Assembly (NCBI RefSeq): GCF_016921195.1
Contig: NZ_JAFGYF010000005.1
Span: forward strand, 248,001-312,000
Reading direction: 5' to 3'
DNA from: Cellulosimicrobium cellulans
GTDB taxonomy: Bacteria > Actinomycetota > Actinomycetes > Actinomycetales > Cellulomonadaceae
DNA: 64,000 nucleotides
Shown: positions 1-64,000 of the stretch, one piece after another
How the letters are laid out: each line of letters starts with the position of its first letter
Numbering within the stretch: position 1 is the stretch's first letter
Made by a program: the position numbers and the translations under genes
The notes under the pieces: generated by a model
Seen by the model: only the letters and a program-made list of their open reading frames with translations
What the model was told of the DNA's origin: nothing
The model's database searches: none

Positions 1-87
1 CTTCTCCAGCCTCGCGAGCTGGGCCTCGACCTGGACGCGGTCGTACCCGCGCATCGTGATGGGGAAGAGCGTGCGCTCGTCGGACAC
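1..87 (-). CDS. DivIVA-domain protein, N-terminal fragment (runs off the window's left edge)
   Basis: Only the first 29 codons are in the window; the rest lies to the left. The minus strand reads MSDERTLFPITMRGYDRVQV and then an EAQLARLEK helix. The motif FPITMRGYDRVQV is the usual start of a DivIVA-like domain (known family), which binds curved membrane or acts as a coiled-coil scaffold in cell division and polar growth. I chose the GTG at 87 because a GGAGGT ribosome-binding site lies 7 nt upstream (plus-strand 95-100). The coiled-coil body cannot be seen. It is divergent from the membrane-protein gene at 463. Confidence 0.72.
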   Translation of the reverse strand, partial: MSDERTLFPITMRGYDRVQVEAQLARLEK

Positions 88-462
88 GTCGATGACCTCC
101 GGTGCTGGTTCGTCGCGGCCTCCGCCGCCGGGCGGCGTCCCCTCCCGAGGAGGGCGGGCGCGGCGGTCGTGCCACGGCCCCGCCGTGCTCCGACCAGGAT
201 ACGGGGATCGCGCTGTCCTGAATACCCGGATTGGAGCAGGTGAGACGATGGTCGCAGTGCTGCGGGACGGACGGCGCAGGGTCAGGTGGCACCCGGTCCG
301 ACGGTGCGACGCGTGCCCTTCCTGAAGGCCGGCTGACGAGCGTGGGACCGTGGGGAGAGAGGCTCGTGAACGGATCGTGAGGATCCGCGCACGATCTCCC
401 GCGGTCGATCTACGAGGGGTTTCGCACCTATTCTGGAACGTCGATCGACGAAGGGAAGCTCG
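88..462. other. Divergent intergenic region, no gene recognised
   Basis: This 375-bp stretch separates the truncated DivIVA-domain gene from the rightward membrane-protein operon. It holds the GGAGGT ribosome-binding site of the DivIVA gene at its left end and a GAAGGGA site just before the GTG at 463. Short open frames here lack protein-like composition. No clear promoter consensus could be assigned, and I see no repeat array or terminator. Confidence 0.5.
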
Positions 463-1686
463 GTGCTGCAACGAATCATCGCCGCCCTCCTGCTCGTGGG
501 AGGGCTGGTCGCCGTCGGCCTCGGCGTCGCGTCCGCCACGGTGTGGCGGGACAGCGACACGGTCGTGGCGACCACGGCGTACACGGGGGACGGCACGATG
601 CTCGTCACCGAGCCCGGGGTCCTGGACCTCGTGGCCGAGGACGTGACGATCCGTGCCACGGCACCGGGCGAGCAGCAGGTCACCCTGGCGATCGGGCGCG
701 AGGTCGACGTGACCGGCTGGGTCGGGGAGGACGCCCACGGCGTGGTCACCGGGCTCAGCGACTGGGACGCGCTCGCGACCCGTGCGGCCGAGCCGACCGC
801 CGCGGAGGAGCCCGCCGAGGGAGAGAGCCCCGCCGAGGAGGAGTCACCGACCGACGAGGCTCCCGCCGACGGCGAGACGCCCGCCGACGGTGAGGCCGCC
901 GAGGGGGAGACCCCTGCGGACGGCGAGACCCCGGCCGAGGGCGAGACCCCGGCCGAGACGGCGGTCGTCGGCGTGGACCCCGCCGGGTCGGACATGTGGT
1001 TCGAGGAGTCGACGGGCGCCGGCTCGGCGAGCCTGCGCTGGTCCGACCAGCCCGGTCGCTGGCAGCTTCTGGTGGCCGGCGTGGGTGAGGATGCCGTCGC
1101 CCCGACGCTCGAGCTCTCCTGGCCGCGCCAGGTCGAGACGCCCTACCTGTGGCCGGGCGTCATCGGCGGTGCGGTCCTCATCCTCCTGGGACTCGGGATC
1201 GGCGCGGCGAGCCTGCGACCCAAGCGCCGCGGCCCGTCGGGGCGCGGCGCCGCGACGTCGGCCACCCCCGCGGTCGCCCCGGCCGCGGCCGCGCCCGGAT
1301 CGTCGTCGGGCGAGCGGGACGCGGAGACGTCCGACGGCGAGGTGCCGACCGACACCGCGCAGGTGCGCATGCTCACGCGCCGCGAGCTCCGCGAGCGCGA
1401 GGAGGCCGAGCGGCTCGCCCAGCAGCAGGCACGCGCCCAGAAGCCGCGGCGTGCGTGGCTCACCGGCCAGATCCCCATCGTCGCGCGGGGCGAGCGGCGA
1501 CCCAAGACCGCGACACAGCCGACCGTCGAAGCGGCCGACGGGCACCCCACCACCCAGGACAGCGCCTCCACGCGGGCAGACGCCTGGCGCCGGGCGTGGG
1601 GCTTCACCCCAGGCGGTAGCGCGGGGAACGGCGAGACCGCCGACCCGCAGCCCGACACGGACGAGACGAAGGACAGCACCCGATGA
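463..1686 (+). CDS. Putative membrane protein with acidic repeat linker
   Basis: 407 residues starting at GTG, preceded by GAAGGGA. Residues about 4-27 form a hydrophobic N-terminal segment. An extracytoplasmic part follows, including a low-complexity acidic linker (about residues 105-165) built of ETPADGE/ETPAEGE heptads. A second membrane helix lies near 226-250 (WPGVIGGAVLILLGLGIG). The basic C-terminal tail ends in an RE-rich helix (LTRRELREREEAERL). The topology suggests a cell-envelope protein with a cytoplasmic tail. I do not recognise a family. Its stop overlaps the next start (ATGA), so it is translationally coupled to the lipoprotein gene and probably functions with it. Confidence 0.75.
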   Translation: MLQRIIAALLLVGGLVAVGLGVASATVWRDSDTVVATTAYTGDGTMLVTEPGVLDLVAEDVTIRATAPGEQQVTLAIGREVDVTGWVGEDAHGVVTGLSDWDALATRAAEPTAAEEPAEGESPAEEESPTDEAPADGETPADGEAAEGETPADGETPAEGETPAETAVVGVDPAGSDMWFEESTGAGSASLRWSDQPGRWQLLVAGVGEDAVAPTLELSWPRQVETPYLWPGVIGGAVLILLGLGIGAASLRPKRRGPSGRGAATSATPAVAPAAAAPGSSSGERDAETSDGEVPTDTAQVRMLTRRELREREEAERLAQQQARAQKPRRAWLTGQIPIVARGERRPKTATQPTVEAADGHPTTQDSASTRADAWRRAWGFTPGGSAGNGETADPQPDTDETKDSTR

Positions 1687-2720
1687 TCAGCACCACCCGC
1701 GACGCGGCACGCCCTCGCGGCGCGCGCCGTCACCTCGCCGGAGTGGCCGGCGGTCTGGTCGGCGCGCTCCTGCTCGCCGCCTGCTCGGCCCCGCTGCCGA
1801 CGCCGCAGCCCGACCCGACCCAGGACCCGCCCCCGCCCGTCCTCTCCGAGGCGCAGGAGACGGTGGTGCTGGACGCGGTCGCGTCGGCGCTCGCCGCGGC
1901 GAGCGAGGCGAACGACCCGAAGCAGCTCGAGGGCCGCGTCACCGGCCCGGCGCTCGCCATCCGCACGAGTCAGCTCGCCGTCGCGGCGGCGCGCGGCAAC
2001 GCGGACCTCGTGACCGAGCTGCCGACCGAGGCCCAGCAGGTCGTCATCCCGACGACGCAGACCTGGCCCCGCACCTCGTACGCCGTGAGCGTCCAGCCCG
2101 AGAGCCTGCAGACGCCTCGCCTGTCCGTGCTCGAGCAGGCCGGCGCGCGGGACCCCTACCAGCTCTGGGCGTGGGTCCGCCTGCTCCCCGGCGTGACCAT
2201 GCCGAGCTTCGCCGACCCGAGCATCGGGAGCGAGGCCGTCGCGCCCGACGACTCGAGCCTCCTCGTCACGCCCACGGACGCCGTCGCGCAGTACGCCGAC
2301 GTGCTCAACCTCGGGACCGGCTCCGGCTTCGCCAGCACCTTCGAGGACGACTCCTTCCGCACGCTGCTCGCCGAGCGCGCCCAGGCCTGGACCACGGCGC
2401 TCGAGCCCGCCGCCGGCAAGTACGCGCTGACGTTCACCCCGAACGCCGACGAGCAGGTCCGCGCGGTCCGCACCGCGGACGGCGGTGCGCTCGTGGTCGG
2501 AGCCATGACGTCGCAGGAGTCCATGACGGCCGAGGAGGGGGCGCAGGTCCCGCCCGACACGGAGACGATCAAGGCGCTCTACGGCGACAAGACCCCGACG
2601 AACGTCCTCAAGGTCGGGTACCAGGACGTCGTCGCGCTCTACGTCCCGCCGGCCGGGTCGGAGGAGAAGATCCGCGTCGTGGGCAACGAGCACATCGCGA
2701 CGTCCGTCGCCAACAGCTGA
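1683..2720 (+). CDS. Putative secreted lipoprotein of unknown function
   Basis: 345 residues. After a basic N-region (RGARRH) comes a hydrophobic stretch ending in a lipobox, LLAAC, with the Cys near residue 33, so a signal-peptidase-II lipoprotein is expected. A Pro/Asp-rich linker follows (PLPTPQPDPTQDPPPP), then a mixed alpha/beta domain of about 290 residues with no motif I can name. Four-base overlap with the membrane-protein gene upstream; 20 bp before the thioredoxin-TPR gene downstream. The three likely form one operon, possibly an envelope quality-control unit (inference). Confidence 0.75.
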   Translation: MISTTRDAARPRGARRHLAGVAGGLVGALLLAACSAPLPTPQPDPTQDPPPPVLSEAQETVVLDAVASALAAASEANDPKQLEGRVTGPALAIRTSQLAVAAARGNADLVTELPTEAQQVVIPTTQTWPRTSYAVSVQPESLQTPRLSVLEQAGARDPYQLWAWVRLLPGVTMPSFADPSIGSEAVAPDDSSLLVTPTDAVAQYADVLNLGTGSGFASTFEDDSFRTLLAERAQAWTTALEPAAGKYALTFTPNADEQVRAVRTADGGALVVGAMTSQESMTAEEGAQVPPDTETIKALYGDKTPTNVLKVGYQDVVALYVPPAGSEEKIRVVGNEHIATSVANS

Positions 2721-2740
2721 CCGTCCCTAGGATTGCGTCC

Positions 2741-3691
2741 ATGAGCGAACCTACCCAGCAGCCCGCGTTCGACGTGCGCGGAGCGGTCGACCTGTCCGCG
2801 CTGACCCGGCCGCAGTCCCCGCCGCCGGGGGAGGAGGGCGGCGCGCCCGCAGCCGGTGGCTACGTCGTCGACGTCACGGACGAGACGTTCGGCCAGCTCG
2901 TCCAGGACTCGACGCAGTACCCGGTCGTCGTCCTGCTCTGGATCCCGACCGACCAGGCGAACGCCCAGCTCGGCACCGACCTCGGCGCGCTGGCGGACGA
3001 GTACGCCGGCCGCTTCCTCCTGGCCCGCGTCGACGCCCAGGCCCACCCGCAGATCACCGCGGCGTTCCAGGTCCAGGGGGTCCCGACCGTCGTCGCGATC
3101 CTCCAGGGCCAGCCGGTGCCGCTGTTCCAGGGCGCCGCGCCCGTGGAGCAGGTGCGGTCGGTGATCGACCAGGTGCTCCAGGCCGCCGAGGCGAACGGCG
3201 TCACCGGCCGGGCGCCGTCCCAGGGTGGCGACGGCGAGTCGGTGCCCGCCGAGCCGACCCCGGAGCCCGAGCCCGAGCTCCCGCCGCTGCACCAGGAGGC
3301 GTACGACGCGATCGAGCGCGACGACCTCGACGCCGCCGTCGCGGCCTACGAGAAGGCGATCAAGCAGGACCCGCGCGACGCGCTCGCCGTCGCCGGCCTC
3401 GCGCAGGTGCGGCTCCTGCAGCGCACGCGCGACGCCGACCTCGCGACGGTCCGCGCCGCGGCCGCCGCCGCACCGCAGGACGTCGACGCCCAGCTCGCCA
3501 TCGCCGACCTCGACCTGCTCGGGGGCCACGTCGACGACGCGCTCGGCCGGCTCCTGGACCTCCTGCCCGGTGCCGACGCCGACGGCAAGGAGAAGCTGCG
3601 CGTGCGCCTCCTCGACTACTTCGAGGTCGTCGGCCCCACCGACCCCCGCGTCGGCAAGGCCCGCCAGCGCCTCGCGATCAGCCTCTACTGA
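2741..3691 (+). CDS. CnoX/YbbN-like co-chaperonin: thioredoxin fold plus TPR, no CXXC
   Basis: 316 residues. Residues about 45-150 are a thioredoxin fold (DETFGQLVQDSTQYPVVVLL... VQGVPTVVAI, with the cis-Pro motif VPT). The active-site WCxxC is replaced by WIPTDQA, so it cannot act as an oxidoreductase. After an acidic Pro-rich linker come TPR-like helices (about 185-316, HQEAYDAIERDDLDAAVAAYEKAI). This is the architecture of E. coli YbbN/CnoX, a chaperone that hands clients to GroEL or DnaK (known family). The ATG at 2741 follows the lipoprotein gene by 20 bp; the next ATG in frame is far downstream. An intrinsic terminator follows. Confidence 0.85.
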   Translation: MSEPTQQPAFDVRGAVDLSALTRPQSPPPGEEGGAPAAGGYVVDVTDETFGQLVQDSTQYPVVVLLWIPTDQANAQLGTDLGALADEYAGRFLLARVDAQAHPQITAAFQVQGVPTVVAILQGQPVPLFQGAAPVEQVRSVIDQVLQAAEANGVTGRAPSQGGDGESVPAEPTPEPEPELPPLHQEAYDAIERDDLDAAVAAYEKAIKQDPRDALAVAGLAQVRLLQRTRDADLATVRAAAAAAPQDVDAQLAIADLDLLGGHVDDALGRLLDLLPGADADGKEKLRVRLLDYFEVVGPTDPRVGKARQRLAISLY

Positions 3692-3719
3692 CGCACCTGC
3701 ACCTGCACGCGGACGACGA

Positions 3720-3748
3720 GCGGCCGGTCACCCACCGTGACCGGCCGC
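3720..3748 (+). terminator. Intrinsic terminator hairpin after the thioredoxin-TPR gene
   Basis: A perfect 12-bp inverted repeat (GCGGCCGGTCAC / GTGACCGGCCGC) with a 5-nt loop lies 29 bp past the stop codon. There is no T-tract, as is common in high-GC actinobacteria. Confidence 0.7.
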
Positions 3749-3790
3749 CGCCGCGCTGAGGAGGCAGCGCAGAAGGGCGAGACGAAGCCG

Positions 3791-3887
3791 GGTGGGTGGG
3801 GTGGTGGCGCCGGGTCGTGGCGGGCCTGGCGGGAGCCGCGAGGGACGAGCGGCGGATGGTAGACCCGGCGCCACCACCCCACCCACC
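3791..3887. repeat. Large hairpin element, copy 1 (25-bp stems, 47-nt loop)
   Basis: Perfect inverted repeat: left arm 3791-3815 (begins GGTGGGTGGGGTGG), right arm 3863-3887, loop 3816-3862. The loop contains a smaller GCCGC/GCGGC hairpin around GAGGGACGA. The same loop, in opposite orientation and with a single base change, is found at 35425-35471 between different but equally perfect arms. It lies just beyond the 21-bp repeat array that ends glgB. The G-rich arm (GGGTGGGTGGGG) could also form a G-quadruplex on the plus strand (inference). Confidence 0.9.
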
Positions 3888-3900
3888 ACCCAGGGTGACC

Positions 3901-3978
3901 AGACCTCTACGTCAGCAGGCCAGACCTCTACGTCAGCAGGCCAGACCTCTACCTCGGCAGACCAGGCCTCTACCTCGG
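3901..3978 (-). repeat. Array A of the 21-bp gene-end repeat (4 units)
   Basis: Units begin at 3901, 3922, 3943 and 3964 with an exact period of 21. The plus strand shows AGACCTCTACSTCRGCAG, so GAGGTAG or GACGTAG lies on the minus (glgB coding) strand. The innermost unit overlaps the end of glgB and contains its TAG stop. Units are more diverged from the consensus (GTCTGG instead of CCGTGG) than those of the other arrays. Confidence 0.9.
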
Positions 3979-6201
3979 CGACGGGACGAGGTACAACGCG
4001 CCGAGCGGGGGCAGGCGCAGGGTCGCGGAGTGCGCGCGCCCCTTCCACGGGACGGCCTCCGCCTCGACCTCGCCGAGGTTGCCGACGCCCGACCCGCCGT
4101 ACACCTCGGCGTCGGTGTTGAGCACCTCGCGCCACGTGCCGCCCGACGGCAGCGGGACGCGGTAGCCCTCGTGCGGCGTCCCGGCGAAGTTCACGACGAC
4201 GGCGACCTCGCTGCCGTCGCGCCCACGTCGCACGTAGGCGAGGACGTTGTGGTCGGCGTCGTCGGCGTCGAGCCACTCGAAGCCGGCGGGATCGTGGTCG
4301 AGCTCCCAGAGTGCGGGGGTCGCGCGGTAGAGCACGTTGAGGTCGCGCACGGCCCGCTGGACGCCCTGCCGCCCGGGGTCGGCGGCGAGGCCGTCCCAGT
4401 CGAGCGAGCGCCCCTCGTTCCACTCGGTGTGCTGCCCGATCTCGCTGCCCATGAAGAGGAGCTGCTTGCCGGGGTGCGACCACTGGTAGGCGAGGAACGC
4501 GCGGACGCCGGCTCGCTTCTGCCAGTCGTCGCCGGGCATCTTGCCGTAGAGCGACCCCTTGCCGTGCACGACCTCGTCGTGGCTGATGGGCAGCACGAAC
4601 TGCTCGGAGTAGGCGTAGACCATCGAGAAGGTGATCTCGTGGTGGTGGTAGCGCCGGTTGATGGGCTCCTCGGCGACGTAGCGCAGGGAGTCGTTCATCC
4701 AGCCCATGTTCCACTTGAGCCCGAACCCGAGGCCCCCGGCCGACGTCGGCCGGGTCACCCCGGGCCACGCCGTCGACTCCTCGGCGATCATCATGACGCC
4801 GGGCGTGCGCCGGTAGGCGGTGGCGTTGGCCTCCTGGAGGAACGCGATGGCCTCGAGGTTCTCGCGCCCGCCGTGCACGTTGGGGTGCCACTGGCCGGGG
4901 CCGCGCGAGTAGTCGAGGTAGAGCATGGACGCGACGGCGTCGACGCGCAGCGCGTCGACGTGGAACTCCTCGAGCCAGTACGTCGCGTTGGCGACGAGGA
5001 AGTTGCGGACCTCGTTGCGCCCGAAGTCGAACACGTACGTGCCCCAGTCGGGCTGCTCTCCGCGCAGCGGGTCGGCGTGCTCGTAGCACGGTGTGCCGTC
5101 GAACCGGGCCAGGGCCCACTCGTCGCGCGGGAAGTGCGCGGGGACCCAGTCGACGACGACGCCGATCCCCGCCGCGTGCAGGCGGTCGACGAGGTAGCGG
5201 AAGTCGTCGGGGTGGCCGAACCGTGACGTCGGCGCGTAGTAGCCGGTGACCTGGTAGCCCCACGACCCGCCGAACGGGTGCTCGGCGACGGGCAGGAGCT
5301 CGACGTGCGTGAAGCCCTGCTCGACGACGTACGCGGTGAGCTGCTCCGCGAGGTCGCGGTAGGACAGGCCCTGGCGCCACGAGCCGAGGTGCACCTCGTA
5401 GATGCTCAGCGGCTGCGTGTGCGGGTCGTGGGCGGCCCGCTCGGCGAGCCACGCGTCGTCGGACCACGTGAACTGCGACTCGACGACGACGCTCGCCGTC
5501 GCGGGCGGCACCTCGGTCGCCTTGGCGAGCGGGTCGGCCTTCTGCCGCCACGAGCCGTCGGGGCCGAGGATCTCGTACTTGTACCGCGCGCCCGTGCGCA
5601 CGCCCGGGACGAACAGTTCCCAGACGCCGCTCGAGCCGAGCGAGCGCATCGGGTGCGTCGCGCCCCAGCCGTTGAAGTCGCCGATGACGCGGACCGCGCG
5701 CGCGTTGGGCGCCCAGACGGCGAACGCGGTGCCCGTGGTGTCGCCGAGCGCGCTGGGGTAGGTGCGCACGTTCGCGCCGAGCGCGCGCCACAGCTCCTCG
5801 TGCCGGCCCTCCCGGATGAGGTGCAGGTCCACCTCGCCGAGAGTCGGCAGGAAGCGGTAGGGGTCGTCGGCGGTCGTGGCCTCGTGGCCGTAGCGCGCCC
5901 GGACGCGGTAGTCGGGGGCGTGCCGGGTGCCGTCGGGGTCCTGGTGCACCGGGACGACCGCGGCCCAGACCCCGTCCTGCTCGTGCGCGGCCGCGTGCTC
6001 GCCGTCGGTCGTGACGACGACGACCTCGTCGGCGAGGGGGCGCAGGACCCGGACGACGGCGCGCGCGTCGTCGGAGTCGGGCGCCAGGTGCGGGCCGAGC
6101 ACGGCGTGCGGGTCGAACGTGCGTCCGGCCGCCGCGGCGGCGAGCGCGTCCGGCAGCACGACGACGGGGAGTGGGGTGGGGGAGGCGGCGGACCCGGTCA
6201 T
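3970..6201 (-). CDS. glgB: 1,4-alpha-glucan branching enzyme (GH13)
   Basis: 743 residues, the usual length of actinobacterial GlgB. It cleaves an alpha-1,4 glucan and re-attaches the piece by an alpha-1,6 bond. An N-terminal extension precedes the CBM48-type domain (about 125-220, ending in [15 protein letters not shown]). The GH13 barrel has nucleophile Asp in [10 protein letters not shown] (about 418) and acid/base Glu in MIAEEST (about 473); [13 protein letters not shown] gives the transition-state-stabilising Asp. The C-terminal beta domain ends LYLVPSPR. Start ATG at 6201 precedes [14 protein letters not shown]; a longer reading has no support. Last gene of the glgE-treS-mak-glgB operon. 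Its TAG stop is contributed by the 21-bp repeat. Confidence 0.95.
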
Positions 6202-6278
6202 GGGGCAACCTTTCCACGTCCCGCGTGCCCCCACAGGACGGGCTCGCCGGACGGTCACGTTCGCGGTCGGGTCCGCTG

Positions 6279-7817
6279 TCAGGCGTCGCCCGCGAGCAGG
6301 CGGTCGACCGCGGCGAGCGGGATGGGCTCCCAGTCCGGGCGGTTGCGCGACTCGTAGACGACCTCGTAGAGCGCCTTGTCGAGCGTGAGCGCCCGTACCA
6401 GGGCCTCGGACGTCGCGCGGTCGACGCCGGCCGTGTCGGCCCGGTCGTAGGCGTCGAGGAACGCGGTGCGCGCCTGGACGGCCCATGCGGCGTCGCGGGC
6501 GCGCCCGACGGCGGCGGCGTAGTCGAACGAGCGCACGATCCCGGCGACGTCGCGCAGCGCGAGGTCCGGGCGCGTGCGCTCGGCGACCGGCCGCAAGGGC
6601 TCACCCTCGAAGTCGAGCACCTTCCAGCCGAACCGCCGCGCGTGCAGCACCTGGCCGAGGTGCAGGTCGCCGTGGACCGTCTGGAGCCGGGGGAGCGCAT
6701 CGGGGACGCGCGTGACGTTCGCGAGCCGCGCGGACGTGCGGTCCCAGAACGCGGCGACGTCCGCAGCGCGCCGTCCGAGCGCGCTGGAGGACGCGACGGC
6801 CTCGTCCGCACGCCGGCGCAGGTCCGCGACGAGCCAGCGCGCGTCGACGGGCGAACCGACGCCGAACGCGCGGCGGAGCGCGGCGTGCAGGTCGGCGAGC
6901 ACGCGCCCCAGGTCGGCCGCGAGGTCGGCGAACGAGGCGTCCTGCCCCGCGTAGGAGCACGCGAGGTCGAACCCGTCGCGCGCGCCCTCGACGAACTCGC
7001 TGAGGATCGCCAGGTGCGCGGAGCGGGGCGCCTCCGGGCCCGCCGGGGTGCCCGACGGCGGTGCCCCGCCCCCAGCGTTCGGCTCGTCCGGTCGGTGGTC
7101 CGCGTGCGGGTCGACGGCGGTCGGGTCGTCCGCTGCGTCCCACGTCACCTCGAGCCACGCGAGCGGCCGGGGCACCCCGCCCCAGCCCTGGGCCGCAAGA
7201 GCGCGGGGGATGGTCACGTCGGGGTTGGGCCCGATCGCGATGGCGCGCAGGACCTTGAGCATGCTCCCGCCGGCGACCCGCGGCAGCAGCACCGAGCTGT
7301 TCGACTGCTCGACGCTCAGCGCGCGTCCACCGGTGAGGTCGGCGTCGACCTCGGGGCGAGCGCCGCCCGGACTCGCGCCGTCCGGTGCCGTGCCGTGGCT
7401 CTCCCACTCCGCCACGGCCAGGAGGGCTGCCCAGCACGCGGGGTGCGCGGCGCCGTCGTGCACGACCCAGCCGGCGTCGTCGGCGCCTCGCGGGGCGAGC
7501 GTCCCGATCGGCGCCGCGCCGCCCGGCGTCAGGCCCACCGGCGAGGTCGCCGGCTCGAGCACGAGGGGCACCTGTACGACGAGGTCCACACCGTCCCCGA
7601 CGAGCCGCAGGAGGTGGAGCTCGACCCGGGTCCCCGGCCACGCGGCGTCGGGCCGGCCGGGTGCCGCGGCGGACGCCGGGACCTCGAGCACGAACGACAG
7701 CCACGGCACGTGGGTGACGGCGACCCCCTTGACCGGGTACCACCGCCGCGCGGGCAGCCAGGCGTCCAGGAGCGCCATGAGCTCCGCCGAGGGCGGGTCC
7801 GTCCGCCGTACCGTCAC
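6279..7817 (-). CDS. mak: Maltokinase (ATP: maltose 1-phosphotransferase)
   Basis: 512 residues. Makes maltose-1-phosphate, the donor for GlgE. N-terminal [12 protein letters not shown] is the typical maltokinase cap start. The kinase lobe has the Brenner-like loop [11 protein letters not shown] (about 382) and the metal-binding LDFEGEP (about 402). A low-complexity insert rich in Pro/Gly/Asp (about 215-260) is unusual. I chose GTG 7817 because GAGGAGG lies 5 nt upstream; a start 39 bp earlier is possible. It sits about 100 bp after treS. In many bacteria mak is fused to treS; here it is a separate gene. Confidence 0.92.
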
Positions 7818-7917
7818 GCGCGCCTCCTCGGTCAGGTTCGGCCCCCATGCCACCACGGCCGGGCCGCACCCGCCGGGTGAGGGCCGTGCCCGGGCACGGG
7901 CCGCGCGGCAACGGTGG

Positions 7918-9714
7918 TCACACCGACGGGTCCTCGACGACGAGCCAGTAGAAGTCGCGCGACCCCCACGTCATGACGACGCGCTCGTCGTCGTCGACCG
8001 CGGGGAAGCGTGCTCCGCCGAACACGTCCGTGAGCGTCGCGCCGGCGTGCCCGGGCACGTGCACCGAGGCCGAGCGCGCGGTCGCGGAGAGGTTCGCGAC
8101 GCACAGGATCGTCTCGGTGTCGGTGCGGCGCAGGAACGCGAGGATCGACTCGTTGTCGCACTCGAGCGCGACGAAGTCGCCCGTCCCGAACGCCTTGTGC
8201 CGGCGCCGGACCTTGAGCATCCCGTGCACCCAGTGCAGCAGGGACGTCGACTGCTCGAGCTGCGCCTCGACGTTGACGTAGCCGTAGTGGTGCACGAGCG
8301 ACTGCACGAGCGGCAGGTAGACCTTGCCCGGGTCGGCGGTCGAGAACCCGGCGTTGCGGTCGGGCGTCCACTGCATGGGGGTGCGCACGGCGTCGCGGTC
8401 GGGCAGCCAGATGTTGTCGCCCATCCCGATCTCGTCGCCGTAGTAGAGGCACGGGCTGCCCGGCAGGGAGAGCAGGAGCGCGTGCGCGAGCTCGACCTCC
8501 TTGCGCGAGTTGTCGAGCAGCGGGGCGAGCCGGCGGCGGATGCCGACGTTGGCGCGCATGCGCGGGTCGGGCGCGTACCACCCGTACATGGACGCGCGCT
8601 CCTCGGTGGACACCATCTCGAGCGTGAGCTCGTCGTGGTTGCGCAGGAACGTGCTCCACTGCGCGCCGGGCGGGATGTCGGGCGTGTCGGCGAGGATCTC
8701 GAGGATCTGGTTCGCGCGCTGGTCGCGGATCGCGTAGTAGATCCGGGGCATCACGGGGAAGTGGAAGCACATGTGGCACTCCGGCTCGTCCTCTGTGCCG
8801 AAGTAGTCCACGACCTCGCGCGGCCACTGGTTCGCCTCGGCGAGCAGGATGCGCCCCGGGAACTCGGCGTCGACCATGCGCCGCACGCGCCGCAGGAACT
8901 CGTGCGTCTGCGGCAGGTTCTCGCAGTTGGTGCCTTCGGCCTCGTAGAGGTAGGGCACCGCGTCGAGGCGGAACCCGTCGACGCCCATCTGCAGCCAGAA
9001 CCGCGCGACGTCGAGCATCGCGTCGGCGACGCGCGGGTTCTCGAAGTTGAGGTCGGGCTGGTGGGAGAAGAACCGGTGCCAAAAGAACTGGCGGCGCACG
9101 GGGTCGAACGTCCAGTTGGACGTCTCGGTGTCGACGAAGATGATGCGCGCGTCCTGGTAGCGCGAGTCGTCGTCGCTCCACACGTAGAAGTCGCCGTACG
9201 GGCCCTCGGGGTCGGCGCGCGACGCCTGGAACCAGGGGTGCTGGTCGCTCGTGTGGTTCATGACGAGGTCGATGACGACGCGCATCCCGCGCGCGTGCGC
9301 CTCGCTCACGAGCTCGGCGAAGTCGGACGTCGAGCCGTACTGCGGCGCGATCGCGGTGTAGTCGGAGACGTCGTAGCCGCCGTCGCGCAGGGGCGACGGG
9401 TAGAACGGCGGAAGCCACAGCGCGTCGATGCCGAGCCACTGCAGGTAGTCGAGGCGGTCGATGAGGCCCCGCAGGTCGCCCGTCCCGCTGCCGTCGGAGT
9501 CGGAGAACGCGCGGACGATCACCTCGTAGAACACGGCGGTGCGGTACCAGTCCGGGTCGTCCGACAGCCCGGGCCGCGCGTCGACCGGCGCGGCCGGCTG
9601 GCGTCGCGGCGGGAGCGCCGCGACGGGGACCGGCGCGGTGATGGGCGGCACGGGGGCGGGGCCGGCAGCGGGACCGCGTACGGGGACCGGTGCAGCATCG
9701 CGAGGGAACGTCAT
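7918..9714 (-). CDS. treS: Trehalose synthase / maltose alpha-D-glucosyltransferase (GH13)
   Basis: 598 residues. Interconverts trehalose and maltose. A Pro/Ala-rich N-terminal extension of about 45 residues ([16 protein letters not shown]) precedes the canonical [20 protein letters not shown]. Catalytic residues: nucleophile Asp in [10 protein letters not shown] (about 250), acid/base Glu in LLAEANQW (about 290), stabilising Asp in RNHDEL (about 359). No C-terminal maltokinase domain. Start ATG overlaps the glgE stop (ATGA), indicating coupled translation. With GlgE, Mak and GlgB it forms the complete GlgE route from trehalose to glucan (established pathway in Mycobacterium and Streptomyces). 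Confidence 0.96.
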
Positions 9715-11816
9715 GCGGGCCTCACGTGCACGACGTGCGCGACCTGGCGCATCGGCTCGAGCCGCACGTACACGTCCTGGCCCCAGCCGTAGCTCTCGCC
9801 GGACAGCTCGTCGTGCGCGACGAAGGACGGTGCCCACGGGTCCTGGCCGTCGGCGAGCGGCGGCAGCCCGAGGGCCGCCAGGTCGAGGTGCACGTTCGAC
9901 TCCTGCGGGGAGTGGGGGTCGAGGTTCACCACGACGACGACGGTGTCCGCCTCGCCGGTCGGGGAGTGCTCGGCGGGCAGGTGCCGCGAGAACGCGAGCA
10001 CCTGGTCGTTCGTCGTCGGGTGCACGGTGAGGTTGCGGAGCTGGCGCAGCGCGGGGTGGTCGCGCCGCACCTCGTTGAGCCGCGTGAGGAGCGTCGAGAT
10101 GCCGATCTCCTCGGCGAGCGCCCAGTCGCGCGGCTTGTACTCGTACTTCTCGTTGTCGATCTGCTCCTCGACGCCCGGGCGCGGCACGTTCTCCACGAGC
10201 TCGTACCCGGAGTAGATCCCCCAGGTCGGCGAGCCGAGCGCGGCGAGCACCGCGCGCACCGCGAACCCGGCCACCCCGCCGTGCTGGAGGTACGGCGGGA
10301 GGATGTCGTGCGTCGTCGGCCAGAAGCTCGGGCGCATGTAGGCCCCCGCCTCGCCCGACACCTCGGTGAGGTACTCGGCGAGCTCGTCGCGCGTGTTGCG
10401 CCACGTGAAGTACGTGTACGACTGGTGGAACCCGATGCGCGCGAGCGTGTGCATCATCGCGGGCTTGGTGAACGCCTCCGAGAGGAACACGACCTCGGGG
10501 TTGGTCGCGCGCACCTCGGCGAGCAGCCACTCCCAGAAGTCGAGCGGCTTGGTGTGCGGGTTGTCGACGCGGAACGCGGTGACGCCGCGGTCGATCCACA
10601 CGCGCACGACGCGCAGCACCTCGGCGTAGATGCCCTCGGGGTCGTTGTCGAAGTTGAGCGGGTAGATGTCCTGGTACTTCTTGGGCGGGTTCTCGGCGTA
10701 CGCGATCGAGCCGTCGACGCGCGTGGTGAACCACTCGGGGTGCTCGGCGACCCAGGGGTGGTCGGGCGAGCACTGGAGCGCGAGGTCGATCGCGACCTCC
10801 AGACCGTGGCGCCGGGCCTCCTTGACGAACGCGCGGAACGTGCGGTCGCTGCCGAGCTCGGGGTGGATCGCGTCGTGGCCGCCGTCCTTCGAGCCGATCG
10901 CGTACGGGCTGCCCGGGTCGCCCGGGAGCGCGGTCAGCGAGTTGTTGCGGCCCTTGCGGTGGGTCGTGCCGATGGGGTGGACGGGCGTGAGGTAGACGAC
11001 GTCGAAGCCCATCGCGGCGATCGCCGGCAGGCGGCGGGCCGCGGCCGTGAACGTCCCGGAGCGCCAGCGCCCGTCCTTGAGCCGGCGCGCGCCCTCCGAG
11101 CGCGGGAACATCTCGTACCACGCGCCCGCGAGCGCCAGCGGGCGCTCGACGCGCAGGGCGTAGGTCGCCGACGCCGTCACGTGGTCGCGCAGGGGCGCAC
11201 GGTCGAGGACGTCGCGCACCTCGGGCGACGTCGCGGCGGCGAGCCGGACCGGGGCGGGGCGGCTCGCGTCGGCGAGCGCGGCGGCGGCGTCGGCGAGCGT
11301 GCGCGCGTCCTCGGGGGAACGGGTGCTCGGGGTGCCGTCCGGGCCGGGGAGCGGGACGGCGTCGGCCAGGACCCGCTCGAAGAGACGGACGCCCTCGGCG
11401 AGCATGAGGTCGACGTCGACGCCGGCGGCGATCTTCACGGTCGCGTCGTGCGCCCAGGTGCCGTACGGGTCGCTCCACGCCTCGACGCGCAGCGACCAGT
11501 CGCCGGTCGTGTCGGGGTGCAGCGTGGCGCGGAACCGGTCGAGGCCGGGCGCCACGTCCACCATGCGCGCGGTGCGCTCGGACCCGTCGGGGGCGACGAG
11601 GACGGCGGTCGCGGCGACGGCGTCGTGCCCCTCGCGGAACACGGTGGCCTCGACCGGCACCATCTCGCCGACGACGGCCTTCGCGGGCCACCGGCCACCC
11701 TCGACGACGGGCGAGACGTCCAGCACGGGGATGCGGCCGATCGGGGCGGACGGGGCAGGGAGGGGGGTGGTCGCGAGGGCGCGGTGCGGCGCGGTGGCCG
11801 GAGGGGTCGACGTCAC
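9711..11816 (-). CDS. glgE: Alpha-1,4-glucan: maltose-1-phosphate maltosyltransferase (GH13_3)
   Basis: 701 residues from GTG 11816. Extends alpha-1,4 glucan using maltose-1-phosphate. N-terminal domain includes [26 protein letters not shown], typical of GlgE. Catalytic nucleophile Asp in [10 protein letters not shown] (about 416), acid/base Glu in FLSEAFTKP (about 443); the maltose-1-P-binding region includes PKKYQDIYP. No ribosome-binding site is visible before the GTG; either the mRNA is leaderless or the start is 36 bp upstream. First gene of the minus-strand operon, divergent from glgP. Confidence 0.95.
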
Positions 11817-11915
11817 ACGCACAACGTATCGAGGCCCGTGGGGGGCAGGCACCTGGGAGCGCGGTCGGCGCGTCGTCGACGGGGTGCGGGACGCAGATGA
11901 CGCCGGGGTGAAAGT

Positions 11916-11929
11916 TCACGCAAGCGTGA
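11916..11929. promoter_or_regulatory. Palindrome in the glgE/glgP divergent promoter region
   Basis: TCACGC-AA-GCGTGA is a perfect 6-bp inverted repeat in the 170-bp gap between the two alpha-glucan operons, about 60 bp before the glgP start. A further 11-bp sequence near the glgE start (GTCACACGCAC, 11813-11823) is repeated inverted at 11931-11941. These could be operator sites controlling synthesis and degradation together; the binding protein is unknown. Confidence 0.4.
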
Positions 11930-11986
11930 CGTGCGTGTGACACCGCGAGGGTGTGCACCGGCCTCGGCCTGCGTAGTCTCGTCCCC

Positions 11987-14578
11987 GTGAGAGCGATCCG
12001 ACGGTTCACCGTCCGCACCCTGCTGCCCGCCGAGCTGCGCGACCTGGACGAGCTGGCCCACAACCTGCGCTGGTCCTGGCACGCCCCGACGCGCGACCTG
12101 TTCGCCGGCATCGACCCCGAGGCGTGGGCGTCCGTGCACGGCGACCCGGTCGCGCTGCTCGGCGCGCTCGGCCCGGAGCGCCTCGCGGAGCTCGCCGCTG
12201 ACGGCGCGTTCGTCGAGCGCGTACGCGCGGCGGCGGCCGACCTGCGCCGCTACCTCGACGACGCGCTGTGGTACCAGCAGCGGGTGGCGTCCGGCGAGGA
12301 TCTGCCGGCGGCGATCGCGTACTTCTCGCCCGAGTTCGGCATCACGTCCGTGCTGCCGCAGTACTCCGGCGGCCTCGGCATCCTCGCGGGCGACCACCTC
12401 AAGAGCGCGAGCGACCTCGGCGTGCCGATCGTCGGCGTCGGGCTCCTGTACGGTGCCGGCTACTTCAAGCAGTCCCTCACGCGCGACGGCTGGCAGGTCG
12501 AGACCTACCCGCTGCTCGACCCGGACGGCCTTCCGCTGACCCTCCTGCGCGACGACGACGGCACGCCCGCGCGCGTGTCGCTCGCCCTCCCGGGCGGTCG
12601 CACGCTGCACGCGCACGTGTGGGTCGCGGCCGTCGGGCGCGTTCCCCTGCTCCTGCTCGACTCGAACGTGCCCGGCAACGACGAGGCCGCGCGCAAGGTC
12701 ACCGACCGCCTCTACGGCGGCGGCGGCGAGCACCGCCTCCAGCAGGAGCTCCTGCTCGGCGTGGGCGGCGTGCGCGCGCTGCGCCTGTGGTCGCGCCTCA
12801 CCGGCGCCCCGGCGCCGGAGGTCTACCACACCAACGAGGGGCACGCCGGGTTCCTCGGCGTCGAGCGCATCCGCGAGCTCGTCGAGCAGGGCCTCACGTT
12901 CGACGAGGCGCTCGAGGCGGTGCGTGCCGCGACCGTCTTCACGACGCACACGCCCGTCCCGGCCGGAATCGACCGGTTCGGGCGCGACCTCGTCACGCAG
13001 TACTTCGGCGGCGACATGGCCGTCGACGGCCTGCCCGTCGAGCGCGTGCTCGCGCTCGGCGCCGAGGACTACGAGGGCGGCGACCCGACCGTCTTCAACA
13101 TGGCGGTCATGGGTCTGCGCCTGGGCGGCCGCGCCAACGGCGTCTCGCTGCTGCACGGCGAGGTCTCGCGCGGCATGTTCGAGGGGCTGTGGCCGGGCTT
13201 CGACGCGCGCGAGGTCCCCATCACGTCCGTGACGAACGGCGTGCACTCGCCCACGTGGGTGGACCCGGCGCTCGCGGCCCTCGAGGCCGACCGCCTGGGC
13301 CTGGACGAGCTCACGGCCGAGCACGCGTCGTCGGGCTGGCTGCGCGGTCCCGGGGAAGGCGGCGTGAGCGACGGCGAGCTCTGGGCGATCCGCCGCGAGA
13401 TGCGGGGCCGGCTCGTCGACGAGGCGCGCCGCCGCGTGCGCAAGTCGTGGCGCGAGCGCGGCGCGACCCCGGCGGAGCTCGGCTGGGTCGACGACGTGCT
13501 CTCGCCCGACGTCCTCACCATCGGCTTCGCGCGCCGCGTGCCCACGTACAAGCGGCTCACGCTCATGCTGCGCGACCCCGCGCGTCTCAAGGCGCTGCTG
13601 CTGCACCCGGAGCGCCCCGTGCAGCTCGTCGTCGCGGGCAAGTCGCACCCCGCGGACGACCAGGGCAAGCGGCTCATCCAGCAGCTCGTCCGCTTCACGG
13701 ACGACCCCGAGGTGCGGCACCGGATCGTCTTCCTGCCGAACTACGACATCGCCATGGCGCAGTCGCTCTACCCCGGCTGCGACGTCTGGCTCAACAACCC
13801 GCTGCGCCCGCTCGAGGCGTCCGGGACGTCGGGCATGAAGTCGGCGCTCAACGGCGGGCTCAACCTGTCGATCCTCGACGGGTGGTGGGACGAGTGGTAC
13901 GACGGCGAGAACGGCTGGGCCATCCCCACCGCGGACGGCGTGGAGGACGCGGACCGCCGTGACGACCTCGAGGCCGCCGCGCTCTACGACCTCGTCGAGC
14001 AGCAGGTCGCGCCCCGCTTCTACGACCGCGACGCGGACGGCGTGCCCGGCCGGTGGCTCGAGATGGTGCGGCACACCCTTGCGACGCTCGGGCCCAAGGT
14101 CCAGGCCACGCGCATGGTCGGCGAGTACGTGACGCGCCTGTACGCGCCGGCCGCGGCGGCCGGGCGGACGTTGGCCGCGGACGGCCTCGCCCCGGCGCGC
14201 GAGCTCGCGCACTGGAAGCAGTCGGTGCGCGACGGCTGGTCGCGCGTGCGGGTCGACCACGTCGACTCGTCCGGTATCGGCGAGGTGCCGCAGGTCGGGG
14301 ACCGGCTCACGGTGCGCGCGTACGTGTCGCTCGGCGAGCTGCGTCCCGAGGACGTGCAGGTGCAGGTCGTGCACGGCCGCGTCAGCGAGGCAGACGTCAT
14401 CGAGGAGTTCACCGCCGAGCCGCTCGCGCTCGCCGAGACGTACGAGGCCGGCCGGTACGCGTTCGCCGGCGACGTCGTGCTCGACGCGTCCGGCCCGTTC
14501 GGCTACACCGTCCGCGTCGTCCCGACGCACGACGGCCTCCCGAGCGTCGCCGAGCTCGGCCTCGTCGCCAACGCCTGA
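11987..14578 (+). CDS. glgP: Alpha-glucan phosphorylase (GT35)
   Basis: 863 residues. Phosphorolyses alpha-1,4 glucan to glucose-1-phosphate. N-terminal domain ([17 protein letters not shown], about 12-28) is typical of the short-form GlgP family. The PLP-binding lysine lies in [13 protein letters not shown] (about 617). Other family motifs: [32 protein letters not shown] 11987 ([11 protein letters not shown]) matches family starts; an earlier in-frame start adds 12 unlike residues. Followed by 21-bp repeat array B and a terminator hairpin. Transcribed divergently from glgE, so making and breaking glucan share one control region. Confidence 0.95.
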
Positions 14579-14588
14579 CCCCTCCCGC

Positions 14589-14710
14589 GAGGTAGAACCC
14601 TGGTCGCGCGGGGTAGAACCGTGGTCGCGCGAGGTAGAACCGTGGTGGGCCGAGGTAGAACCGTGGTCGGCCGAGAATCCGGGACGGCCGGGGTAGAGCT
14701 CCGGTGAGGC
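14589..14710 (+). repeat. Array B of the 21-bp gene-end repeat (6 units)
   Basis: Units start at 14589, 14610, 14631 and 14652 with exact 21-bp spacing and core GGTAGAACC; a shortened 17-bp unit at 14673 and a diverged one at 14690 follow. GAGGTAG is on the plus strand, the coding strand of glgP, whose stop lies 10 bp upstream. Confidence 0.92.
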
Positions 14711-14713
14711 GCG

Positions 14714-14741
14714 GTGGGGGCCGGCATCGGCCGGCCCCCAC
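14714..14741 (+). terminator. Terminator hairpin downstream of glgP and array B
   Basis: Perfect 12-bp stem GTGGGGGCCGGC / GCCGGCCCCCAC around an ATCG loop, directly after the last repeat unit. No T-run. It is about 135 bp past the glgP stop, so the repeat array would be in the mRNA. Confidence 0.7.
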
Positions 14742-14878
14742 GGTGCGGTCAGGGTCACCCGCGCGGGTCGTGCCCGACGGCGTCGCCCTGCTCGGCCGTG
14801 ACGCTCACCGCCCCCGTGGTTTTCCACAGATCCGAGATTCCCGTCCCGCGGAGTCCCGGTGGCCGCCAGGCTGGGGCG

Positions 14879-15931
14879 ATGAACGAGTCATCGAACCTCT
14901 CCTCGCCCGCGGGGGCACCCGTTTCGACGGACACTCGCACGCGCGCGACCGCCCGGTCGCCCCGCCCACCAGGGCGCTACACCGCGGACACGACCGGCCC
15001 GCGCGGGGTCCCGGCGGCGATGCCGTACGACCGTCGTCGCCGTGCCGAGCTGGCGGCCCGTGCGCGCGACGGTGAGCTCGTGCGGGTGCGCCGCGGTGTC
15101 TATCTCCCGTCCCCGCACGCTGCCGCCCAGGCCCGGGAGCAGTGGTTGCTCGCCCAGGTGCGTGGTGTCGTCGAGAGCTTCACCACGCCGTACTGGGTGA
15201 GCCACGACACTGCGGCACTGCTCTGGGGGTGCTGGACCTGGCGGCTGCCGCCGTTCGTGCACCTGACCCAGCTCACGAACCCGCGGGTCGAGCGCGAACG
15301 CGACCCGATCGTCCGGCGGCACCGGACGGACCTCCCACCGCGCGACCGAGCACGCCTCGACGGCGTCCCGGTGACGAGCCTCGAGCGCACCGTCGTCGAC
15401 TGCGCCCGCTCGCTGCCCCTGGAGCGCAGCCTCGTCGTCGTGGACTCGGCGCTACGTCTGGGCGCCGACCGGCATGTCGTCGAGCAGGTGCTCGAGGAGT
15501 CGCGGGGCAAGCGCGGTGTGGTCCGCGCGCGTCGCGCACTGGAGCTCGCGGACCCGGCATCGGAGTCGCCGGGCGAGACGCTGGTCCGGTTGGCCGCAAC
15601 ACTCGGCGGGCTCCCGACGCCACGACCACAGGTTCCGGTCGCCACCGCCCGCGGCCGCTACGTCCTCGATCTCGCCTGGATAGACGCCCGCGTCGCGGTC
15701 GAGTTCGACGGCGCTGTGAAGTACTCCGGTGGGCCGTACGGGGACCCGGCCGCGACGCGACGCGCCCAGGACGTCAGGGAGGCGGCACTCGTCGCCGCAG
15801 GCTGGACGGTCGTGCGGTTCACCTGGGACGACCTCGGCGACCCGGTCGCGGTCGGGTGCCGCCTGGCAGAGACACGCCGGCTCGCGCTCCGACGCCAGGC
15901 ATCCCGGAGGGTGGCACCGGCGCCGAGGTAG
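14879..15931 (+). CDS. AbiEi-antitoxin-like / DUF559 endonuclease-fold protein
   Basis: 350 residues. The first half has an AbiEi-type winged-helix-like start (RRRAELAARARDGELVRVRRGVYLP) and a middle with PPRDRARLDGVPVTSLERTVVD. The C-terminal part resembles the Vsr-like DUF559 domain: VLDLAWIDARVAVEFDG with Lys/Tyr following, and VVRFTWDDL, giving the E/D-x-D pattern of a PD-(D/E)XK fold. Such proteins are common and multi-copy in actinobacteria; their role is not established. ATG 14879 was chosen because the conserved part starts shortly after. No toxin partner is adjacent. The TAG stop lies inside the first unit of repeat array C. Confidence 0.75.
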   Translation: MNESSNLSSPAGAPVSTDTRTRATARSPRPPGRYTADTTGPRGVPAAMPYDRRRRAELAARARDGELVRVRRGVYLPSPHAAAQAREQWLLAQVRGVVESFTTPYWVSHDTAALLWGCWTWRLPPFVHLTQLTNPRVERERDPIVRRHRTDLPPRDRARLDGVPVTSLERTVVDCARSLPLERSLVVVDSALRLGADRHVVEQVLEESRGKRGVVRARRALELADPASESPGETLVRLAATLGGLPTPRPQVPVATARGRYVLDLAWIDARVAVEFDGAVKYSGGPYGDPAATRRAQDVREAALVAAGWTVVRFTWDDLGDPVAVGCRLAETRRLALRRQASRRVAPAPR

Positions 15932-16008
15932 AACGTTGGTCACGCGAGGTAGAACCCCAGTCACGCGAGGTAGAACCCCGGTCACGCGAGGTAGGACGCC
16001 GGTTGGGC
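15925..16008 (+). repeat. Array C of the 21-bp gene-end repeat (4 units)
   Basis: Units at 15925, 15946, 15967 and 15988, exact period 21, core GAGGTAGAACC with variable centre and a GGTCACGC end. The first unit contributes the TAG stop of the AbiEi/DUF559-like gene. Confidence 0.92.
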
Positions 16009-16098
16009 GGAGAAGAAGGTCGGTGGATCCAGCGGAGCGAGCCGCGCTCGGTCCGGAGAAGCCACCGTTCTGTCGCGGACGACCAGCGTGCTCCTTCG

Positions 16099-16161
16099 TC
16101 GGACCACGGTTCCACCTCGCGTGACCGGGGTTCTACCTCGGCGGACCACAGTTCTACCTGG
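16099..16161 (-). repeat. Array D of the 21-bp gene-end repeat (3 units)
   Basis: Units at 16099, 16120 and 16141 in inverse orientation (GGTTCTACCTCG on the plus strand). The last unit contains the TAG stop of the minus-strand membrane-protein gene. Arrays C and D face each other across 90 bp, so a transcript through both could fold into a long imperfect stem. Confidence 0.9.
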
Positions 16162-17425
16162 GCGCGGTGGCGGGTTCGTCGGCGGGCGCCCGGGAGGCCC
16201 TGTCGAGGAGGGTGAGGTAGCGGGAGCGGGTGCGGACGACGTCGGCGAGCTGGGTCTCGATGCCGTCGACGAACTCCGCGCGGTAGACCGCGTCGACCTG
16301 GACGGAGATCGCGTAGTAGAGCCCGGTGAACGTCGCGATCGCGACGGAGACGCGCAGGAGCGTCTGCGTGACGACGAGGTCCGCCCCGCCGACGCCGCCC
16401 CCGCCCGCCAGAGAGATCGTCTGCTGCCACGTGCCGCCGTCGACGTCCCACAGCGCCATGACCTCGGGCGTGACCGTGAGGGTCCCGAGCGCCATGAAGA
16501 ACACGCCCATGCCGAGGCTCACGACGAGCACCTGCAGGAGCTGGCTGGTCGCGATCATCGTCGCGAGGTTCGCCGTCTGCCCGCGGCTGAAGCGCGTCGC
16601 GCTCTCGTGGTCGGGCAGCCTCGCCGCCGTCTCCGCGAGCGCCTCGCGCGCCTCGGCCGGCGAGCGCAGCGCGACGAACAGCACGACCAGGAGCGCGAAG
16701 AAGGCACCGAGCGCGATGTCCGCGACGCCGTGCGTGCGGTCGAACACCTGCCAGACCTCGGCGTTGTAGAAGAGGACCAGGGAGAACACGAGCAGGAGCG
16801 GGAGGAGGCGCACGAGCCGGAGGAGCGCGGCACCGAGCTCGTCGGTGACGCGCGCGAGCCCCCACCACAGCGACGACAGCACGCCGTACCCGACGACCAC
16901 GCGCACGAGGCCCAGCAGGACGAGGTTGCCGACGACGGTGAGCAACGCGTCGCCCCACTGCCCGCCGAACACGAGGGGCAGCAGCGCGGGCACGAGCACG
17001 AAGAACGCGAGCTCGGGCACGCCGACCGACTGGGGGAGGGTCGACCACGGGCGTCCGCGGAGCACGTTGAGGCCGGCGTACGCGGCCGCGACGATCGCGG
17101 CGCCCCCCAGGAGTGCGAGCGCGTTGGCCCAGGCCGGCCAGCCGGACCGGATGGCGCCGCTCAGCTCGGCGAGCAGCACGACGAGCAGGAACGGTGCCGA
17201 CCGCCCGAACACGTCACGGTCCACGGAGTGCCCCTGGACCAGCAGCGGGAGCCCGTTGCGGCGGAAGACGCGCTCGCACGCGGCGATGTCGGGCGGTGCG
17301 GCCCCCGGCCCCCGGCCGGGCTGCTCGACGACGCCGGGCCCGGCCGGTTCGTCGTGCCCGACCGGTCCCGTGCCCGACGCGAGGTCGGCTCGTCCGGATC
17401 GCGACGCGTCGTCGTGCACGCTCAT
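16154..17425 (-). CDS. Polytopic membrane protein of unknown function
   Basis: 423 residues. After a hydrophilic Gly/Pro/Asp-rich N-terminus (about 45 residues) come ACERVFRRNGLPLLVQGHS and then at least six to eight hydrophobic segments (APFLLVVLLAELSGAI; ALALLGGAAIVAAAYAG; ELAFFVLVPALLPLVFG; LLTVVGNLVLLGLVRVVVG; LLPLLLVFSLVLF; GAFFALLVVLFVAL; LLQVLVVSLGMGVFFMALG; TFTGLYYAI). I recognise no catalytic motif. Start ATG 17425 precedes MSVHDDASRSG. Ends ATAPR with a TAG lying in repeat array D. The FAD-dehydrogenase gene is upstream on the same strand, but array E separates them, so co-transcription is doubtful. Confidence 0.7.
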   Translation of the reverse strand: MSVHDDASRSGRADLASGTGPVGHDEPAGPGVVEQPGRGPGAAPPDIAACERVFRRNGLPLLVQGHSVDRDVFGRSAPFLLVVLLAELSGAIRSGWPAWANALALLGGAAIVAAAYAGLNVLRGRPWSTLPQSVGVPELAFFVLVPALLPLVFGGQWGDALLTVVGNLVLLGLVRVVVGYGVLSSLWWGLARVTDELGAALLRLVRLLPLLLVFSLVLFYNAEVWQVFDRTHGVADIALGAFFALLVVLFVALRSPAEAREALAETAARLPDHESATRFSRGQTANLATMIATSQLLQVLVVSLGMGVFFMALGTLTVTPEVMALWDVDGGTWQQTISLAGGGGVGGADLVVTQTLLRVSVAIATFTGLYYAISVQVDAVYRAEFVDGIETQLADVVRTRSRYLTLLDRASRAPADEPATAPR

Positions 17426-17485
17426 GCTCGGTGACCCTACCGGCCGTGGCACCACGCACGACGGACGCCCACGGTCGGTTCTCAG

Positions 17486-17590
17486 CGACCACGGCTCTAC
17501 CTCGCGCGACCACGGTTCTACCTCGCGCGACCACGGCTCTACCTCGCGCGACCGCGGCTCTACCTCGCGCCAGCAGGCTTCCGCTTCGTG
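17486..17590 (-). repeat. Array E of the 21-bp gene-end repeat (4 units plus a decayed one)
   Basis: Units at 17486, 17507, 17528 and 17549 are nearly identical (CGACCACGGCTCTACCTCG on the plus strand); a decayed copy follows at 17570. GAGGTAG is on the minus strand, the coding strand of the FAD-dehydrogenase gene that ends 12 bp away at 17602. This is the most uniform array, so it may be the youngest. Confidence 0.92.
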
Positions 17591-17601
17591 CGACCTGTGG
17601 G

Positions 17602-19356
17602 TCAGCGGAGCTCGGCCGCGAGGGCGCGACCCGCGACGCGGCCGGAGTAGAGGCAGCCCCCGAGGAACGTGCCCTCGAGCGCGCGGTGGCCGTGCACCCC
17701 GCCACCGCCGAACCCGGCGGCCTCGCCCGCGGCCCAGAGCCCGGGCAGCACGGAGCCGTCCTGGCGCAGCACGCGCGCGGACGTGTCGGTCCACAGCCCG
17801 CCGAGCGTCTTGCGCGTGAGCACGGACAGGCGCACCGCGAGCAGGGGCCCGTCCTTGGGCATCGTGAGCGGGCGCGGCGGGGAGACGCGGATGAGCCGGT
17901 CGACGCGGTAGCGCCGGGCCATCGCGGTCGCGACGACCTGCGGGTCCTTGCCGAGACCGGTGCGGACCTGCTCGTCGCGCAGCTGGATGACGCGGGCCAG
18001 CGCATCAGGGTCGACGTGGCCGCGCGAGCCCGGGGTCGCCTCGACGAGCGCGTTCATGCCGGCCGCGAGCTCGGCGGGGGAGTCGGCCCAGACGAACTCC
18101 GGCGACTGCTCGGCGAACCGCGCGACGGGCCCGACGGCGCGCGGCAGGACCCGCTGGGCGAGCAGCCGGACGTCCTTGCCGGTGAGGTCGGGGTTCTGCT
18201 CCGACCCGGACAGCGCGAACTCGGACTCCATGATCGCCTTGTTGAGCACGAACCAGGAGTGGTCGTCGCCGCGCTCGGTGACGTGCTGGAGCGCGCCGAG
18301 CGCGTCGAACCCGGGGAACAGCGGCGCGGGCAGCCGGTTGCCGTCGGCGTCGAGCCACAGCGAGCTCGGGCCGGGCAGGATGCGGATCCCGTGGTCGGTC
18401 CAGACGGGGGAGTGGTTGGCGATGCCCTCGGGGTAGTGCCACATGCGGTCCTCGTGCACGAGCGCGGCGCCCGCGTCGGCGGCGACGCCGATCATGAGCC
18501 CGTCGGTCGAGTCGGGGACGCCGGAGAGCATGCGCGCGGGGAGCCGGCCCGCAGCCTGCGGCCACCGCGAGCGCACGAGCTCGTGGTTCGCGCCGATCCC
18601 GCCCGACGTCACGACGACGGCGCTCGCCGCGATCTCCACCTCGCCGACGACGTCGCGCGACGACGGCGCCCCGCGCTCGACGTCCGACGGCGCGAGCACC
18701 TCCGCGCGCACGCCCGTCACCGCGCCGTCCGTCACGACGAGCGACGTGACCCGGTGCCGGAACCGCAGGTCGAGCAGCCCGGCGGCGCGCGCGTCGAGCG
18801 CCGCGCGCACGAACGGCTCGAGGATCGCCGGCCCGGTACCCCACGTGACGTGGAAGCGCGGGACGGAGTTGCCGTGCGCGCCGGCGGCCGTCCCGTCGGC
18901 GCCCGAGGTCACCGGGTACCCGCCGCGCTCGGCCCACTGCACGAGCGGGAACCAGCGCACGCCCTTGTCGTGCAGCCAGCCGCGCATCTCGCCCGCGGCG
19001 AAGTCGACGAACCCGCGCGCCCAGGCGTACCCGTGACGGTCGGGGCCCTCCCCGCGGTCGGCGCCGGGCGCGAACCGCGCGGACCCGAGCCAGTCGTCGA
19101 ACGCGAGCTCGGCGGAGTCGGTGACGCCCATGCGCCGCTGCTCGGGCGAGCCGACGAGGAACAGACCGCCGAACGACCACCACGCCTGGCCGCCGAGGCT
19201 CGCGGCGGGCTCCTGGTCCAGGAGGACGACGCGTCGCCCGGCCGCGGTGAGCTCGGTCGCCGTGACGAGCCCGGCGAGACCGGCGCCCACGACGACGACC
19301 TCGGGGTCCTCGATCGCGGGGGAACTGACGGAGGAGTCGACCGCGCTGTCACTCAT
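17602..19356 (-). CDS. FAD-binding dehydrogenase of the KstD / fumarate reductase flavoprotein type
   Basis: 584 residues. N-terminal FAD site VVVVGAGLAGLVTATELTAAG (about 21-41) followed by LLDQEPAASLGGQAWWSFGG; C-terminal FAD motif GLWAAGEAAGFGGGG with HRALEGTFLGGCLYSG. These belong to the flavoprotein family that includes 3-ketosteroid dehydrogenases and COG3573 dehydrogenases. The substrate cannot be told from sequence; there are no steroid genes nearby. Start ATG 19356 (MSDSAVDSS) chosen over an ATG 18 bp earlier because the conserved part lies well inside both. A monocistronic gene between array E and glgX. Confidence 0.85.
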   Translation of the reverse strand: MSDSAVDSSVSSPAIEDPEVVVVGAGLAGLVTATELTAAGRRVVLLDQEPAASLGGQAWWSFGGLFLVGSPEQRRMGVTDSAELAFDDWLGSARFAPGADRGEGPDRHGYAWARGFVDFAAGEMRGWLHDKGVRWFPLVQWAERGGYPVTSGADGTAAGAHGNSVPRFHVTWGTGPAILEPFVRAALDARAAGLLDLRFRHRVTSLVVTDGAVTGVRAEVLAPSDVERGAPSSRDVVGEVEIAASAVVVTSGGIGANHELVRSRWPQAAGRLPARMLSGVPDSTDGLMIGVAADAGAALVHEDRMWHYPEGIANHSPVWTDHGIRILPGPSSLWLDADGNRLPAPLFPGFDALGALQHVTERGDDHSWFVLNKAIMESEFALSGSEQNPDLTGKDVRLLAQRVLPRAVGPVARFAEQSPEFVWADSPAELAAGMNALVEATPGSRGHVDPDALARVIQLRDEQVRTGLGKDPQVVATAMARRYRVDRLIRVSPPRPLTMPKDGPLLAVRLSVLTRKTLGGLWTDTSARVLRQDGSVLPGLWAAGEAAGFGGGGVHGHRALEGTFLGGCLYSGRVAGRALAAELR

Positions 19357-19417
19357 GCGGGAAGAGTAGAGCACGTGTCCAGCCCTCGGGACCCGGGCGC
19401 GGGAAGCCGGCGTACCG

Positions 19418-21778
19418 CTAGGGGAAGGACACGTAGACGCGCACGCTCAGCGCCTCGAGCCCGACGACGTCCCCCGCCCGAGCGGTGCCGTTGCCGTTCG
19501 CGCGGTCCCGGTCCTCGGGGTGCTCCCAGTCCGAGTCCCACGCGAGGTCCCAGTGCTCGACGTCCCCGCCCGAGGCCGCGCGCACGCCCGGGAGCGTGAC
19601 GTCGACGGGGTCGAGCGCGCCCGCGAGGACGACGAGCACGTCGGCGTCGCCCGGCTCGGGCGCGGTCCGCAGCATCTGCAGCGTCCGGACGGCGGGGTCG
19701 TGCCAGGCGGAGTGGTCGAGGGGCTCGCCGTCGGCGTCGAACCACACGAGGTCGGGCACGGCGACGCGGGTCCGCGTGCCGCCCTCCGTGTCGCCAGGGT
19801 CCGCCTCGCGCGCGGGCCGCGGCCGGCCGGTGAAGAACGTGTTGGGGCGCAGCGCAGGGTGCTCGCGCCGCAGGGCGAGCAGGTACCGCGCCGTCGCGAG
19901 CAGGTCCTTGCGCCACGGCGAGAGGTCCCACGACACCCAGGACGTCTCGTCGTCCTGCACGTAGGCGTTGTTGTTGCCACGCTGCGTCCGGCCCATCTCG
20001 TCGCCCGCGGTGAGCATCGGGGTGCCGGCGGCGAGGACGAGCGTCGCGAGGAGGTTGCGGATCGACCGACGGCGCAGGGGCGCGATCTCGACGCCGAGCC
20101 CGAGCGCGTCGAGCCCGGCACCGCCGCCTGCCCGTGCGTCGGGCGCCGCGACCGGGCCCTCAAGACCGTGGTTCCAGGACCGGTTGTCGTCCGTCCCGTC
20201 GCGGTTGTCCTCGCCGTTCGCGAGGTTGTGCTTGTGGTCGTACGCCACGAGGTCGGCGAGCGTGAACCCGTCGTGCGCGGTCACGTAGCTCACCGACGCG
20301 ACCGGTCCGCGCAGCAGCGGCGGGTCGGAGTGGCCGAACAGGTCGGCCGAGCCCGCGAGACGCGTCGCGAGGTCGCGCACGCCGTGGCCGGGCCGCCCGT
20401 GCGACGCCTCGCGCGCGTCGGCGAGCCAGAACTGCCGCGCCGCGTCGCGGAACCGGTCGTTCCACTCGGCGAGCGGCGGCGGGAACTGCCCGGTCCGCCA
20501 GCCGCCCGGCCCGACGTCCCACGGCTCCGCGACGAGCTTGAGCCCGCACAGCACCGGGTCGGTCTGGAGCGCGACGAGGAACGGGTGGTCCGGGTCGAAC
20601 CCGGCGCTCCCGCGCCCGAGCGTGACGGCGAGGTCGAACCGGAACCCGTCGACCCCCACGACGTCCGCCCAGTACCGCAGCGAGTCCAGCGCCGCCCGCA
20701 CCACGGCGGGGCGCCGGAAGTCGAGCGAGTTGCCCGTCCCGGTGACGTCCGCGAGGCGCGCGGGCGAGCCGCCGTCGTGCAGGTAGTACCCGGCGTTGTC
20801 CAGACCGCGCCAGGACAGGTGGTACCCGTCGGCGCCGCCCTCGCACGTGTGGTTGTGCACGACGTCGAGCAGCACCTCGATGCCCGCCTCGTGCAGCAGG
20901 TGGACCATGCCGCGCACCTCGTCGAGGACGGCGCCCGGCCCCGCCTCGCGGGCCGCGCGCGTCGCGTACGCGGCGTGGGGCGCGAAGAACCCGAGCGTCG
21001 AGTAGCCCCAGTAGTTGGTGCGGCCGCTCGTGAGCAGGTGCGGCTCGGGCACGTTCGCGTGCACGGGCAGGAGCTCGACCGTCGTCACGCCGAGCGACCG
21101 CAGGTGCTCGATCGTCACGGGGTGGGCGACTCCCGCGTACGTGCCGCGCAGGTGCTCGGGCAGGGCCTCGAGCCGCTGCGTGAGGCCGCGGACGTGCGCC
21201 TCGTAGATCACGGTGTCGCGCCAGGGGACGCGGGGCCGGGGCGCCAGGGCCCCGGTCGGTTCGGCCACGACCACCGCGTGCGGCACGAACGGCAGCGAGT
21301 CGCGCGCGTCCGCCGGGCCGTACGGGTCGCTCCCGACCTGGCCGCGAATCGCGGGGTCGTCGACCAGCCTGCCCACGAGGCCGCGCGCGTACGGGTCGAC
21401 CAGCAGCTTGGCGGGGTTGTGCCGCAGCCCGGCGGCGGGTTCCCACGGGCCGTGCACGCGGAACCCGTAGCGCTGCCCGGGCCGCACGCCGGGGACGTGG
21501 GCGTGCCAGACGCCGTACGCCGGCCCGGCGAGGGCGACGCGGCGCTCGCGGTAGCGGGCCGGGTCGTGGTCGGGCCGCGACGCGTCGACCACGTCCACGA
21601 GGCACAGCTCGACGGCGGTGGCGTGCGACGCGAGGACGGCCACGTCCACGCCGTCGCCGGCGACGCGCACGCCGAGCGGCGGCACGAGGGCGTGCCGGTC
21701 GACAGGGCCTGACGGGACGAGGAGCGTTGGCTCGTCGGTGGCCGCCGGGACGGGGGAGGGGGTCGGGGGCACGTGCAC
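19418..21778 (-). CDS. glgX: Glycogen debranching enzyme, isoamylase type (GH13_11)
   Basis: 786 residues from GTG 21778. Hydrolyses alpha-1,6 branches of limit dextrins left by GlgP. N-terminal CBM48 (about 25-120, LGVRVAGDGVDVAVLASHAT... YGFRVHGPW). GH13 catalytic residues: Asp in FRFDLAVTLG (about 381), Glu in LVAEPWDVG (about 419), Asp in TAHDGFTLADLV (about 501). Family motif GWRTGQFPPPLAEWNDRFRD is present. Start uncertain: GTG at 21778 or 21772, no clear ribosome-binding site; a longer reading runs into the etf promoter region. Divergent from etfB; works with glgP but lies 5 kb from it. Confidence 0.93.
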   Translation of the reverse strand: MHVPPTPSPVPAATDEPTLLVPSGPVDRHALVPPLGVRVAGDGVDVAVLASHATAVELCLVDVVDASRPDHDPARYRERRVALAGPAYGVWHAHVPGVRPGQRYGFRVHGPWEPAAGLRHNPAKLLVDPYARGLVGRLVDDPAIRGQVGSDPYGPADARDSLPFVPHAVVVAEPTGALAPRPRVPWRDTVIYEAHVRGLTQRLEALPEHLRGTYAGVAHPVTIEHLRSLGVTTVELLPVHANVPEPHLLTSGRTNYWGYSTLGFFAPHAAYATRAAREAGPGAVLDEVRGMVHLLHEAGIEVLLDVVHNHTCEGGADGYHLSWRGLDNAGYYLHDGGSPARLADVTGTGNSLDFRRPAVVRAALDSLRYWADVVGVDGFRFDLAVTLGRGSAGFDPDHPFLVALQTDPVLCGLKLVAEPWDVGPGGWRTGQFPPPLAEWNDRFRDAARQFWLADAREASHGRPGHGVRDLATRLAGSADLFGHSDPPLLRGPVASVSYVTAHDGFTLADLVAYDHKHNLANGEDNRDGTDDNRSWNHGLEGPVAAPDARAGGGAGLDALGLGVEIAPLRRRSIRNLLATLVLAAGTPMLTAGDEMGRTQRGNNNAYVQDDETSWVSWDLSPWRKDLLATARYLLALRREHPALRPNTFFTGRPRPAREADPGDTEGGTRTRVAVPDLVWFDADGEPLDHSAWHDPAVRTLQMLRTAPEPGDADVLVVLAGALDPVDVTLPGVRAASGGDVEHWDLAWDSDWEHPEDRDRANGNGTARAGDVVGLEALSVRVYVSFP

Positions 21779-21888
21779 CCGACCATTGTGGCGGGTGTCA
21801 CCGGCTCGGCCCGCCGCCCGCCGGTAGGCTTCGCGGAGCGGGCCGGGAACTCTCCGGCCGACCGCCCAGCGCACAGGGAGAGCAGCCG

Positions 21889-22704
21889 ATGCGGATCGTC
21901 GTCGCCGTGAAGTACGTCCCGGACATCCACGCGGACCGGGGCTTCGAGGGCGGGCGCGTGGTGCGCCGGGCCGACGAGGGGACGCTCAACGAGCTCGACG
22001 AGAACGCGGTCGAGGCGGCCCTGCGCCTCAAGGAGGCGCTGCCGGAGGCGGAGCGCGAGACCAGCGAGGTGATCGTCCTCACGGTGGCCGGCCCGGACGC
22101 CGACGGGGCCGTGCGGCGCTCCTACCAGCTCGGCGCGGACCGCGGCGTGCGCGTGAGCGACGACGCGATCGCCGGCTCCGACTACTTCGGCACCGCGCGC
22201 GTGCTCGCCGCCGCGGTGCGCCGTCTCGCGGACGAGGCGCCGGTCGACCTCGTCGTCACCGGCATGGCCGCGCTCGACGGGCTGGGCTCGGTCGTCCCGG
22301 CACTCCTGGCGGCAGAGCTCGACCTGCCGCAGCTCACGCTCGCCGGGAAGCTCGAGGTGCTCGGCGAGCCGGGCGCGCGCACCGCACGCGTGACGCGCGA
22401 GCTCGACGGCGTCGACGAGGTCCTCGAGGCCCCGCTGCCGGCCGTCGTGTCCGTGACCGACCACGCGAACGACCCGCGCATGCCCAACTTCAAGCTCATC
22501 ATGGCGGCGCGCACGCGGCCGGTGGAGGCGTGGAGCCTCGCCGACCTCGGCGTCGACCCCGCGCTCGTCGGCGACGCGGGCGCCCGCTCGCGCGTGCTCG
22601 ACGCGTCGCCCCGCCCGCCGCGCCCCGACGCCGAGATCGTCGTCGACAAGGGCGAGGGCGGACGCGCCCTGGCCGAGTACCTCATCCGCAACGACCTGGT
22701 CTGA
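21889..22704 (+). CDS. etfB: Electron transfer flavoprotein beta subunit
   Basis: 271 residues. MRIVVAVKYVPD at the N-terminus and the signature VEAWSLADLG near the C-terminus are typical of EtfB/FixA; AMP-binding subunit of the ETF heterodimer that passes electrons from acyl-CoA dehydrogenases or other flavoproteins to the quinone pool. ATG 21889 is preceded by CAGGGAGAG. It ends 13 bp before etfA, so the two are co-transcribed. No ETF-dehydrogenase or acyl-CoA dehydrogenase is in the window. Confidence 0.95.
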   Translation: MRIVVAVKYVPDIHADRGFEGGRVVRRADEGTLNELDENAVEAALRLKEALPEAERETSEVIVLTVAGPDADGAVRRSYQLGADRGVRVSDDAIAGSDYFGTARVLAAAVRRLADEAPVDLVVTGMAALDGLGSVVPALLAAELDLPQLTLAGKLEVLGEPGARTARVTRELDGVDEVLEAPLPAVVSVTDHANDPRMPNFKLIMAARTRPVEAWSLADLGVDPALVGDAGARSRVLDASPRPPRPDAEIVVDKGEGGRALAEYLIRNDLV

Positions 22705-22717
22705 GAGGCGTCCGCAC

Positions 22718-23725
22718 ATGAGCACCCCCGGGACCCGTACCGTCCTCGTCCTCCTCGACTCCGCCGGCACCGAGCTGCGCTCGCCCGTGCTGGAGCTGAT
22801 CACCGTCGGACGCTCGCTCGGGCGCGTCGAGGCCGTCGCACTGGAGGCGCCGAGCGTCGACGTGCTCGCCCAGCTCGGCGCCCACGGCGTCGCGCTCGTG
22901 CGCCAGGCCGAGCCGTCCTCGGGCGGGGAGGTCGTGACCGGCGACGCGCTGCACCTCACGCCCGTCGTGGCCGAGGTCCTCGCCGCGGCGACGCGCGCGT
23001 CCCACGCCGACGCCGTCCTGCTCACGTCGTCGTTCCCGAACAAGGAGGCGGCGGCGCGCCTCGCGTTCCTCACCGAGGCCGGCCTGGTGATCGACGCGTC
23101 CGCGCTGACCGACGGCGGCACGCACCTCGTCGCGGACAAGCGCGTCTTCGCGGGGTCCTGGGACGTGCGCAGCGAGATCGTCACCGACCCCGCCGTGCTC
23201 ACGCTGCGCGCCAACTCCGTCGTCCCGCAGCCCGCGGACGCGGCCGTCGCGACCGAGGTCGAGGCGCTGCGCGTCGAGCTGTCGCCCGCGGCGACCGCGG
23301 CGCGCGTCGTGTCGCGCACGGTCGACGAGTCCGCGGGCGCGGGGCGCCCCGCGCTCGGCGAGGCCGCGATCGTCGTCGCCGGGGGACGCGGCACGAACGG
23401 CGACTTCGGGCCGGTCGTCGAGCTGGCCGACGCGCTCGGCGCGGCCGTGGGCGCGACGCGCGACGCCGTCTACGAGGGCTGGCACGACCAGTTCGTCGGG
23501 CAGACGGGCGTGACCGTCGCGCCGCGCCTGTACATCGGCGCGGGCATCTCCGGCGCCCCGCACCACCGCGGCGGCATGCAGGCCTCGCAGGTGATCGTCG
23601 CGGTGAACAACGACCCCGAGTGCCCGCTGTTCGAGATCTCGGACTTCGCGGTCGTCGGCGACCTCGCGGACGTGCTGCCGCAGGCCGCCGAGGCGATCCG
23701 CGAGCACCGGGCGTCCCAGGGCTAG
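22718..23725 (+). CDS. etfA: Electron transfer flavoprotein alpha subunit
   Basis: 335 residues. N-terminal domain packs with EtfB. The C-terminal FAD domain has AIVVAGGRGTNGDF (about 217-230), YIGAGISGAPHHRGGMQAS (about 270-288) and VNNDPECPLFEISDFAVVGD, the classic FAD-binding signature. GlnX and Pro variations are minor. Partner of etfB directly upstream. Confidence 0.95.
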   Translation: MSTPGTRTVLVLLDSAGTELRSPVLELITVGRSLGRVEAVALEAPSVDVLAQLGAHGVALVRQAEPSSGGEVVTGDALHLTPVVAEVLAAATRASHADAVLLTSSFPNKEAAARLAFLTEAGLVIDASALTDGGTHLVADKRVFAGSWDVRSEIVTDPAVLTLRANSVVPQPADAAVATEVEALRVELSPAATAARVVSRTVDESAGAGRPALGEAAIVVAGGRGTNGDFGPVVELADALGAAVGATRDAVYEGWHDQFVGQTGVTVAPRLYIGAGISGAPHHRGGMQASQVIVAVNNDPECPLFEISDFAVVGDLADVLPQAAEAIREHRASQG

Positions 23726-23757
23726 CAGCCCGCCGCGCGGGTCGGCACACTCCTCGC

Positions 23758-24231
23758 ATGGAGATCACGCTGCGCGCGCTGGAGGACGGCGACCTCGACC
23801 AGGTCTTCGCGTGGGAGCGGGATCCCGAGGCCGTCGCGCTCGCGGCGTTCACGCGCGCCGACCCGTCCGACCGCGCCGCCTTCGACCGCCACTACGAGCG
23901 CATCCGTGCCGACCCGACGTGCACCGTGCGGGCCGTCGAGCGCGACGGCGCGTTCGTCGGGACGATCGGCAGCTTCACCGTGGAGGGGGAACGGGAAGTC
24001 ACGTACTGGGTCGACCCGTCGCTCTGGGGGCGGGGGATCGCGTCGGCCGCGCTCTCGGCCTACCTCCTGGTCGAGCGGGAGCGACCGCTGTTCGCACGCG
24101 TCGCGGCGCACAACGCGGCCTCGGCGATGGTGCTCGCCCGGGCGGGTTTCGTGGAGGTGGGCACCGAGGTCTCGTTCGCGCCCGGCGTCGGTGCCGAGGT
24201 GGTCGAGCGGATCCTTACCCTGGAGGCGTGA
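23758..24231 (+). CDS. GNAT-family N-acetyltransferase
   Basis: 157 residues. LRALEDGDLDQVFAWERDP is the RimJ/RimL-like start; the acetyl-CoA motif is WGRGIASAALSAYL (about 90-103), followed by VAAHNAASAMVLARAGF (about 113-129), typical of the family. Acceptor unknown. ATG 23758 lies 32 bp after etfA, so read-through is likely. Confidence 0.88.
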   Translation: MEITLRALEDGDLDQVFAWERDPEAVALAAFTRADPSDRAAFDRHYERIRADPTCTVRAVERDGAFVGTIGSFTVEGEREVTYWVDPSLWGRGIASAALSAYLLVERERPLFARVAAHNAASAMVLARAGFVEVGTEVSFAPGVGAEVVERILTLEA

Positions 24232-24368
24232 CCCGGGCGAGGTCGCACAGCGGGCTCCGAGAATTCACCCGGCGTCCTCCGGGTGGTGGCCGGCCCGTCA
24301 TCGACCGTTCCTAGCGTCGGGCCGACTCCCCGGTGACGGGGAGGCCCCCCGACCTGTGGAGACGACCG

Positions 24369-26501
24369 ATGACGATCACGCCTGCCCCCGAGCATCGCCC
24401 CCTGCTCTCCGTCGCGCCGCACGCGCGCGGCAAGCGCAGCCCCGTCACCTGCCGGCTGAAGTGCGCCGACGCGTGCTCGCACCCGGTCCCCAACGCGAGC
24501 GCCAACGAGACGTTCCGTGACGTCGTCGCCGGCGCGATGTCGCGCCGTGCGCTGCTCGGCGGGCTCGCGGTCGGCGCCGCCGCCGTCGTGCTCGGTGCGC
24601 AGACGATCGGCGCGTCGCCGGCCGCCGCGCAGGGTGTCGCGGCGCACGGGGGCCACGGCGGCGGCCGTCCGCAGAAGGGCCTGGCCTTCGGCGCGATCTC
24701 GCCACAGCCCGCGGCGCGCGACGCGTTCGTCGTGCCGGAGGGCTATCGGTGGCGCCCGGTGATCCGCTGGGGCGACCCGATCCTGCGCGGCGGGCGGCCG
24801 TTCGACGTCGCGCGCCAGACGCCCGAGCAGCAGGCCCGGCAGTTCGGCTACAACAACGACTACCTCGACATCCTGCCGTTCGAGCGCCAGCACGCCCTCG
24901 CCGGCGCGCAGGGCCGGGGCAAGGGTCCGGGCCGCGGTACGCGCGGCCTGCTCGTCGCGAACCACGAGTACACGAACCCGGCGATCATGTTCGACGCCTC
25001 GTACGACGCCCCGACGCGCCGCGCCATCGAGCGTGCCGCGCACGGTATGTCGGTCGTCGAGGTGCGTCGCCGCCGCACGGGCACGCCGTGGGACTACGTG
25101 GCCGACAGCCGGTACAACCGTCGCGTGCACATGACGACCGAGTTCCGCCTCACCGGACCCGCGGCCGGCTCGGACCTCGTCAAGACCGTCGCGGACCCGT
25201 CGGGGACGCGCGTGCTCGGCACGCTGAACAACTGCGCGGGCGGCACGACGCCGTGGGGCACCGTGCTCTCGGGCGAGGAGAACTACAACGGCTACTTCCG
25301 CACGTCGGGCACCGGCCACGACGCGCGCTACGGCCTGCGCGACGCCGCGACGGGCTACGGCTGGGAGCTCGACGACCCGCGCTTCGACGCCCGCAACCCC
25401 GGGTACGAGAACGAGCCCAACCGGTTCGGCTGGATCGTCGAGATCGACCCGTACGCGCCCGACGAGGCCCCGGTCAAGCACACGGCGCTCGGTCGCTTCA
25501 AGCACGAGGGCGCCAACGTGATCCTCTCGCGCCGCGGAAACGCGGTCGCGTACATGGGCGACGACGAGCGCTTCGACTACGTCTACAAGTTCGTCTCGTC
25601 GCGCACGATGCGCCCGGGGAACAGCGAGGCGGCGCGGCGCCACAACAAGACGCTGCTCACCGAGGGCTCGCTGTACGTCGCGCGCTTCCACGGCGACTCG
25701 CCCGCGTCCGAGATCGACGGGTCGGGGGCGGTGCCGTCCGACGGCGCGTTCGACGGCTGGGGCGAGTGGGTCCCGCTCGTCCTCGACGGGCGGAGCCAGG
25801 TCGAGGGCATGAGCCTCGAGGAGGTGCTCGTCTACACGCGCGTCGCGGCCGACAAGGTCGGGGCGACGAAGATGGACCGGCCCGAGGACGTCGAGCCCAA
25901 CCCCGTGACGGGTCGCGTCTACGTCGCGTGCACCAACAACACCTCGCGCGGTCCCGCGGCGGCCGAGGCCGCGACCGAGCCGAACCCGCGCAACACCAAC
26001 CGCGACGGGCACGTCGTGGAGATCGTCGAGGACCGCGACGACGCCGCGTCCCTGACGTTCCGGTGGAACCTGCTCCTCGTCGCGGGCGACCCCGCGACGA
26101 ACACCTCCACCTACTTCTCGGGCTACCCGAAGGAGAAGGTCTCCCCGATCTCCTGCCCGGACAACCTCGCGTTCGACGCGGAGGGCAACCTCTGGATCTC
26201 GACCGACGGCCAGCCGAGCACCATCCAGAAGTGCGACGGGCTGTTCAAGGTCACGCTCGACGGTCGCGAGCGCGGCCGGGTCGAGCAGTTCCTCTCGGTG
26301 CCGCGCGGCGCCGAGACGTGCGGGCCCCTCGTGGACTCCACGGACCGCATGGTCTACGTGGCGGTCCAGCACCCCGGCGAGGACGGGTCGTTCGACGCCC
26401 AGGCGTCCTACTTCCCCGACTACCTGACGCCGGGGGCCCCGGTGCCGACGGGTGCCTTCGCGGGCCCGCGCCCGTCCGTCGTCCAGGTCTGGCGCGACTG
26501 A
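24369..26501 (+). CDS. phoX: PhoX-family alkaline phosphatase (DUF839), TAT-exported
   Basis: 710 residues. Predicted calcium/iron-dependent phosphatase that releases phosphate from organic esters outside the cell (family knowledge). The conserved N-terminus has VTCRLKCADACSHPVPN (about 26-42), then the twin-arginine signal MSRRALLGGLAVGAAAVVLG starting at about residue 57 with ASPAAAQ as cleavage region. PhoX hallmarks: LLVANHEYTN, LNNCAGGTTPWGTVLSGEENYNGYF, VEPNPVTGRVYVACTNN, CPDNLAFDAEGNLWISTDGQ. ATG 24369 is preceded by GGAGACG. A terminator hairpin separates it from the convergent kinase gene. Confidence 0.92.
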   Translation: MTITPAPEHRPLLSVAPHARGKRSPVTCRLKCADACSHPVPNASANETFRDVVAGAMSRRALLGGLAVGAAAVVLGAQTIGASPAAAQGVAAHGGHGGGRPQKGLAFGAISPQPAARDAFVVPEGYRWRPVIRWGDPILRGGRPFDVARQTPEQQARQFGYNNDYLDILPFERQHALAGAQGRGKGPGRGTRGLLVANHEYTNPAIMFDASYDAPTRRAIERAAHGMSVVEVRRRRTGTPWDYVADSRYNRRVHMTTEFRLTGPAAGSDLVKTVADPSGTRVLGTLNNCAGGTTPWGTVLSGEENYNGYFRTSGTGHDARYGLRDAATGYGWELDDPRFDARNPGYENEPNRFGWIVEIDPYAPDEAPVKHTALGRFKHEGANVILSRRGNAVAYMGDDERFDYVYKFVSSRTMRPGNSEAARRHNKTLLTEGSLYVARFHGDSPASEIDGSGAVPSDGAFDGWGEWVPLVLDGRSQVEGMSLEEVLVYTRVAADKVGATKMDRPEDVEPNPVTGRVYVACTNNTSRGPAAAEAATEPNPRNTNRDGHVVEIVEDRDDAASLTFRWNLLLVAGDPATNTSTYFSGYPKEKVSPISCPDNLAFDAEGNLWISTDGQPSTIQKCDGLFKVTLDGRERGRVEQFLSVPRGAETCGPLVDSTDRMVYVAVQHPGEDGSFDAQASYFPDYLTPGAPVPTGAFAGPRPSVVQVWRD

Positions 26502-26513
26502 GGTCGCCCGCAT

Positions 26514-26556
26514 GACGGAGGGGCTCGGCGCCGCGACGGCGCGGGGCCCCTCCGTC
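26514..26556. terminator. Bidirectional terminator between phoX and the APH-like gene
   Basis: GACGGAGGGGC (26514-26524) pairs with GCCCCTCCGTC (26546-26556), 11 bp perfect, with an inner GC-rich stem. It sits 13 bp past the phoX stop and 30 bp from the end of the convergent gene. Confidence 0.75.
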
Positions 26557-26586
26557 GTCCGCGGAGGGACTGTCGCGGTGGGGCGG

Positions 26587-27633
26587 TCAGAGACCGAGGT
26601 GCTCCAGCCAGGCGACGGCTGCGACGCCCTGGGCGCGCTGGAAGGCCCGCAGGCGGGGGATCGTCGGGACGGCGGGCTTGCGCGCCGAGTGGAGGAAGTA
26701 GCCGGCGATCCCGGCGACGACGGACCGCAGGTCGGTGGGGTGCACGTCGTGCCCGAGGGGGTGCGCGGCGAACGTCGAGGCCGCCCAGGCGCCGCCGCGC
26801 GCGCGGCGCGGCGCGTCGGCGCTCACCGTGACGGGCTCGCACACGCCGACGACGCCCTGCATGACGACGCTGGGCAGGAACATCGCGAGGTCGAGCCACG
26901 CCGCGCCGCGCGAGGCGTGCGGCCAGTCGACGAGGTAGACCTTCTCCGGCGTGAGCAGGACGTTGTCGGCGCGCAGGTCGCCGTGCACGAACGACTCGCC
27001 CTCGCACGCGACGAGCGCCCCGCGCTCGGCCTCCGCGAGCGCGTCGAGGTGCGCGGCGGCCCACGGCGCGACGGCGGGCAGGCGCGGGTCGGGGTCCGCG
27101 CGCAGCGCGCGCCACCCGGTCGCCATGTCGGCGAAGTCGGGCCCGGTCGGCGGCAGGCGCATCGCGCGGGCACCTGGGACGGCCGCGACGCGGACGAGCG
27201 CGGTCAGGACCCGGTCGAGCTCGTCGGGGTCCCACGGCGTGGTGGGCACGTGCCCGTCGACGACGTCGAACGCGAGGGCGATCCAGTCGCCGTCCCCGTG
27301 ACCCCAGGCGAAGCGCGGGGCGGGGACCGCGCGCGGCAGCCGCGTCGCGACCTTCGCCTCGGCGCGGTGCAGGTCGGCCGCGACCGGCTCGTCCGCGGTC
27401 CGGGCGGCCTTGACGAAGAGCCGGCTGCCGTCGTCGAACGTGAGCACGGACGCGAGGCCGGGGCTGAACCCGGACGAGACGGAGCGTTCCTGCACGACCC
27501 GGCCGCCGGCGACCGCCTCGAGCTCGTCGCGCAGCGCGGGCGGCAGGTCTCGCCAGAGCAGGCGGCCGCCGCCCGAGGCGACCGGGACGTCCCCGGTGGC
27601 CTCGACGGCGGGCGGTGCGGCGTCGTCGGGCAT
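26587..27633 (-). CDS. APH/choline-kinase-like phosphotransferase
   Basis: 348 residues. Small-molecule kinase fold: SRLFVKAAR (nucleotide Lys, about 70-77), catalytic Brenner loop FVHGDLRADNVLL (about 217-229) and metal site VYLVDWPHAS (about 232-241). The substrate is unknown; nothing nearby supports antibiotic resistance in particular. ATG 27633 gives MPDDAAPPAV. Divergent from the cysteine desulfurase gene, convergent with phoX. Confidence 0.85.
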   Translation of the reverse strand: MPDDAAPPAVEATGDVPVASGGGRLLWRDLPPALRDELEAVAGGRVVQERSVSSGFSPGLASVLTFDDGSRLFVKAARTADEPVAADLHRAEAKVATRLPRAVPAPRFAWGHGDGDWIALAFDVVDGHVPTTPWDPDELDRVLTALVRVAAVPGARAMRLPPTGPDFADMATGWRALRADPDPRLPAVAPWAAAHLDALAEAERGALVACEGESFVHGDLRADNVLLTPEKVYLVDWPHASRGAAWLDLAMFLPSVVMQGVVGVCEPVTVSADAPRRARGGAWAASTFAAHPLGHDVHPTDLRSVVAGIAGYFLHSARKPAVPTIPRLRAFQRAQGVAAVAWLEHLGL

Positions 27634-27847
27634 CGAGATGCCACTTCCCCTGTCGGTGGCTGGACGGACTCGTCCTCGGCACGCTTCCGTCCCGCGGCGA
27701 CGTGTGGCGCGCGACGGCGGTCCTGCGACCGGGACGAGCGCCCGGCGACGGCCGGGCGCAGACCTCCCACAACCTAGCGCTTCTCGTCGGGAAGTCCAGC
27801 GCCGCCCACTCCTCGGACCGCGAGCGCCGCGACGCTTCGTAGACTGG

Positions 27848-29137
27848 GTGACCGTGACCCACCCTTCCGGCCCTGTCCCCGCGGCGGCCGCGTACCTCGA
27901 CCACGCCGCCACGACGCCGCTGTCCGCGGCGGCGCGCGAGGCGTTCGTCGACGAGCTGTCGCGCACCGGCAACCCGTCGTCCCTGCACGCGGCGGGCCGC
28001 GCCGCCCGACGCACGGTCGAGGAGGCGCGCGAGTCGGTCGCCGCGGCGCTCGACGCCCGCCCGAGCGAGGTCGTGTTCACCGCGGGGGGCACCGAGGCGG
28101 ACAACCTCGCGATCAAGGGCCTGTTCTGGGGCCGGCGCACGACGGACCCGCGCCGGCTGCGGATCGTCGTCTCTGCGGTCGAGCACCACGCGGTGCTCGA
28201 CCCCGCGTTCTGGATGGCCGAGCACGCGGGCGCGGAGATCGTGCTGCTGCCCGTCGACGGCGAGGGGCGCGTGGACCTCGCGGCGCTGCGCGCGGAGATC
28301 GCGGAGCACGCGGACGAGATCGCGCTGATCTCCGTCATGTGGGCCAACAACGAGGTGGGCACGCTCCAGCCGGTGCAGGAGGTCGTCCAGCTCGCGCGCC
28401 CGCACGGCATCCCGGTGCACTCCGACGCGGTGCAGGCGGTCGGGCAGGTCCCCGTCGACTTCGCGGCGAGCGGTCTCGACGCGATGACCGTCTCCGGGCA
28501 CAAGCTCGGCGGCCCCGTCGGCGTCGGCGCGCTCGTCGCGCGCCGCGACGCGCCGCTCACGCCCGTGCTGCACGGCGGCGGGCAGGAGCGCGGCGTGCGC
28601 TCCGGCACGCTCGACGCGCCCGCGATCCGCGCGTTCGGCGTCGCCGTCGCGGAGGCCGTCGCACGCCGCGAGGAGCGCGCCGCCCACCTCGGCACGCTGC
28701 GCGACGAGCTCGTCGCGGGCGTGCGCGAGCGCGTCCCCGACGCCGTGCTCAGCGGCCCTGAGCCGAGGTCCGGTGACCGTGACGCGGCGCGGCTGCCCGG
28801 CAACGCGCACTTCACGTTCCCGGGGGCCGAGGGCGACTCGCTCCTCTACCTGCTCGACTCCGCGGGCGTGCAGGCCTCGACGGGCTCGGCGTGCCAGGCC
28901 GGCGTGCCGCAGCCGTCGCACGTGCTCCTCGCGATGGGCGTGCCGGAGCAGGACGCGCGCGGCGCGCTGCGCTTCTCGCTCGGGTCGACGTCCACGCCCG
29001 ACGACGTCGCGCGCCTGCTCGACGCCCTGCCGGCCGCGGTCGAGCGCGCGCGGGCCGCAGGCCTCGCGTCGTCACCGACGCGCACGCCGGCCTCGACCCG
29101 CACCGCGGTCCCGACCCGCGCGGGGGGTGCCGCGTGA
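27848..29137 (+). CDS. iscS: Cysteine desulfurase (IscS/NifS type)
   Basis: 429 residues. Takes sulfur from cysteine onto an active-site Cys for tRNA thiolation and Fe-S use. PLP Lys in VSGHKLGGP (about 219), PLP-stacking His in [10 protein letters not shown], catalytic Cys in STGSACQAG (about 348). C-terminal tail is Ala/Thr/Arg-rich and unconserved. GTG at 27848 or 27854; a TAGACT box at 27840-27845 suggests a leaderless transcript that would favour 27854. The stop overlaps the GTG of mnmA by four bases: sulfur donor and tRNA thiolase are co-translated, the conserved actinobacterial order. Confidence 0.93.
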
Positions 29138-30324
29138 GGGTGCTCGCCGCCATGTCCGGCGGCGTCGACTCGGCCGTCGCCGCGGCGCTCGCGGTCGAGG
29201 CGGGCCACGAGGTCGTGGGCGTGCACATGGCGCTGTCGCGCAACCGCGACCAGTTCCGTACCGGGTCGCGCGGGTGCTGCTCCATCGAGGACGCGGGGGA
29301 CGCGCGGCGCGCGGCCGACGTGCTCGGCATCCCGTACTACGTGTGGGACCTCTCGGAGCGGTTCGAGGACACGGTCGTGGCCGACTTCCTCGCGGAGTAC
29401 GAGGCGGGCCGCACGCCCAACCCGTGCGTGCGCTGCAACGAGCACATCAAGTTCGAGGCGCTGCTCGACAAGGCGACCGCGCTCGGCTTCGACGCCGTCG
29501 CGACGGGCCACTACGCGCGCGTCGTGACGCGCGAGGAGGCCGACGTGTCCGCCCCGGGCGGGGTGCGCACGGTGCGCGAGCTCCACCGCTCGCCGAACAC
29601 GGCCAAGGACCAGTCGTACGTCCTCGCGGTCATGGGTCCCGAGCGCCTCGCCCGAGCGGTGTTCCCCCTCGGGGACTTCGCGTCGAAGGACGAGGTGCGC
29701 GCCGAGGCCGCGCGACGCGGGCTGTCCGTGTCCGCGAAGCCCGACTCGTACGACATCTGCTTCGTCGCCGACGGCGACACCCAGGGCTTCCTGCGCGACC
29801 GCCTCGGCGCGCGGCCGGGCGAGATCGTCGACGCCGAGGGGACCGTGCTCGGCCGGCACGACGGCGCGTACGCGTACACGGTCGGCCAGCGCAAGGGCCT
29901 GGGCATCGACCGTCCCGCGCCCGACGGCCGGCCCCGGTACGTGCTCGACGTGCAGCCCGCGAGCAACCGCGTGGTCGTCGGCCCGGCCGAGCTGCTGAGC
30001 GTCGACCGGATCGAGGCCGGCGCGGCGGTCTGGTTCGACGACGCGCGCCCGGCGGCGGGGGAGCGGGCCGACGTCGAGGTGCAGGTCCGCGCGCACGGCG
30101 CCCCGGTCGCGGCTCGGGTCCGGGCCGTCGGTGACGCGATGGAGGTCGAGCTCACGGGGACGCCGCTGCGGGGCGTCGCCGCCGGGCAGTCGCTCGTCGT
30201 CTACGCCGGCCCGCGGGTTCTCGGTCAGGCGACCGTGGACCGGGCCTACCGGGCCGGGGCGGGGCCGGCCGCCACGGCGGCTACCGCCCAGCCCGCTCAG
30301 CCGACGCCGACGGGCGCCGGGTGA
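29134..30324 (+). CDS. mnmA: tRNA-specific 2-thiouridylase
   Basis: 396 residues. Adds sulfur to U34 of Lys/Glu/Gln tRNAs using ATP. PP-loop [15 protein letters not shown] (about 5-19); catalytic Cys in [14 protein letters not shown] (about 97-104) and the partner Cys in [14 protein letters not shown] (about 210). The C-terminal beta barrel is present with a long Ala/Thr/Pro tail. The GTG start overlaps the end of the cysteine desulfurase gene. Its last 28 bp overlap the 3' end of the antisense SnoaL-like gene. Confidence 0.95.
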
Positions 30325-30725
30325 GCGAGCGCGCGCACGAGCGCGGACTCGTCACGCACGCACCAGTGCTCGGCCTCCCGGCCGTCCGCGAAGCGCAGCA
30401 CGTGCATCTCGCGCACCCGGAACCGGCGCCCCGTCGGGGCGACGCCGCGGAAGAACCCGGTGTGCCGCGCGCTGAGCTCGACGTGCAGCGCGACGAGGTC
30501 GCCCTCGGCGACGGCGTGCAGGACCTCGACGTGCTGGTCCTCGAAGGCCTCGTCGTACCAGTGCATCGTCGCGAGGAGGGCGTCGGCGCCGCCCTCGCAG
30601 CCGGGCGACCCGTCGTGGTTGCGGAACCCGGGGGCCAGCAGCGTCGCGAGCGCGTCGCCGTGGTTGCCGGGGATCGCCCGCGTGTGCACGGCGACCGCCG
30701 TGGCCTTGTTCTCGTGCGTGCCCAT
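30297..30725 (-). CDS. SnoaL-like / ester cyclase family protein
   Basis: 142 residues. NTF2-like fold: [28 protein letters not shown]... [41 protein letters not shown]... [28 protein letters not shown] is the SnoaL-type pattern with His and Asp in the pocket. Substrate unknown. ATG 30725 is preceded by GGAAGG. It points against its neighbours and its 3' end overlaps the end of mnmA. Confidence 0.8.
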
Positions 30726-30886
30726 GTCGGAGCCCTTCCGCCAGGCGGCCGCGCGGCCCCCGGACCCCGGCGGGGTCGCGGCACGGCTCGGTTTCCCAGT
30801 GTGCTCCTGGAGAGAGGTGGACGGCACGTGGTTCGTGACGAGAGGTCGGGCGGCGCCCGGGCCGAGGGCTCGCGCGGGGATGCGGC

Positions 30887-31936
30887 ATGACCGCGGTGAG
30901 CGGCCTCGGGCCGTGGCCCGGCGGCGAGGGCGCGGACGTGCTGGAGGCGCAGCTCACGGTGCTCGGCGACCTCGCGGAGGTCCCGACCGGCGTGCGCGGC
31001 GTACCGTTCCTCGTCCAGCTCCCGGGGCGCGGCCCCGGCGCGGACGCGACCGGGCGGACCGCCGCGCTGCTGCCCGGCCTCCCCGTCGAGCTGGGGCCGC
31101 ACGGGTGGAAGCTCGCGGACCACGGGGGTGCGGACCTGCGCCGCGCCGAGTCCGTCCTGCGTGCGGACCTGGAGGCGCTCGCCATCGCGGGCGCGGGGTA
31201 CTCCGGGCCGCTCGCCGTGACCGTGACCGGTCCCTGGACGCTCGCCGCGGACGTGTACCTCGCGCGCGGCGACCGCGTGCTGTCCGACCCGGGCGCCGTG
31301 CGCGAGGTGGTCCAGGCGCTCGCCGTGGGCGTGGGCGAGCACGTCGCCCAGGTGCGCCGGCAGGTGCCGGGGGCGGACGTCGTCGTGCAGGTGGACGAGC
31401 CGCTGCTCGCCCAGGTCGGGGCGGGCGTGCTCCCGTCGTTCTCGGGCTACTCGCGGTTGCGTGCGGTCCCCGGCCCGGACCTCGTGGACGGGCTGCGGCC
31501 CGTGCTCGACGCCGCCCGGGACGCGTCGGCGTCGACGGTCGTCCACGTGGGGCCCGCATGGGTCGGCGTGGCGCCGGCCGTGCTCGCGGGGACGGACGCC
31601 GTCGGCCTCGCGCTCGGCGCGTGGGACGAGCGGCTGTGGGAGACCGTCGCCCGGGCCGTCGAGCGGGGCGTCGGCCTGTGGGCCGAGCTCCCGCCCGCGA
31701 AGGTCTCCCAGTGCGCCGGGCCCGCGCTGGGCGAGCTCGCCGACCTGGTCAGTGTGCCGTGGCGCCGCATCGGGCTCCCGCTCGCGGCGCTCGACGACGT
31801 CACGCTCCTGGGCGCCGCGCGCACGGCCGGGGGAGGCCCGGGCCGCGGCGTCGACGGCACTCCTGACGAGCACCGCGCGCTGCTCGCGAACCTCGGCCGC
31901 GTCGCCGACGTCCTGGCCGAGCGCGCCCACGCCTGA
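30887..31936 (+). CDS. MetE-like (UROD/MetE fold) protein, likely non-catalytic methionine synthase homologue
   Basis: 349 residues, about half the length of MetE. TGPWTLAADVYLARGDRVLSDPGAVREVV and VVVQVDEPLLAQVGAG (QxDEP) are the MetE C-domain motifs. The zinc-binding His-x-Cys is not evident, except HVGPAWVG in place of HxCYG. A gene of this kind sits near mnmA in Mycobacterium (Rv3015c neighbourhood), so position supports orthology. Probable role: unknown methyltransferase-like protein. ATG 30887. Confidence 0.8.
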   Translation: MTAVSGLGPWPGGEGADVLEAQLTVLGDLAEVPTGVRGVPFLVQLPGRGPGADATGRTAALLPGLPVELGPHGWKLADHGGADLRRAESVLRADLEALAIAGAGYSGPLAVTVTGPWTLAADVYLARGDRVLSDPGAVREVVQALAVGVGEHVAQVRRQVPGADVVVQVDEPLLAQVGAGVLPSFSGYSRLRAVPGPDLVDGLRPVLDAARDASASTVVHVGPAWVGVAPAVLAGTDAVGLALGAWDERLWETVARAVERGVGLWAELPPAKVSQCAGPALGELADLVSVPWRRIGLPLAALDDVTLLGAARTAGGGPGRGVDGTPDEHRALLANLGRVADVLAERAHA

Positions 31937-32035
31937 GCAGCACCTGGACGCACGCTCGGCGCTTCCCGCGCGCGCCTCCGCATGCGTACGCTTGACCGTC
32001 GTCCCCCCTCGTCCCCCCACCCGTGAAGGACCCCC

Positions 32036-32800
32036 ATGCCCGTCCTGCGAGCCGTGCTGTTCGACCTCGACGGCGTGCTCACGCCGACCGCCGAGCTCCA
32101 CATGCGCGCCTGGGAACGGCTGTTCGCGCCCTACTGCGCCGCGCACGGCCTCGCCCCGTACACCGCCGCGGACTACTTCGCGTCGATCGACGGCAAGCCC
32201 CGGTACGACGGCGTCGCGACGTTCCTCGCGTCGCGCGGCGTCGAGCTGCCGCGCGGCGAGGTCACGGACGCGCCCGGCGAGGGGACGGTGTGCGCGCTCG
32301 GCAACCGCAAGGACGAGATCGTCAACCGCATGTTCGTCGACGAGGGCATCACGCCCTACCCCGGCTCGGTGCGCTTCCTCGACGCCGTGACCGAGGCGGG
32401 CGCCGCCGTCGCGGTCGTGTCGTCGTCGCGCAACACGCCCGCGGTCCTCGCGGCGGCGGGCCTGACCGACCGGTTCCCGGTCGTCGTCGACGGGAACGTC
32501 GCGGCCCGCGAGCACATCGCCGGCAAGCCGGCTCCCGACACGTACCTGTACGCGGCGCAGCTCCTCGGCGTCCCGGCCGCCGAGGCTGTCGTCGTGGAGG
32601 ACGCGCTGTCGGGCGTCCGGGCCGGCGCGGCCGGGGACTTCGGGCTCGTGCTCGGCGTCGACCGCGGCGTGGGCGCGGACGCGCTGCGAGCGCACGGGGC
32701 CGACGTCGTCGTTCCCGATCTCGGCGAGCTCGACGCGACGGTCCTCGACCGGCCGCGCGCCGCCGTCGCTGCTCCGGCCGACGAGGAGGCGGGCGCGTGA
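32036..32800 (+). CDS. HAD hydrolase, beta-phosphoglucomutase-like
   Basis: 254 residues. VLFDLDGVLTPTAELH holds the nucleophile and second Asp (motif I); VVSSSRNTP motif II; GKPAPDTYL motif III Lys; VVVEDALSGVRAG motif IV. Resembles the beta-phosphoglucomutases and sugar phosphatases that accompany GH65 phosphorylases. Its TGA overlaps the GTG of the GH65 gene, so beta-glucose-1-phosphate from phosphorolysis would be turned into glucose-6-phosphate (inference from pair). ATG 32036 follows GTGAAGGACCCC. Confidence 0.88.
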   Translation: MPVLRAVLFDLDGVLTPTAELHMRAWERLFAPYCAAHGLAPYTAADYFASIDGKPRYDGVATFLASRGVELPRGEVTDAPGEGTVCALGNRKDEIVNRMFVDEGITPYPGSVRFLDAVTEAGAAVAVVSSSRNTPAVLAAAGLTDRFPVVVDGNVAAREHIAGKPAPDTYLYAAQLLGVPAAEAVVVEDALSGVRAGAAGDFGLVLGVDRGVGADALRAHGADVVVPDLGELDATVLDRPRAAVAAPADEEAGA

Positions 32801-35274
32801 TCCGCAAGACCGCCGACGAGCAGAGCACCGTGGACCGGCTGCGCTTCCCGGCCGAGCCGTGGCGGCTCGTCGAGTCGCAGTTCTCCGCCGAGGACCTCGG
32901 GGTGACCGAGACGCTGTTCGCCGTCGCGAACGGCTACCTCGGCATGCGCGGCAACGTCGAGGAGGGGCGGGAGTCCCACTCGCACGGCACGTTCGTCAAC
33001 GGGTTCCACGAGACCTGGTCGATCCGGCACGCCGAGGAGGCGTACGGGTTCGCGCGCGTCGGGCAGACCATCGTCAACGTCCCGGACGCGAAGGTCATCC
33101 GGCTGTACGTCGACGACGAGCCGCTCCTGCTGCCCGTCGCGGACCTCGTGGACTACGAGCGGTCGCTCGACCTGCGCGACGGGGTGCTACGTCGCGAGCT
33201 GCTGTGGCGCACGCCGTCGGGCAAGCGCGTGCAGGTCCGCTCCGAGCGCATGGTGTCGTTCGTCGAGCGGCACCTGGCGATCATGACGTTCGAGGTCACG
33301 CTGCTCGACGCCGCGGCGCCCGTCGCGATCTCCTCGCAGGTGCTCAACCGGCAGGACGGCCAGGACGAGTACCACGTGCGCGCCGCGTCGCTCGGCGAAG
33401 GGTTCGACCCGCGCAAGACCGACCAGTTCTCGGGGCGCGTGCTGCAGCCGCAGTCCCAGTGGGGCGACGACGAGCGGCTCGTGCTCTCCTACCGCGCGAC
33501 GAACTCGGGCATGACGCTCGCGGTCGCGGCGGACGACCTGCTCGAGACCGAGAACGAGTGGGACGTCCGGACGCAGGTCGACGAGGACCTCGCCAAGCAC
33601 GTGTTCCGCATCCACGCGGAGCCCGGCCGGCCCATCCGGCTCACCAAGCTCGTCGCGTACCACACGTCGCGCGGCGTACCGTCGCGCGAGCTCGTCGACC
33701 GCTGTCGCCGCACGCTCGACCGCGCGCGCGAGACCGGCGTCGAGGCCCAGCTCGCGCTCCAGCGCGGGTGGCTCGACGACTTCTGGGCGCGCTCCGACGT
33801 CGAGATCCCCGGCCAGCCGGGCATCCAGCAGGCGGTGCGCTGGAACCTGTTCCAGCTCGCCCAGGCGACGGCCCGCGCGGAGGGCAACGGCGTCCCCGCC
33901 AAGGGCCTGACGGGCTCCGGGTACAGCGGGCACTACTTCTGGGACACCGAGATCTACGTCCTGCCCTTCCTGACCTACACGAGCCCCCGGTACGCGCGCA
34001 ACGCGCTGCGCTTCCGCTACCAGATGCTCGACGCGGCCCGGCGCCGCGCGGCCGAGCTGTCGCAGAAGGGCGCGCTCTTCCCCTGGCGCACGATCAACGG
34101 CGAGGAGGCGTCCGCCTACTACGCGGCGGGCACCGCGCAGTACCACATCGACGCGGACGTCAGCTACGCGCTCGTGCAGTACGTGCGCGCGACGGGCGAC
34201 ACCGACTTCCTGCGCCGCGAGGGCGTGGACATCCTCGTCGAGACCGCGCGCATGTGGGAGGACCTCGGGTTCTGGCGCGCCAACGGCGACGACAACTTCC
34301 ACATCCACGGCGTCACCGGCCCCGACGAGTACACGACCGTCGTCAACGACAACCTCTTCACGAACGTCATGGCGCGGTTCAACCTGCGCGCGGCGGCGTT
34401 CGTCGTCGAGCGCATGAAGGCCGAGCACCCCGAGGACTACAAGCGCCTCGTCGACCGGCTCGGGCTCGGCGCGTACGAGGCGGCGGAGTGGGTCCGCGCG
34501 GCCGACCACATGTCGATCCCGTACGCCGAGAGCATCGGGATCCACCCGCAGGACTCGCACTTCCTCGAGCGCGAGATCTGGGACCTCGCGCACACCCCCG
34601 CGAACAAGCGGCCCCTCCTGCTGCACTACCACCCGCTCGTCATCTACCGCTACCAGGTGCTCAAGCAGGCGGACGTCGTGCTCGCGCTGTTCCTCCAGGG
34701 CCAGCACTTCACGGCGGAGGAGAAGCTCGCCGACTTCGAGTACTACGACCCGCTGACCACGGGCGACTCGACGCTGTCCGGCGTCGTGCAGTCGATCGTC
34801 GCGGCCGAGGTCGGGTACCACGAGCTCGCGCTCGAGTACTTCGTGTCGTCGCTGTTCGTCGACCTGGCGAACCTCCACGCCAACGCGGCCGACGGCGTGC
34901 ACGTCGCGTCAGCGGGCGGCACGTGGTCCGCGCTCGCGTGCGGGTTCGGCGGCATGCGCGACTCCGACGGCGAGCTGAGCTTCGACCCGCGCCTGCCGCA
35001 GGAGTGGGAGTCGCTGACGTTCCGCGTCCAGTGGAACGGCTCGCGCCTGCGCGTCACGGTGCACCCCGACGCGATCGAGCTCGACGCCGAGACCGGCGAC
35101 GGCGCGCAGGTCACGGTGCGCGGCGAGAAGGTCAAGGTCGTCCCGGGCGACGTCGTACGCGTCCCGCTCGACGGCCAGGGCCCCGTGCGTCCCGGCCGCC
35201 CGAGCCTGCGCGCGCTGTCCGGCAACCGCCGCGACGACGGCACCCTCATCACCGCGACGGTCCCGCACTCCTGA
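32797..35274 (+). CDS. GH65 glycoside phosphorylase (trehalose/kojibiose/maltose type)
   Basis: 825 residues. N-terminal beta-sandwich (VTETLFAVANGYLGMRGNVEEG), then the (alpha/alpha)6 barrel with FWDTEIYVLPF, the catalytic acid Glu in VTGPDEYTTVVNDN (about 510) and phosphate-site LLHYHPLVIYRYQVLKQADVVLA. It splits an alpha-glucoside with phosphate to beta-glucose-1-phosphate. The exact disaccharide cannot be told; trehalose is plausible given the other genes. The GTG start is coupled to the HAD gene. Followed after 9 bp by repeat array F and hairpin copy 2. Confidence 0.92.
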   Translation: MIRKTADEQSTVDRLRFPAEPWRLVESQFSAEDLGVTETLFAVANGYLGMRGNVEEGRESHSHGTFVNGFHETWSIRHAEEAYGFARVGQTIVNVPDAKVIRLYVDDEPLLLPVADLVDYERSLDLRDGVLRRELLWRTPSGKRVQVRSERMVSFVERHLAIMTFEVTLLDAAAPVAISSQVLNRQDGQDEYHVRAASLGEGFDPRKTDQFSGRVLQPQSQWGDDERLVLSYRATNSGMTLAVAADDLLETENEWDVRTQVDEDLAKHVFRIHAEPGRPIRLTKLVAYHTSRGVPSRELVDRCRRTLDRARETGVEAQLALQRGWLDDFWARSDVEIPGQPGIQQAVRWNLFQLAQATARAEGNGVPAKGLTGSGYSGHYFWDTEIYVLPFLTYTSPRYARNALRFRYQMLDAARRRAAELSQKGALFPWRTINGEEASAYYAAGTAQYHIDADVSYALVQYVRATGDTDFLRREGVDILVETARMWEDLGFWRANGDDNFHIHGVTGPDEYTTVVNDNLFTNVMARFNLRAAAFVVERMKAEHPEDYKRLVDRLGLGAYEAAEWVRAADHMSIPYAESIGIHPQDSHFLEREIWDLAHTPANKRPLLLHYHPLVIYRYQVLKQADVVLALFLQGQHFTAEEKLADFEYYDPLTTGDSTLSGVVQSIVAAEVGYHELALEYFVSSLFVDLANLHANAADGVHVASAGGTWSALACGFGGMRDSDGELSFDPRLPQEWESLTFRVQWNGSRLRVTVHPDAIELDAETGDGAQVTVRGEKVKVVPGDVVRVPLDGQGPVRPGRPSLRALSGNRRDDGTLITATVPHS

Positions 35275-35283
35275 CCTCGCGCC

Positions 35284-35367
35284 GAGGGAGAACCCTGGCC
35301 TGCCGAAGTAGGACCGTGGTCGCGCGAGGTAGAACCGTGGTTGCGCGAGGTAGAGCCGTGGTTGTTT
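35284..35367 (+). repeat. Array F of the 21-bp gene-end repeat (4 units)
   Basis: Units at 35284, 35305, 35326 and 35347, exact period 21. The outer two are diverged (GAGGGAGAACCC, GAAGTAGGACC); the third is consensus and the fourth changes AACC to GCC. GAGGTAG is on the coding strand of the GH65 gene, which ends 9 bp upstream. Confidence 0.92.
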
Positions 35368-35398
35368 CCTGGCCGACGGCGGTCTGGTCGCCTGGGGT

Positions 35399-35497
35399 GG
35401 TCGGGGTGGGTGGTGGTGCCGCGTCTACCATCCGCCGCTCGTTCCTCGCGGCTCCCGCCAGGCCCGCCACGACGCGGCACCACCACCCACCCCGACC
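35399..35497. repeat. Large hairpin element, copy 2 (26-bp stems, 47-nt loop)
   Basis: Left arm 35399-35424, right arm 35472-35497, perfectly complementary; loop 35425-35471. The loop is the reverse complement of the loop at 3816-3862 except for one base, which falls in the unpaired tip. Stems differ from copy 1 at six of 25 positions, each matched by a compensating change. Relative to the upstream gene and its repeat array, the loop has the same orientation in both copies. Confidence 0.92.
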
Positions 35498-35980
35498 GGC
35501 TTCGACCCACCCTGGTCTTGGCCCACCTCGGGCGACCGCCCGCGGTGCCGGTTCGCCTCGCTGCGGCGTGCCCTCGGGACGTCCGGCGGCGTCCGCGGGC
35601 TGGACCGACGTGCCAAGGCCCAGGGCCGATGCGAGCCCAGGGCGGGGCGGTGCCTCAGGTGCATCGCGGGCCCGGGTCGGACGGTGACCCAGGTGCGCTG
35701 CGGGGCCCGGGCGGGGGCGAGCGCCCCGCTGGTGCGTCGCGGTCCCCTGACACGGTCGGGTCGCCCGGCTCGGCCAGCCGGGTCCGCCTGGTCGATCCGA
35801 CAGGCCGCGCGGTCCGACCCGGGAGGCTCGCCGCTCCCGGCCTCGCGAGCGACCGGGGCGCCGTCCGCGAGCCCGTCGCCTCGGGGCCGCGACACCGACG
35901 ACGGCGGGCGAGCGACCGTCGTCGGGCACGACGACGCTTGGGTGACTCGGCAGCACGGGCCGCCGACCGCCGTCGAACAC
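35498..35980. other. 483-bp GC-rich stretch without a recognisable gene
   Basis: Lies between hairpin copy 2 and repeat array G. Open frames exist on both strands but are Arg/Pro/Gly-rich and match no family I know. It contains an imperfect direct repeat of about 28 bp (35649-35676 and 35683-35711, both with CAGGTGC and GCCCGGG or CCCGGG) and two copies of GCCCAGGGC near 35618-35645. It could be decayed coding DNA. Confidence 0.5.
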
Positions 35981-36085
35981 GGTGACCACCGTTCTACCTC
36001 GGGCGACCACAGTTCTACTCGGGCGACCAGGGTTCTACCTCGCGCGACCAGAGTTCTACCTCGGCCGACCACGGTGCTACCCCGG
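35981..36085 (-). repeat. Array G of the 21-bp gene-end repeat (5 units)
   Basis: CTAC triplets at 35994, 36015, 36035, 36056 and 36077 give spacings of 21, 20, 21 and 21; the second unit has lost one C. Orientation is TTCTACCTCG on the plus strand. No complete minus-strand gene ends beside it; the nearest minus gene is the S9 peptidase, 330 bp away, with a gene remnant between. Confidence 0.88.
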
Positions 36086-36144
36086 CAGTCCGGTGGGGGG
36101 CGCAGGAACTCCCAGGAACGTCCCCGTGTCGCCCCCGAACGCGC

Positions 36145-36405
36145 TGCGACGGCGGTGGGGACCTGGAGGTCGCCAACAACAGCGGGGAGGACGTGACCGT
36201 CCGGACCGGGGACGAGAAGTCGGAGGTCGACGGGGGCGGTGGGGTCGTGTTCCTCGACTACGGCGGCACGCCGGGTGACGTGACGGTCGTGCGGGCGTCG
36301 GGCGTCGAGGAGGTCGTGGACGGGCCCGTGTGCCCGGACGAGAGGATCGTGGTCCGCGACGACGAGGTGGTCCTGGTCCCCGTCGTCGCGGACGACGACT
36401 CCTGA
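36145..36405 (+). pseudogene. 5'-truncated small lipoprotein-like gene remnant
   Basis: The frame ending at 36405 reads CDGGGDLEVANNSGEDVTVRT onward, with VVFLDYGGTPGDVTVV, GPVCPDERIVVRDDEVVLVP and a terminal Asp-run. This looks like the mature part of a small lipoprotein starting at its Cys. The residues before Cys (RPRTR) are no lipobox, and no signal peptide is coded in the proper frame; upstream DNA turns into repeat array G about 60 bp away. A GTG at 36193 could start a 70-residue protein. More likely the 5' end was lost. Confidence 0.5.
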
Positions 36406-36412
36406 GCGGGCG

Positions 36413-38626
36413 TCAGCCGAGGCGCTCGGCGAGGAAGCGGTAGTGCACCGCGGCCATGTACGCCGCCTGGGCGTTGTTCGCGGCGCCGCCGTGGCCGCCC
36501 TCGATGTTCTCGTAGTACGTGACGTCCTTGCCCTCGCCGAGCATCTTCGCGGCGAGCTTGCGCGCGTGGCCGGGGTGGACGCGATCGTCCTTGGTCGACG
36601 TCGTGAACAGCACCGGCGGGTACTCGCGCTCGGCGTCGAACAGGTGGTACGGCGAGAAGGTGCGGATGAACTCCCACTGCTCCGGGTCGTCCGGGTCGCC
36701 GTACTCCGCTGCCCACGAGGCCCCGGCGAGGAGCTTGGTGTACCGGCGCATGTCGAGCAGCGGGACGCCGACGATCACGGCGCCGAAGAGCTCGGGGTAC
36801 TGCGTGAGCATGTTGCCCGCGAGGAGGCCGCCGTTGGAGCGGCCCTCCATGCCGAGGTGCTCGTGGGTCGTGATCCCGCGGGCCACGAGGTCGCGCGCGA
36901 CGGCGGCGAAGTCCTCGTACGCGCGGTGCCGGTTCGCCTTGAGCGCGGCCTGGTGCCAGGCGGGGCCGTACTCGCCTCCGCCGCGGATGTTCGCCACGAC
37001 GTAGACGCCGCCGCGCGAGAGCCAGGCTCGGCCCAGGGCGCCCGAGTACGCGGGCGTGAGCGAGATCTCGAAGCCGCCGTACCCGTAGAGCAGCGTCGGT
37101 GCCGCGCCGTCGCCCTCGCCCGAGACGAGGTCCGCGCGGCCCACGACGAAGTAGGGCACGCGCGTGCCGTCGTCGGACGTGGCGAAGTGCTGGGCGACGG
37201 TCATGCCGTCGGCGTCGAAGAACGCAGGGTTGGACTTGACGACCTCCGGCGCGCGCGCCTCGTCCGGACGCTCGCCGAGCGACAGGAGGGAGAGCGTCGT
37301 GGGCGTGAGGTAGTCCGTCGTGACGAGCCACAGGTCGTCGGAGTCGACGGGGTCGACCGCGCCGACGGCGACCGTGCCGAGCTCGGGCAGGCCGGGGATC
37401 TCGGAGCGCACCCACGGCGCGTCGGCGGGCTCCGTCCCGGCGGTGTCTCCCGCGCCGCCCGACGCGTCCGGCGGCGTCAGCACGTGCAGGCGGTTCTTCA
37501 CGTCCTCGAGCACGTTGACCACGAGGTGGTGGCGCGTCCACGTGGCACCCGCGAGCGACGTCGTCGCCGTGGGCTCGAACAGCACGGTGAAGCCGCGGTC
37601 GCCCGCGAGGAAGTCGTCGAACCGCGCCACGAGCAGCGAGCCCGCGCGGTACGTCGCGCCGCCGACCGTCCAGTCGTCGCGCAGCTCGACGAGCATCCAC
37701 TCGCGCCGCACGCCGACCTCGGCCGAGTCGGGCACGTCGATCTTCGTCAGGCGCTGCTCGGGCGTGCCCGGGTGCTCGGCGAGGTAGAGCTCGTCGGAGT
37801 AGAACGCCTTGGAGCGGTGCACGAAGTCGCGCTCGAACCCGGGCGTGTGCGAGCGCCAGGCGGAGATGTACATGTCCTCGTCGGTGCCCTCGTAGACCGT
37901 CACGGCGTCGTCGAGCGGCGTGCCGCGCGTCCACCGCTTGACCACGCGCGGGTACCCGGACGGCGTGAGCGTGCCCTCGCCGAAGTCGGTGAACACGTAG
38001 ACGGTGTCGGGGTCGATCCACCCGAGCGAGCCCTTGGCCTCCGCGCGGAAGAACCCACCGTCCTCGGGGGCGACGAACCGCTTCTCGACGAGGTCGAACT
38101 CGCGCGTGACGTCGGCGTCGGAGCCGCCGGGGGAGAGCTCGACGAGCGCGTGGCGCCACGGCTCGCCCGCGGCGAGCTGCTCCGGCGTCGGGCGCAGGAC
38201 GCTCGCGCCGTGCCAGACCCACGACTCGCCCTCGGACGCGGCGAGCGCGTCGAGGTCGAGCACGGTCTCCCACTCGGGGTCGTCGGTGCGGTAGGACTCG
38301 AGCGTCGTGCGACGCCAGAGGCCGCGCTCGTGCTGCGCGTCGCGCCAGAAGTTGTAGTACCGGTCCCCGATCTTCGAGACCTCCGGGATCTTGGCGTCGG
38401 AGTCGAGCACCTCGCGGATCGCGCGCTCCGTCGTGGCGAACTCCTCCGCCACCTCGAGCGTGTCGGCGACCTCGGCGTTGCGGGCGCGGACCCAGGCGAG
38501 GGCCTCGTCGCCGTCGACGGACTCGAGCCAGAGGTACGGGTCGTGGGGTGCGCCGTCGTCGGGGAGCGCGGTCCCGGCGGGGTTCTGGGGCGCGGGCGCA
38601 GGGCTGGTCGTCTGCTCGGCGGTCAT
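36413..38626 (-). CDS. Prolyl oligopeptidase family serine peptidase (S9A)
   Basis: 737 residues. N-terminal PHDPYLWLESVDGDEALAWVRARN is the usual start of prolyl oligopeptidases; a seven-bladed propeller follows, then the alpha/beta hydrolase domain with catalytic Ser in MEGRSNGGLLAGN (about 599), Asp in TSTKDDRVHPGHARK (about 682) and His in IEGGHGGAAN (about 712). No signal peptide, so cytoplasmic; cleaves Pro-containing oligopeptides. ATG 38626 chosen (MTAEQTTSPAP); longer readings run into the Rex site and lack sense. Divergent from adhE. Confidence 0.92.
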   Translation of the reverse strand: MTAEQTTSPAPAPQNPAGTALPDDGAPHDPYLWLESVDGDEALAWVRARNAEVADTLEVAEEFATTERAIREVLDSDAKIPEVSKIGDRYYNFWRDAQHERGLWRRTTLESYRTDDPEWETVLDLDALAASEGESWVWHGASVLRPTPEQLAAGEPWRHALVELSPGGSDADVTREFDLVEKRFVAPEDGGFFRAEAKGSLGWIDPDTVYVFTDFGEGTLTPSGYPRVVKRWTRGTPLDDAVTVYEGTDEDMYISAWRSHTPGFERDFVHRSKAFYSDELYLAEHPGTPEQRLTKIDVPDSAEVGVRREWMLVELRDDWTVGGATYRAGSLLVARFDDFLAGDRGFTVLFEPTATTSLAGATWTRHHLVVNVLEDVKNRLHVLTPPDASGGAGDTAGTEPADAPWVRSEIPGLPELGTVAVGAVDPVDSDDLWLVTTDYLTPTTLSLLSLGERPDEARAPEVVKSNPAFFDADGMTVAQHFATSDDGTRVPYFVVGRADLVSGEGDGAAPTLLYGYGGFEISLTPAYSGALGRAWLSRGGVYVVANIRGGGEYGPAWHQAALKANRHRAYEDFAAVARDLVARGITTHEHLGMEGRSNGGLLAGNMLTQYPELFGAVIVGVPLLDMRRYTKLLAGASWAAEYGDPDDPEQWEFIRTFSPYHLFDAEREYPPVLFTTSTKDDRVHPGHARKLAAKMLGEGKDVTYYENIEGGHGGAANNAQAAYMAAVHYRFLAERLG

Positions 38627-38727
38627 GGTCCCCCACCCTACGGCGGGGCGGGCGGTGGTGCGGAGGTCACCGGGGGGCAGGGACCTTGGACCTCGAACGG
38701 TCTCCGGGCCTTGTCCCACCCCGCGAC

Positions 38728-38745
38728 TTGTGAAAACCTTCACAA
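38728..38745. promoter_or_regulatory. Rex operator upstream of adhE
   Basis: TTGTGAAAACCTTCACAA matches the Rex (NADH/NAD-sensing repressor) consensus TTGTGAANNNNTTCACAA exactly; the palindrome extends one base pair plus A/T on each side (ACTTGTGAA...TTCACAAGT). It sits 88 bp before the adhE start. Known: Rex represses adhE and other fermentative genes until NADH builds up. Confidence 0.92.
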
Positions 38746-38832
38746 GTAGAGACCGCTGAAGGAGCCGGGGCAATCCGGTCCCGGCAGCACCCGCGGCCGA
38801 CGCCCGGCCCGACCGGGCACCGGAGGGGACGC

Positions 38833-41571
38833 ATGAGCGCGAGGAGCGCCGCCACGAAGGTCGAGACCCGTACCGAGGACACCCGCACGACGCAGGAGAT
38901 CGACGTCCTCGTCGAGCGAGCCCGCAAGGCGCTCGACCAGTACATGAGCCTGACGCAGGAGGACGTCGACCGCATCGTCCTCAAGGCGTCCGTCGCCGGC
39001 CTGCACCAGCACGGCCACCTCGCGCAGATGGCCGTCGCGGAGACCGGGCGCGGCGTGTTCGAGGACAAGGCGACCAAGAACATCTTCGCGTGCGAGCACG
39101 TGCCCAACTCGATGGCGAACCTCAGGACGGTCGGCATCATCGGTCGCGACGAGCTCACGGGCGTCGTGGAGATCGCCGAGCCCGTGGGCGTGGTGTGCGC
39201 CGTGACGCCGGTGACCAACCCGACGTCGACCACGATCTTCAAGTCGCTCATCGCGCTCAAGACGCGCAACCCCGTCGTGTTCGCGTTCCACCCGAGCGCG
39301 CAGCGCTCGTCGGTCGAGGCGGCCCGCATCGTGCGCGACGCCGCGGTGGCGGCGGGCGCGCCCGACGACTGCATCCAGTGGGTCGAGCACCCCTCGATCG
39401 AGGCGACCAGCACGCTCATGCACCACCCGGGCGTGGCGCTCATCCTCGCGACGGGCGGCAACGGCATGGTCCGCGCGGCCTACTCGGCAGGCAAGCCGGC
39501 GCTCGGCGTCGGCGCGGGCAACGTCCCGGCCTACGTCGAGAGGAGCGCCGACCTCGGCCGCGCGATCAACGACGTCGTCATGTCCAAGGCGTTCGACAAC
39601 GGTATGGTCTGCGCGTCGGAGCAGGCGCTCATCCTCGACGACGTGATCTACGACGACGCGATGCGCGAGCTGGCCCGTCTGCACGCCTACCGCGCGACGC
39701 CCGCCGAGAAGGCGATGCTCGAGCGGCTGATCTTCGGGGTCGAGGCGAGCGGGACGAACTGCGCCGGCGCGAGGCTCAATCCGAAGGTCGTCGGCAAGTC
39801 GCCCGTGTGGATCGCGCGCGAGGCCGGCTTCGAGGTTCCCGACGACACGTCGATCATCCTCGCGGAGATCGACGACGTCGGCCCGCAGGAGCCGCTGAGC
39901 CGCGAGAAGCTCACGCCCGTCCTCGCGGTGCTGCGCGCGCGGGACACCGAGCACGGCGTCCGCCTCGCGGAGCGCATGGTCGAGCTCGACGGCCTGGGCC
40001 ACTCGGCCGCGATCCACACGTCCGACGAGGCGCTCGTCGAGCGCTACGGGTCGCGCGTCAAGGCCGTGCGCGTGCTGTGGAACAGCCCGACGTCGCTCGG
40101 CGGCATCGGCGACATCTACAACGCGCTGCTCCCGTCGCTCACGCTCGGGTGCGGCAGCTACGGCGCGAACTCGGTGTCGAACAACGTCTCGGCGGTCAAC
40201 CTCATCAACGTCAAGCGGATCGGGCGGCGCAACAACAACATGCAGTGGTTCAAGGTGCCCGCCAAGACGTACTTCGAGCCGAACTCGATCCAGTACCTCG
40301 CGCAGATGCGCGACGTGCACCGCGTCACGATCGTCACCGACAAGGTGATGAGCCGCATCGGCGTCGTCGACCGCGTGCTCGACGTCCTCGCCCGCCGCGA
40401 GGAGAAGGTCGCGATCCAGATTATCGACGGGGTCGAGCCGGAGCCGAGCGTCGGCACGGTCGACCGCGGCGCCGAGTCGATGCGCGACTTCGAGCCCGAC
40501 ACGATCATCGCGATCGGCGGCGGCTCGCCGATGGACGCCGCCAAGGTCATGTGGCTGCGGTACGAGCACCCGGAGATCGAGTTCTCCGACATGCGGGAGA
40601 AGTTCTTCGACGTGCGCAAGCGCGCGTACAAGTTCCCGGAGCTCGGGGGCAGGGCGAAGCTCGTGTGCATCCCGACGTCGTCGGGCACCGGCGCGGAGGT
40701 GACGCCGTTCGCGGTCATCACCGACCCGGAGACGGGCTTCAAGTACCCGCTCGCGGACTACGCGCTCACTCCGACCGTCGCCATCGTCGACCCCGTGCTC
40801 ACGGAGACCATGCCGGCCAGGCTCGCGGCCGACTCCGGCTTCGACGCCCTCACGCACGCGACCGAGGCGTTCGTCTCCGTCTACGCGAACGACTTCACCG
40901 ACGGGCTGTGCCTGCAGGCGATCAAGCTGGTCTTCGAGAACCTCGAGGCCTCGGTGACACGGGGCGACCCGAAGGCGCGCTCGACGATGCACAACGCGGC
41001 GACCATCGCGGGCATGGCGTTCGGCTCGGCGATGCTCGGCATCGTCCACGCCATGGCGCACACCGTGGGGTCGACGTTCCACCTCGTGCACGGGCGCACC
41101 AACGCGGTGCTCCTGCCGCACGTGATCCGCTACAACGGGCAGGTGCCCACGAAGCTCACGAGCTGGCCCAAGTACGAGCGCTACGTGGCCCCGGAGCGGT
41201 TCCAGGAGATCGCGAAGCACCTCGGCCTGCCGGCCTCCACCCCCGAGGAGGGAGTCGAGTCGTACGCGACGGCGGTCGAGGAGCTGCGCGCGAGGGTGGG
41301 CATCGAGCCCACGTTCGCCGCGCAGGGAGTCGACGAGCGGGCGTTCCTGAGCCGTCTCGACGACCTCGCGCTCCGGTCGTTCGAGGACCAGTGCGCACCC
41401 GCGAACCCGCGGATGCCGGTCCTGGAGGACATGCGCGACATCCTCGTCGCGGCCTACCGCGGCAGCAGCCGCGAGGCCGTGCGCGCGGAGCGCCTCGCGG
41501 CCCACGAGGTCGCAGGTGCCGAGGACGGGCAGGCGGCGACCCCGCCCGCCGAGACCGTGGCGGCCGGCTGA
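38833..41571 (+). CDS. adhE: Bifunctional acetaldehyde-CoA / alcohol dehydrogenase
   Basis: 912 residues. Reduces acetyl-CoA to acetaldehyde and then ethanol, recycling NADH. N-terminal aldehyde dehydrogenase half with catalytic Cys in DNGMVCASEQALI (about 259); linker; Fe-dependent alcohol dehydrogenase half starting near 450 with GGGSPMDAAKVMWL, TSSGTGAEVTPFAV and the iron ligands in MAHTVGSTFHLVHGRTNAV. Normal length for AdhE. ATG 38833 follows GGAGGGGACGC. Single gene with a Rex operator in front and a strong terminator behind, so it is regulated by redox state. Confidence 0.96.
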   Translation: MSARSAATKVETRTEDTRTTQEIDVLVERARKALDQYMSLTQEDVDRIVLKASVAGLHQHGHLAQMAVAETGRGVFEDKATKNIFACEHVPNSMANLRTVGIIGRDELTGVVEIAEPVGVVCAVTPVTNPTSTTIFKSLIALKTRNPVVFAFHPSAQRSSVEAARIVRDAAVAAGAPDDCIQWVEHPSIEATSTLMHHPGVALILATGGNGMVRAAYSAGKPALGVGAGNVPAYVERSADLGRAINDVVMSKAFDNGMVCASEQALILDDVIYDDAMRELARLHAYRATPAEKAMLERLIFGVEASGTNCAGARLNPKVVGKSPVWIAREAGFEVPDDTSIILAEIDDVGPQEPLSREKLTPVLAVLRARDTEHGVRLAERMVELDGLGHSAAIHTSDEALVERYGSRVKAVRVLWNSPTSLGGIGDIYNALLPSLTLGCGSYGANSVSNNVSAVNLINVKRIGRRNNNMQWFKVPAKTYFEPNSIQYLAQMRDVHRVTIVTDKVMSRIGVVDRVLDVLARREEKVAIQIIDGVEPEPSVGTVDRGAESMRDFEPDTIIAIGGGSPMDAAKVMWLRYEHPEIEFSDMREKFFDVRKRAYKFPELGGRAKLVCIPTSSGTGAEVTPFAVITDPETGFKYPLADYALTPTVAIVDPVLTETMPARLAADSGFDALTHATEAFVSVYANDFTDGLCLQAIKLVFENLEASVTRGDPKARSTMHNAATIAGMAFGSAMLGIVHAMAHTVGSTFHLVHGRTNAVLLPHVIRYNGQVPTKLTSWPKYERYVAPERFQEIAKHLGLPASTPEEGVESYATAVEELRARVGIEPTFAAQGVDERAFLSRLDDLALRSFEDQCAPANPRMPVLEDMRDILVAAYRGSSREAVRAERLAAHEVAGAEDGQAATPPAETVAAG

Positions 41572-41606
41572 CGCGACCGGCGAAGGGACCGACCCCACGA
41601 GAACCC

Positions 41607-41646
41607 GGAGCCCGACGGCGCGAGTCCCCTTCCGCCGTCGGGCTCC
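41607..41646 (+). terminator. Intrinsic terminator after adhE
   Basis: A perfect 14-bp stem GGAGCCCGACGGCG / CGCCGTCGGGCTCC with a 12-nt loop, 36 bp past the stop. It may also serve the convergent response-regulator gene, which ends at 41686. Confidence 0.85.
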
Positions 41647-41685
41647 GTGCGTCCCTCCGTGCGTCCCTCGTGCGTCCCGGCGGCG

Positions 41686-42429
41686 TCAGTCGCGCGTCCC
41701 CGGGCGTACGAGCCCGGCCTCGTACGCGAGGATGACGAGCTGCACGCGGTTGGTCAGCCCGACCTTGGTGAGCAGCGAGCGCACGTGGCTCTTCACGGTC
41801 GCCTCGCTGAGGTGCAGCTCCGCGCCGATCTCGCGGTTCGACAGCCCGCGCGCGACGGCGAGCAGCACCTCGCGCTCGCGGGGTGTCGCGGCGTCCAGCC
41901 CGGTCACGGGCGCGCCGGTCGCGGCGGCCTCCGGCCCGAGCGGCGCCGTCCGTGCGAGCTCGACGTACGTCGAGATGATGCGCCCGGTGACGGCCGGGTC
42001 CAGCAGCGAGTCGCCCGCGCGGACGCGGTGCACGGCGTCGACGAGCGTCTGCGGGTCCGCGTCCTTGAGGAGGAACCCGGCCGCCCCGGCGCGCAGCGCG
42101 CCGTACACGTACTCGTCGTCGTCGAAGGTCGTCAGGACGAGCGTGCGCACGTCCGCGAGCTCGGGATCGGCGACGAGGCGCGCGGTCGCCTCGATGCCGT
42201 CGAGACGCGGCATGCGCACGTCCATGAGCACGACGTCGGGACGCAGCGCGCGCGCCATCGCCACCGCGGTCTCGCCGTCCCCGGCCTCGCCGACCACCGT
42301 GACGTCCGGCTCGTTGTCGAGGATCATGCGCAGACCGAGCCGGATCGTCGACTGGTCGTCCACGACGACGACGCGCACCGGCCCGAGCGCGTGGTCGTCC
42401 CCGGTCGTGGCGGGCTGCGTCGTGCTCAC
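41686..42429 (-). CDS. NarL/LuxR-type response regulator
   Basis: 247 residues. Receiver domain VRVVVVDDQSTIRLGLRMIL with phosphoacceptor Asp in DVVLMDVRMPRLDG (about 66), Lys in FLLKDADP; C-terminal LuxR helix-turn-helix TPREREVLLAVARGLSNREIGAELHLSEATVKSHV. The GTG start overlaps the histidine kinase stop (GTGA), so the pair is co-translated. Targets unknown. Confidence 0.93.
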   Translation of the reverse strand: MSTTQPATTGDDHALGPVRVVVVDDQSTIRLGLRMILDNEPDVTVVGEAGDGETAVAMARALRPDVVLMDVRMPRLDGIEATARLVADPELADVRTLVLTTFDDDEYVYGALRAGAAGFLLKDADPQTLVDAVHRVRAGDSLLDPAVTGRIISTYVELARTAPLGPEAAATGAPVTGLDAATPREREVLLAVARGLSNREIGAELHLSEATVKSHVRSLLTKVGLTNRVQLVILAYEAGLVRPGTRD

Positions 42430-43649
42430 GCCCCCTCCCGGGGGATGCGCGCCTCGACGGTCCAGCCGCCGCGCCCGTCCGGCCCGGCGGACAGCTCGCC
42501 CCCGGCGGCGAGCGCGCGCTCGCGCATGGAGGTCAGTCCGTGCCCCTGGCGCCCCTCGGTGCTCGGCAGGGGAGGGCCCGGGTCGTGGACACGCAGGCGC
42601 AGGTCGGGCGCGTCGTCGGTCAGCGTCACGGTGACGTCGCAGGCGAGCGAGTGGAGCAGCACGTTGGTCAGGGCCTCCTGGGCGATGCGGACGACGGCGA
42701 GGCCGGACTCGGCGCTCGTCGTCGGCCAGGGGCGGGGGATCGTGAGGTCGACGTCGCGGCCTGCGTCGCGCAGGCGGCGAGCGGCAGCGCGGAGCTCGTC
42801 GGGCGCGCGGGCGCCGTCGGGCGTCGGGGCGAGGGCCGCCGTCCCGCCGTCGTCCTCGGCGCCGCGGCGCAGCACCTGCACGACCGAGCGCATCGCGGTG
42901 AGCGCCTGCTTGCCCTCGTCGCTGATCCAGCGCACGGCCTCGGCGGGAGCCTCGGGCCGGTTCGCCGCGACGCGGTCCGCGGCCTGCGCCCGCACGACGA
43001 TCGCGGACATGTGGTGCGCGACGACGTCGTGCAGCTCGCGCGCGATCCGCGTGCGCTCGGCGAGCACCGCGCGCTCGGCGAGCTCGGCCTGGAGCGCCTG
43101 GAGCTCGGCGTTGCGCTCGCGCAGCCGCTCGGACGTCAGCGCGAGGCGGCGGAAGAAGTAGCCCGCCGCGACCGCGCCCAGGACGAGCGCGAGAGCGAGG
43201 AGCACGTCCGACGGCGACCGGGCGAGCCCGACCCACTGCGGGAAGAAGGGCGCCGGGGGGAACGTCAGGTGCGGGCGCTCCGCGAGCTGCGTCGCGAACG
43301 CCGAGAGACCTCCCGCGAGGCCGGCGAGCGCCCACGGGACGGCGCCCGAGCGGGTCGCGGCGAACCCCGCGACCAGGAGCGGCAGGAGCTCGAACGGCGT
43401 CTGCATGGTCCACGGCAGGGCCAGGGGGTAGAGCATCGCCGTCGCCCAGAAGAGCGGCCCCGGCACGACCCGGCGCAGGGCGAGGGTCAGGACGATCCAC
43501 AGCCCCGCCACGCGGTACGACTCGGGGTGGCGGGGATACCAGTAGTCGCCGCTCTCCATCACCGTGATGGTCGCGAACCACACGAGTCCCGCGGCGAGCG
43601 CGGTCGTGAGGTCCTGCGCCCACGCGGGCAGCCGGGAGAACGAGGGCAC
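42426..43649 (-). CDS. Sensor histidine kinase (HisKA_3 type)
   Basis: 407 residues. Four to five N-terminal membrane helices (about 10-165), then a coiled coil and the dimerisation helix with His in RIARELHDVVAHHMSAIVVRA (about 207), and an HATPase_c domain with VVRIAQEALTNVLLHS and GHGLTSMRERALAAGG. GTG 43649 gives MPSFSRLPAWAQDL; a longer reading is Pro/Arg-rich and improbable. Upstream partner of the NarL-type regulator. A small VanY-like gene diverges from it. Confidence 0.9.
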   Translation of the reverse strand: MPSFSRLPAWAQDLTTALAAGLVWFATITVMESGDYWYPRHPESYRVAGLWIVLTLALRRVVPGPLFWATAMLYPLALPWTMQTPFELLPLLVAGFAATRSGAVPWALAGLAGGLSAFATQLAERPHLTFPPAPFFPQWVGLARSPSDVLLALALVLGAVAAGYFFRRLALTSERLRERNAELQALQAELAERAVLAERTRIARELHDVVAHHMSAIVVRAQAADRVAANRPEAPAEAVRWISDEGKQALTAMRSVVQVLRRGAEDDGGTAALAPTPDGARAPDELRAAARRLRDAGRDVDLTIPRPWPTTSAESGLAVVRIAQEALTNVLLHSLACDVTVTLTDDAPDLRLRVHDPGPPLPSTEGRQGHGLTSMRERALAAGGELSAGPDGRGGWTVEARIPREGA

Positions 43650-43845
43650 CCGTCCACGGTAGCCGGGGCCCGGTCCGCGCGGCACCGCCCAGGGTGGGAG
43701 GGCGCGCCACCGGTCCTCCGCCCTGGGGCGGAACGGCGTCGGGCCGGGGGCGGACCTCGCGGCGCGCCCGTGCGCCGGACGGCGGGGGCCAGGAGTCGCC
43801 GTCGGGCCGAGGCGACGACGTGGCGCCGCGGGCGAGCCTCGACGC

Positions 43846-44427
43846 ATGACCACGACACCCTTGCGCCCCGTCCGCCCCGCCCGCCACGTCCCGGGTCGTC
43901 CCGGACCCCGACGCGTCGCCCGCGCCGTGGTCGGGATCCTCGTCGTCGGAGGGCTCGGCGCCGTGGGGGCGCTCACGTACCTCACCGTGACGACGCGCGA
44001 CGGCGGCGCCGTCGCCGACCCGTCGCCCACGCCGCGCCCGCAGACCGCGACCGGGCTCGACCCGGAGCTCGAGCGGCGCTTCGACGCGGCGCGCGCCGCG
44101 GCGGACGCCGACGGGGTCGAGCTCACCCTCACGTCCGGGTGGCGCACCGCCGCCGAGCAGCAGGAGCTCGTCGACGCGGCGCTGGAGCGCTACGGGTCGG
44201 CGGAGGAGGCGCACCGGTGGGTGCTCCCGCCCGAGTCGTCCGAGCACGTCGCGGGCCTCGCGATCGACGTCGGGCCGACGGACGGCGCGCTGTGGCTCGA
44301 GCAGCACGGCGCGGAGTTCGGCCTGTGCCGCACGTACGCGAACGAGCTGTGGCACTTCGAGGCCGCGACCGAGCCCGGCGGCACGTGCCCGCCGATGCAC
44401 GAGGACGCGTCCCACGGCTGGGAGTGA
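43846..44427 (+). CDS. VanY-like D-Ala-D-Ala carboxypeptidase family protein, membrane anchored
   Basis: 193 residues. N-terminal anchor (about 23-48, VARAVVGILVVGGLGAVGAL) then a peptidase M15B domain: LTLTSGWRTAAEQQEL (about 91-106), zinc ligands in SEHVAGLAIDVG (about 131-142) and WHFE (about 168). Cleaves the terminal D-Ala of peptidoglycan stems (family). ATG 43846, 13 bases after the Arg-rich antisense region; the stop is 17 bp from the convergent epoxide-hydrolase-like gene. Could be controlled by the neighbouring two-component system (inference). Confidence 0.88.
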   Translation: MTTTPLRPVRPARHVPGRPGPRRVARAVVGILVVGGLGAVGALTYLTVTTRDGGAVADPSPTPRPQTATGLDPELERRFDAARAAADADGVELTLTSGWRTAAEQQELVDAALERYGSAEEAHRWVLPPESSEHVAGLAIDVGPTDGALWLEQHGAEFGLCRTYANELWHFEAATEPGGTCPPMHEDASHGWE

Positions 44428-44444
44428 TCGCCCGGCGGCCGGGG

Positions 44445-45398
44445 TCACGACCCCTCCGTGGACCCCTGCCGCCGGAGCCAGTCGAGGAGAAGGCGGGTGG
44501 TCTCCTGCGGCAGCTCCTGCTGGATCCAGTGGCCGCAGTCCAGCTCCACGACCTCGACGCGCGGGACGAACGCCTCGAGGTTCGGGGCCCTCATGACCGT
44601 GTCCCGCGCGCCGTAGACCATCAGCGCGCGCTGGCGGACGATCGGGTCGACCTCCCTCATCAGCTCCCAGTTGCGGTCCACGTTGCGGTACCAGTTCACG
44701 CTCGGGGTGAACCCCGACGCCTCGAACGCGTCGACGAACACCGCCAGCTCGGCGTCGCTCATCACCGGCTCCCCGCGCGGGGTCTCCGCGTGGGCGAGGT
44801 CGAGGAGCCACGTGCCCGCCTCCGGCTCGGCCGCGGGCTCGCTCGTGCGGTACAGGTTGCGCAGGAACCGGTGGACGTTCGCGTCGAACACGGCGTCCGC
44901 CACGCCCGGCTGACGGTTGAAGTGGACGAAGTACGAGTCGCTGCCGACGACCGCCTCGATGAACGCGAGGGGCGGCACGTCGCCGCGCTCCATGTACGGC
45001 ACGCTGAGCGCGACCACCGTGTTCACGCGGGTCGGGTGCAGCACCGCGGCGCTCCACACCACGTTCGCGCCCCAGTCGTGGCCCACGAACGTCGCGTCCT
45101 CGTACCCGTAGTGGTCCAGGAGGCCGACGAGGTCGCCGGTCAGGTGCACGACGTCGTAGTCGGTGACCTCGGCGGGGCGGGACGACCTGCCGAAGCCCCG
45201 CTGGTTGGGGGCGATGACGTGATGGCCGGCGGCCGCGAGCGCCGCCATCTGGTGGCGCCACGAGAACGCCAGCTCCGGCCAGCCGTGGCAGAGGACGACG
45301 GGCCGGCCGGCGTTCTGCTGCCCCGCCTCGAAGACCTCGAGCTCGATGCCGTTGACGGCGACCATGGTCGGTTCGGGAAAGTCGATGGCGTGTGACAC
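44445..45398 (-). CDS. Alpha/beta hydrolase, epoxide-hydrolase type
   Basis: 317 residues. Oxyanion motif CHGWPE (about 36-41), nucleophile Asp in FVGHDWGANVVW (about 106), cap-domain Tyr residues, catalytic His in LDCGHWIQQELP (about 288). An Asp nucleophile with HGWP is typical of epoxide hydrolases rather than esterases. GTG 45398 chosen because GGAAGGA lies 7 nt upstream; an ATG 33 bp downstream is possible. Divergent from the WYL regulator gene, which probably controls it. Confidence 0.88.
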   Translation of the reverse strand: MSHAIDFPEPTMVAVNGIELEVFEAGQQNAGRPVVLCHGWPELAFSWRHQMAALAAAGHHVIAPNQRGFGRSSRPAEVTDYDVVHLTGDLVGLLDHYGYEDATFVGHDWGANVVWSAAVLHPTRVNTVVALSVPYMERGDVPPLAFIEAVVGSDSYFVHFNRQPGVADAVFDANVHRFLRNLYRTSEPAAEPEAGTWLLDLAHAETPRGEPVMSDAELAVFVDAFEASGFTPSVNWYRNVDRNWELMREVDPIVRQRALMVYGARDTVMRAPNLEAFVPRVEVVELDCGHWIQQELPQETTRLLLDWLRRQGSTEGS

Positions 45399-45470
45399 GG
45401 TGCGGTCCTTCCGGTGACGTGCCGATGCGCGTGGTGCGGCGATCGATCGGTGCGACCGTACGGACCATCG

Positions 45471-45487
45471 CGGACAGGGGATGTCCG
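45471..45487. promoter_or_regulatory. Inverted repeat between the epoxide-hydrolase-like and WYL genes
   Basis: CGGACA-GGGGA-TGTCCG, a perfect 6-bp inverted repeat 22 bp before the WYL start, in a 111-bp divergent gap. Another short palindrome, CCGTACGG, precedes it by a few bases. Likely operator for the divergent pair (inference). Confidence 0.45.
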
Positions 45488-45509
45488 TGGTGCGCGGGAG
45501 GCTGTGACC

Positions 45510-48961
<3,452 letters not shown>

Positions 48962-49003
48962 CCCGCGCGACGAGCCGCGGCTCGGCGCGCACGTGGGAGA
49001 TCC

Positions 49004-49272
49004 CTACCCGACGGGCGGCCACCGGTGGCGCTCGACGAGGTCGCGGTGCGCGCCGAGCACGTCACCGGCCAGCCGTCGCGCCGCACCCCACCCCGACTCG
49101 CCGGCCGCGGCGCGCACGTCACCCCGGCATCCGACGACGCGAGCACGACGACGCCGTCGACCCCCGCGCGCGCCGCGCCGTCCACGAGGGCGGCGAGCGC
49201 GTCGAGGTCCGGCGTGTCGGCGGCGGTGAGCGGCGTGACGGGACAGGCGAGGAGGTCGTGGAACGAGGTCAC
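49004..49272 (-). pseudogene. DapA-like (dihydrodipicolinate synthase family) gene remnant
   Basis: Starting from ATG 49272 the first 50 or so codons read TSFHDLLACPVTPLTAADTP, then LDALAALVDGAARAGVDGVVVL, the N-terminal strand and helix of a DHDPS-type TIM barrel. After ASSDAGVT the frame becomes Arg/Ser-rich nonsense. In another frame an orderly tail (GAARRLAGDVLGAHRDLVER then HRWPPVG) runs to a TAG at 49004. Together only about 90 codons remain of a 300-residue family. It appears internally deleted and frameshifted. It lies 40 bp past the ThuA gene, so it may once have belonged to the sugar cluster. Confidence 0.55.
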
Positions 49273-49312
49273 GCGCCGAGTGCAGGGAACGCGGCGGGCG
49301 GCGAGCAGGGGG

Positions 49313-49978
49313 TCAGCGGCTCGCCCAGAGGATGCCGCGCTCGACGATCGTGCGGACGGGCGGGACCTCGAGGTCGGCGAGCTGGTGACCTGCCGCGCAC
49401 ACGAAGATGCGGCCCGCGCCCCAACGGCGCGTCCAGACGGCGGGGGAGACGACGGGCTCGTGCCAGGGATCGCCGTCGCGCGGGACGATCGTCGTCGTCG
49501 CGAGGACCTCGTTGTACGAGTCGGCGAGCACCCAGTACTGCTCGGAGTGCAGCGCGATGGAGCTGATGCCCGCGACGATGGGGTGGTCCGCGTGCTCGGG
49601 GGCGATCTCGATCGTGTGGTCGATGAGGTCGTGCGCGTGGGCCGCGAACTGCCCGCCCACCATCTGCAGGTAGTCGGTCGCGAGCCGGAACGAGTCCACG
49701 ATCCCGCCGTGCCAGCCGGCGAACCCGGTGCCGTTCGCGACGGCGTTGCGGAGCCCGCGCATCTCGTCCGGGAGGATCTCGCCCATCGTCCAGCACTGCA
49801 CGACGAGGTCCATGCTCGCCATGAAGTCCTCGTCGGCGTACGACTCGAGCGATCCCTCGAGCGTCACGTCGTAGCCGGACGCCTCGAGAAAGGGGACGAA
49901 CAGCTCCGCCGCCTCCTCGGGTGCGTGCCCAGGCCAACCACCCCGGACCACGAGCGCTCGACGGTCCCGCTCGGTCAT
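49313..49978 (-). CDS. ThuA-like protein (trehalose utilisation, glutamine-amidotransferase fold)
   Basis: 221 residues. RRALVVRGGWPGHAPEEAAELFVPFLEASGYDV, GTGFAGWHGGIVDSFR, DHTIEIAPEHADHPIVAGI, HSEQYWVLADSY and WGAGRIFVCAAGHQLADL are ThuA domain motifs. Recent work on this fold connects it with conversion of 3-keto-disaccharides (family knowledge); the substrate here is unknown. ATG 49978 is preceded by GAGGAGGAG. Co-directional with the ROK regulator (70 bp), and in the same cluster as a second, secreted ThuA protein. Confidence 0.88.
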   Translation of the reverse strand: MTERDRRALVVRGGWPGHAPEEAAELFVPFLEASGYDVTLEGSLESYADEDFMASMDLVVQCWTMGEILPDEMRGLRNAVANGTGFAGWHGGIVDSFRLATDYLQMVGGQFAAHAHDLIDHTIEIAPEHADHPIVAGISSIALHSEQYWVLADSYNEVLATTTIVPRDGDPWHEPVVSPAVWTRRWGAGRIFVCAAGHQLADLEVPPVRTIVERGILWASR

Positions 49979-50048
49979 GACTCCTCCTCGTGCCTCGTCA
50001 CACTCGTCACGCCCGCGTGTCGCGGGCAGCGGCCCCCGGCGACCGCGC

Positions 50049-51230
50049 TCAGGCGATGAGCGCGTCGATCGCTGCGGGCGAGAGTACGTGATCCACGGCC
50101 ATGGCGCTCGCACCGAGCACGCCGGCCTGGCCGCGGGCCTGCGAGGTGACGATGCGCAGGTGCTGCGTCGCGAGGGGGAGCGACCGCTGGTACACGATCT
50201 CGCGGATACCCGCGATGAGGTGCTCGCCCGCCTCGGCCACGATGCCGCCGATGACGATGAGCGAGGGGTTGAGCAGGCTCACGCACGCCGCGAGCACCGA
50301 GCCGATGTCGCGTCCGGCCTGGCGCACGGCCTGGCTCGCGGCGAGGTCGCCGCCGCGCACGAGCGCGACGACGTCGGCGCTGTTCGTCGCGTCGAGGCCC
50401 GCGGCGGCGAGCGCGGCGGCGACGGCCTGCCCGCTCGCGACCGCCTCGAGGCACCCGACGTTCCCGCAGCGGCAGGGGACGTCGGCCGCGCTCGGGACGG
50501 CGACGTGTCCGATGTCGCCGGCGGCGCCCTGCGCGCCGCGGCGCAGCTCGCCGTCGGCGATGATGCCGGAGCCGATGCCCGTGGCCACCTTGACGAACAG
50601 CATGTCGGTGACGGCCGGCCAGGCGGTCCGGTGCTCGCCGAGCGCCATGATGTTCACGTCGTTGTCGACCAGGACGGACGCGTTGAACCGCTTCTGCAGG
50701 ATGCCGGGGACGTCGACGTCGTCCCACGCGGGCATGATCGGCGGGTTGATGGGGCGGCCGGTCGAGTGCTCGACCGGCCCGGGCAGGCCGACGCCGACGC
50801 TCACGAGGTCGTCGATGCTGCGCCCGGTCGTCGCGACGAGCTTCTCGCCCGTGTCCGCGACCCACGACAGCACGACCTCCGGGCCGTCCGCGATCGCGAG
50901 CGCAGCGTCGGTCTCCGCGAGCACGTTGGACGCGAGGTCGGTCACGGCGAGGCGTGCGTGCGTGGCGCCGAGGTCGACGGCGAGCACGATGCGTGCCTCA
51001 GGGCTGAAGGCGAAGGTCACGGGCGGTCGACCGCCCGTCGAGCTCGCCTCTCCCGCGGGGGCGATGAGGCCCGCCGACATGAGGAGGTCGATCCGGGCGG
51101 CGATGGTGGATCGCGCCTGCCCCGTGATCGCTGCGAGGTCCGCGCGCGTGCGCGGCTGACCGTCCCGGAGCAGCTGGAACATGTCGCCGGCGCCGGTCGG
51201 GCGCGGCGCGAACTTCAGCAGTTCCTCCAT
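50049..51230 (-). CDS. ROK-family transcriptional repressor
   Basis: 393 residues. Winged HTH at about 15-75 (GDMFQLLRDGQPRTRADLAAITGQARSTIAARIDLLMSAG) and ROK sugar-kinase-like domain: AVDLGATHARLAV, VGVGLPGPVEH, GIGSGIIADGELRRGAQGAAGDIGH and the zinc motif CRCGNVGCLEA (about 249-260). Likely senses the sugar imported by the divergent ABC transporter. ATG 51230 or GTG 51236; neither has a clear ribosome-binding site. Confidence 0.93.
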   Translation of the reverse strand: MEELLKFAPRPTGAGDMFQLLRDGQPRTRADLAAITGQARSTIAARIDLLMSAGLIAPAGEASSTGGRPPVTFAFSPEARIVLAVDLGATHARLAVTDLASNVLAETDAALAIADGPEVVLSWVADTGEKLVATTGRSIDDLVSVGVGLPGPVEHSTGRPINPPIMPAWDDVDVPGILQKRFNASVLVDNDVNIMALGEHRTAWPAVTDMLFVKVATGIGSGIIADGELRRGAQGAAGDIGHVAVPSAADVPCRCGNVGCLEAVASGQAVAAALAAAGLDATNSADVVALVRGGDLAASQAVRQAGRDIGSVLAACVSLLNPSLIVIGGIVAEAGEHLIAGIREIVYQRSLPLATQHLRIVTSQARGQAGVLGASAMAVDHVLSPAAIDALIA

Positions 51231-51297
51231 GGGCACAGTGAATCACGGAGCCTCTCGTCGGTCGTCCGTACATGCCGGACGAGTCATCGGCTTTTGC

Positions 51298-51326
51298 TTG
51301 ACGATCGCCAAAAGGTACCCTACTGT
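51298..51326 (+). promoter_or_regulatory. Promoter P1 with CAAAAGGT element
   Basis: -35 TTGACG (51298-51303), 17-nt spacer, -10 TACTGT (51321-51326). The spacer carries TCGCCAAAAGGT; with TTTTGC just upstream it forms TTTTG-N12-CAAAA. Confidence 0.6.
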
Positions 51327-51553
51327 CCCCTCCCAAGGCGACATGGACGTCGTCGGAAGGTGTGGAGGTCCGAGGAAGGGCCTCTCGTCCGGGCGGACAC
51401 CGCCCCTCATCGTCTCGTGCAGACCCGACCGCAGGCCGACTTCCGCCCGTCGTGGCTCGTCACCGCCCCGTCACGACACGACTCCGATCCGTGCTGCGCC
51501 GCGGGCCCGGCAGCCGTGGGGAGCGTTCCCACCGGTCGTTCGAGGGCTGCTCA

Positions 51554-51589
51554 CTTTTGCTGGTAACGAAGTTGTAACGGCGGCAAAAG
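51554..51589. promoter_or_regulatory. CTTTTGC / GCAAAAG inverted repeat
   Basis: Seven-bp perfect arms at 51554-51560 and 51583-51589, 22 nt apart, just upstream of P2. The arm sequence recurs in P1, so it could be a ROK operator half-site (inference). Confidence 0.45.
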
Positions 51590-51604
51590 ACCGAGACCTT
51601 ATGA

Positions 51605-51633
51605 TTGACCGTCGTCAAAAGGTCCGCTAGGTT
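51605..51633 (+). promoter_or_regulatory. Promoter P2 with CAAAAGGT element, leaderless start of the ABC operon
   Basis: -35 TTGACC (51605-51610), 17-nt spacer with TCGTCAAAAGGT, -10 TAGGTT (51628-51633). The ATG at 51640 lies 6 nt past the -10, so the transcript would begin at or next to the start codon. Confidence 0.72.
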
Positions 51634-51639
51634 CACCGC

Positions 51640-53160
51640 ATGGTCACCGCAGACCCTCCCCAGCCGCTCCTGCAGATGCAGGGCATCGTCAAGGTCTTCC
51701 CCGGGGCTCGAGCGCTCGACGGCGTCGATCTCGAGATCCTCCCGGGCGAGGTCCACTGCCTCCTCGGGCAGAACGGCGCCGGCAAGTCCACCCTCATCAA
51801 GGTGCTCGCCGGTGCCCACCAGCCCACCGAGGGCCAGATCCTCCTCGACGGCGAGCCCATCACGATCTCCGACCCCGTCGCCGCGCTGCGGCACGGCGTC
51901 GCGACGATGTACCAGGAGCTCGACGTCGTCGACGGCCTGACCGTCGCGGAGAACGTCTACCTCGGGCACGAGCTCGCGACGCTCGGGTTCTCCCAGCGCC
52001 GCGAGGCGGTGCGCAAGACGCGCGAGCTGCTCAAGCGGCTCGGGCACTCGGAGATCTCGCCGACCAAGGAGGTCGAGCACCTCTCGGCCGCGGGCAAGCA
52101 GATCGTCTCCATGGCGCGGGCGCTGTCGCACGACGCGCGCGTCATCATCATGGACGAGCCGTCGGCGGTCCTCGACTCCGAGGAGGTGGGCAACCTCTTC
52201 CGTGTGGTCAAGGAGCTGACGAAGGCGGGAGTCGCCGTCGTCTACATCTCCCACCGGCTCGAGGAGATCCGCGAGATCGGCGACCGCATCACCGTCCTCA
52301 AGGACGGCCGGACCGTCGCGCAGAACCTCCCCGTCTCCGAGACGCCGACGGCCAAGCTCATCACCCTCATGACCGGGCGATCGGTCGAGTACGTGTTCCC
52401 GGAGACCGACGGCCCTGCCGAGGACGCCCCGGTCGTGCTCGACGTCGAGGGCCTCGCCCTGCGCGGGGTGTTCGAGGACGTGTCGCTCCAGGTGCGGGCC
52501 GGGGAGATCGTCGGTCTCGCCGGCCTGGTCGGCGCCGGCCGCTCCGAGATCATCGAGACGATCTACGGCGCACGTCGTGCGACCGCGGGCACGGTGACCG
52601 TCGACTCCAAGCGCCTGCGGGTCGGCTCGGTCGCCGCCGCGGTGGACGCGGGGATCGGGCTCGCACCCGAGGAGCGCAAGAGCCAGGGCCTGCTCCTCGA
52701 CGAGCCCGTCTACCGTAACGTCACCCTCTCGACGTTCGCACGCTTCGCGCGCGGTGGCCTCCTCGACGAGGGGGCCGAGCGCAAGGCGGCCAAGGAGCAG
52801 GCCGACTCGCTCGAGCTGCGTCCCGCCGGCGTCGACCGCGCGATCCGCACGCTCTCGGGCGGCAACCAGCAGAAGGCGATGCTCGCCCGCTGGCTCGTCC
52901 ACGGCTGCCGCGTCCTGCTCCTCGACGAGCCGACGCGCGGCGTCGACGTCGGCGCGCGCGCCGAGATCTACGCCCTCATCCGCAGGCTCGCCGACGAGGG
53001 CGCCGCCGTCGTCGTCGTGTCCAGCGAGATCCCCGAAGTCCTCGGCCTCGCCGACCGCGTCCTCGTCGTCTCCGAGGGTCGCGTCGTCCACGAGGGGCCC
53101 TCGAGCTCCATCGACGAGCACCAGGTGCTCGACATGGTCATGGAAGGAAGTGTCGCGTGA
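51640..53160 (+). CDS. Sugar ABC transporter ATP-binding protein (two nucleotide-binding domains)
   Basis: 506 residues, RbsA/MglA/XylG class. First domain: Walker A LGQNGAGKSTLIKVL (about 42-56), signature LSAAGKQIVSMARAL, Walker B VIIMDEPSAVLD. Second domain: degenerate Walker A GLVGAGRSEIIETIYG, APEERKSQGLLLD, LSGGNQQKAMLARWL, LLLDEPTRGVDVGA. Powers import of a monosaccharide or polyol across the membrane. Overlaps the permease start (GTGA). Confidence 0.94.
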   Translation: MVTADPPQPLLQMQGIVKVFPGARALDGVDLEILPGEVHCLLGQNGAGKSTLIKVLAGAHQPTEGQILLDGEPITISDPVAALRHGVATMYQELDVVDGLTVAENVYLGHELATLGFSQRREAVRKTRELLKRLGHSEISPTKEVEHLSAAGKQIVSMARALSHDARVIIMDEPSAVLDSEEVGNLFRVVKELTKAGVAVVYISHRLEEIREIGDRITVLKDGRTVAQNLPVSETPTAKLITLMTGRSVEYVFPETDGPAEDAPVVLDVEGLALRGVFEDVSLQVRAGEIVGLAGLVGAGRSEIIETIYGARRATAGTVTVDSKRLRVGSVAAAVDAGIGLAPEERKSQGLLLDEPVYRNVTLSTFARFARGGLLDEGAERKAAKEQADSLELRPAGVDRAIRTLSGGNQQKAMLARWLVHGCRVLLLDEPTRGVDVGARAEIYALIRRLADEGAAVVVVSSEIPEVLGLADRVLVVSEGRVVHEGPSSSIDEHQVLDMVMEGSVA

Positions 53161-54197
53161 GCGAGCAGCAGGTGTCGGCCTCGATGCCGACGAAGAAGCC
53201 GGACGCCGACGAGTCGGCCCGGGTCGAGAAGGCGGCGGGCGAACGCCGACGGACCGGGTTCCTGTCCGGGGCGGCGGGTCGGAACATCGGCCTCGTCGTC
53301 GCGCTCCTGCTCCTGTGCGTCGTGGGCTTCGCGACGGGTGGCGAGCGGTTCCTGAGCGTCAGCAACCTCATGACCATCCTCAGCCTCGGGTCGGTCACGG
53401 GCGTCGTGGCCATCGGGATGACGTTCGTCATCACGACGGGGGGCATCGACCTCTCGGTCGGCTCCGTGCTCGGCCTCGCCTCCGTCTGGGCGACCACGCT
53501 CGCTACCCAGTCGTACGGGTGGGTCGTCATGGTCATCTGCGCCCTCGCGGTCGGTATCGGTGCCGGGCTCCTCAACGGCGTGATCATCGCCTACGGAAGG
53601 GTCGTGGCGTTCATCGCGACGCTCGCGATGCTCGTCGCGGCACGCGGCCTCGCCGAGCTCATCGCGCAGAAGCGCACGCAGATCGTCCAGGTCGACGCGT
53701 TCAACGACGTCTTCCGGGGCAACCTCCTCGGCGTCCCGAAGATCGTGTGGATCTTCGCGCTCGTCGCCGTGCTCGGCTGGTTCCTCTTCAACCGCACGAC
53801 GTTCGGCCGCCGGACGGTCGCCGTCGGCGGCAACGCCGAGGCCGCCCGCCTCGCGGGCATCAAGGTCAAGCGCCACCTCGTCTACGTCTACGCGCTGTCC
53901 GGGCTCACCGCCGGCATCGCCGGCGTCATGATCCTCGCCCGCACGAGCGCCGGCTCCTCGACCAACGGCCTGCTCCTCGAGCTCGACACCATCGCCGCGG
54001 TCGTCGTCGGCGGCACCCTCCTCGCGGGTGGTCGCGGCACGATCGTCGGCACGGTCCTGGGCGTGCTGATCTTCACGACGCTCACGAACGTCTTCATCAT
54101 CAACAACATCGACAGCTCGGTCCAGCAGATCGCCAAGGGCGCGATCATCGTCGGCGCGGTCCTGCTCCAGCAGCGCCTCTCCCGACGAACGACCTAG
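53157..54197 (+). CDS. Sugar ABC transporter permease (RbsC type)
   Basis: 346 residues. About 35 hydrophilic N-terminal residues, then eight to ten membrane helices starting NIGLVVALLLLCVVGFATGG. Family motifs: FVITTGGIDLSVGSVLGLASV, ALAVGIGAGLLNGVIIAYGRVVAFIATLAML, TTFGRRTVAVGGNAEAARLAGI, VVVGGTLLAGGRGTIVGTVLGV. Single-gene permease, so the channel is a homodimer. GTG start overlaps the ATPase stop. Confidence 0.94.
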   Translation: MSEQQVSASMPTKKPDADESARVEKAAGERRRTGFLSGAAGRNIGLVVALLLLCVVGFATGGERFLSVSNLMTILSLGSVTGVVAIGMTFVITTGGIDLSVGSVLGLASVWATTLATQSYGWVVMVICALAVGIGAGLLNGVIIAYGRVVAFIATLAMLVAARGLAELIAQKRTQIVQVDAFNDVFRGNLLGVPKIVWIFALVAVLGWFLFNRTTFGRRTVAVGGNAEAARLAGIKVKRHLVYVYALSGLTAGIAGVMILARTSAGSSTNGLLLELDTIAAVVVGGTLLAGGRGTIVGTVLGVLIFTTLTNVFIINNIDSSVQQIAKGAIIVGAVLLQQRLSRRTT

Positions 54198-54285
54198 CCG
54201 GTCGGACCACCCGGTCGTCCCTCGCACCACCCACCCCCACAGTTCCGCAGAGTTCCTCCAGCAGGACAGCATCGAAGGAGATCCC

Positions 54286-55353
54286 ATGTCCGCACGTACC
54301 ACCCTCCGCCGTCGCATCACGCTCGCGACGGTCTCGGCTGCCTCGATCGCCCTGGTCGCCGCGGCCTGCACGTCGAACACCCCGACCACCGAGGAGACCG
54401 GCGACGGGGGCGGGGGCGGGAGCGCGAACGAGGCCGTCTCCGACAACGACGCCCCCGGCGACCCGATCGTCATCGGCTTCTCGGCCCCCGCCGCCGACCA
54501 CGGCTGGATGGGCGCCATCACGACCGCCGCCGAGGCCGAGGCCGCGGAGTACGAGGACGTCGAGCTCCGCGTGGCCGACGGCACGAACGACGTCAACGTC
54601 CAGATCAGCCAGATCGAGGGCTTCATCAACGACGGCGTCGACGCGATCGTGCTCCTGCCGTTCGACGGCGCGGCGCTCACCGAGGTCGCGACCAAGGCGA
54701 TGGAGGCCGGGATCCCCGTCATCAACGTCGACCGCGAGTTCTCCAGCCCGTTCGCCGCGCGCACCACGGTGCTCGGCGACAACTACGGCATGGGCGTGAG
54801 CGCCGGCCAGTACATCTGCGAGCAGCTCGGGGACAACCCCGACGCCGTCGTCGCGGAGATCGCGGGCATCGACTCGCTGCCCCTCACGCAGGACCGCAGC
54901 CAGGGCTTCGCGGACGCGCTGTCCGACTGCGGCCTCGACGTCGACAACCGCGTCGCCGCCGACTTCACCGTCCAGGGCGGCGAGGCCGCGACCGCCAACC
55001 TGCTCCAGGCCGCGCCGCAGATCGACGCCATCTGGAACCACGACGACGACCAGGGCGTCGGCGTGCTCTCCGCGATCGAGAACGCGGGCCGCGACGAGTT
55101 CTTCATGGTCGGCGGCGCCGGCTCGAAGCAGGTCATGGAGCACATCCAGGCCGGCGACTCGGTCCTCCAGGCGACCGTCGTCTACCCGTCGACCCAGGCC
55201 GCGGACGGCATCAAGCTCGCCCGTCTCGTCGCGCACGAGAAGAACATGAGCGACCTCGCTTCGTCCGGCGTCCCGCGCACCGTCCAGCTCTACGCGCCGG
55301 TCGTGACCAAGGACAACGTCGACCAGTACCTGCCCACGGCGTTCCAGTCCTGA
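54286..55353 (+). CDS. Sugar ABC transporter substrate-binding lipoprotein
   Basis: 355 residues. Signal with lipobox VAAAC (about 27), Gly/Asn linker, then a type I periplasmic-binding fold (RbsB/ALS class): IVIGFSAPAADHGWMGAITTAAEAEAAEY, QIEGFINDGVDAIVLLPFDGAALTEVATKAMEAGIPVINVDR, QGFADALSD. Determines transporter specificity, which cannot be told by eye. ATG 54286 follows GAAGGAGA. 88 bp after the permease. Confidence 0.93.
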   Translation: MSARTTLRRRITLATVSAASIALVAAACTSNTPTTEETGDGGGGGSANEAVSDNDAPGDPIVIGFSAPAADHGWMGAITTAAEAEAAEYEDVELRVADGTNDVNVQISQIEGFINDGVDAIVLLPFDGAALTEVATKAMEAGIPVINVDREFSSPFAARTTVLGDNYGMGVSAGQYICEQLGDNPDAVVAEIAGIDSLPLTQDRSQGFADALSDCGLDVDNRVAADFTVQGGEAATANLLQAAPQIDAIWNHDDDQGVGVLSAIENAGRDEFFMVGGAGSKQVMEHIQAGDSVLQATVVYPSTQAADGIKLARLVAHEKNMSDLASSGVPRTVQLYAPVVTKDNVDQYLPTAFQS

Positions 55354-55463
55354 CGGACCGGTCCCGCACCTCGCAGGAAGAACGCGGACCACGCCCACGG
55401 TCCGCCCGGGTGACCCCCGGCCGGACCGTGGGCGTGCGCCGTGAGAAGCACGGAAGGAACGTC

Positions 55464-56636
55464 ATGGCAGGAAACGACGGCGCTCAGCTCGGCGTCGGCA
55501 TGGTCGGGTACTCGTTCATGGGGGCAGCGCACTCGCAGGCATGGCGGACCGCCCCCCGGTTCTTCGACCTCCCCCTCGTCCCGCGCATGCGGGTCCTCGG
55601 CGGCCGCAACCCGGAGGCGCTGGCCGCCGCCGCGGAGCGGCTCGGCTGGGAGTCCACCGAGACGAGCTGGCAGGCGCTCGTCGGCCGCGACGACGTCGAC
55701 CTCGTCGACGTGTGCACGCCCGGCGACACGCATGCCGAGATCGCGATCGCGGCGCTCGAGGCGGGCAAGCACGTGCTGTGCGAGAAGCCGCTCGCCAACA
55801 CGGTCGCCGAGGCCGAGAAGATGGTCGCGGCGGCCGAGGCCGCGGCACAGCGCGGGCAGGTCGCGATGGTGGGCTTCACCTACCGCCGCGTGCCGGCGAT
55901 CCAGCTCGCGCGGCAGCTCGTCGCCGACGGGCGCATCGGGACCGTGCGGCACGTGCGCGCGCAGTACCTGCAGGACTGGATCGCGGACGAGAACGCACCG
56001 CTGTCGTGGCGTCTGGACAAGAGCAAGGCCGGGAGCGGGGCGCTCGGCGACATCGGCGCCCACGTCATCGACCTCGCGCAGTTCATCACCGGGGAGAAGA
56101 TCACGAGCGTCTCGGGACTCCTCGAGACCTTCGTCAAGGAGCGCCCGGTCGCGACGGAGTTCGCCGGGTTGTCCGGCCAGGGCGGCACCGAGCGCGGCCC
56201 CGTCACGGTGGACGACGCGGCGGTCTTCCTCGCCCGGCTGTCCGGCGGGGGCATCGGGACGTTCGAGGCGACACGCTTCGCCTACGGCCGCAAGAACGCG
56301 ATCCGCCTCGAGATCAACGGCTCGAAGGGGTCGGTCGCGTTCGACTTCGAGGACATGAACGTCCTGCACTTCTTCGACGCCGCGGACGAGGCGGCCGTCG
56401 CCGGCTTCCGACGCATCGTCGTGACGGAGCCGGAGCACGCGTACGTCGCGCACTGGTGGCCCGCGGGCCACGGGCTCGGGTACGAGCACGCGTTCACGCA
56501 CCAGGCGGTCGACCTCGTCGAGGGGATCGCCGCCGGGACGCACCCGGCGCCGACCTTCGCGGACGGCCTCGTGGTGCAGCGCGTGCTCGACGCGGTCGAG
56601 CGGAGCGCGGCGTCGGGCGGCTGGGTCCAGCCGTAG
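55464..56636 (+). CDS. Gfo/Idh/MocA-family oxidoreductase
   Basis: 390 residues. NAD(P)-binding start LGVGMVGYSFMGAAHSQAW, CTPGDTHAEIAIAALEAGKHVLCEKPLANTVAEAE (about 85-118, with EKP Lys), C-terminal domain YLQDWIADENAPLSWRLDKSKAGSGALGDIGAHVIDLAQF (Asp and His of the active site). Oxidises a sugar hydroxyl; in 3-keto-glycoside pathways this gives the 3-keto sugar (known for family members). ATG 55464 is preceded by GGAAGGA. 110 bp after the binding-protein gene, same operon. Confidence 0.93.
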   Translation: MAGNDGAQLGVGMVGYSFMGAAHSQAWRTAPRFFDLPLVPRMRVLGGRNPEALAAAAERLGWESTETSWQALVGRDDVDLVDVCTPGDTHAEIAIAALEAGKHVLCEKPLANTVAEAEKMVAAAEAAAQRGQVAMVGFTYRRVPAIQLARQLVADGRIGTVRHVRAQYLQDWIADENAPLSWRLDKSKAGSGALGDIGAHVIDLAQFITGEKITSVSGLLETFVKERPVATEFAGLSGQGGTERGPVTVDDAAVFLARLSGGGIGTFEATRFAYGRKNAIRLEINGSKGSVAFDFEDMNVLHFFDAADEAAVAGFRRIVVTEPEHAYVAHWWPAGHGLGYEHAFTHQAVDLVEGIAAGTHPAPTFADGLVVQRVLDAVERSAASGGWVQP

Positions 56637-56642
56637 TATCGA

Positions 56643-56680
56643 GTCCGGGTCGGCCCGCGGGGCGGAGGGTCGACCCGGAC
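56643..56680 (+). terminator. Terminator hairpin after the oxidoreductase gene
   Basis: GTCCGGGTCG (56643-56652) pairs with CGACCCGGAC (56671-56680), 10 bp perfect, 7 bp past the stop. Marks the end of the ABC/oxidoreductase operon. Confidence 0.7.
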
Positions 56681-56770
56681 GCCGGCCCGACGGTGTCGGC
56701 CGTTGCAGCGCAGCACGGCCGGCCGGAACCGGCGCGGAGGAAAGGAGGCTGGACGCGCAGCGATGGCGCG

Positions 56771-56815
56771 CATTTAGTACGACGGGCAATCAAAATTGTC
56801 GGTCGAAAATTCCGG
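56771..56815. promoter_or_regulatory. AT-rich island with CAATcaaaATTG palindrome before the giant ThuA gene
   Basis: A 45-bp block with ATTTAGTAC, CAATCAAAATTG (56787-56798) and TCGAAAATTCC stands out from its GC-rich surroundings, about 110 bp before the start. TCAAAA recurs in P1 and P2. Probable promoter or operator for the next gene (inference). Confidence 0.4.
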
Positions 56816-56915
56816 GACGGCGGCCGGCCGATGGCGGCACCCGGCGGAGCGCAGCACTGATTCCCCATCTCGACGAGGAGACCTTGTGAGAAACGTGCTA
56901 GGAGGATCGCTCGCC

Positions 56916-59900
56916 ATGAGGCGGACGGTCGCGGTAGCTGCCGCGACAGCGGTCGCTCTCCCCCTGACCATGGCGGCGGCGGCGACGTCGGCGACGGCCG
57001 TGACGACGCCCACGGGCGTCGCAGCGGCGCCCGTCGTCACGGCCGCTGACGCCGTCCCGTTCGACGTGCTCGTCTTCAGCAAGACCGGTGGCTTCCGCCA
57101 CGGGTCGATCCCCGCGGGCATCGCGGCGATCCAGCAGCTCGGGGAAGAGAACGACTTCACGGTGACCGCCACCGAGGACGCGGGAGCGTTCACGGACGAG
57201 AACCTCGCCCAGTACGAAGCCGTCGTGTGGCTGTCCACGACCGGCGACGTTCTCAACGACGACCAGCAGGCCGCGTTCGAGCGCTACATCCAGAACGGGG
57301 GCGGGTACGCGGGCATCCACGCGGCGTCCGACACCGAGTACGACTGGCCCTGGTACGGCGGGCTGGTCGGCGCGTACTTCAGCGCCCACCCCCAGAACCA
57401 GACCGCGACCGTCAAGGTCGAGGACCACGTCCACGAGTCGACGGCGCACCTGCCCTCGCGGTGGGAGCGGTTCGACGAGTGGTACAACTTCCGCACCAAC
57501 CCGCGCGACACGGTCCACGTGCTCGCGAGCCTCGACGAGACCACCTACAACGCGGGCAGCGGCGCGATGGGCGCCGAGCACCCGACGGCGTGGTGCCAGG
57601 TCTACGACGGTGGCCGCTCCTGGTACACGGGTGGCGGGCACACCGACGAGTCGTACTCCGACCCGGACTTCCTCCAGCACCTGCTGGGCGGCATCCAGAC
57701 GGCGGCGGGCGCCGTGGCGTCGGACTGCTCGGCGACCCAGTCGGCGAGCTACGAGCAGATCGCGCTCGACGAGGAGACGCGCAACCCGATGGTCCTGGAC
57801 GTCGCCGACGACGGCACGGTGTTCTACGCCGAGCGTGACGGCCGCGTGCAGGTCATCGACCCGTCGACCAACACGACGCACACCGCGACGACCCTCCCGG
57901 TGACCACCGCCAACGAGGACGGTCTGCTCGGGCTCGTGCTCGACCCGAACTTCTCGGAGAACGGGTGGGTCTACACCTACTGGGCTCCGGCGAACGTCGG
58001 CTCCGACGGCCCGCACAACCGGATCTCCCGGTTCGACTTCGACCCGGCCACGGGCACGATCGACCAGGCCACGGAGAAGAAGGTCCTCACCGTCACGACG
58101 CAGCGCAACACGTGCTGCCACGCCGGCGGTGACATGGTCTTCGACGAGGACGGCAACCTGATCCTCGCGACCGGTGACAACACCAACCCGTTCGAGTCGG
58201 GCGGCTACTCGCCGCACGACGAGCGCGCCGGTCGCCAGGACTACGACGCCCAGCGCTCGTCGGCCAACACGAACGACCTGCGCGGCAAGGTCCTGCGCAT
58301 CCACCCGGAGGACGACGGGACGTACACCATCCCCGAGGGCAACATGTTCGACGAGGCGGCGGACGCGGAGGGCAAGACCCGCCCGGAGATCTTCGCGATG
58401 GGCTTCCGCAACCCGTTCCGCATCGGCGTGGACCCCTACTCCGGCAACATCCTCGTGGGTGACTACGGTCCCGACGCGGGCAGCGCGAGCCCGACGCGTG
58501 GTCCGGGCAACACGGTGGAGTGGAACGTCGTGAGCGAGCCCGGCTTCTACGGGTGGCCGTACTGCACGGGCGCGAACGCGGACTACCTCAAGTACAACTT
58601 CGCGACCGGGCAGTCCGGCGCGGCGTTCAACTGCGCCGAGGGCCCGGTCAACCAGTCCCCGAACAACACGGGTCTGACCCAGCTGCCCCCGGCCATCGAG
58701 GCCGAGATCTGGTACAGCTACGCCGGCAACCCGGAGTTCCCGGAGATCGGCGGCGGCGGCGCGCCCATGGGCGGCCCCGTCTACCAGTACGACCCCGAGC
58801 TCGACTCCGACGTCCAGTGGCCCGAGTACTGGGACGGCAAGGCGTTCCTGGGCGAGTGGAACCAGGGCAAGCTCTACTCGGTCCAGCTCGACGGCGAGAA
58901 GCGCGACGACATCGTCGACATCAACCGCGTCCTGCCGAAGATCTTCGACCCGAGCGCCGGTTTCGACCGTGCCATGGACTTCGACTTCGGTCCCGACGGC
59001 GCGCTCTACGTCGTCGACTGGGGCTCGGGCTTCGGCGGCGACAACGACTCGAGCGGGATCTACAAGGTCAACTACGTCAAGGGCAACCCGACGCCGATCG
59101 CACGAGCGAGCGCCGACGTGACGAGCGGCCACGCGCCGCTCACGGTGCAGTTCTCCTCGGAGGGCACGCGCCACCCGGCCGGTGACGAGCTGGCTCTGCA
59201 GTGGACGTTCGGCGACGGCTCCGAGCCGTCGACCGAGGCGAACCCGGTCCACACGTACACCGAGAACGGGTCGTACGTCGCCCAGCTCGTGGCGACGGAC
59301 GCCCAGGGTCAGACGGGTGTCGCGAACGTGACGATCGTCGTCGGCAACGAGGCGCCGTCGATCTCCATCACGTTCCCCGACAACGGCGGGTTCTTCCAGT
59401 GGGGTGACCAGGTCCGCTACGAGATCTCCGTCGACGACCCCGACGGTGAGGTCGACTGCAGCCAGGTCGAGCTCTCGACGTCGCTCGGCCACGACTCGCA
59501 CGCGCACCCGATGGACGTGCTCGGCGGTTGTGAGGGCGTCTTCCAGACGGCGCGCGACGAGGGCCACGGCATCGAGTCGAACATCTTCTGGGTGATCGAG
59601 GCGTCGTACACGGACGACGGTGGCGCCGCCGGTGCCCCGCTCACGGCGAACGACCTCCAGGTGCTCCAGCCCAAGCTGCTCCAGGCGGAGTTCTTCACCT
59701 CCACCGGTCGCCTCGCGGACTCCACGAGCACGGGCGACCCGGGCGTGCAGCGCGAGACGACGAGCGACACGGCCGGCGGTGGCCAGAACATCGGCTACAT
59801 CGAGCCGGGTGACTGGTGGGCCTACGACCCGATCTCGCTCTACGGTGTCGACTCGATCGCGCTGCGCGCGGCGTCGCCGAGCAACGCCACGATCTCCGTC

Positions 59901-61910
59901 CGCTGGAACGCCGCGGACGGCCCGGAGATCGGGTCCGTCCAGGTCCCCGGCACCGGTGACTGGCAGGTCTACACGAACGTCTCGACCGAGCTGACCGACG
60001 TGCCCTCGGGTACCGGGACGCTCTACTTCGTCCTGACGTCCGGCCAGGCCAACGTCAACTGGCTCGAGTTCGACGGCCGCGGCGTCACGGACAACGAGCG
60101 CCCGACCATCGACTCCTTCGAGGTCACCCCGACGACGGGCACCGCCCCGCTGACGGTGACCGCGACGGCGACCGCCTCCGACCCCGAGGACGACGCGATC
60201 ACGTTCGCGTGGGACGCGGGACTCGGTGACGGGTTCGTCGACGGGACCGACTCGTTCGAGGTCACGTACGACCAGCCGGGCACGTACCGGCTCCAGGTGC
60301 GGGCCTCCGACGAGCGCGGTGCGTACTCGGTCGAGTACACGACCGTGACGGTGAAGGCGCCGGAGACCGGGCCGGGGATGTGCTTCTCGGGCCGCTCGGA
60401 CGACTTCCTCGGCACGGACCTCGACGAGAACCGCTGGTCGGTGCTCAACCGCGACCAGAACCTGGTCGTGCGGGACGGCAAGCTCGTCATCCCGACGACG
60501 GCGACCGACTTCTACGGCACCGGCAACACCGCGGTGCCGAACCTGGTGCTCCAGGACCTGCCGGACGGGCCGTTCACGGCCACGGCCAAGCTCACGCTGC
60601 CGGCGCGCCAGCAGTACCAGCAGGCCGGTCTGGTGATCTGGGAGGACCAGGACAACTACGCGAAGATGGTGCTCCAGGGCCGCTCGCAGTCCGCGGACCC
60701 GGCGACCAGGATCTTCCAGTTCATCCGTGAGGAGAACGCCCAGCCGAACGAGGTCGGTGCGTCCAACTCGCCGAACCTCGGCGCCGACTACCCGGACACG
60801 GTCTACGTCCGGTTCGTCAGCAACGGTGAGAACCTCCAGGCCGCGTACTCGGCCGACGGCGTCGACTTCACGACGATGTCGGAGACCAAGTCGATCGCCG
60901 ACCTGGAGAACGCGAAGATCGGGCTCGTCTCGCTCAAGGGGAACAACACCGCGTCCCCGGTCGTCGACGCCGAGTTCGACTGGTTCCACATCACGCCCGA
61001 CGACACGGCGTCCGCCCCCGGGCCGGACGACGAGTTCGACGGCAGCGCCCTCGACGCGTGCCGCTGGTCGATCGTCCGCGAGGACCCGACCGGCTACCGC
61101 GTGGCGGACGGCTCCCTGCAGATCGACACGACGCCGACGGACATCTACGGGACGGACAACCGCCCCGTGCCGAACATCGTGCTGCAGGACCAGCCGGGCG
61201 AGGAGTGGACGGTCGAGACCGTCGTCGACGGGTCGGCGCTCGACCGCCAGTACCAGCAGGGCGGTCTGATCGTCTACGGCGACGACGACAACTACGTCAA
61301 GCTCGACTACGTGGTCGACAACCAGGCGGGTCAGGCCAAGAACGCCCGGATCGAGCTGCGCAGCGAGGTCGGCGGGGTCGTCCAGAACCCGCAGCCCCAG
61401 TCGTCGAGCCTCACCGGCGACGTGTGGCACCTGCGTCTGACGCGCTCCGGTGACACGTTCACCGGCGCGTACAGCGCCGACGGCGAGACCTGGACCACGT
61501 TCGACCAGAGCGTGACGAACGCCCCCGCGGCGGACGCCCAGGTCGGGCTGTTCGCGCTCGGCGCGGCGGCCGACACCGGTGCGCCGGCGTCGTTCGGTCA
61601 CTTCCGGGTGGTCGGCGACGACGTCGAGCCGATCGCGGTGACGATCACCGCGGAGACGCGGTGCATGGCCGGCAAGGTGTTCGTCGCGGTGCGTGCGGCG
61701 AACGACGACGCGGTCCCGCTCGCGATCACTCTCGAGACCCCGTACGGGTCGAAGGAGTTCGCGGACGTGGCGCCCGGCGCGAACGCCTACCAGTCGTTCG
61801 CGTCGCGTGCCGCGGGGATCGACGCCGGCAGCGTGACGGTGACCGCGACCGACGCCGAGGGGAGGACGTTCTCCGGGACGGCGGACTACGCCGCCCGGGC
61901 CTGCTCCTGA
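56916..61910 (+). CDS. Giant secreted ThuA - glucose/sorbosone dehydrogenase - PKD - CBM6 - LamG-like protein
   Basis: 1664 residues. Order: signal peptide MRRTVAVAAATAVALPLTMA; ThuA domain (about 48-260, FDVLVFSKTGGFRH, YAGIHAASDTEYDW, HTDESYSDPDFLQHL); glucose/sorbosone dehydrogenase propeller (about 279-724, NEDGLLGLVLDPNF, CCHAGGDMVFDEDGNLILATGDN, FRNPFRIGVDPYSG); PKD 1 (726-811); Ig-like region (812-905); CBM6-like (922-1054, YIEPGDWWAY); PKD 2 (1060-1149); two concanavalin-like domains (1157-1362, 1371-1568); C-terminal beta domain. No LPXTG or transmembrane segment, so released. ATG 56916 has GGAGG 10 nt upstream; GTG 56886, with GAGGAG 5 nt upstream, is nearly as good. Confidence 0.9.
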   Translation: MRRTVAVAAATAVALPLTMAAAATSATAVTTPTGVAAAPVVTAADAVPFDVLVFSKTGGFRHGSIPAGIAAIQQLGEENDFTVTATEDAGAFTDENLAQYEAVVWLSTTGDVLNDDQQAAFERYIQNGGGYAGIHAASDTEYDWPWYGGLVGAYFSAHPQNQTATVKVEDHVHESTAHLPSRWERFDEWYNFRTNPRDTVHVLASLDETTYNAGSGAMGAEHPTAWCQVYDGGRSWYTGGGHTDESYSDPDFLQHLLGGIQTAAGAVASDCSATQSASYEQIALDEETRNPMVLDVADDGTVFYAERDGRVQVIDPSTNTTHTATTLPVTTANEDGLLGLVLDPNFSENGWVYTYWAPANVGSDGPHNRISRFDFDPATGTIDQATEKKVLTVTTQRNTCCHAGGDMVFDEDGNLILATGDNTNPFESGGYSPHDERAGRQDYDAQRSSANTNDLRGKVLRIHPEDDGTYTIPEGNMFDEAADAEGKTRPEIFAMGFRNPFRIGVDPYSGNILVGDYGPDAGSASPTRGPGNTVEWNVVSEPGFYGWPYCTGANADYLKYNFATGQSGAAFNCAEGPVNQSPNNTGLTQLPPAIEAEIWYSYAGNPEFPEIGGGGAPMGGPVYQYDPELDSDVQWPEYWDGKAFLGEWNQGKLYSVQLDGEKRDDIVDINRVLPKIFDPSAGFDRAMDFDFGPDGALYVVDWGSGFGGDNDSSGIYKVNYVKGNPTPIARASADVTSGHAPLTVQFSSEGTRHPAGDELALQWTFGDGSEPSTEANPVHTYTENGSYVAQLVATDAQGQTGVANVTIVVGNEAPSISITFPDNGGFFQWGDQVRYEISVDDPDGEVDCSQVELSTSLGHDSHAHPMDVLGGCEGVFQTARDEGHGIESNIFWVIEASYTDDGGAAGAPLTANDLQVLQPKLLQAEFFTSTGRLADSTSTGDPGVQRETTSDTAGGGQNIGYIEPGDWWAYDPISLYGVDSIALRAASPSNATISVRWNAADGPEIGSVQVPGTGDWQVYTNVSTELTDVPSGTGTLYFVLTSGQANVNWLEFDGRGVTDNERPTIDSFEVTPTTGTAPLTVTATATASDPEDDAITFAWDAGLGDGFVDGTDSFEVTYDQPGTYRLQVRASDERGAYSVEYTTVTVKAPETGPGMCFSGRSDDFLGTDLDENRWSVLNRDQNLVVRDGKLVIPTTATDFYGTGNTAVPNLVLQDLPDGPFTATAKLTLPARQQYQQAGLVIWEDQDNYAKMVLQGRSQSADPATRIFQFIREENAQPNEVGASNSPNLGADYPDTVYVRFVSNGENLQAAYSADGVDFTTMSETKSIADLENAKIGLVSLKGNNTASPVVDAEFDWFHITPDDTASAPGPDDEFDGSALDACRWSIVREDPTGYRVADGSLQIDTTPTDIYGTDNRPVPNIVLQDQPGEEWTVETVVDGSALDRQYQQGGLIVYGDDDNYVKLDYVVDNQAGQAKNARIELRSEVGGVVQNPQPQSSSLTGDVWHLRLTRSGDTFTGAYSADGETWTTFDQSVTNAPAADAQVGLFALGAAADTGAPASFGHFRVVGDDVEPIAVTITAETRCMAGKVFVAVRAANDDAVPLAITLETPYGSKEFADVAPGANAYQSFASRAAGIDAGSVTVTATDAEGRTFSGTADYAARACS

Positions 61911-61916
61911 CAGGTT

Positions 61917-61951
61917 CCGGCGGGCCGGTGCCCTGAGCACCGGCCCGCCGG
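61917..61951 (+). terminator. Strong terminator after the giant ThuA gene
   Basis: Perfect 15-bp stem CCGGCGGGCCGGTGC / GCACCGGCCCGCCGG with a 5-nt loop, 7 bp past the stop. Confidence 0.85.
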
Positions 61952-62165
61952 GCACCGCGCTCGGCGTGCGGGCGCTCGGCGGACGGGCGGCCCATCGGCC
62001 GGGCCGACCGTACGCTGCCCGCACGACGAGCACGACGGGGACCTCCGGGTCTCCGGCCCCGGCGCCCGGGAACGGGCGCTCCGGCCCGGCGCCGGGGCAC
62101 CCCGGGGACCGACGACCGCCGTCGGACCCGGTGCCAACCACGGACCACGACGAGGTGATGACCCG

Positions 62166-62885
62166 ATGTCCCGAACGTCCCCGCACCGCAGCGGCACCAG
62201 CACCCGACCCCCGGTCGGCGCGCGCGCCGTCCTCGCCACGGCGCTCGGCGCGCTGCTCGGCGCCGTCGTGGCGCTGCTGGGCGTCGCGGCACCCGCGTCC
62301 GCGCACGGCGGCGACGTCGTGATCTCCCTCGGCACCGACGGCGAGGGCGGCATCTCCGCCAACCTGACGTGGAAGGTCGACGGCCACCCGGTCGAGGAGG
62401 CGGCCGACGTCTCCGTGACGGCGGAGTCCGCGGCCGGCGAGACCGTCGGCCCCCTCACCCTCTCCTCGGCCTCGGAGGGCGTCGGCTGGTACACGTCCGA
62501 GCCCGGCGTCCTGGCCGAGGGCAACTGGACGCTCACCGCCACGATCACCGAGCCCTCGGCGGCGACCGCGACCGCGCAGGTCGACGTCGTGCCCCTGCCC
62601 GAGCCGGCCCCGCGCGCCGACGACGAGGCCGCAGCCGGGGCCGAGGACGGTGCGGCCGGGGACTCTCAGGACGCCGAGGACCCCGCCGCCGCGGCGGACG
62701 GGACCGGCACCACGGACGAGGAGTCGACGGGCGTCGGCGCGGGCGTGTGGATCGCCGTCGCCGTGGTCGCCGCGCTCCTCCTCGCCGGCGGCTACGTCGT
62801 CGTCCGCCGCCGCTCGCGCGCTGCCGCCGCCGACGAGTCGTCGGACGGCAGGCCCCGCCCCCTGACCAGCACGTCCGCCCGGTGA
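62166..62885 (+). CDS. Small surface-anchored protein with signal peptide and C-terminal membrane helix
   Basis: 239 residues. Signal peptide (about 20-46, ending PASAHGGD), one beta-sandwich-like domain ([29 protein letters not shown]... [10 protein letters not shown], about 47-142), an Ala/Glu/Asp-rich spacer, a membrane helix (about 194-215, [21 protein letters not shown]) and a basic tail. The mature protein begins His-Gly-Gly after cleavage, similar in layout to CopC/YtkA-type copper proteins, but the other ligands are missing. Function unknown. ATG 62166; 40 bp before the isomerase gene. Confidence 0.72.
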
Positions 62886-62925
62886 CCCCGGGCACGAACC
62901 GAGAACGACCGAAGGAGACACGACC

Positions 62926-63927
62926 ATGGCACGACCGATCACCCTCTTCACGGGGCAGTGGGCTGACCTGCCGTTCGAGGAGGTGGCGCGGCTCGCGTCC
63001 GGCTGGGGCTACGACGGCCTGGAGATCGCCTGCTGGGGAGACCACCTCGACCCGTGGCGCTGGGACGACGACGAGTACGTCCAGGGCAAGCTCGACCTGC
63101 TCGCCAAGTACGACCTCAAGGTCTACGCGATCTCGAACCACCTCAAGGGCCAGGCCGTCTGCGACGACCCGATCGACCAGCGCCACCGTGACATCCTCCC
63201 GGACGTGGTGTGGGGCGACGGCGACCCGGAGGGCGTGCGCCAGCGCGCCGCGGAGGAGATGAAGCACACCGCGCGCCTCGCCGCGAAGCTGGGCGTGAAG
63301 ACGGTCGTGGGCTTCACGGGCTCGGCGATCTGGAAGTACGTCGCGATGTTCCCGCCGGTCTCGCAGGAGGCGATCGACGCCGGCTACCAGGACTTCGCCG
63401 ACCGCTGGAACCCGATCCTCGACGTCTTCGACGAGGTCGGCGTGCGGTTCGCGCACGAGGTGCACCCGAGCGAGATCGCGTACGACTACTGGACGACCGT
63501 GCGCACCCTCGAGGCGATCGGGCACCGCGAGGCGTTCGGCCTCAACTGGGACCCGAGCCACATGGTGTGGCAGGACATCGACCCGGTGAGCTTCCTGTGG
63601 GACTTCAAGGACCGCATCTACCACGTGGACTGCAAGGACACGAAGAAGCGGATGCACAACGGTCGCAACGGCCGCATGGGGTCGCACCTGGCCTGGGCGG
63701 ACCCGCGCCGCGGCTGGGACTTCATCTCGACCGGCCACGGTGACGTGCCGTGGGAGGACGCCTTCCGCATGCTGAACACGATCGGCTACGAGGGCCCCAT
63801 CTCCGTCGAGTGGGAGGACGCCGGCATGGACCGCCTGGTCGGCGCGCCGGAGGCCCTCGAGTTCGTCAAGAAGTACGCGTTCGACGCCCCGGACGCCGCC
63901 TTCGACGCCGCGTTCTCGACCAAGTAG
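62926..63927 (+). CDS. Sugar phosphate isomerase/epimerase-like TIM barrel (AP_endonuc_2)
   Basis: 333 residues. [38 protein letters not shown] starts the barrel; metal ligands are expected in [12 protein letters not shown] (Glu, about 177), [11 protein letters not shown] (Asp/His, about 209), YHVDCKDTK (His/Asp) and [12 protein letters not shown] (Glu, about 290). Related to xylose isomerase-like and 3-keto-glycoside hydrolase/eliminase proteins. ATG 62926 follows CGAAGGAGA. It fits the Gfo/Idh and ThuA genes as a step acting on the oxidised sugar (inference). Confidence 0.92.
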
Positions 63928-63939
63928 CACGCGCAGTCT

Positions 63940-63968
63940 CCCGTCGGCCGGCTCGGCCGGCCGGCGGG
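63940..63968 (+). terminator. Terminator hairpin after the TIM-barrel gene
   Basis: CCCGTCGGCCGG pairs with CCGGCCGGCGGG around a 5-nt loop, one T/G wobble, 13 bp past the stop. No T-run. Confidence 0.75.
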
Positions 63969-64000
63969 TGGGGGAAGAACAGTCCGACACGCCACCGCCC

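Follow-up and report, generated by a model that had tools for sequence, protein, structure and literature searches.

An apparently undescribed family of gene-end hairpins with free stems and a conserved internal loop in Cellulosimicrobium and some relatives

The two hairpins of the 64-kb window (the whole stretch of DNA analysed here) are apparently members of an undescribed family dispersed at gene ends in Cellulosimicrobium and some relatives, in which the pairing of the stem is maintained while its sequence is not. The existence of the family is firm, and its mechanism we infer. The family unit is a hairpin of ~95 nt, lying mostly just past the stop codon of a gene, and 48 copies were detected in the genome carrying the window (covariance model, E ≤ 0.01), where the initial annotation had described a two-copy element.

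The two hairpin copies in the window

The hairpins, the genes that they follow and the 21-nt arrays around them are as follows:

3791..3816, minus strand: copy 1, outer stem arm (3' arm of the C-rich strand), perfect 26-bp inverted repeat
3817..3861, C-rich strand minus: copy 1, 45-nt conserved core with inner GCCGC/GCGGC hairpin, 44/45 identical to copy 2 and kept across 38 aligned copies
3862..3887, minus strand: copy 1, outer stem arm (5' arm of the C-rich strand), perfect 26-bp inverted repeat
3899..3973, minus strand: 21-nt tandem array between the glgB stop codon and copy 1
3970..6486, minus strand: glgB-like gene (1,4-alpha-glucan branching enzyme; Pfam GlgB_N, CBM_48, Alpha-amylase, Alpha-amylase_C), copy 1 past its 3' end
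32023..35274, plus strand: glycoside hydrolase family 65 (GH65) gene (Pfam Glyco_hydro_65m, 65N, 65C), copy 2 past its 3' end
35283..35364, plus strand: 21-nt tandem array between the GH65 stop codon and copy 2
35399..35425, plus strand: copy 2, outer stem 5' arm, perfect 27-bp inverted repeat
35426..35470, C-rich strand plus: copy 2, 45-nt conserved core, 44/45 identical to copy 1 and kept across 38 aligned copies
35471..35497, plus strand: copy 2, outer stem 3' arm, perfect 27-bp inverted repeat
35984..36085, minus strand: inverted 21-nt array downstream of copy 2 (locus L401 is arranged alike)

Such 21-nt arrays adjoin some, not all, hairpin copies. The stems are perfect over 26 and 27 bp with 45 nt between the arms, the 25–26 bp and 47 nt given initially reflecting a different count of the innermost pair, and a script found no other perfect inverted repeat of ≥17 bp with a spacing of 3–99 nt in the 64 kb. 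The near-identity of the two loops, one of them inverted, was borne out: with copy 1 reverse-complemented they differed at 1 of 45 positions, a C/T difference at the apex of the inner GCCGC/GCGGC hairpin. Of the 26 arm positions shared by the two copies, 6 differed, and the same six were changed in the opposite arm, as had been noted. Compared with dinucleotide shuffles, copy 1 gave folding z-scores of -7.5 (RNA, plus strand) and -6.2 (RNA, minus strand) and copy 2 of -8.6 (DNA, plus strand), with 0 of 200 shuffles folding as well in each case. No T-run follows the hairpin at either window copy, so that neither is a canonical intrinsic terminator, and a scan for the sigma-70 consensus only showed no recognisable promoter for the purine-rich strand near either of them.

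Copy number and spread of the family

Copies were found with the covariance model in all 17 Cellulosimicrobium genomes examined, own genome included, at 12–85 per genome. The initial annotation would have been abandoned had the genome yielded no further copies and relatives only uncompensated stem differences; many copies and strong covariation were found instead. At the family level, a pattern search gave copies in 24 of 200 genomes and 4 of 25 genera, with 0 for the reversed-pattern control in every listed row, and at the order level copies were present in 4 of 39 genomes (own included), one of which had 14. A class-level model scan gave copies in 9 of 394 genomes (own included); its misses mean little because only 11 candidates were scored per genome, which reduced the 48 copies of the own genome to 11. 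Copies outside the genus were from Isoptericola, Arsenicicoccus and a few other families. A practical aspect is that, in the draft genome, 17 of 40 BLAST-detected copies lay ≤100 nt from a contig end.

In the window and six related loci, 0 Rfam families were at or above the gathering score (the best sub-threshold match by score being a microRNA model with 24.8 bits against 83 required), so that a known Rfam RNA was rejected. No description of such an element was listed by the literature searches, and as far as these tests reach the earlier remark of knowing no named element of this shape holds. No copy was matched in plasmids or phages, nor in viral contigs with the one exact pattern searched, and a plasmid, phage or viral origin was rejected on this basis.

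The stem, cap and gene-context counts for the family below are based on a set of 238 copies, most of which come from the genus and some from beyond it; the set includes orthologues and paralogues and is unique by upstream context only. All but one of 87 model matches entered this set, the weakest (28.3 bits, L367 1469-1580, plus strand) being omitted, and removal of 10 copies with a stem score <12 left 228.

Free stems around a conserved internal loop

The outer stem is of free sequence, with a median length of 25 bp including mismatches, and fell into 29 sequence clusters among the 228 copies. The initial annotation had raised a G-quadruplex in the GGGTGGGTGGGG arm, which is unlikely to be the key feature given the unrelated arms of many other copies. 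Inside the outer stem an asymmetric internal loop is kept; its two sides read GUGG-NN-GGGYCUGGCGGGA and GGAUGGUA on the purine-rich strand. Then come an inner stem, again free in sequence, and a cap, usually CGAG-GNA-CGAG. Loops were mostly 45–49 nt long (238-copy set). The cap N was T in 125, C in 56, G in 43 and A in 2 copies, partly by construction. The conservation of the cap is itself partly built in, since the patterns used to find or retain many of the copies contain it (168 of the 238 came through a filter demanding the cap CTCGTNCCTCG); exceptions among the listed model-found copies were L312, L314 and L364. In distant copies the cap is replaced by CGAG-CGAAG-CGAG or CGAG-CUUG-CGAG and, in L264, in its entirety by a long hairpin, so that it is not essential.

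Perfect stems were seen in 135 of 228 copies, and mismatches persisted in the other 93. A selection of 38 copies showed two-sided changes at 18 of the 19 outer pairs and gave a covariation score of 0.443, compared with 0.098 for shuffles and 0.080–0.133 for slid controls. Among copy-1 orthologues from 10 species (the chimeric G015 row being excluded), three of the inner 20 pairs had both partners replaced to give a new Watson-Crick pair, and there were also four one-sided changes; at one pair, G010 has C.A beside C-G in G008.

Gene context and the folding strand

In 164 of 208 copies, the C-rich strand was the sense strand of the gene that ends immediately upstream, the median distance from the stop codon to the stem base being 65.5 and 82 nt in the two sense contexts. 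Specifically, the left/right gene contexts along the C-rich strand were +- in 84, ++ in 80, -- in 39 and -+ (divergent) in 5 copies. Thus 39 of 208 copies lie the opposite way round; all of these are raw counts, and the 208 include orthologues and paralogues and are not independent. Excluded from the 208 were 30 copies (21 inside a called frame and nine lacking a neighbour), and genes were called with a custom codon-usage caller (a cruder version of which was used once). Outside the genus, 22 of 27 loci tried had the motif, with contexts of ++ in 10, +- in six, -- in one and others in five; L065, L084 and L085, which are within the genus, had been dropped from an original 30 loci.

The stem mismatches were strongly tilted. 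Read on the C-rich strand, the distinct mismatch events in the 228 copies comprised 57 A.C and 6 G.T (p = 1.6e-11), each combination of cluster, position and type being counted once, which lowers but does not remove the effect of shared ancestry. The tilt was also seen in the inner 14 bp only (A.C 27, G.T 3), with an alternative clustering (A.C 31, G.T 5) and in the +-, ++, -- and inside-frame contexts, -+ having no events, whereas unpaired flanks of one subfamily (38 and 48 copies) showed no such tilt (G>A 8, C>T 12). This points to one strand folding. Since the mismatches on the C-rich strand are A.C, not G.T, the purine-rich strand is suggested as the folding strand, and from these sequence comparisons we infer that it is probably the folded, selected molecule. 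The A.C tilt could instead reflect retention of C on the sense strand for another reason. In the energy model, the covarying inner hairpin was predicted on the C-rich strand, not on the purine-rich strand.

Gain and loss of copies

Copies were present or absent at orthologous sites, as is typical of MITE-like repeats, at the ribonucleotide reductase, L061 and L014 sites, and hairpins were gained or lost at orthologous gene ends independently of their gene. One gene end has a C-sense element in G000 and, in G011 and G015, a purine-sense element whose stem is unrelated. Dispersed copies from the own genome and relatives share ~250–280 bp including the hairpin at 84–95% identity; the orthologous sites, compared by eye, have diverged too far for base-level placement of its ends. 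Three genera have kept both the position and the stem of the copy at the ribonucleotide reductase site. Insertion of a bare loop into a pre-existing hairpin was rejected at this site, where the element-free species also have no stem. At the L061 and L014 sites, palindromes lacking the loop are probably better explained as deletions, since they are accompanied by the flanks that belong to the repeat. Apparent tip-deleted palindromes occur at two sites (L383, L384; L403) in draft genomes, where assembly errors are possible, and the chimeric loci, also from drafts, may include such errors.

Comparison with known elements

ERIC/BOX/MITE-type intergenic repeats share arm sequence between copies. 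Compared on this general background, the new hairpins resemble them in being non-coding, dispersed, palindromic and intergenic, and differ in the 29 stem clusters. Integron attC sites, which the new hairpins resemble in this, follow a reading frame in fixed orientation; they have R boxes of the form GTTRRRY. The boxes at the attC stem base are conserved, whereas in the new hairpins it is the internal loop that is conserved, no R boxes were seen at the stem base (which by eye differs from cluster to cluster) and copies are gained or lost without a gene. The best match to the integron integrase model TIGR02249 scored 77.7 bits against a cut-off of 265, with 0 of 17 genus genomes over it, and attC membership was rejected on this basis. 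The two share the keeping of structure over sequence and variable terminal structures; in attC the bottom strand is the folded active strand (PMC2727003).

REP/BIME elements with their RAYTs (GTAG and CGTC families) are likewise interspersed, extragenic, hairpin-forming and present in dozens of copies, and in the RAYT case the folded form is single-stranded (PMC3733652). According to the same source, REPs keep a short palindrome sequence per family, CGTC REPs having stems of 8–9 bp and loops of 4–5, whereas the new hairpins combine a free stem of ~25 bp with a kept internal loop in loops of 45–49 nt (PMC3733652). There was no common consensus palindrome and no GTAG/CGTC tag at the palindrome end; many Cellulosimicrobium copies have ..GGATGGTAG.. 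on the purine strand, and other clades have GGTT, GGCT or GGCGG. The Y1_Tnp transposase (PF01797) was found in 0 of 17 Cellulosimicrobium genomes compared with 6 of 14 control genomes, and REP/RAYT membership was rejected on this basis. Among structured RNA classes (Rfam and the survey PMC8632094), a conserved loop between covarying helices is a shared feature. The nearest motif in the passages of the survey compared is HRC-8-4, a terminator stem whose tip holds conserved nucleotides and which is described as ending in a U-run (PMC8632094); the window hairpins have no such run. Words beginning with "actino" are absent from the main text of the survey (PMC8632094).

Possible function and alternative readings

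The reading that we tentatively favour, with slightly less than even confidence, is that of a gene-end hairpin that spreads by copying and is maintained by the host, its purine-rich strand showing the internal loop to a putative protein and blocking backward transcripts. The folding molecule would be either RNA transcribed against the upstream gene, whether by antisense or divergent transcription or from the convergent neighbour, or the purine-rich strand as single-stranded DNA. Once folded, this strand would present the conserved internal loop to the putative protein, and the hairpin would act as a gene-end barrier, ending or processing transcripts that run into the gene backwards. New copies would be made when the repeat is copied to further gene ends, in this genus by a route other than a Y1/RAYT transposase detectable by the Pfam model. 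Features that count against this reading are the inner hairpin unpredicted on the purine strand, the lack of a recognisable promoter near the window copies should that strand act as RNA, the missing T-run, the 39 of 208 copies in opposite orientation, the other possible origin of the A.C tilt and the dispensable cap. A wider formulation, possible but doubtful, is an undescribed class of structure-read sites in actinomycetes in which a putative protein reads the internal loop of one folded strand, as antisense RNA or single-stranded DNA, between two helices of any sequence, marking gene 3' ends. If true, this would be an attC-like principle working without integrons, or a dedicated barrier to antisense transcription, spread as a genomic repeat. 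The interspersed bacterial hairpins considered above are copies of one sequence, whereas here the stem is free and only the internal loop and cap are kept; this conservation spans families of actinomycetes and concerns hairpins at gene ends, most of them oriented alike. Should the strand assignment hold, it would offer a sequence-based handle on the working strand of an intergenic hairpin and a pointer to a loop-reading factor.

A mobile single-stranded DNA element, with the folded purine-rich strand as substrate of a putative structure-specific recombinase or transposase (REP/RAYT- or attC-like), is rather unlikely. Gene-end location and orientation would then reflect harmless insertion, and pairing would be kept as only folded copies are mobilised. 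The long segment shared by dispersed copies, their presence or absence at orthologous sites, the inverted element with unrelated stem in G000 compared with G011 and G015, and the tilt of mismatches to one strand all agree with mobility. However, the copy-1 site keeps position and stem in 10 species with compensated changes and the ribonucleotide reductase site does so in three genera, which argues for a host function in place; moreover, the genus genomes have neither Y1_Tnp nor an integron integrase above cut-off, copies are absent from plasmids, phages and (one exact pattern) viral contigs, and no clean target-site duplication was seen at the compared, diverged sites.

That the hairpin instead works on the sense strand, the C-rich mRNA forming a terminator, a 3' stabiliser or a C-rich Rho-loading loop, would fit the predominant orientation and the distance past the stop codon, the C-rich loop and the inner hairpin given by the energy model on that strand. 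This is nevertheless quite improbable, as the mismatches on the C-rich strand would be destabilising A.C, C.U and C.C with G.U nearly absent (A.C 57, G.T 6), the window copies have no U-run and a Rho site would need no loop with so many invariant positions (38 copies). The initial annotation had proposed selection on the folded structure or a copying mechanism maintaining it. Covariation upholds the keeping of the structure; the copying alternative, in which template-switching during replication re-copies the arms with no selection and the repeat spreads by recombination, appears very improbable. It would account for the many perfect stems and the rarity of one-sided G.U states, and the apparent tip-deleted palindromes (L383, L384; L403) suggest that the hairpin forms in DNA, but it leaves unexplained the strand tilt of the mismatches, the internal loop shared across families, the cap swaps and the orientation rule. 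Stems with uncorrected mismatches also speak against arm-templated correction, and at the copy-1 site the C.A of G010 compared with the C-G of G008 looks like the mismatched intermediate of a two-step change.

A dispersed hairpin family

The initial annotation described two perfect hairpins with near-identical loops and compensated stem differences, fitting no named element. Both were recovered in the window, copy 1 at 3791-3887 (C-rich strand minus) and copy 2 at 35399-35497 (C-rich strand plus), with perfect stems of 26 and 27 bp and 45 nt separating the arms. Only one of these 45 positions differed, in the tip of the inner GCCGC/GCGGC hairpin, and at the 6 of 26 differing arm positions the opposite arm was changed to match. 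In a scripted scan of the window for perfect inverted repeats (arms ≥17 bp, 3-99 nt apart), these two were the only ones reported; both folded far better than dinucleotide shuffles, and no Rfam family matched at its cut-off.

The term "two-copy" holds for the window but not for the genome (4.58 Mb, 23 contigs), in which a covariance model built from 38 chosen copies found 48 at E ≤ 0.01 and BLAST found 40 core copies (one arm self-match not counted). Contig ends lay ≤100 nt from 17 of these 40, and assembly was therefore probably interrupted by the hairpin. All 17 Cellulosimicrobium genomes examined carried 12-85 copies each. In a family-level scan the element occurred in 24 of 200 genomes and 4 of 25 genera (17 of the 24 being Cellulosimicrobium), with 0 matches to a control pattern; a class-level model scan (11 candidates scored per genome) gave at least 9 of 394 genomes and an order-level scan 4 of 39, own genome included in both, one order-level genome having 14 copies. 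Isoptericola sp. BMS4 and two Arsenicicoccus species carried the core among the matches listed (80 of at least 102 stretches). No element match was found in plasmids, phages or viral contigs, the last searched with one exact pattern. In one genome of another family, four copies (L256, L262, L267, L270) formed same-strand pairs 139-214 bp apart. Three carrier records (QAPD01; L126, L146, L169) titled Sphaerisporangium cinnabarinum ATCC 31213 appear to come from a genome grouped with Cellulosimicrobium (G008), the title being probably misassigned.

Variable stems around a kept internal loop

Across the 38 model copies, 91% of cells in the 24-pair structure were paired and 18 of 19 outer pairs had changed on both sides, giving a covariation score of 0.443 vs 0.098 in shuffles and 0.080-0.133 in slid controls. 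Among 228 clear-stem copies (10 of 238 dropped), the outer arms fell into 29 sequence clusters and 135 outer stems were perfect; a script sorted the inner stems into 27 types, mostly paired. On the purine-rich strand, the internal loop GUGG-NN-GGGYCUGGCGGGA / GGAUGGUA and the cap CGAG-GNA-CGAG were kept, the cap's share partly reflecting the search itself, as many copies came in or were retained through patterns that include it. Distant model-found copies retained the internal loop despite replacement of the cap by CGAG-CGAAG-CGAG (L254), CGAG-CUUG-CGAG (L266) or a long hairpin (L264), and one class of copies in another family (L257, L259, L263, L268, L271) combined the cap hairpin with an internal loop of a different kind. 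Among stable motifs are tandem sheared G.A pairs, GNA triloops and CUUG loops.

At the copy-1 site, compared over the inner 20 pairs in 10 species with the same flanks, three pairs had been altered in both arms to give a new Watson-Crick pair, and four changes were one-sided. Relatives thus keep the stem paired at this site, apart from one-sided lapses; one of the four, a C.A in G010, looks like an intermediate of the paired change in G008. In a further species (G015), an element near 7099 of L121 joined a foreign-type 5' arm to a copy-1-type 3' arm, which may reflect recombination through the loop or misassembly.

Position, gain and loss at gene ends

Gene neighbours were taken from our own codon-usage caller for the 208 copies having both, leaving out 21 copies inside a called frame and nine without a neighbour. 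The left gene pointed at the hairpin along the C-rich strand in 164 of 208, a raw count over non-independent copies without a genome-wide baseline. Left/right orientations were +- 84, ++ 80, -- 39 and -+ 5, and in the first three contexts median distances from the stem base were 65.5-112 nt to the left gene and 179-248 nt to the right. The rule seems to be stricter in other genera, where the motif was obtained at 22 of the 27 loci tried (++ 10, +- 6, -- 1, inside 2, incomplete 3; three loci from Cellulosimicrobium omitted). Copy 1 lies past the end of a glgB-like gene and copy 2 past that of a glycoside hydrolase 65 gene, and two Arsenicicoccus copies lie directly 3' of an IF-2 gene.

One compared site is flanked by ribonucleotide reductase large- and small-chain genes (Pfam), here named nrdE and nrdF. 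Six members of the genus (G014 outside the tally) had the element there, their stems being of three unrelated types (L203/L204, L205/L208, L206/L207). Six genomes from two further genera (L089-L094) also had it at this position. Eight of the genus had neither element loop nor stem, seven of them (L209-L215) showing by eye a simple hairpin with a short loop (stem GTCGGCCAC / GTGGCCGAC) instead. Two species had an ORF of 269 aa (L217 677-1486 (-), L218 672-1481 (-)) that contains a NUMOD3 motif and has a start that we take to be GIY-YIG-like. At the L061 gene end, the counterparts of a C-sense copy in G000 were a copy in the purine-sense orientation, its stem unrelated, in G011 and G015, a loop-less palindrome inside the repeat's flanks in G005 and G014, and another hairpin kind, a truncated repeat or nothing in the remaining genomes. 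At the L014 site (ten loci), G000 and G012 had the element, G002 an apparent remnant, G006, G007 and G010 inverted 21-nt arrays with no element, and the other four less, or another hairpin. Loop-less palindromes in the repeat's flanks at the L061 (L383, L384) and L014 (L403) sites resemble hairpin-tip deletion scars.

In the largest subfamily, ~250-280 bp including the hairpin were common to different loci, which points to spread by copying. Neither Y1/RAYT transposases nor an integron integrase above cut-off was found in the 17 genus genomes. Tandem partial copies of the element's 3' half were seen at L057/L105 and L181.

Folding strand and possible role

With every cluster-position-type counted a single time, the C-rich strand had mismatches A.C 57, T.C 45 and C.C 16 vs G.T 6, G.A 4 and G.G 4. 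The inner 14 bp gave 38:8 for C-type:G-type (p 9e-6) and 27:3 for A.C:G.T, and the tilt recurred by context (+- 48:3, ++ 36:6, -- 22:2, inside 16:2; no events in -+). Read on the purine-rich strand, the same mismatches become G.U, G.A and G.G, which are more readily tolerated, and the tilt was absent from the unpaired flanks of the largest subfamily (G>A 2 and 6, C>T 5 and 7). The purine-rich strand, as RNA or DNA, is thus supported as the folded one, short of proof; against it, the energy model did not predict the inner hairpin on this strand, and a possible alternative is that something else causes the sense strand to retain C.

That the element works at gene ends is favoured by its orientation rule, by its maintenance in place and by the scarcity of divergent contexts. 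Two results count against an ordinary sense-strand terminator: the mismatch tilt, and the lack of a T-run at both window copies. On this basis we favour a barrier that works via the purine-rich strand, whereby RNA transcribed backwards into the gene, or the purine-rich strand as single-stranded DNA, would fold, show its internal loop to a putative factor and block the gene end. The data establish the family, its covariation, its placement and its turnover at gene ends; the barrier, the factor and the way in which copies spread are inferences. Rival readings are a mobile single-stranded DNA substrate, a 3' hairpin of the sense strand and mechanical correction of the arms. As described in PMC3733652, GTAG and CGTC REPs are short palindromes in families, the former occurring with RAYTs and the latter apparently without a dedicated transposase; attC sites, as described in PMC2727003, fold on the bottom strand and are read by structure. 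The element is similar to both in principle but lacks defining features of each. We class it as an interspersed hairpin repeat.

Neighbouring repeats

Tandem arrays built on a 21-nt unit similar to CGAGGTAGARCCGTGGTYGCG, in part arranged as inverted pairs, adjoin many hairpin copies and also occur without them.

21-nt tandem arrays in the window
3899-3973, 21-nt array
14586-14669, 21-nt array
15924-16003, 21-nt array
16096-16164, 21-nt array
17485-17595, 21-nt array
35283-35364, 21-nt array
35984-36085, 21-nt array

A 78-nt inverted repeat (15947-16159, 73% complementary) overlaps inverted arrays. A second hairpin type, in which a different loop (resembling YCGTCCGCGYCGCGTGACGC) is conserved and the stem of ~18 bp varies, was seen at gene ends (L386-L391 at the L061 site, L410 at the L014 site), with 0-6 pattern matches per genome and 0-1 per strand for the reversed control.
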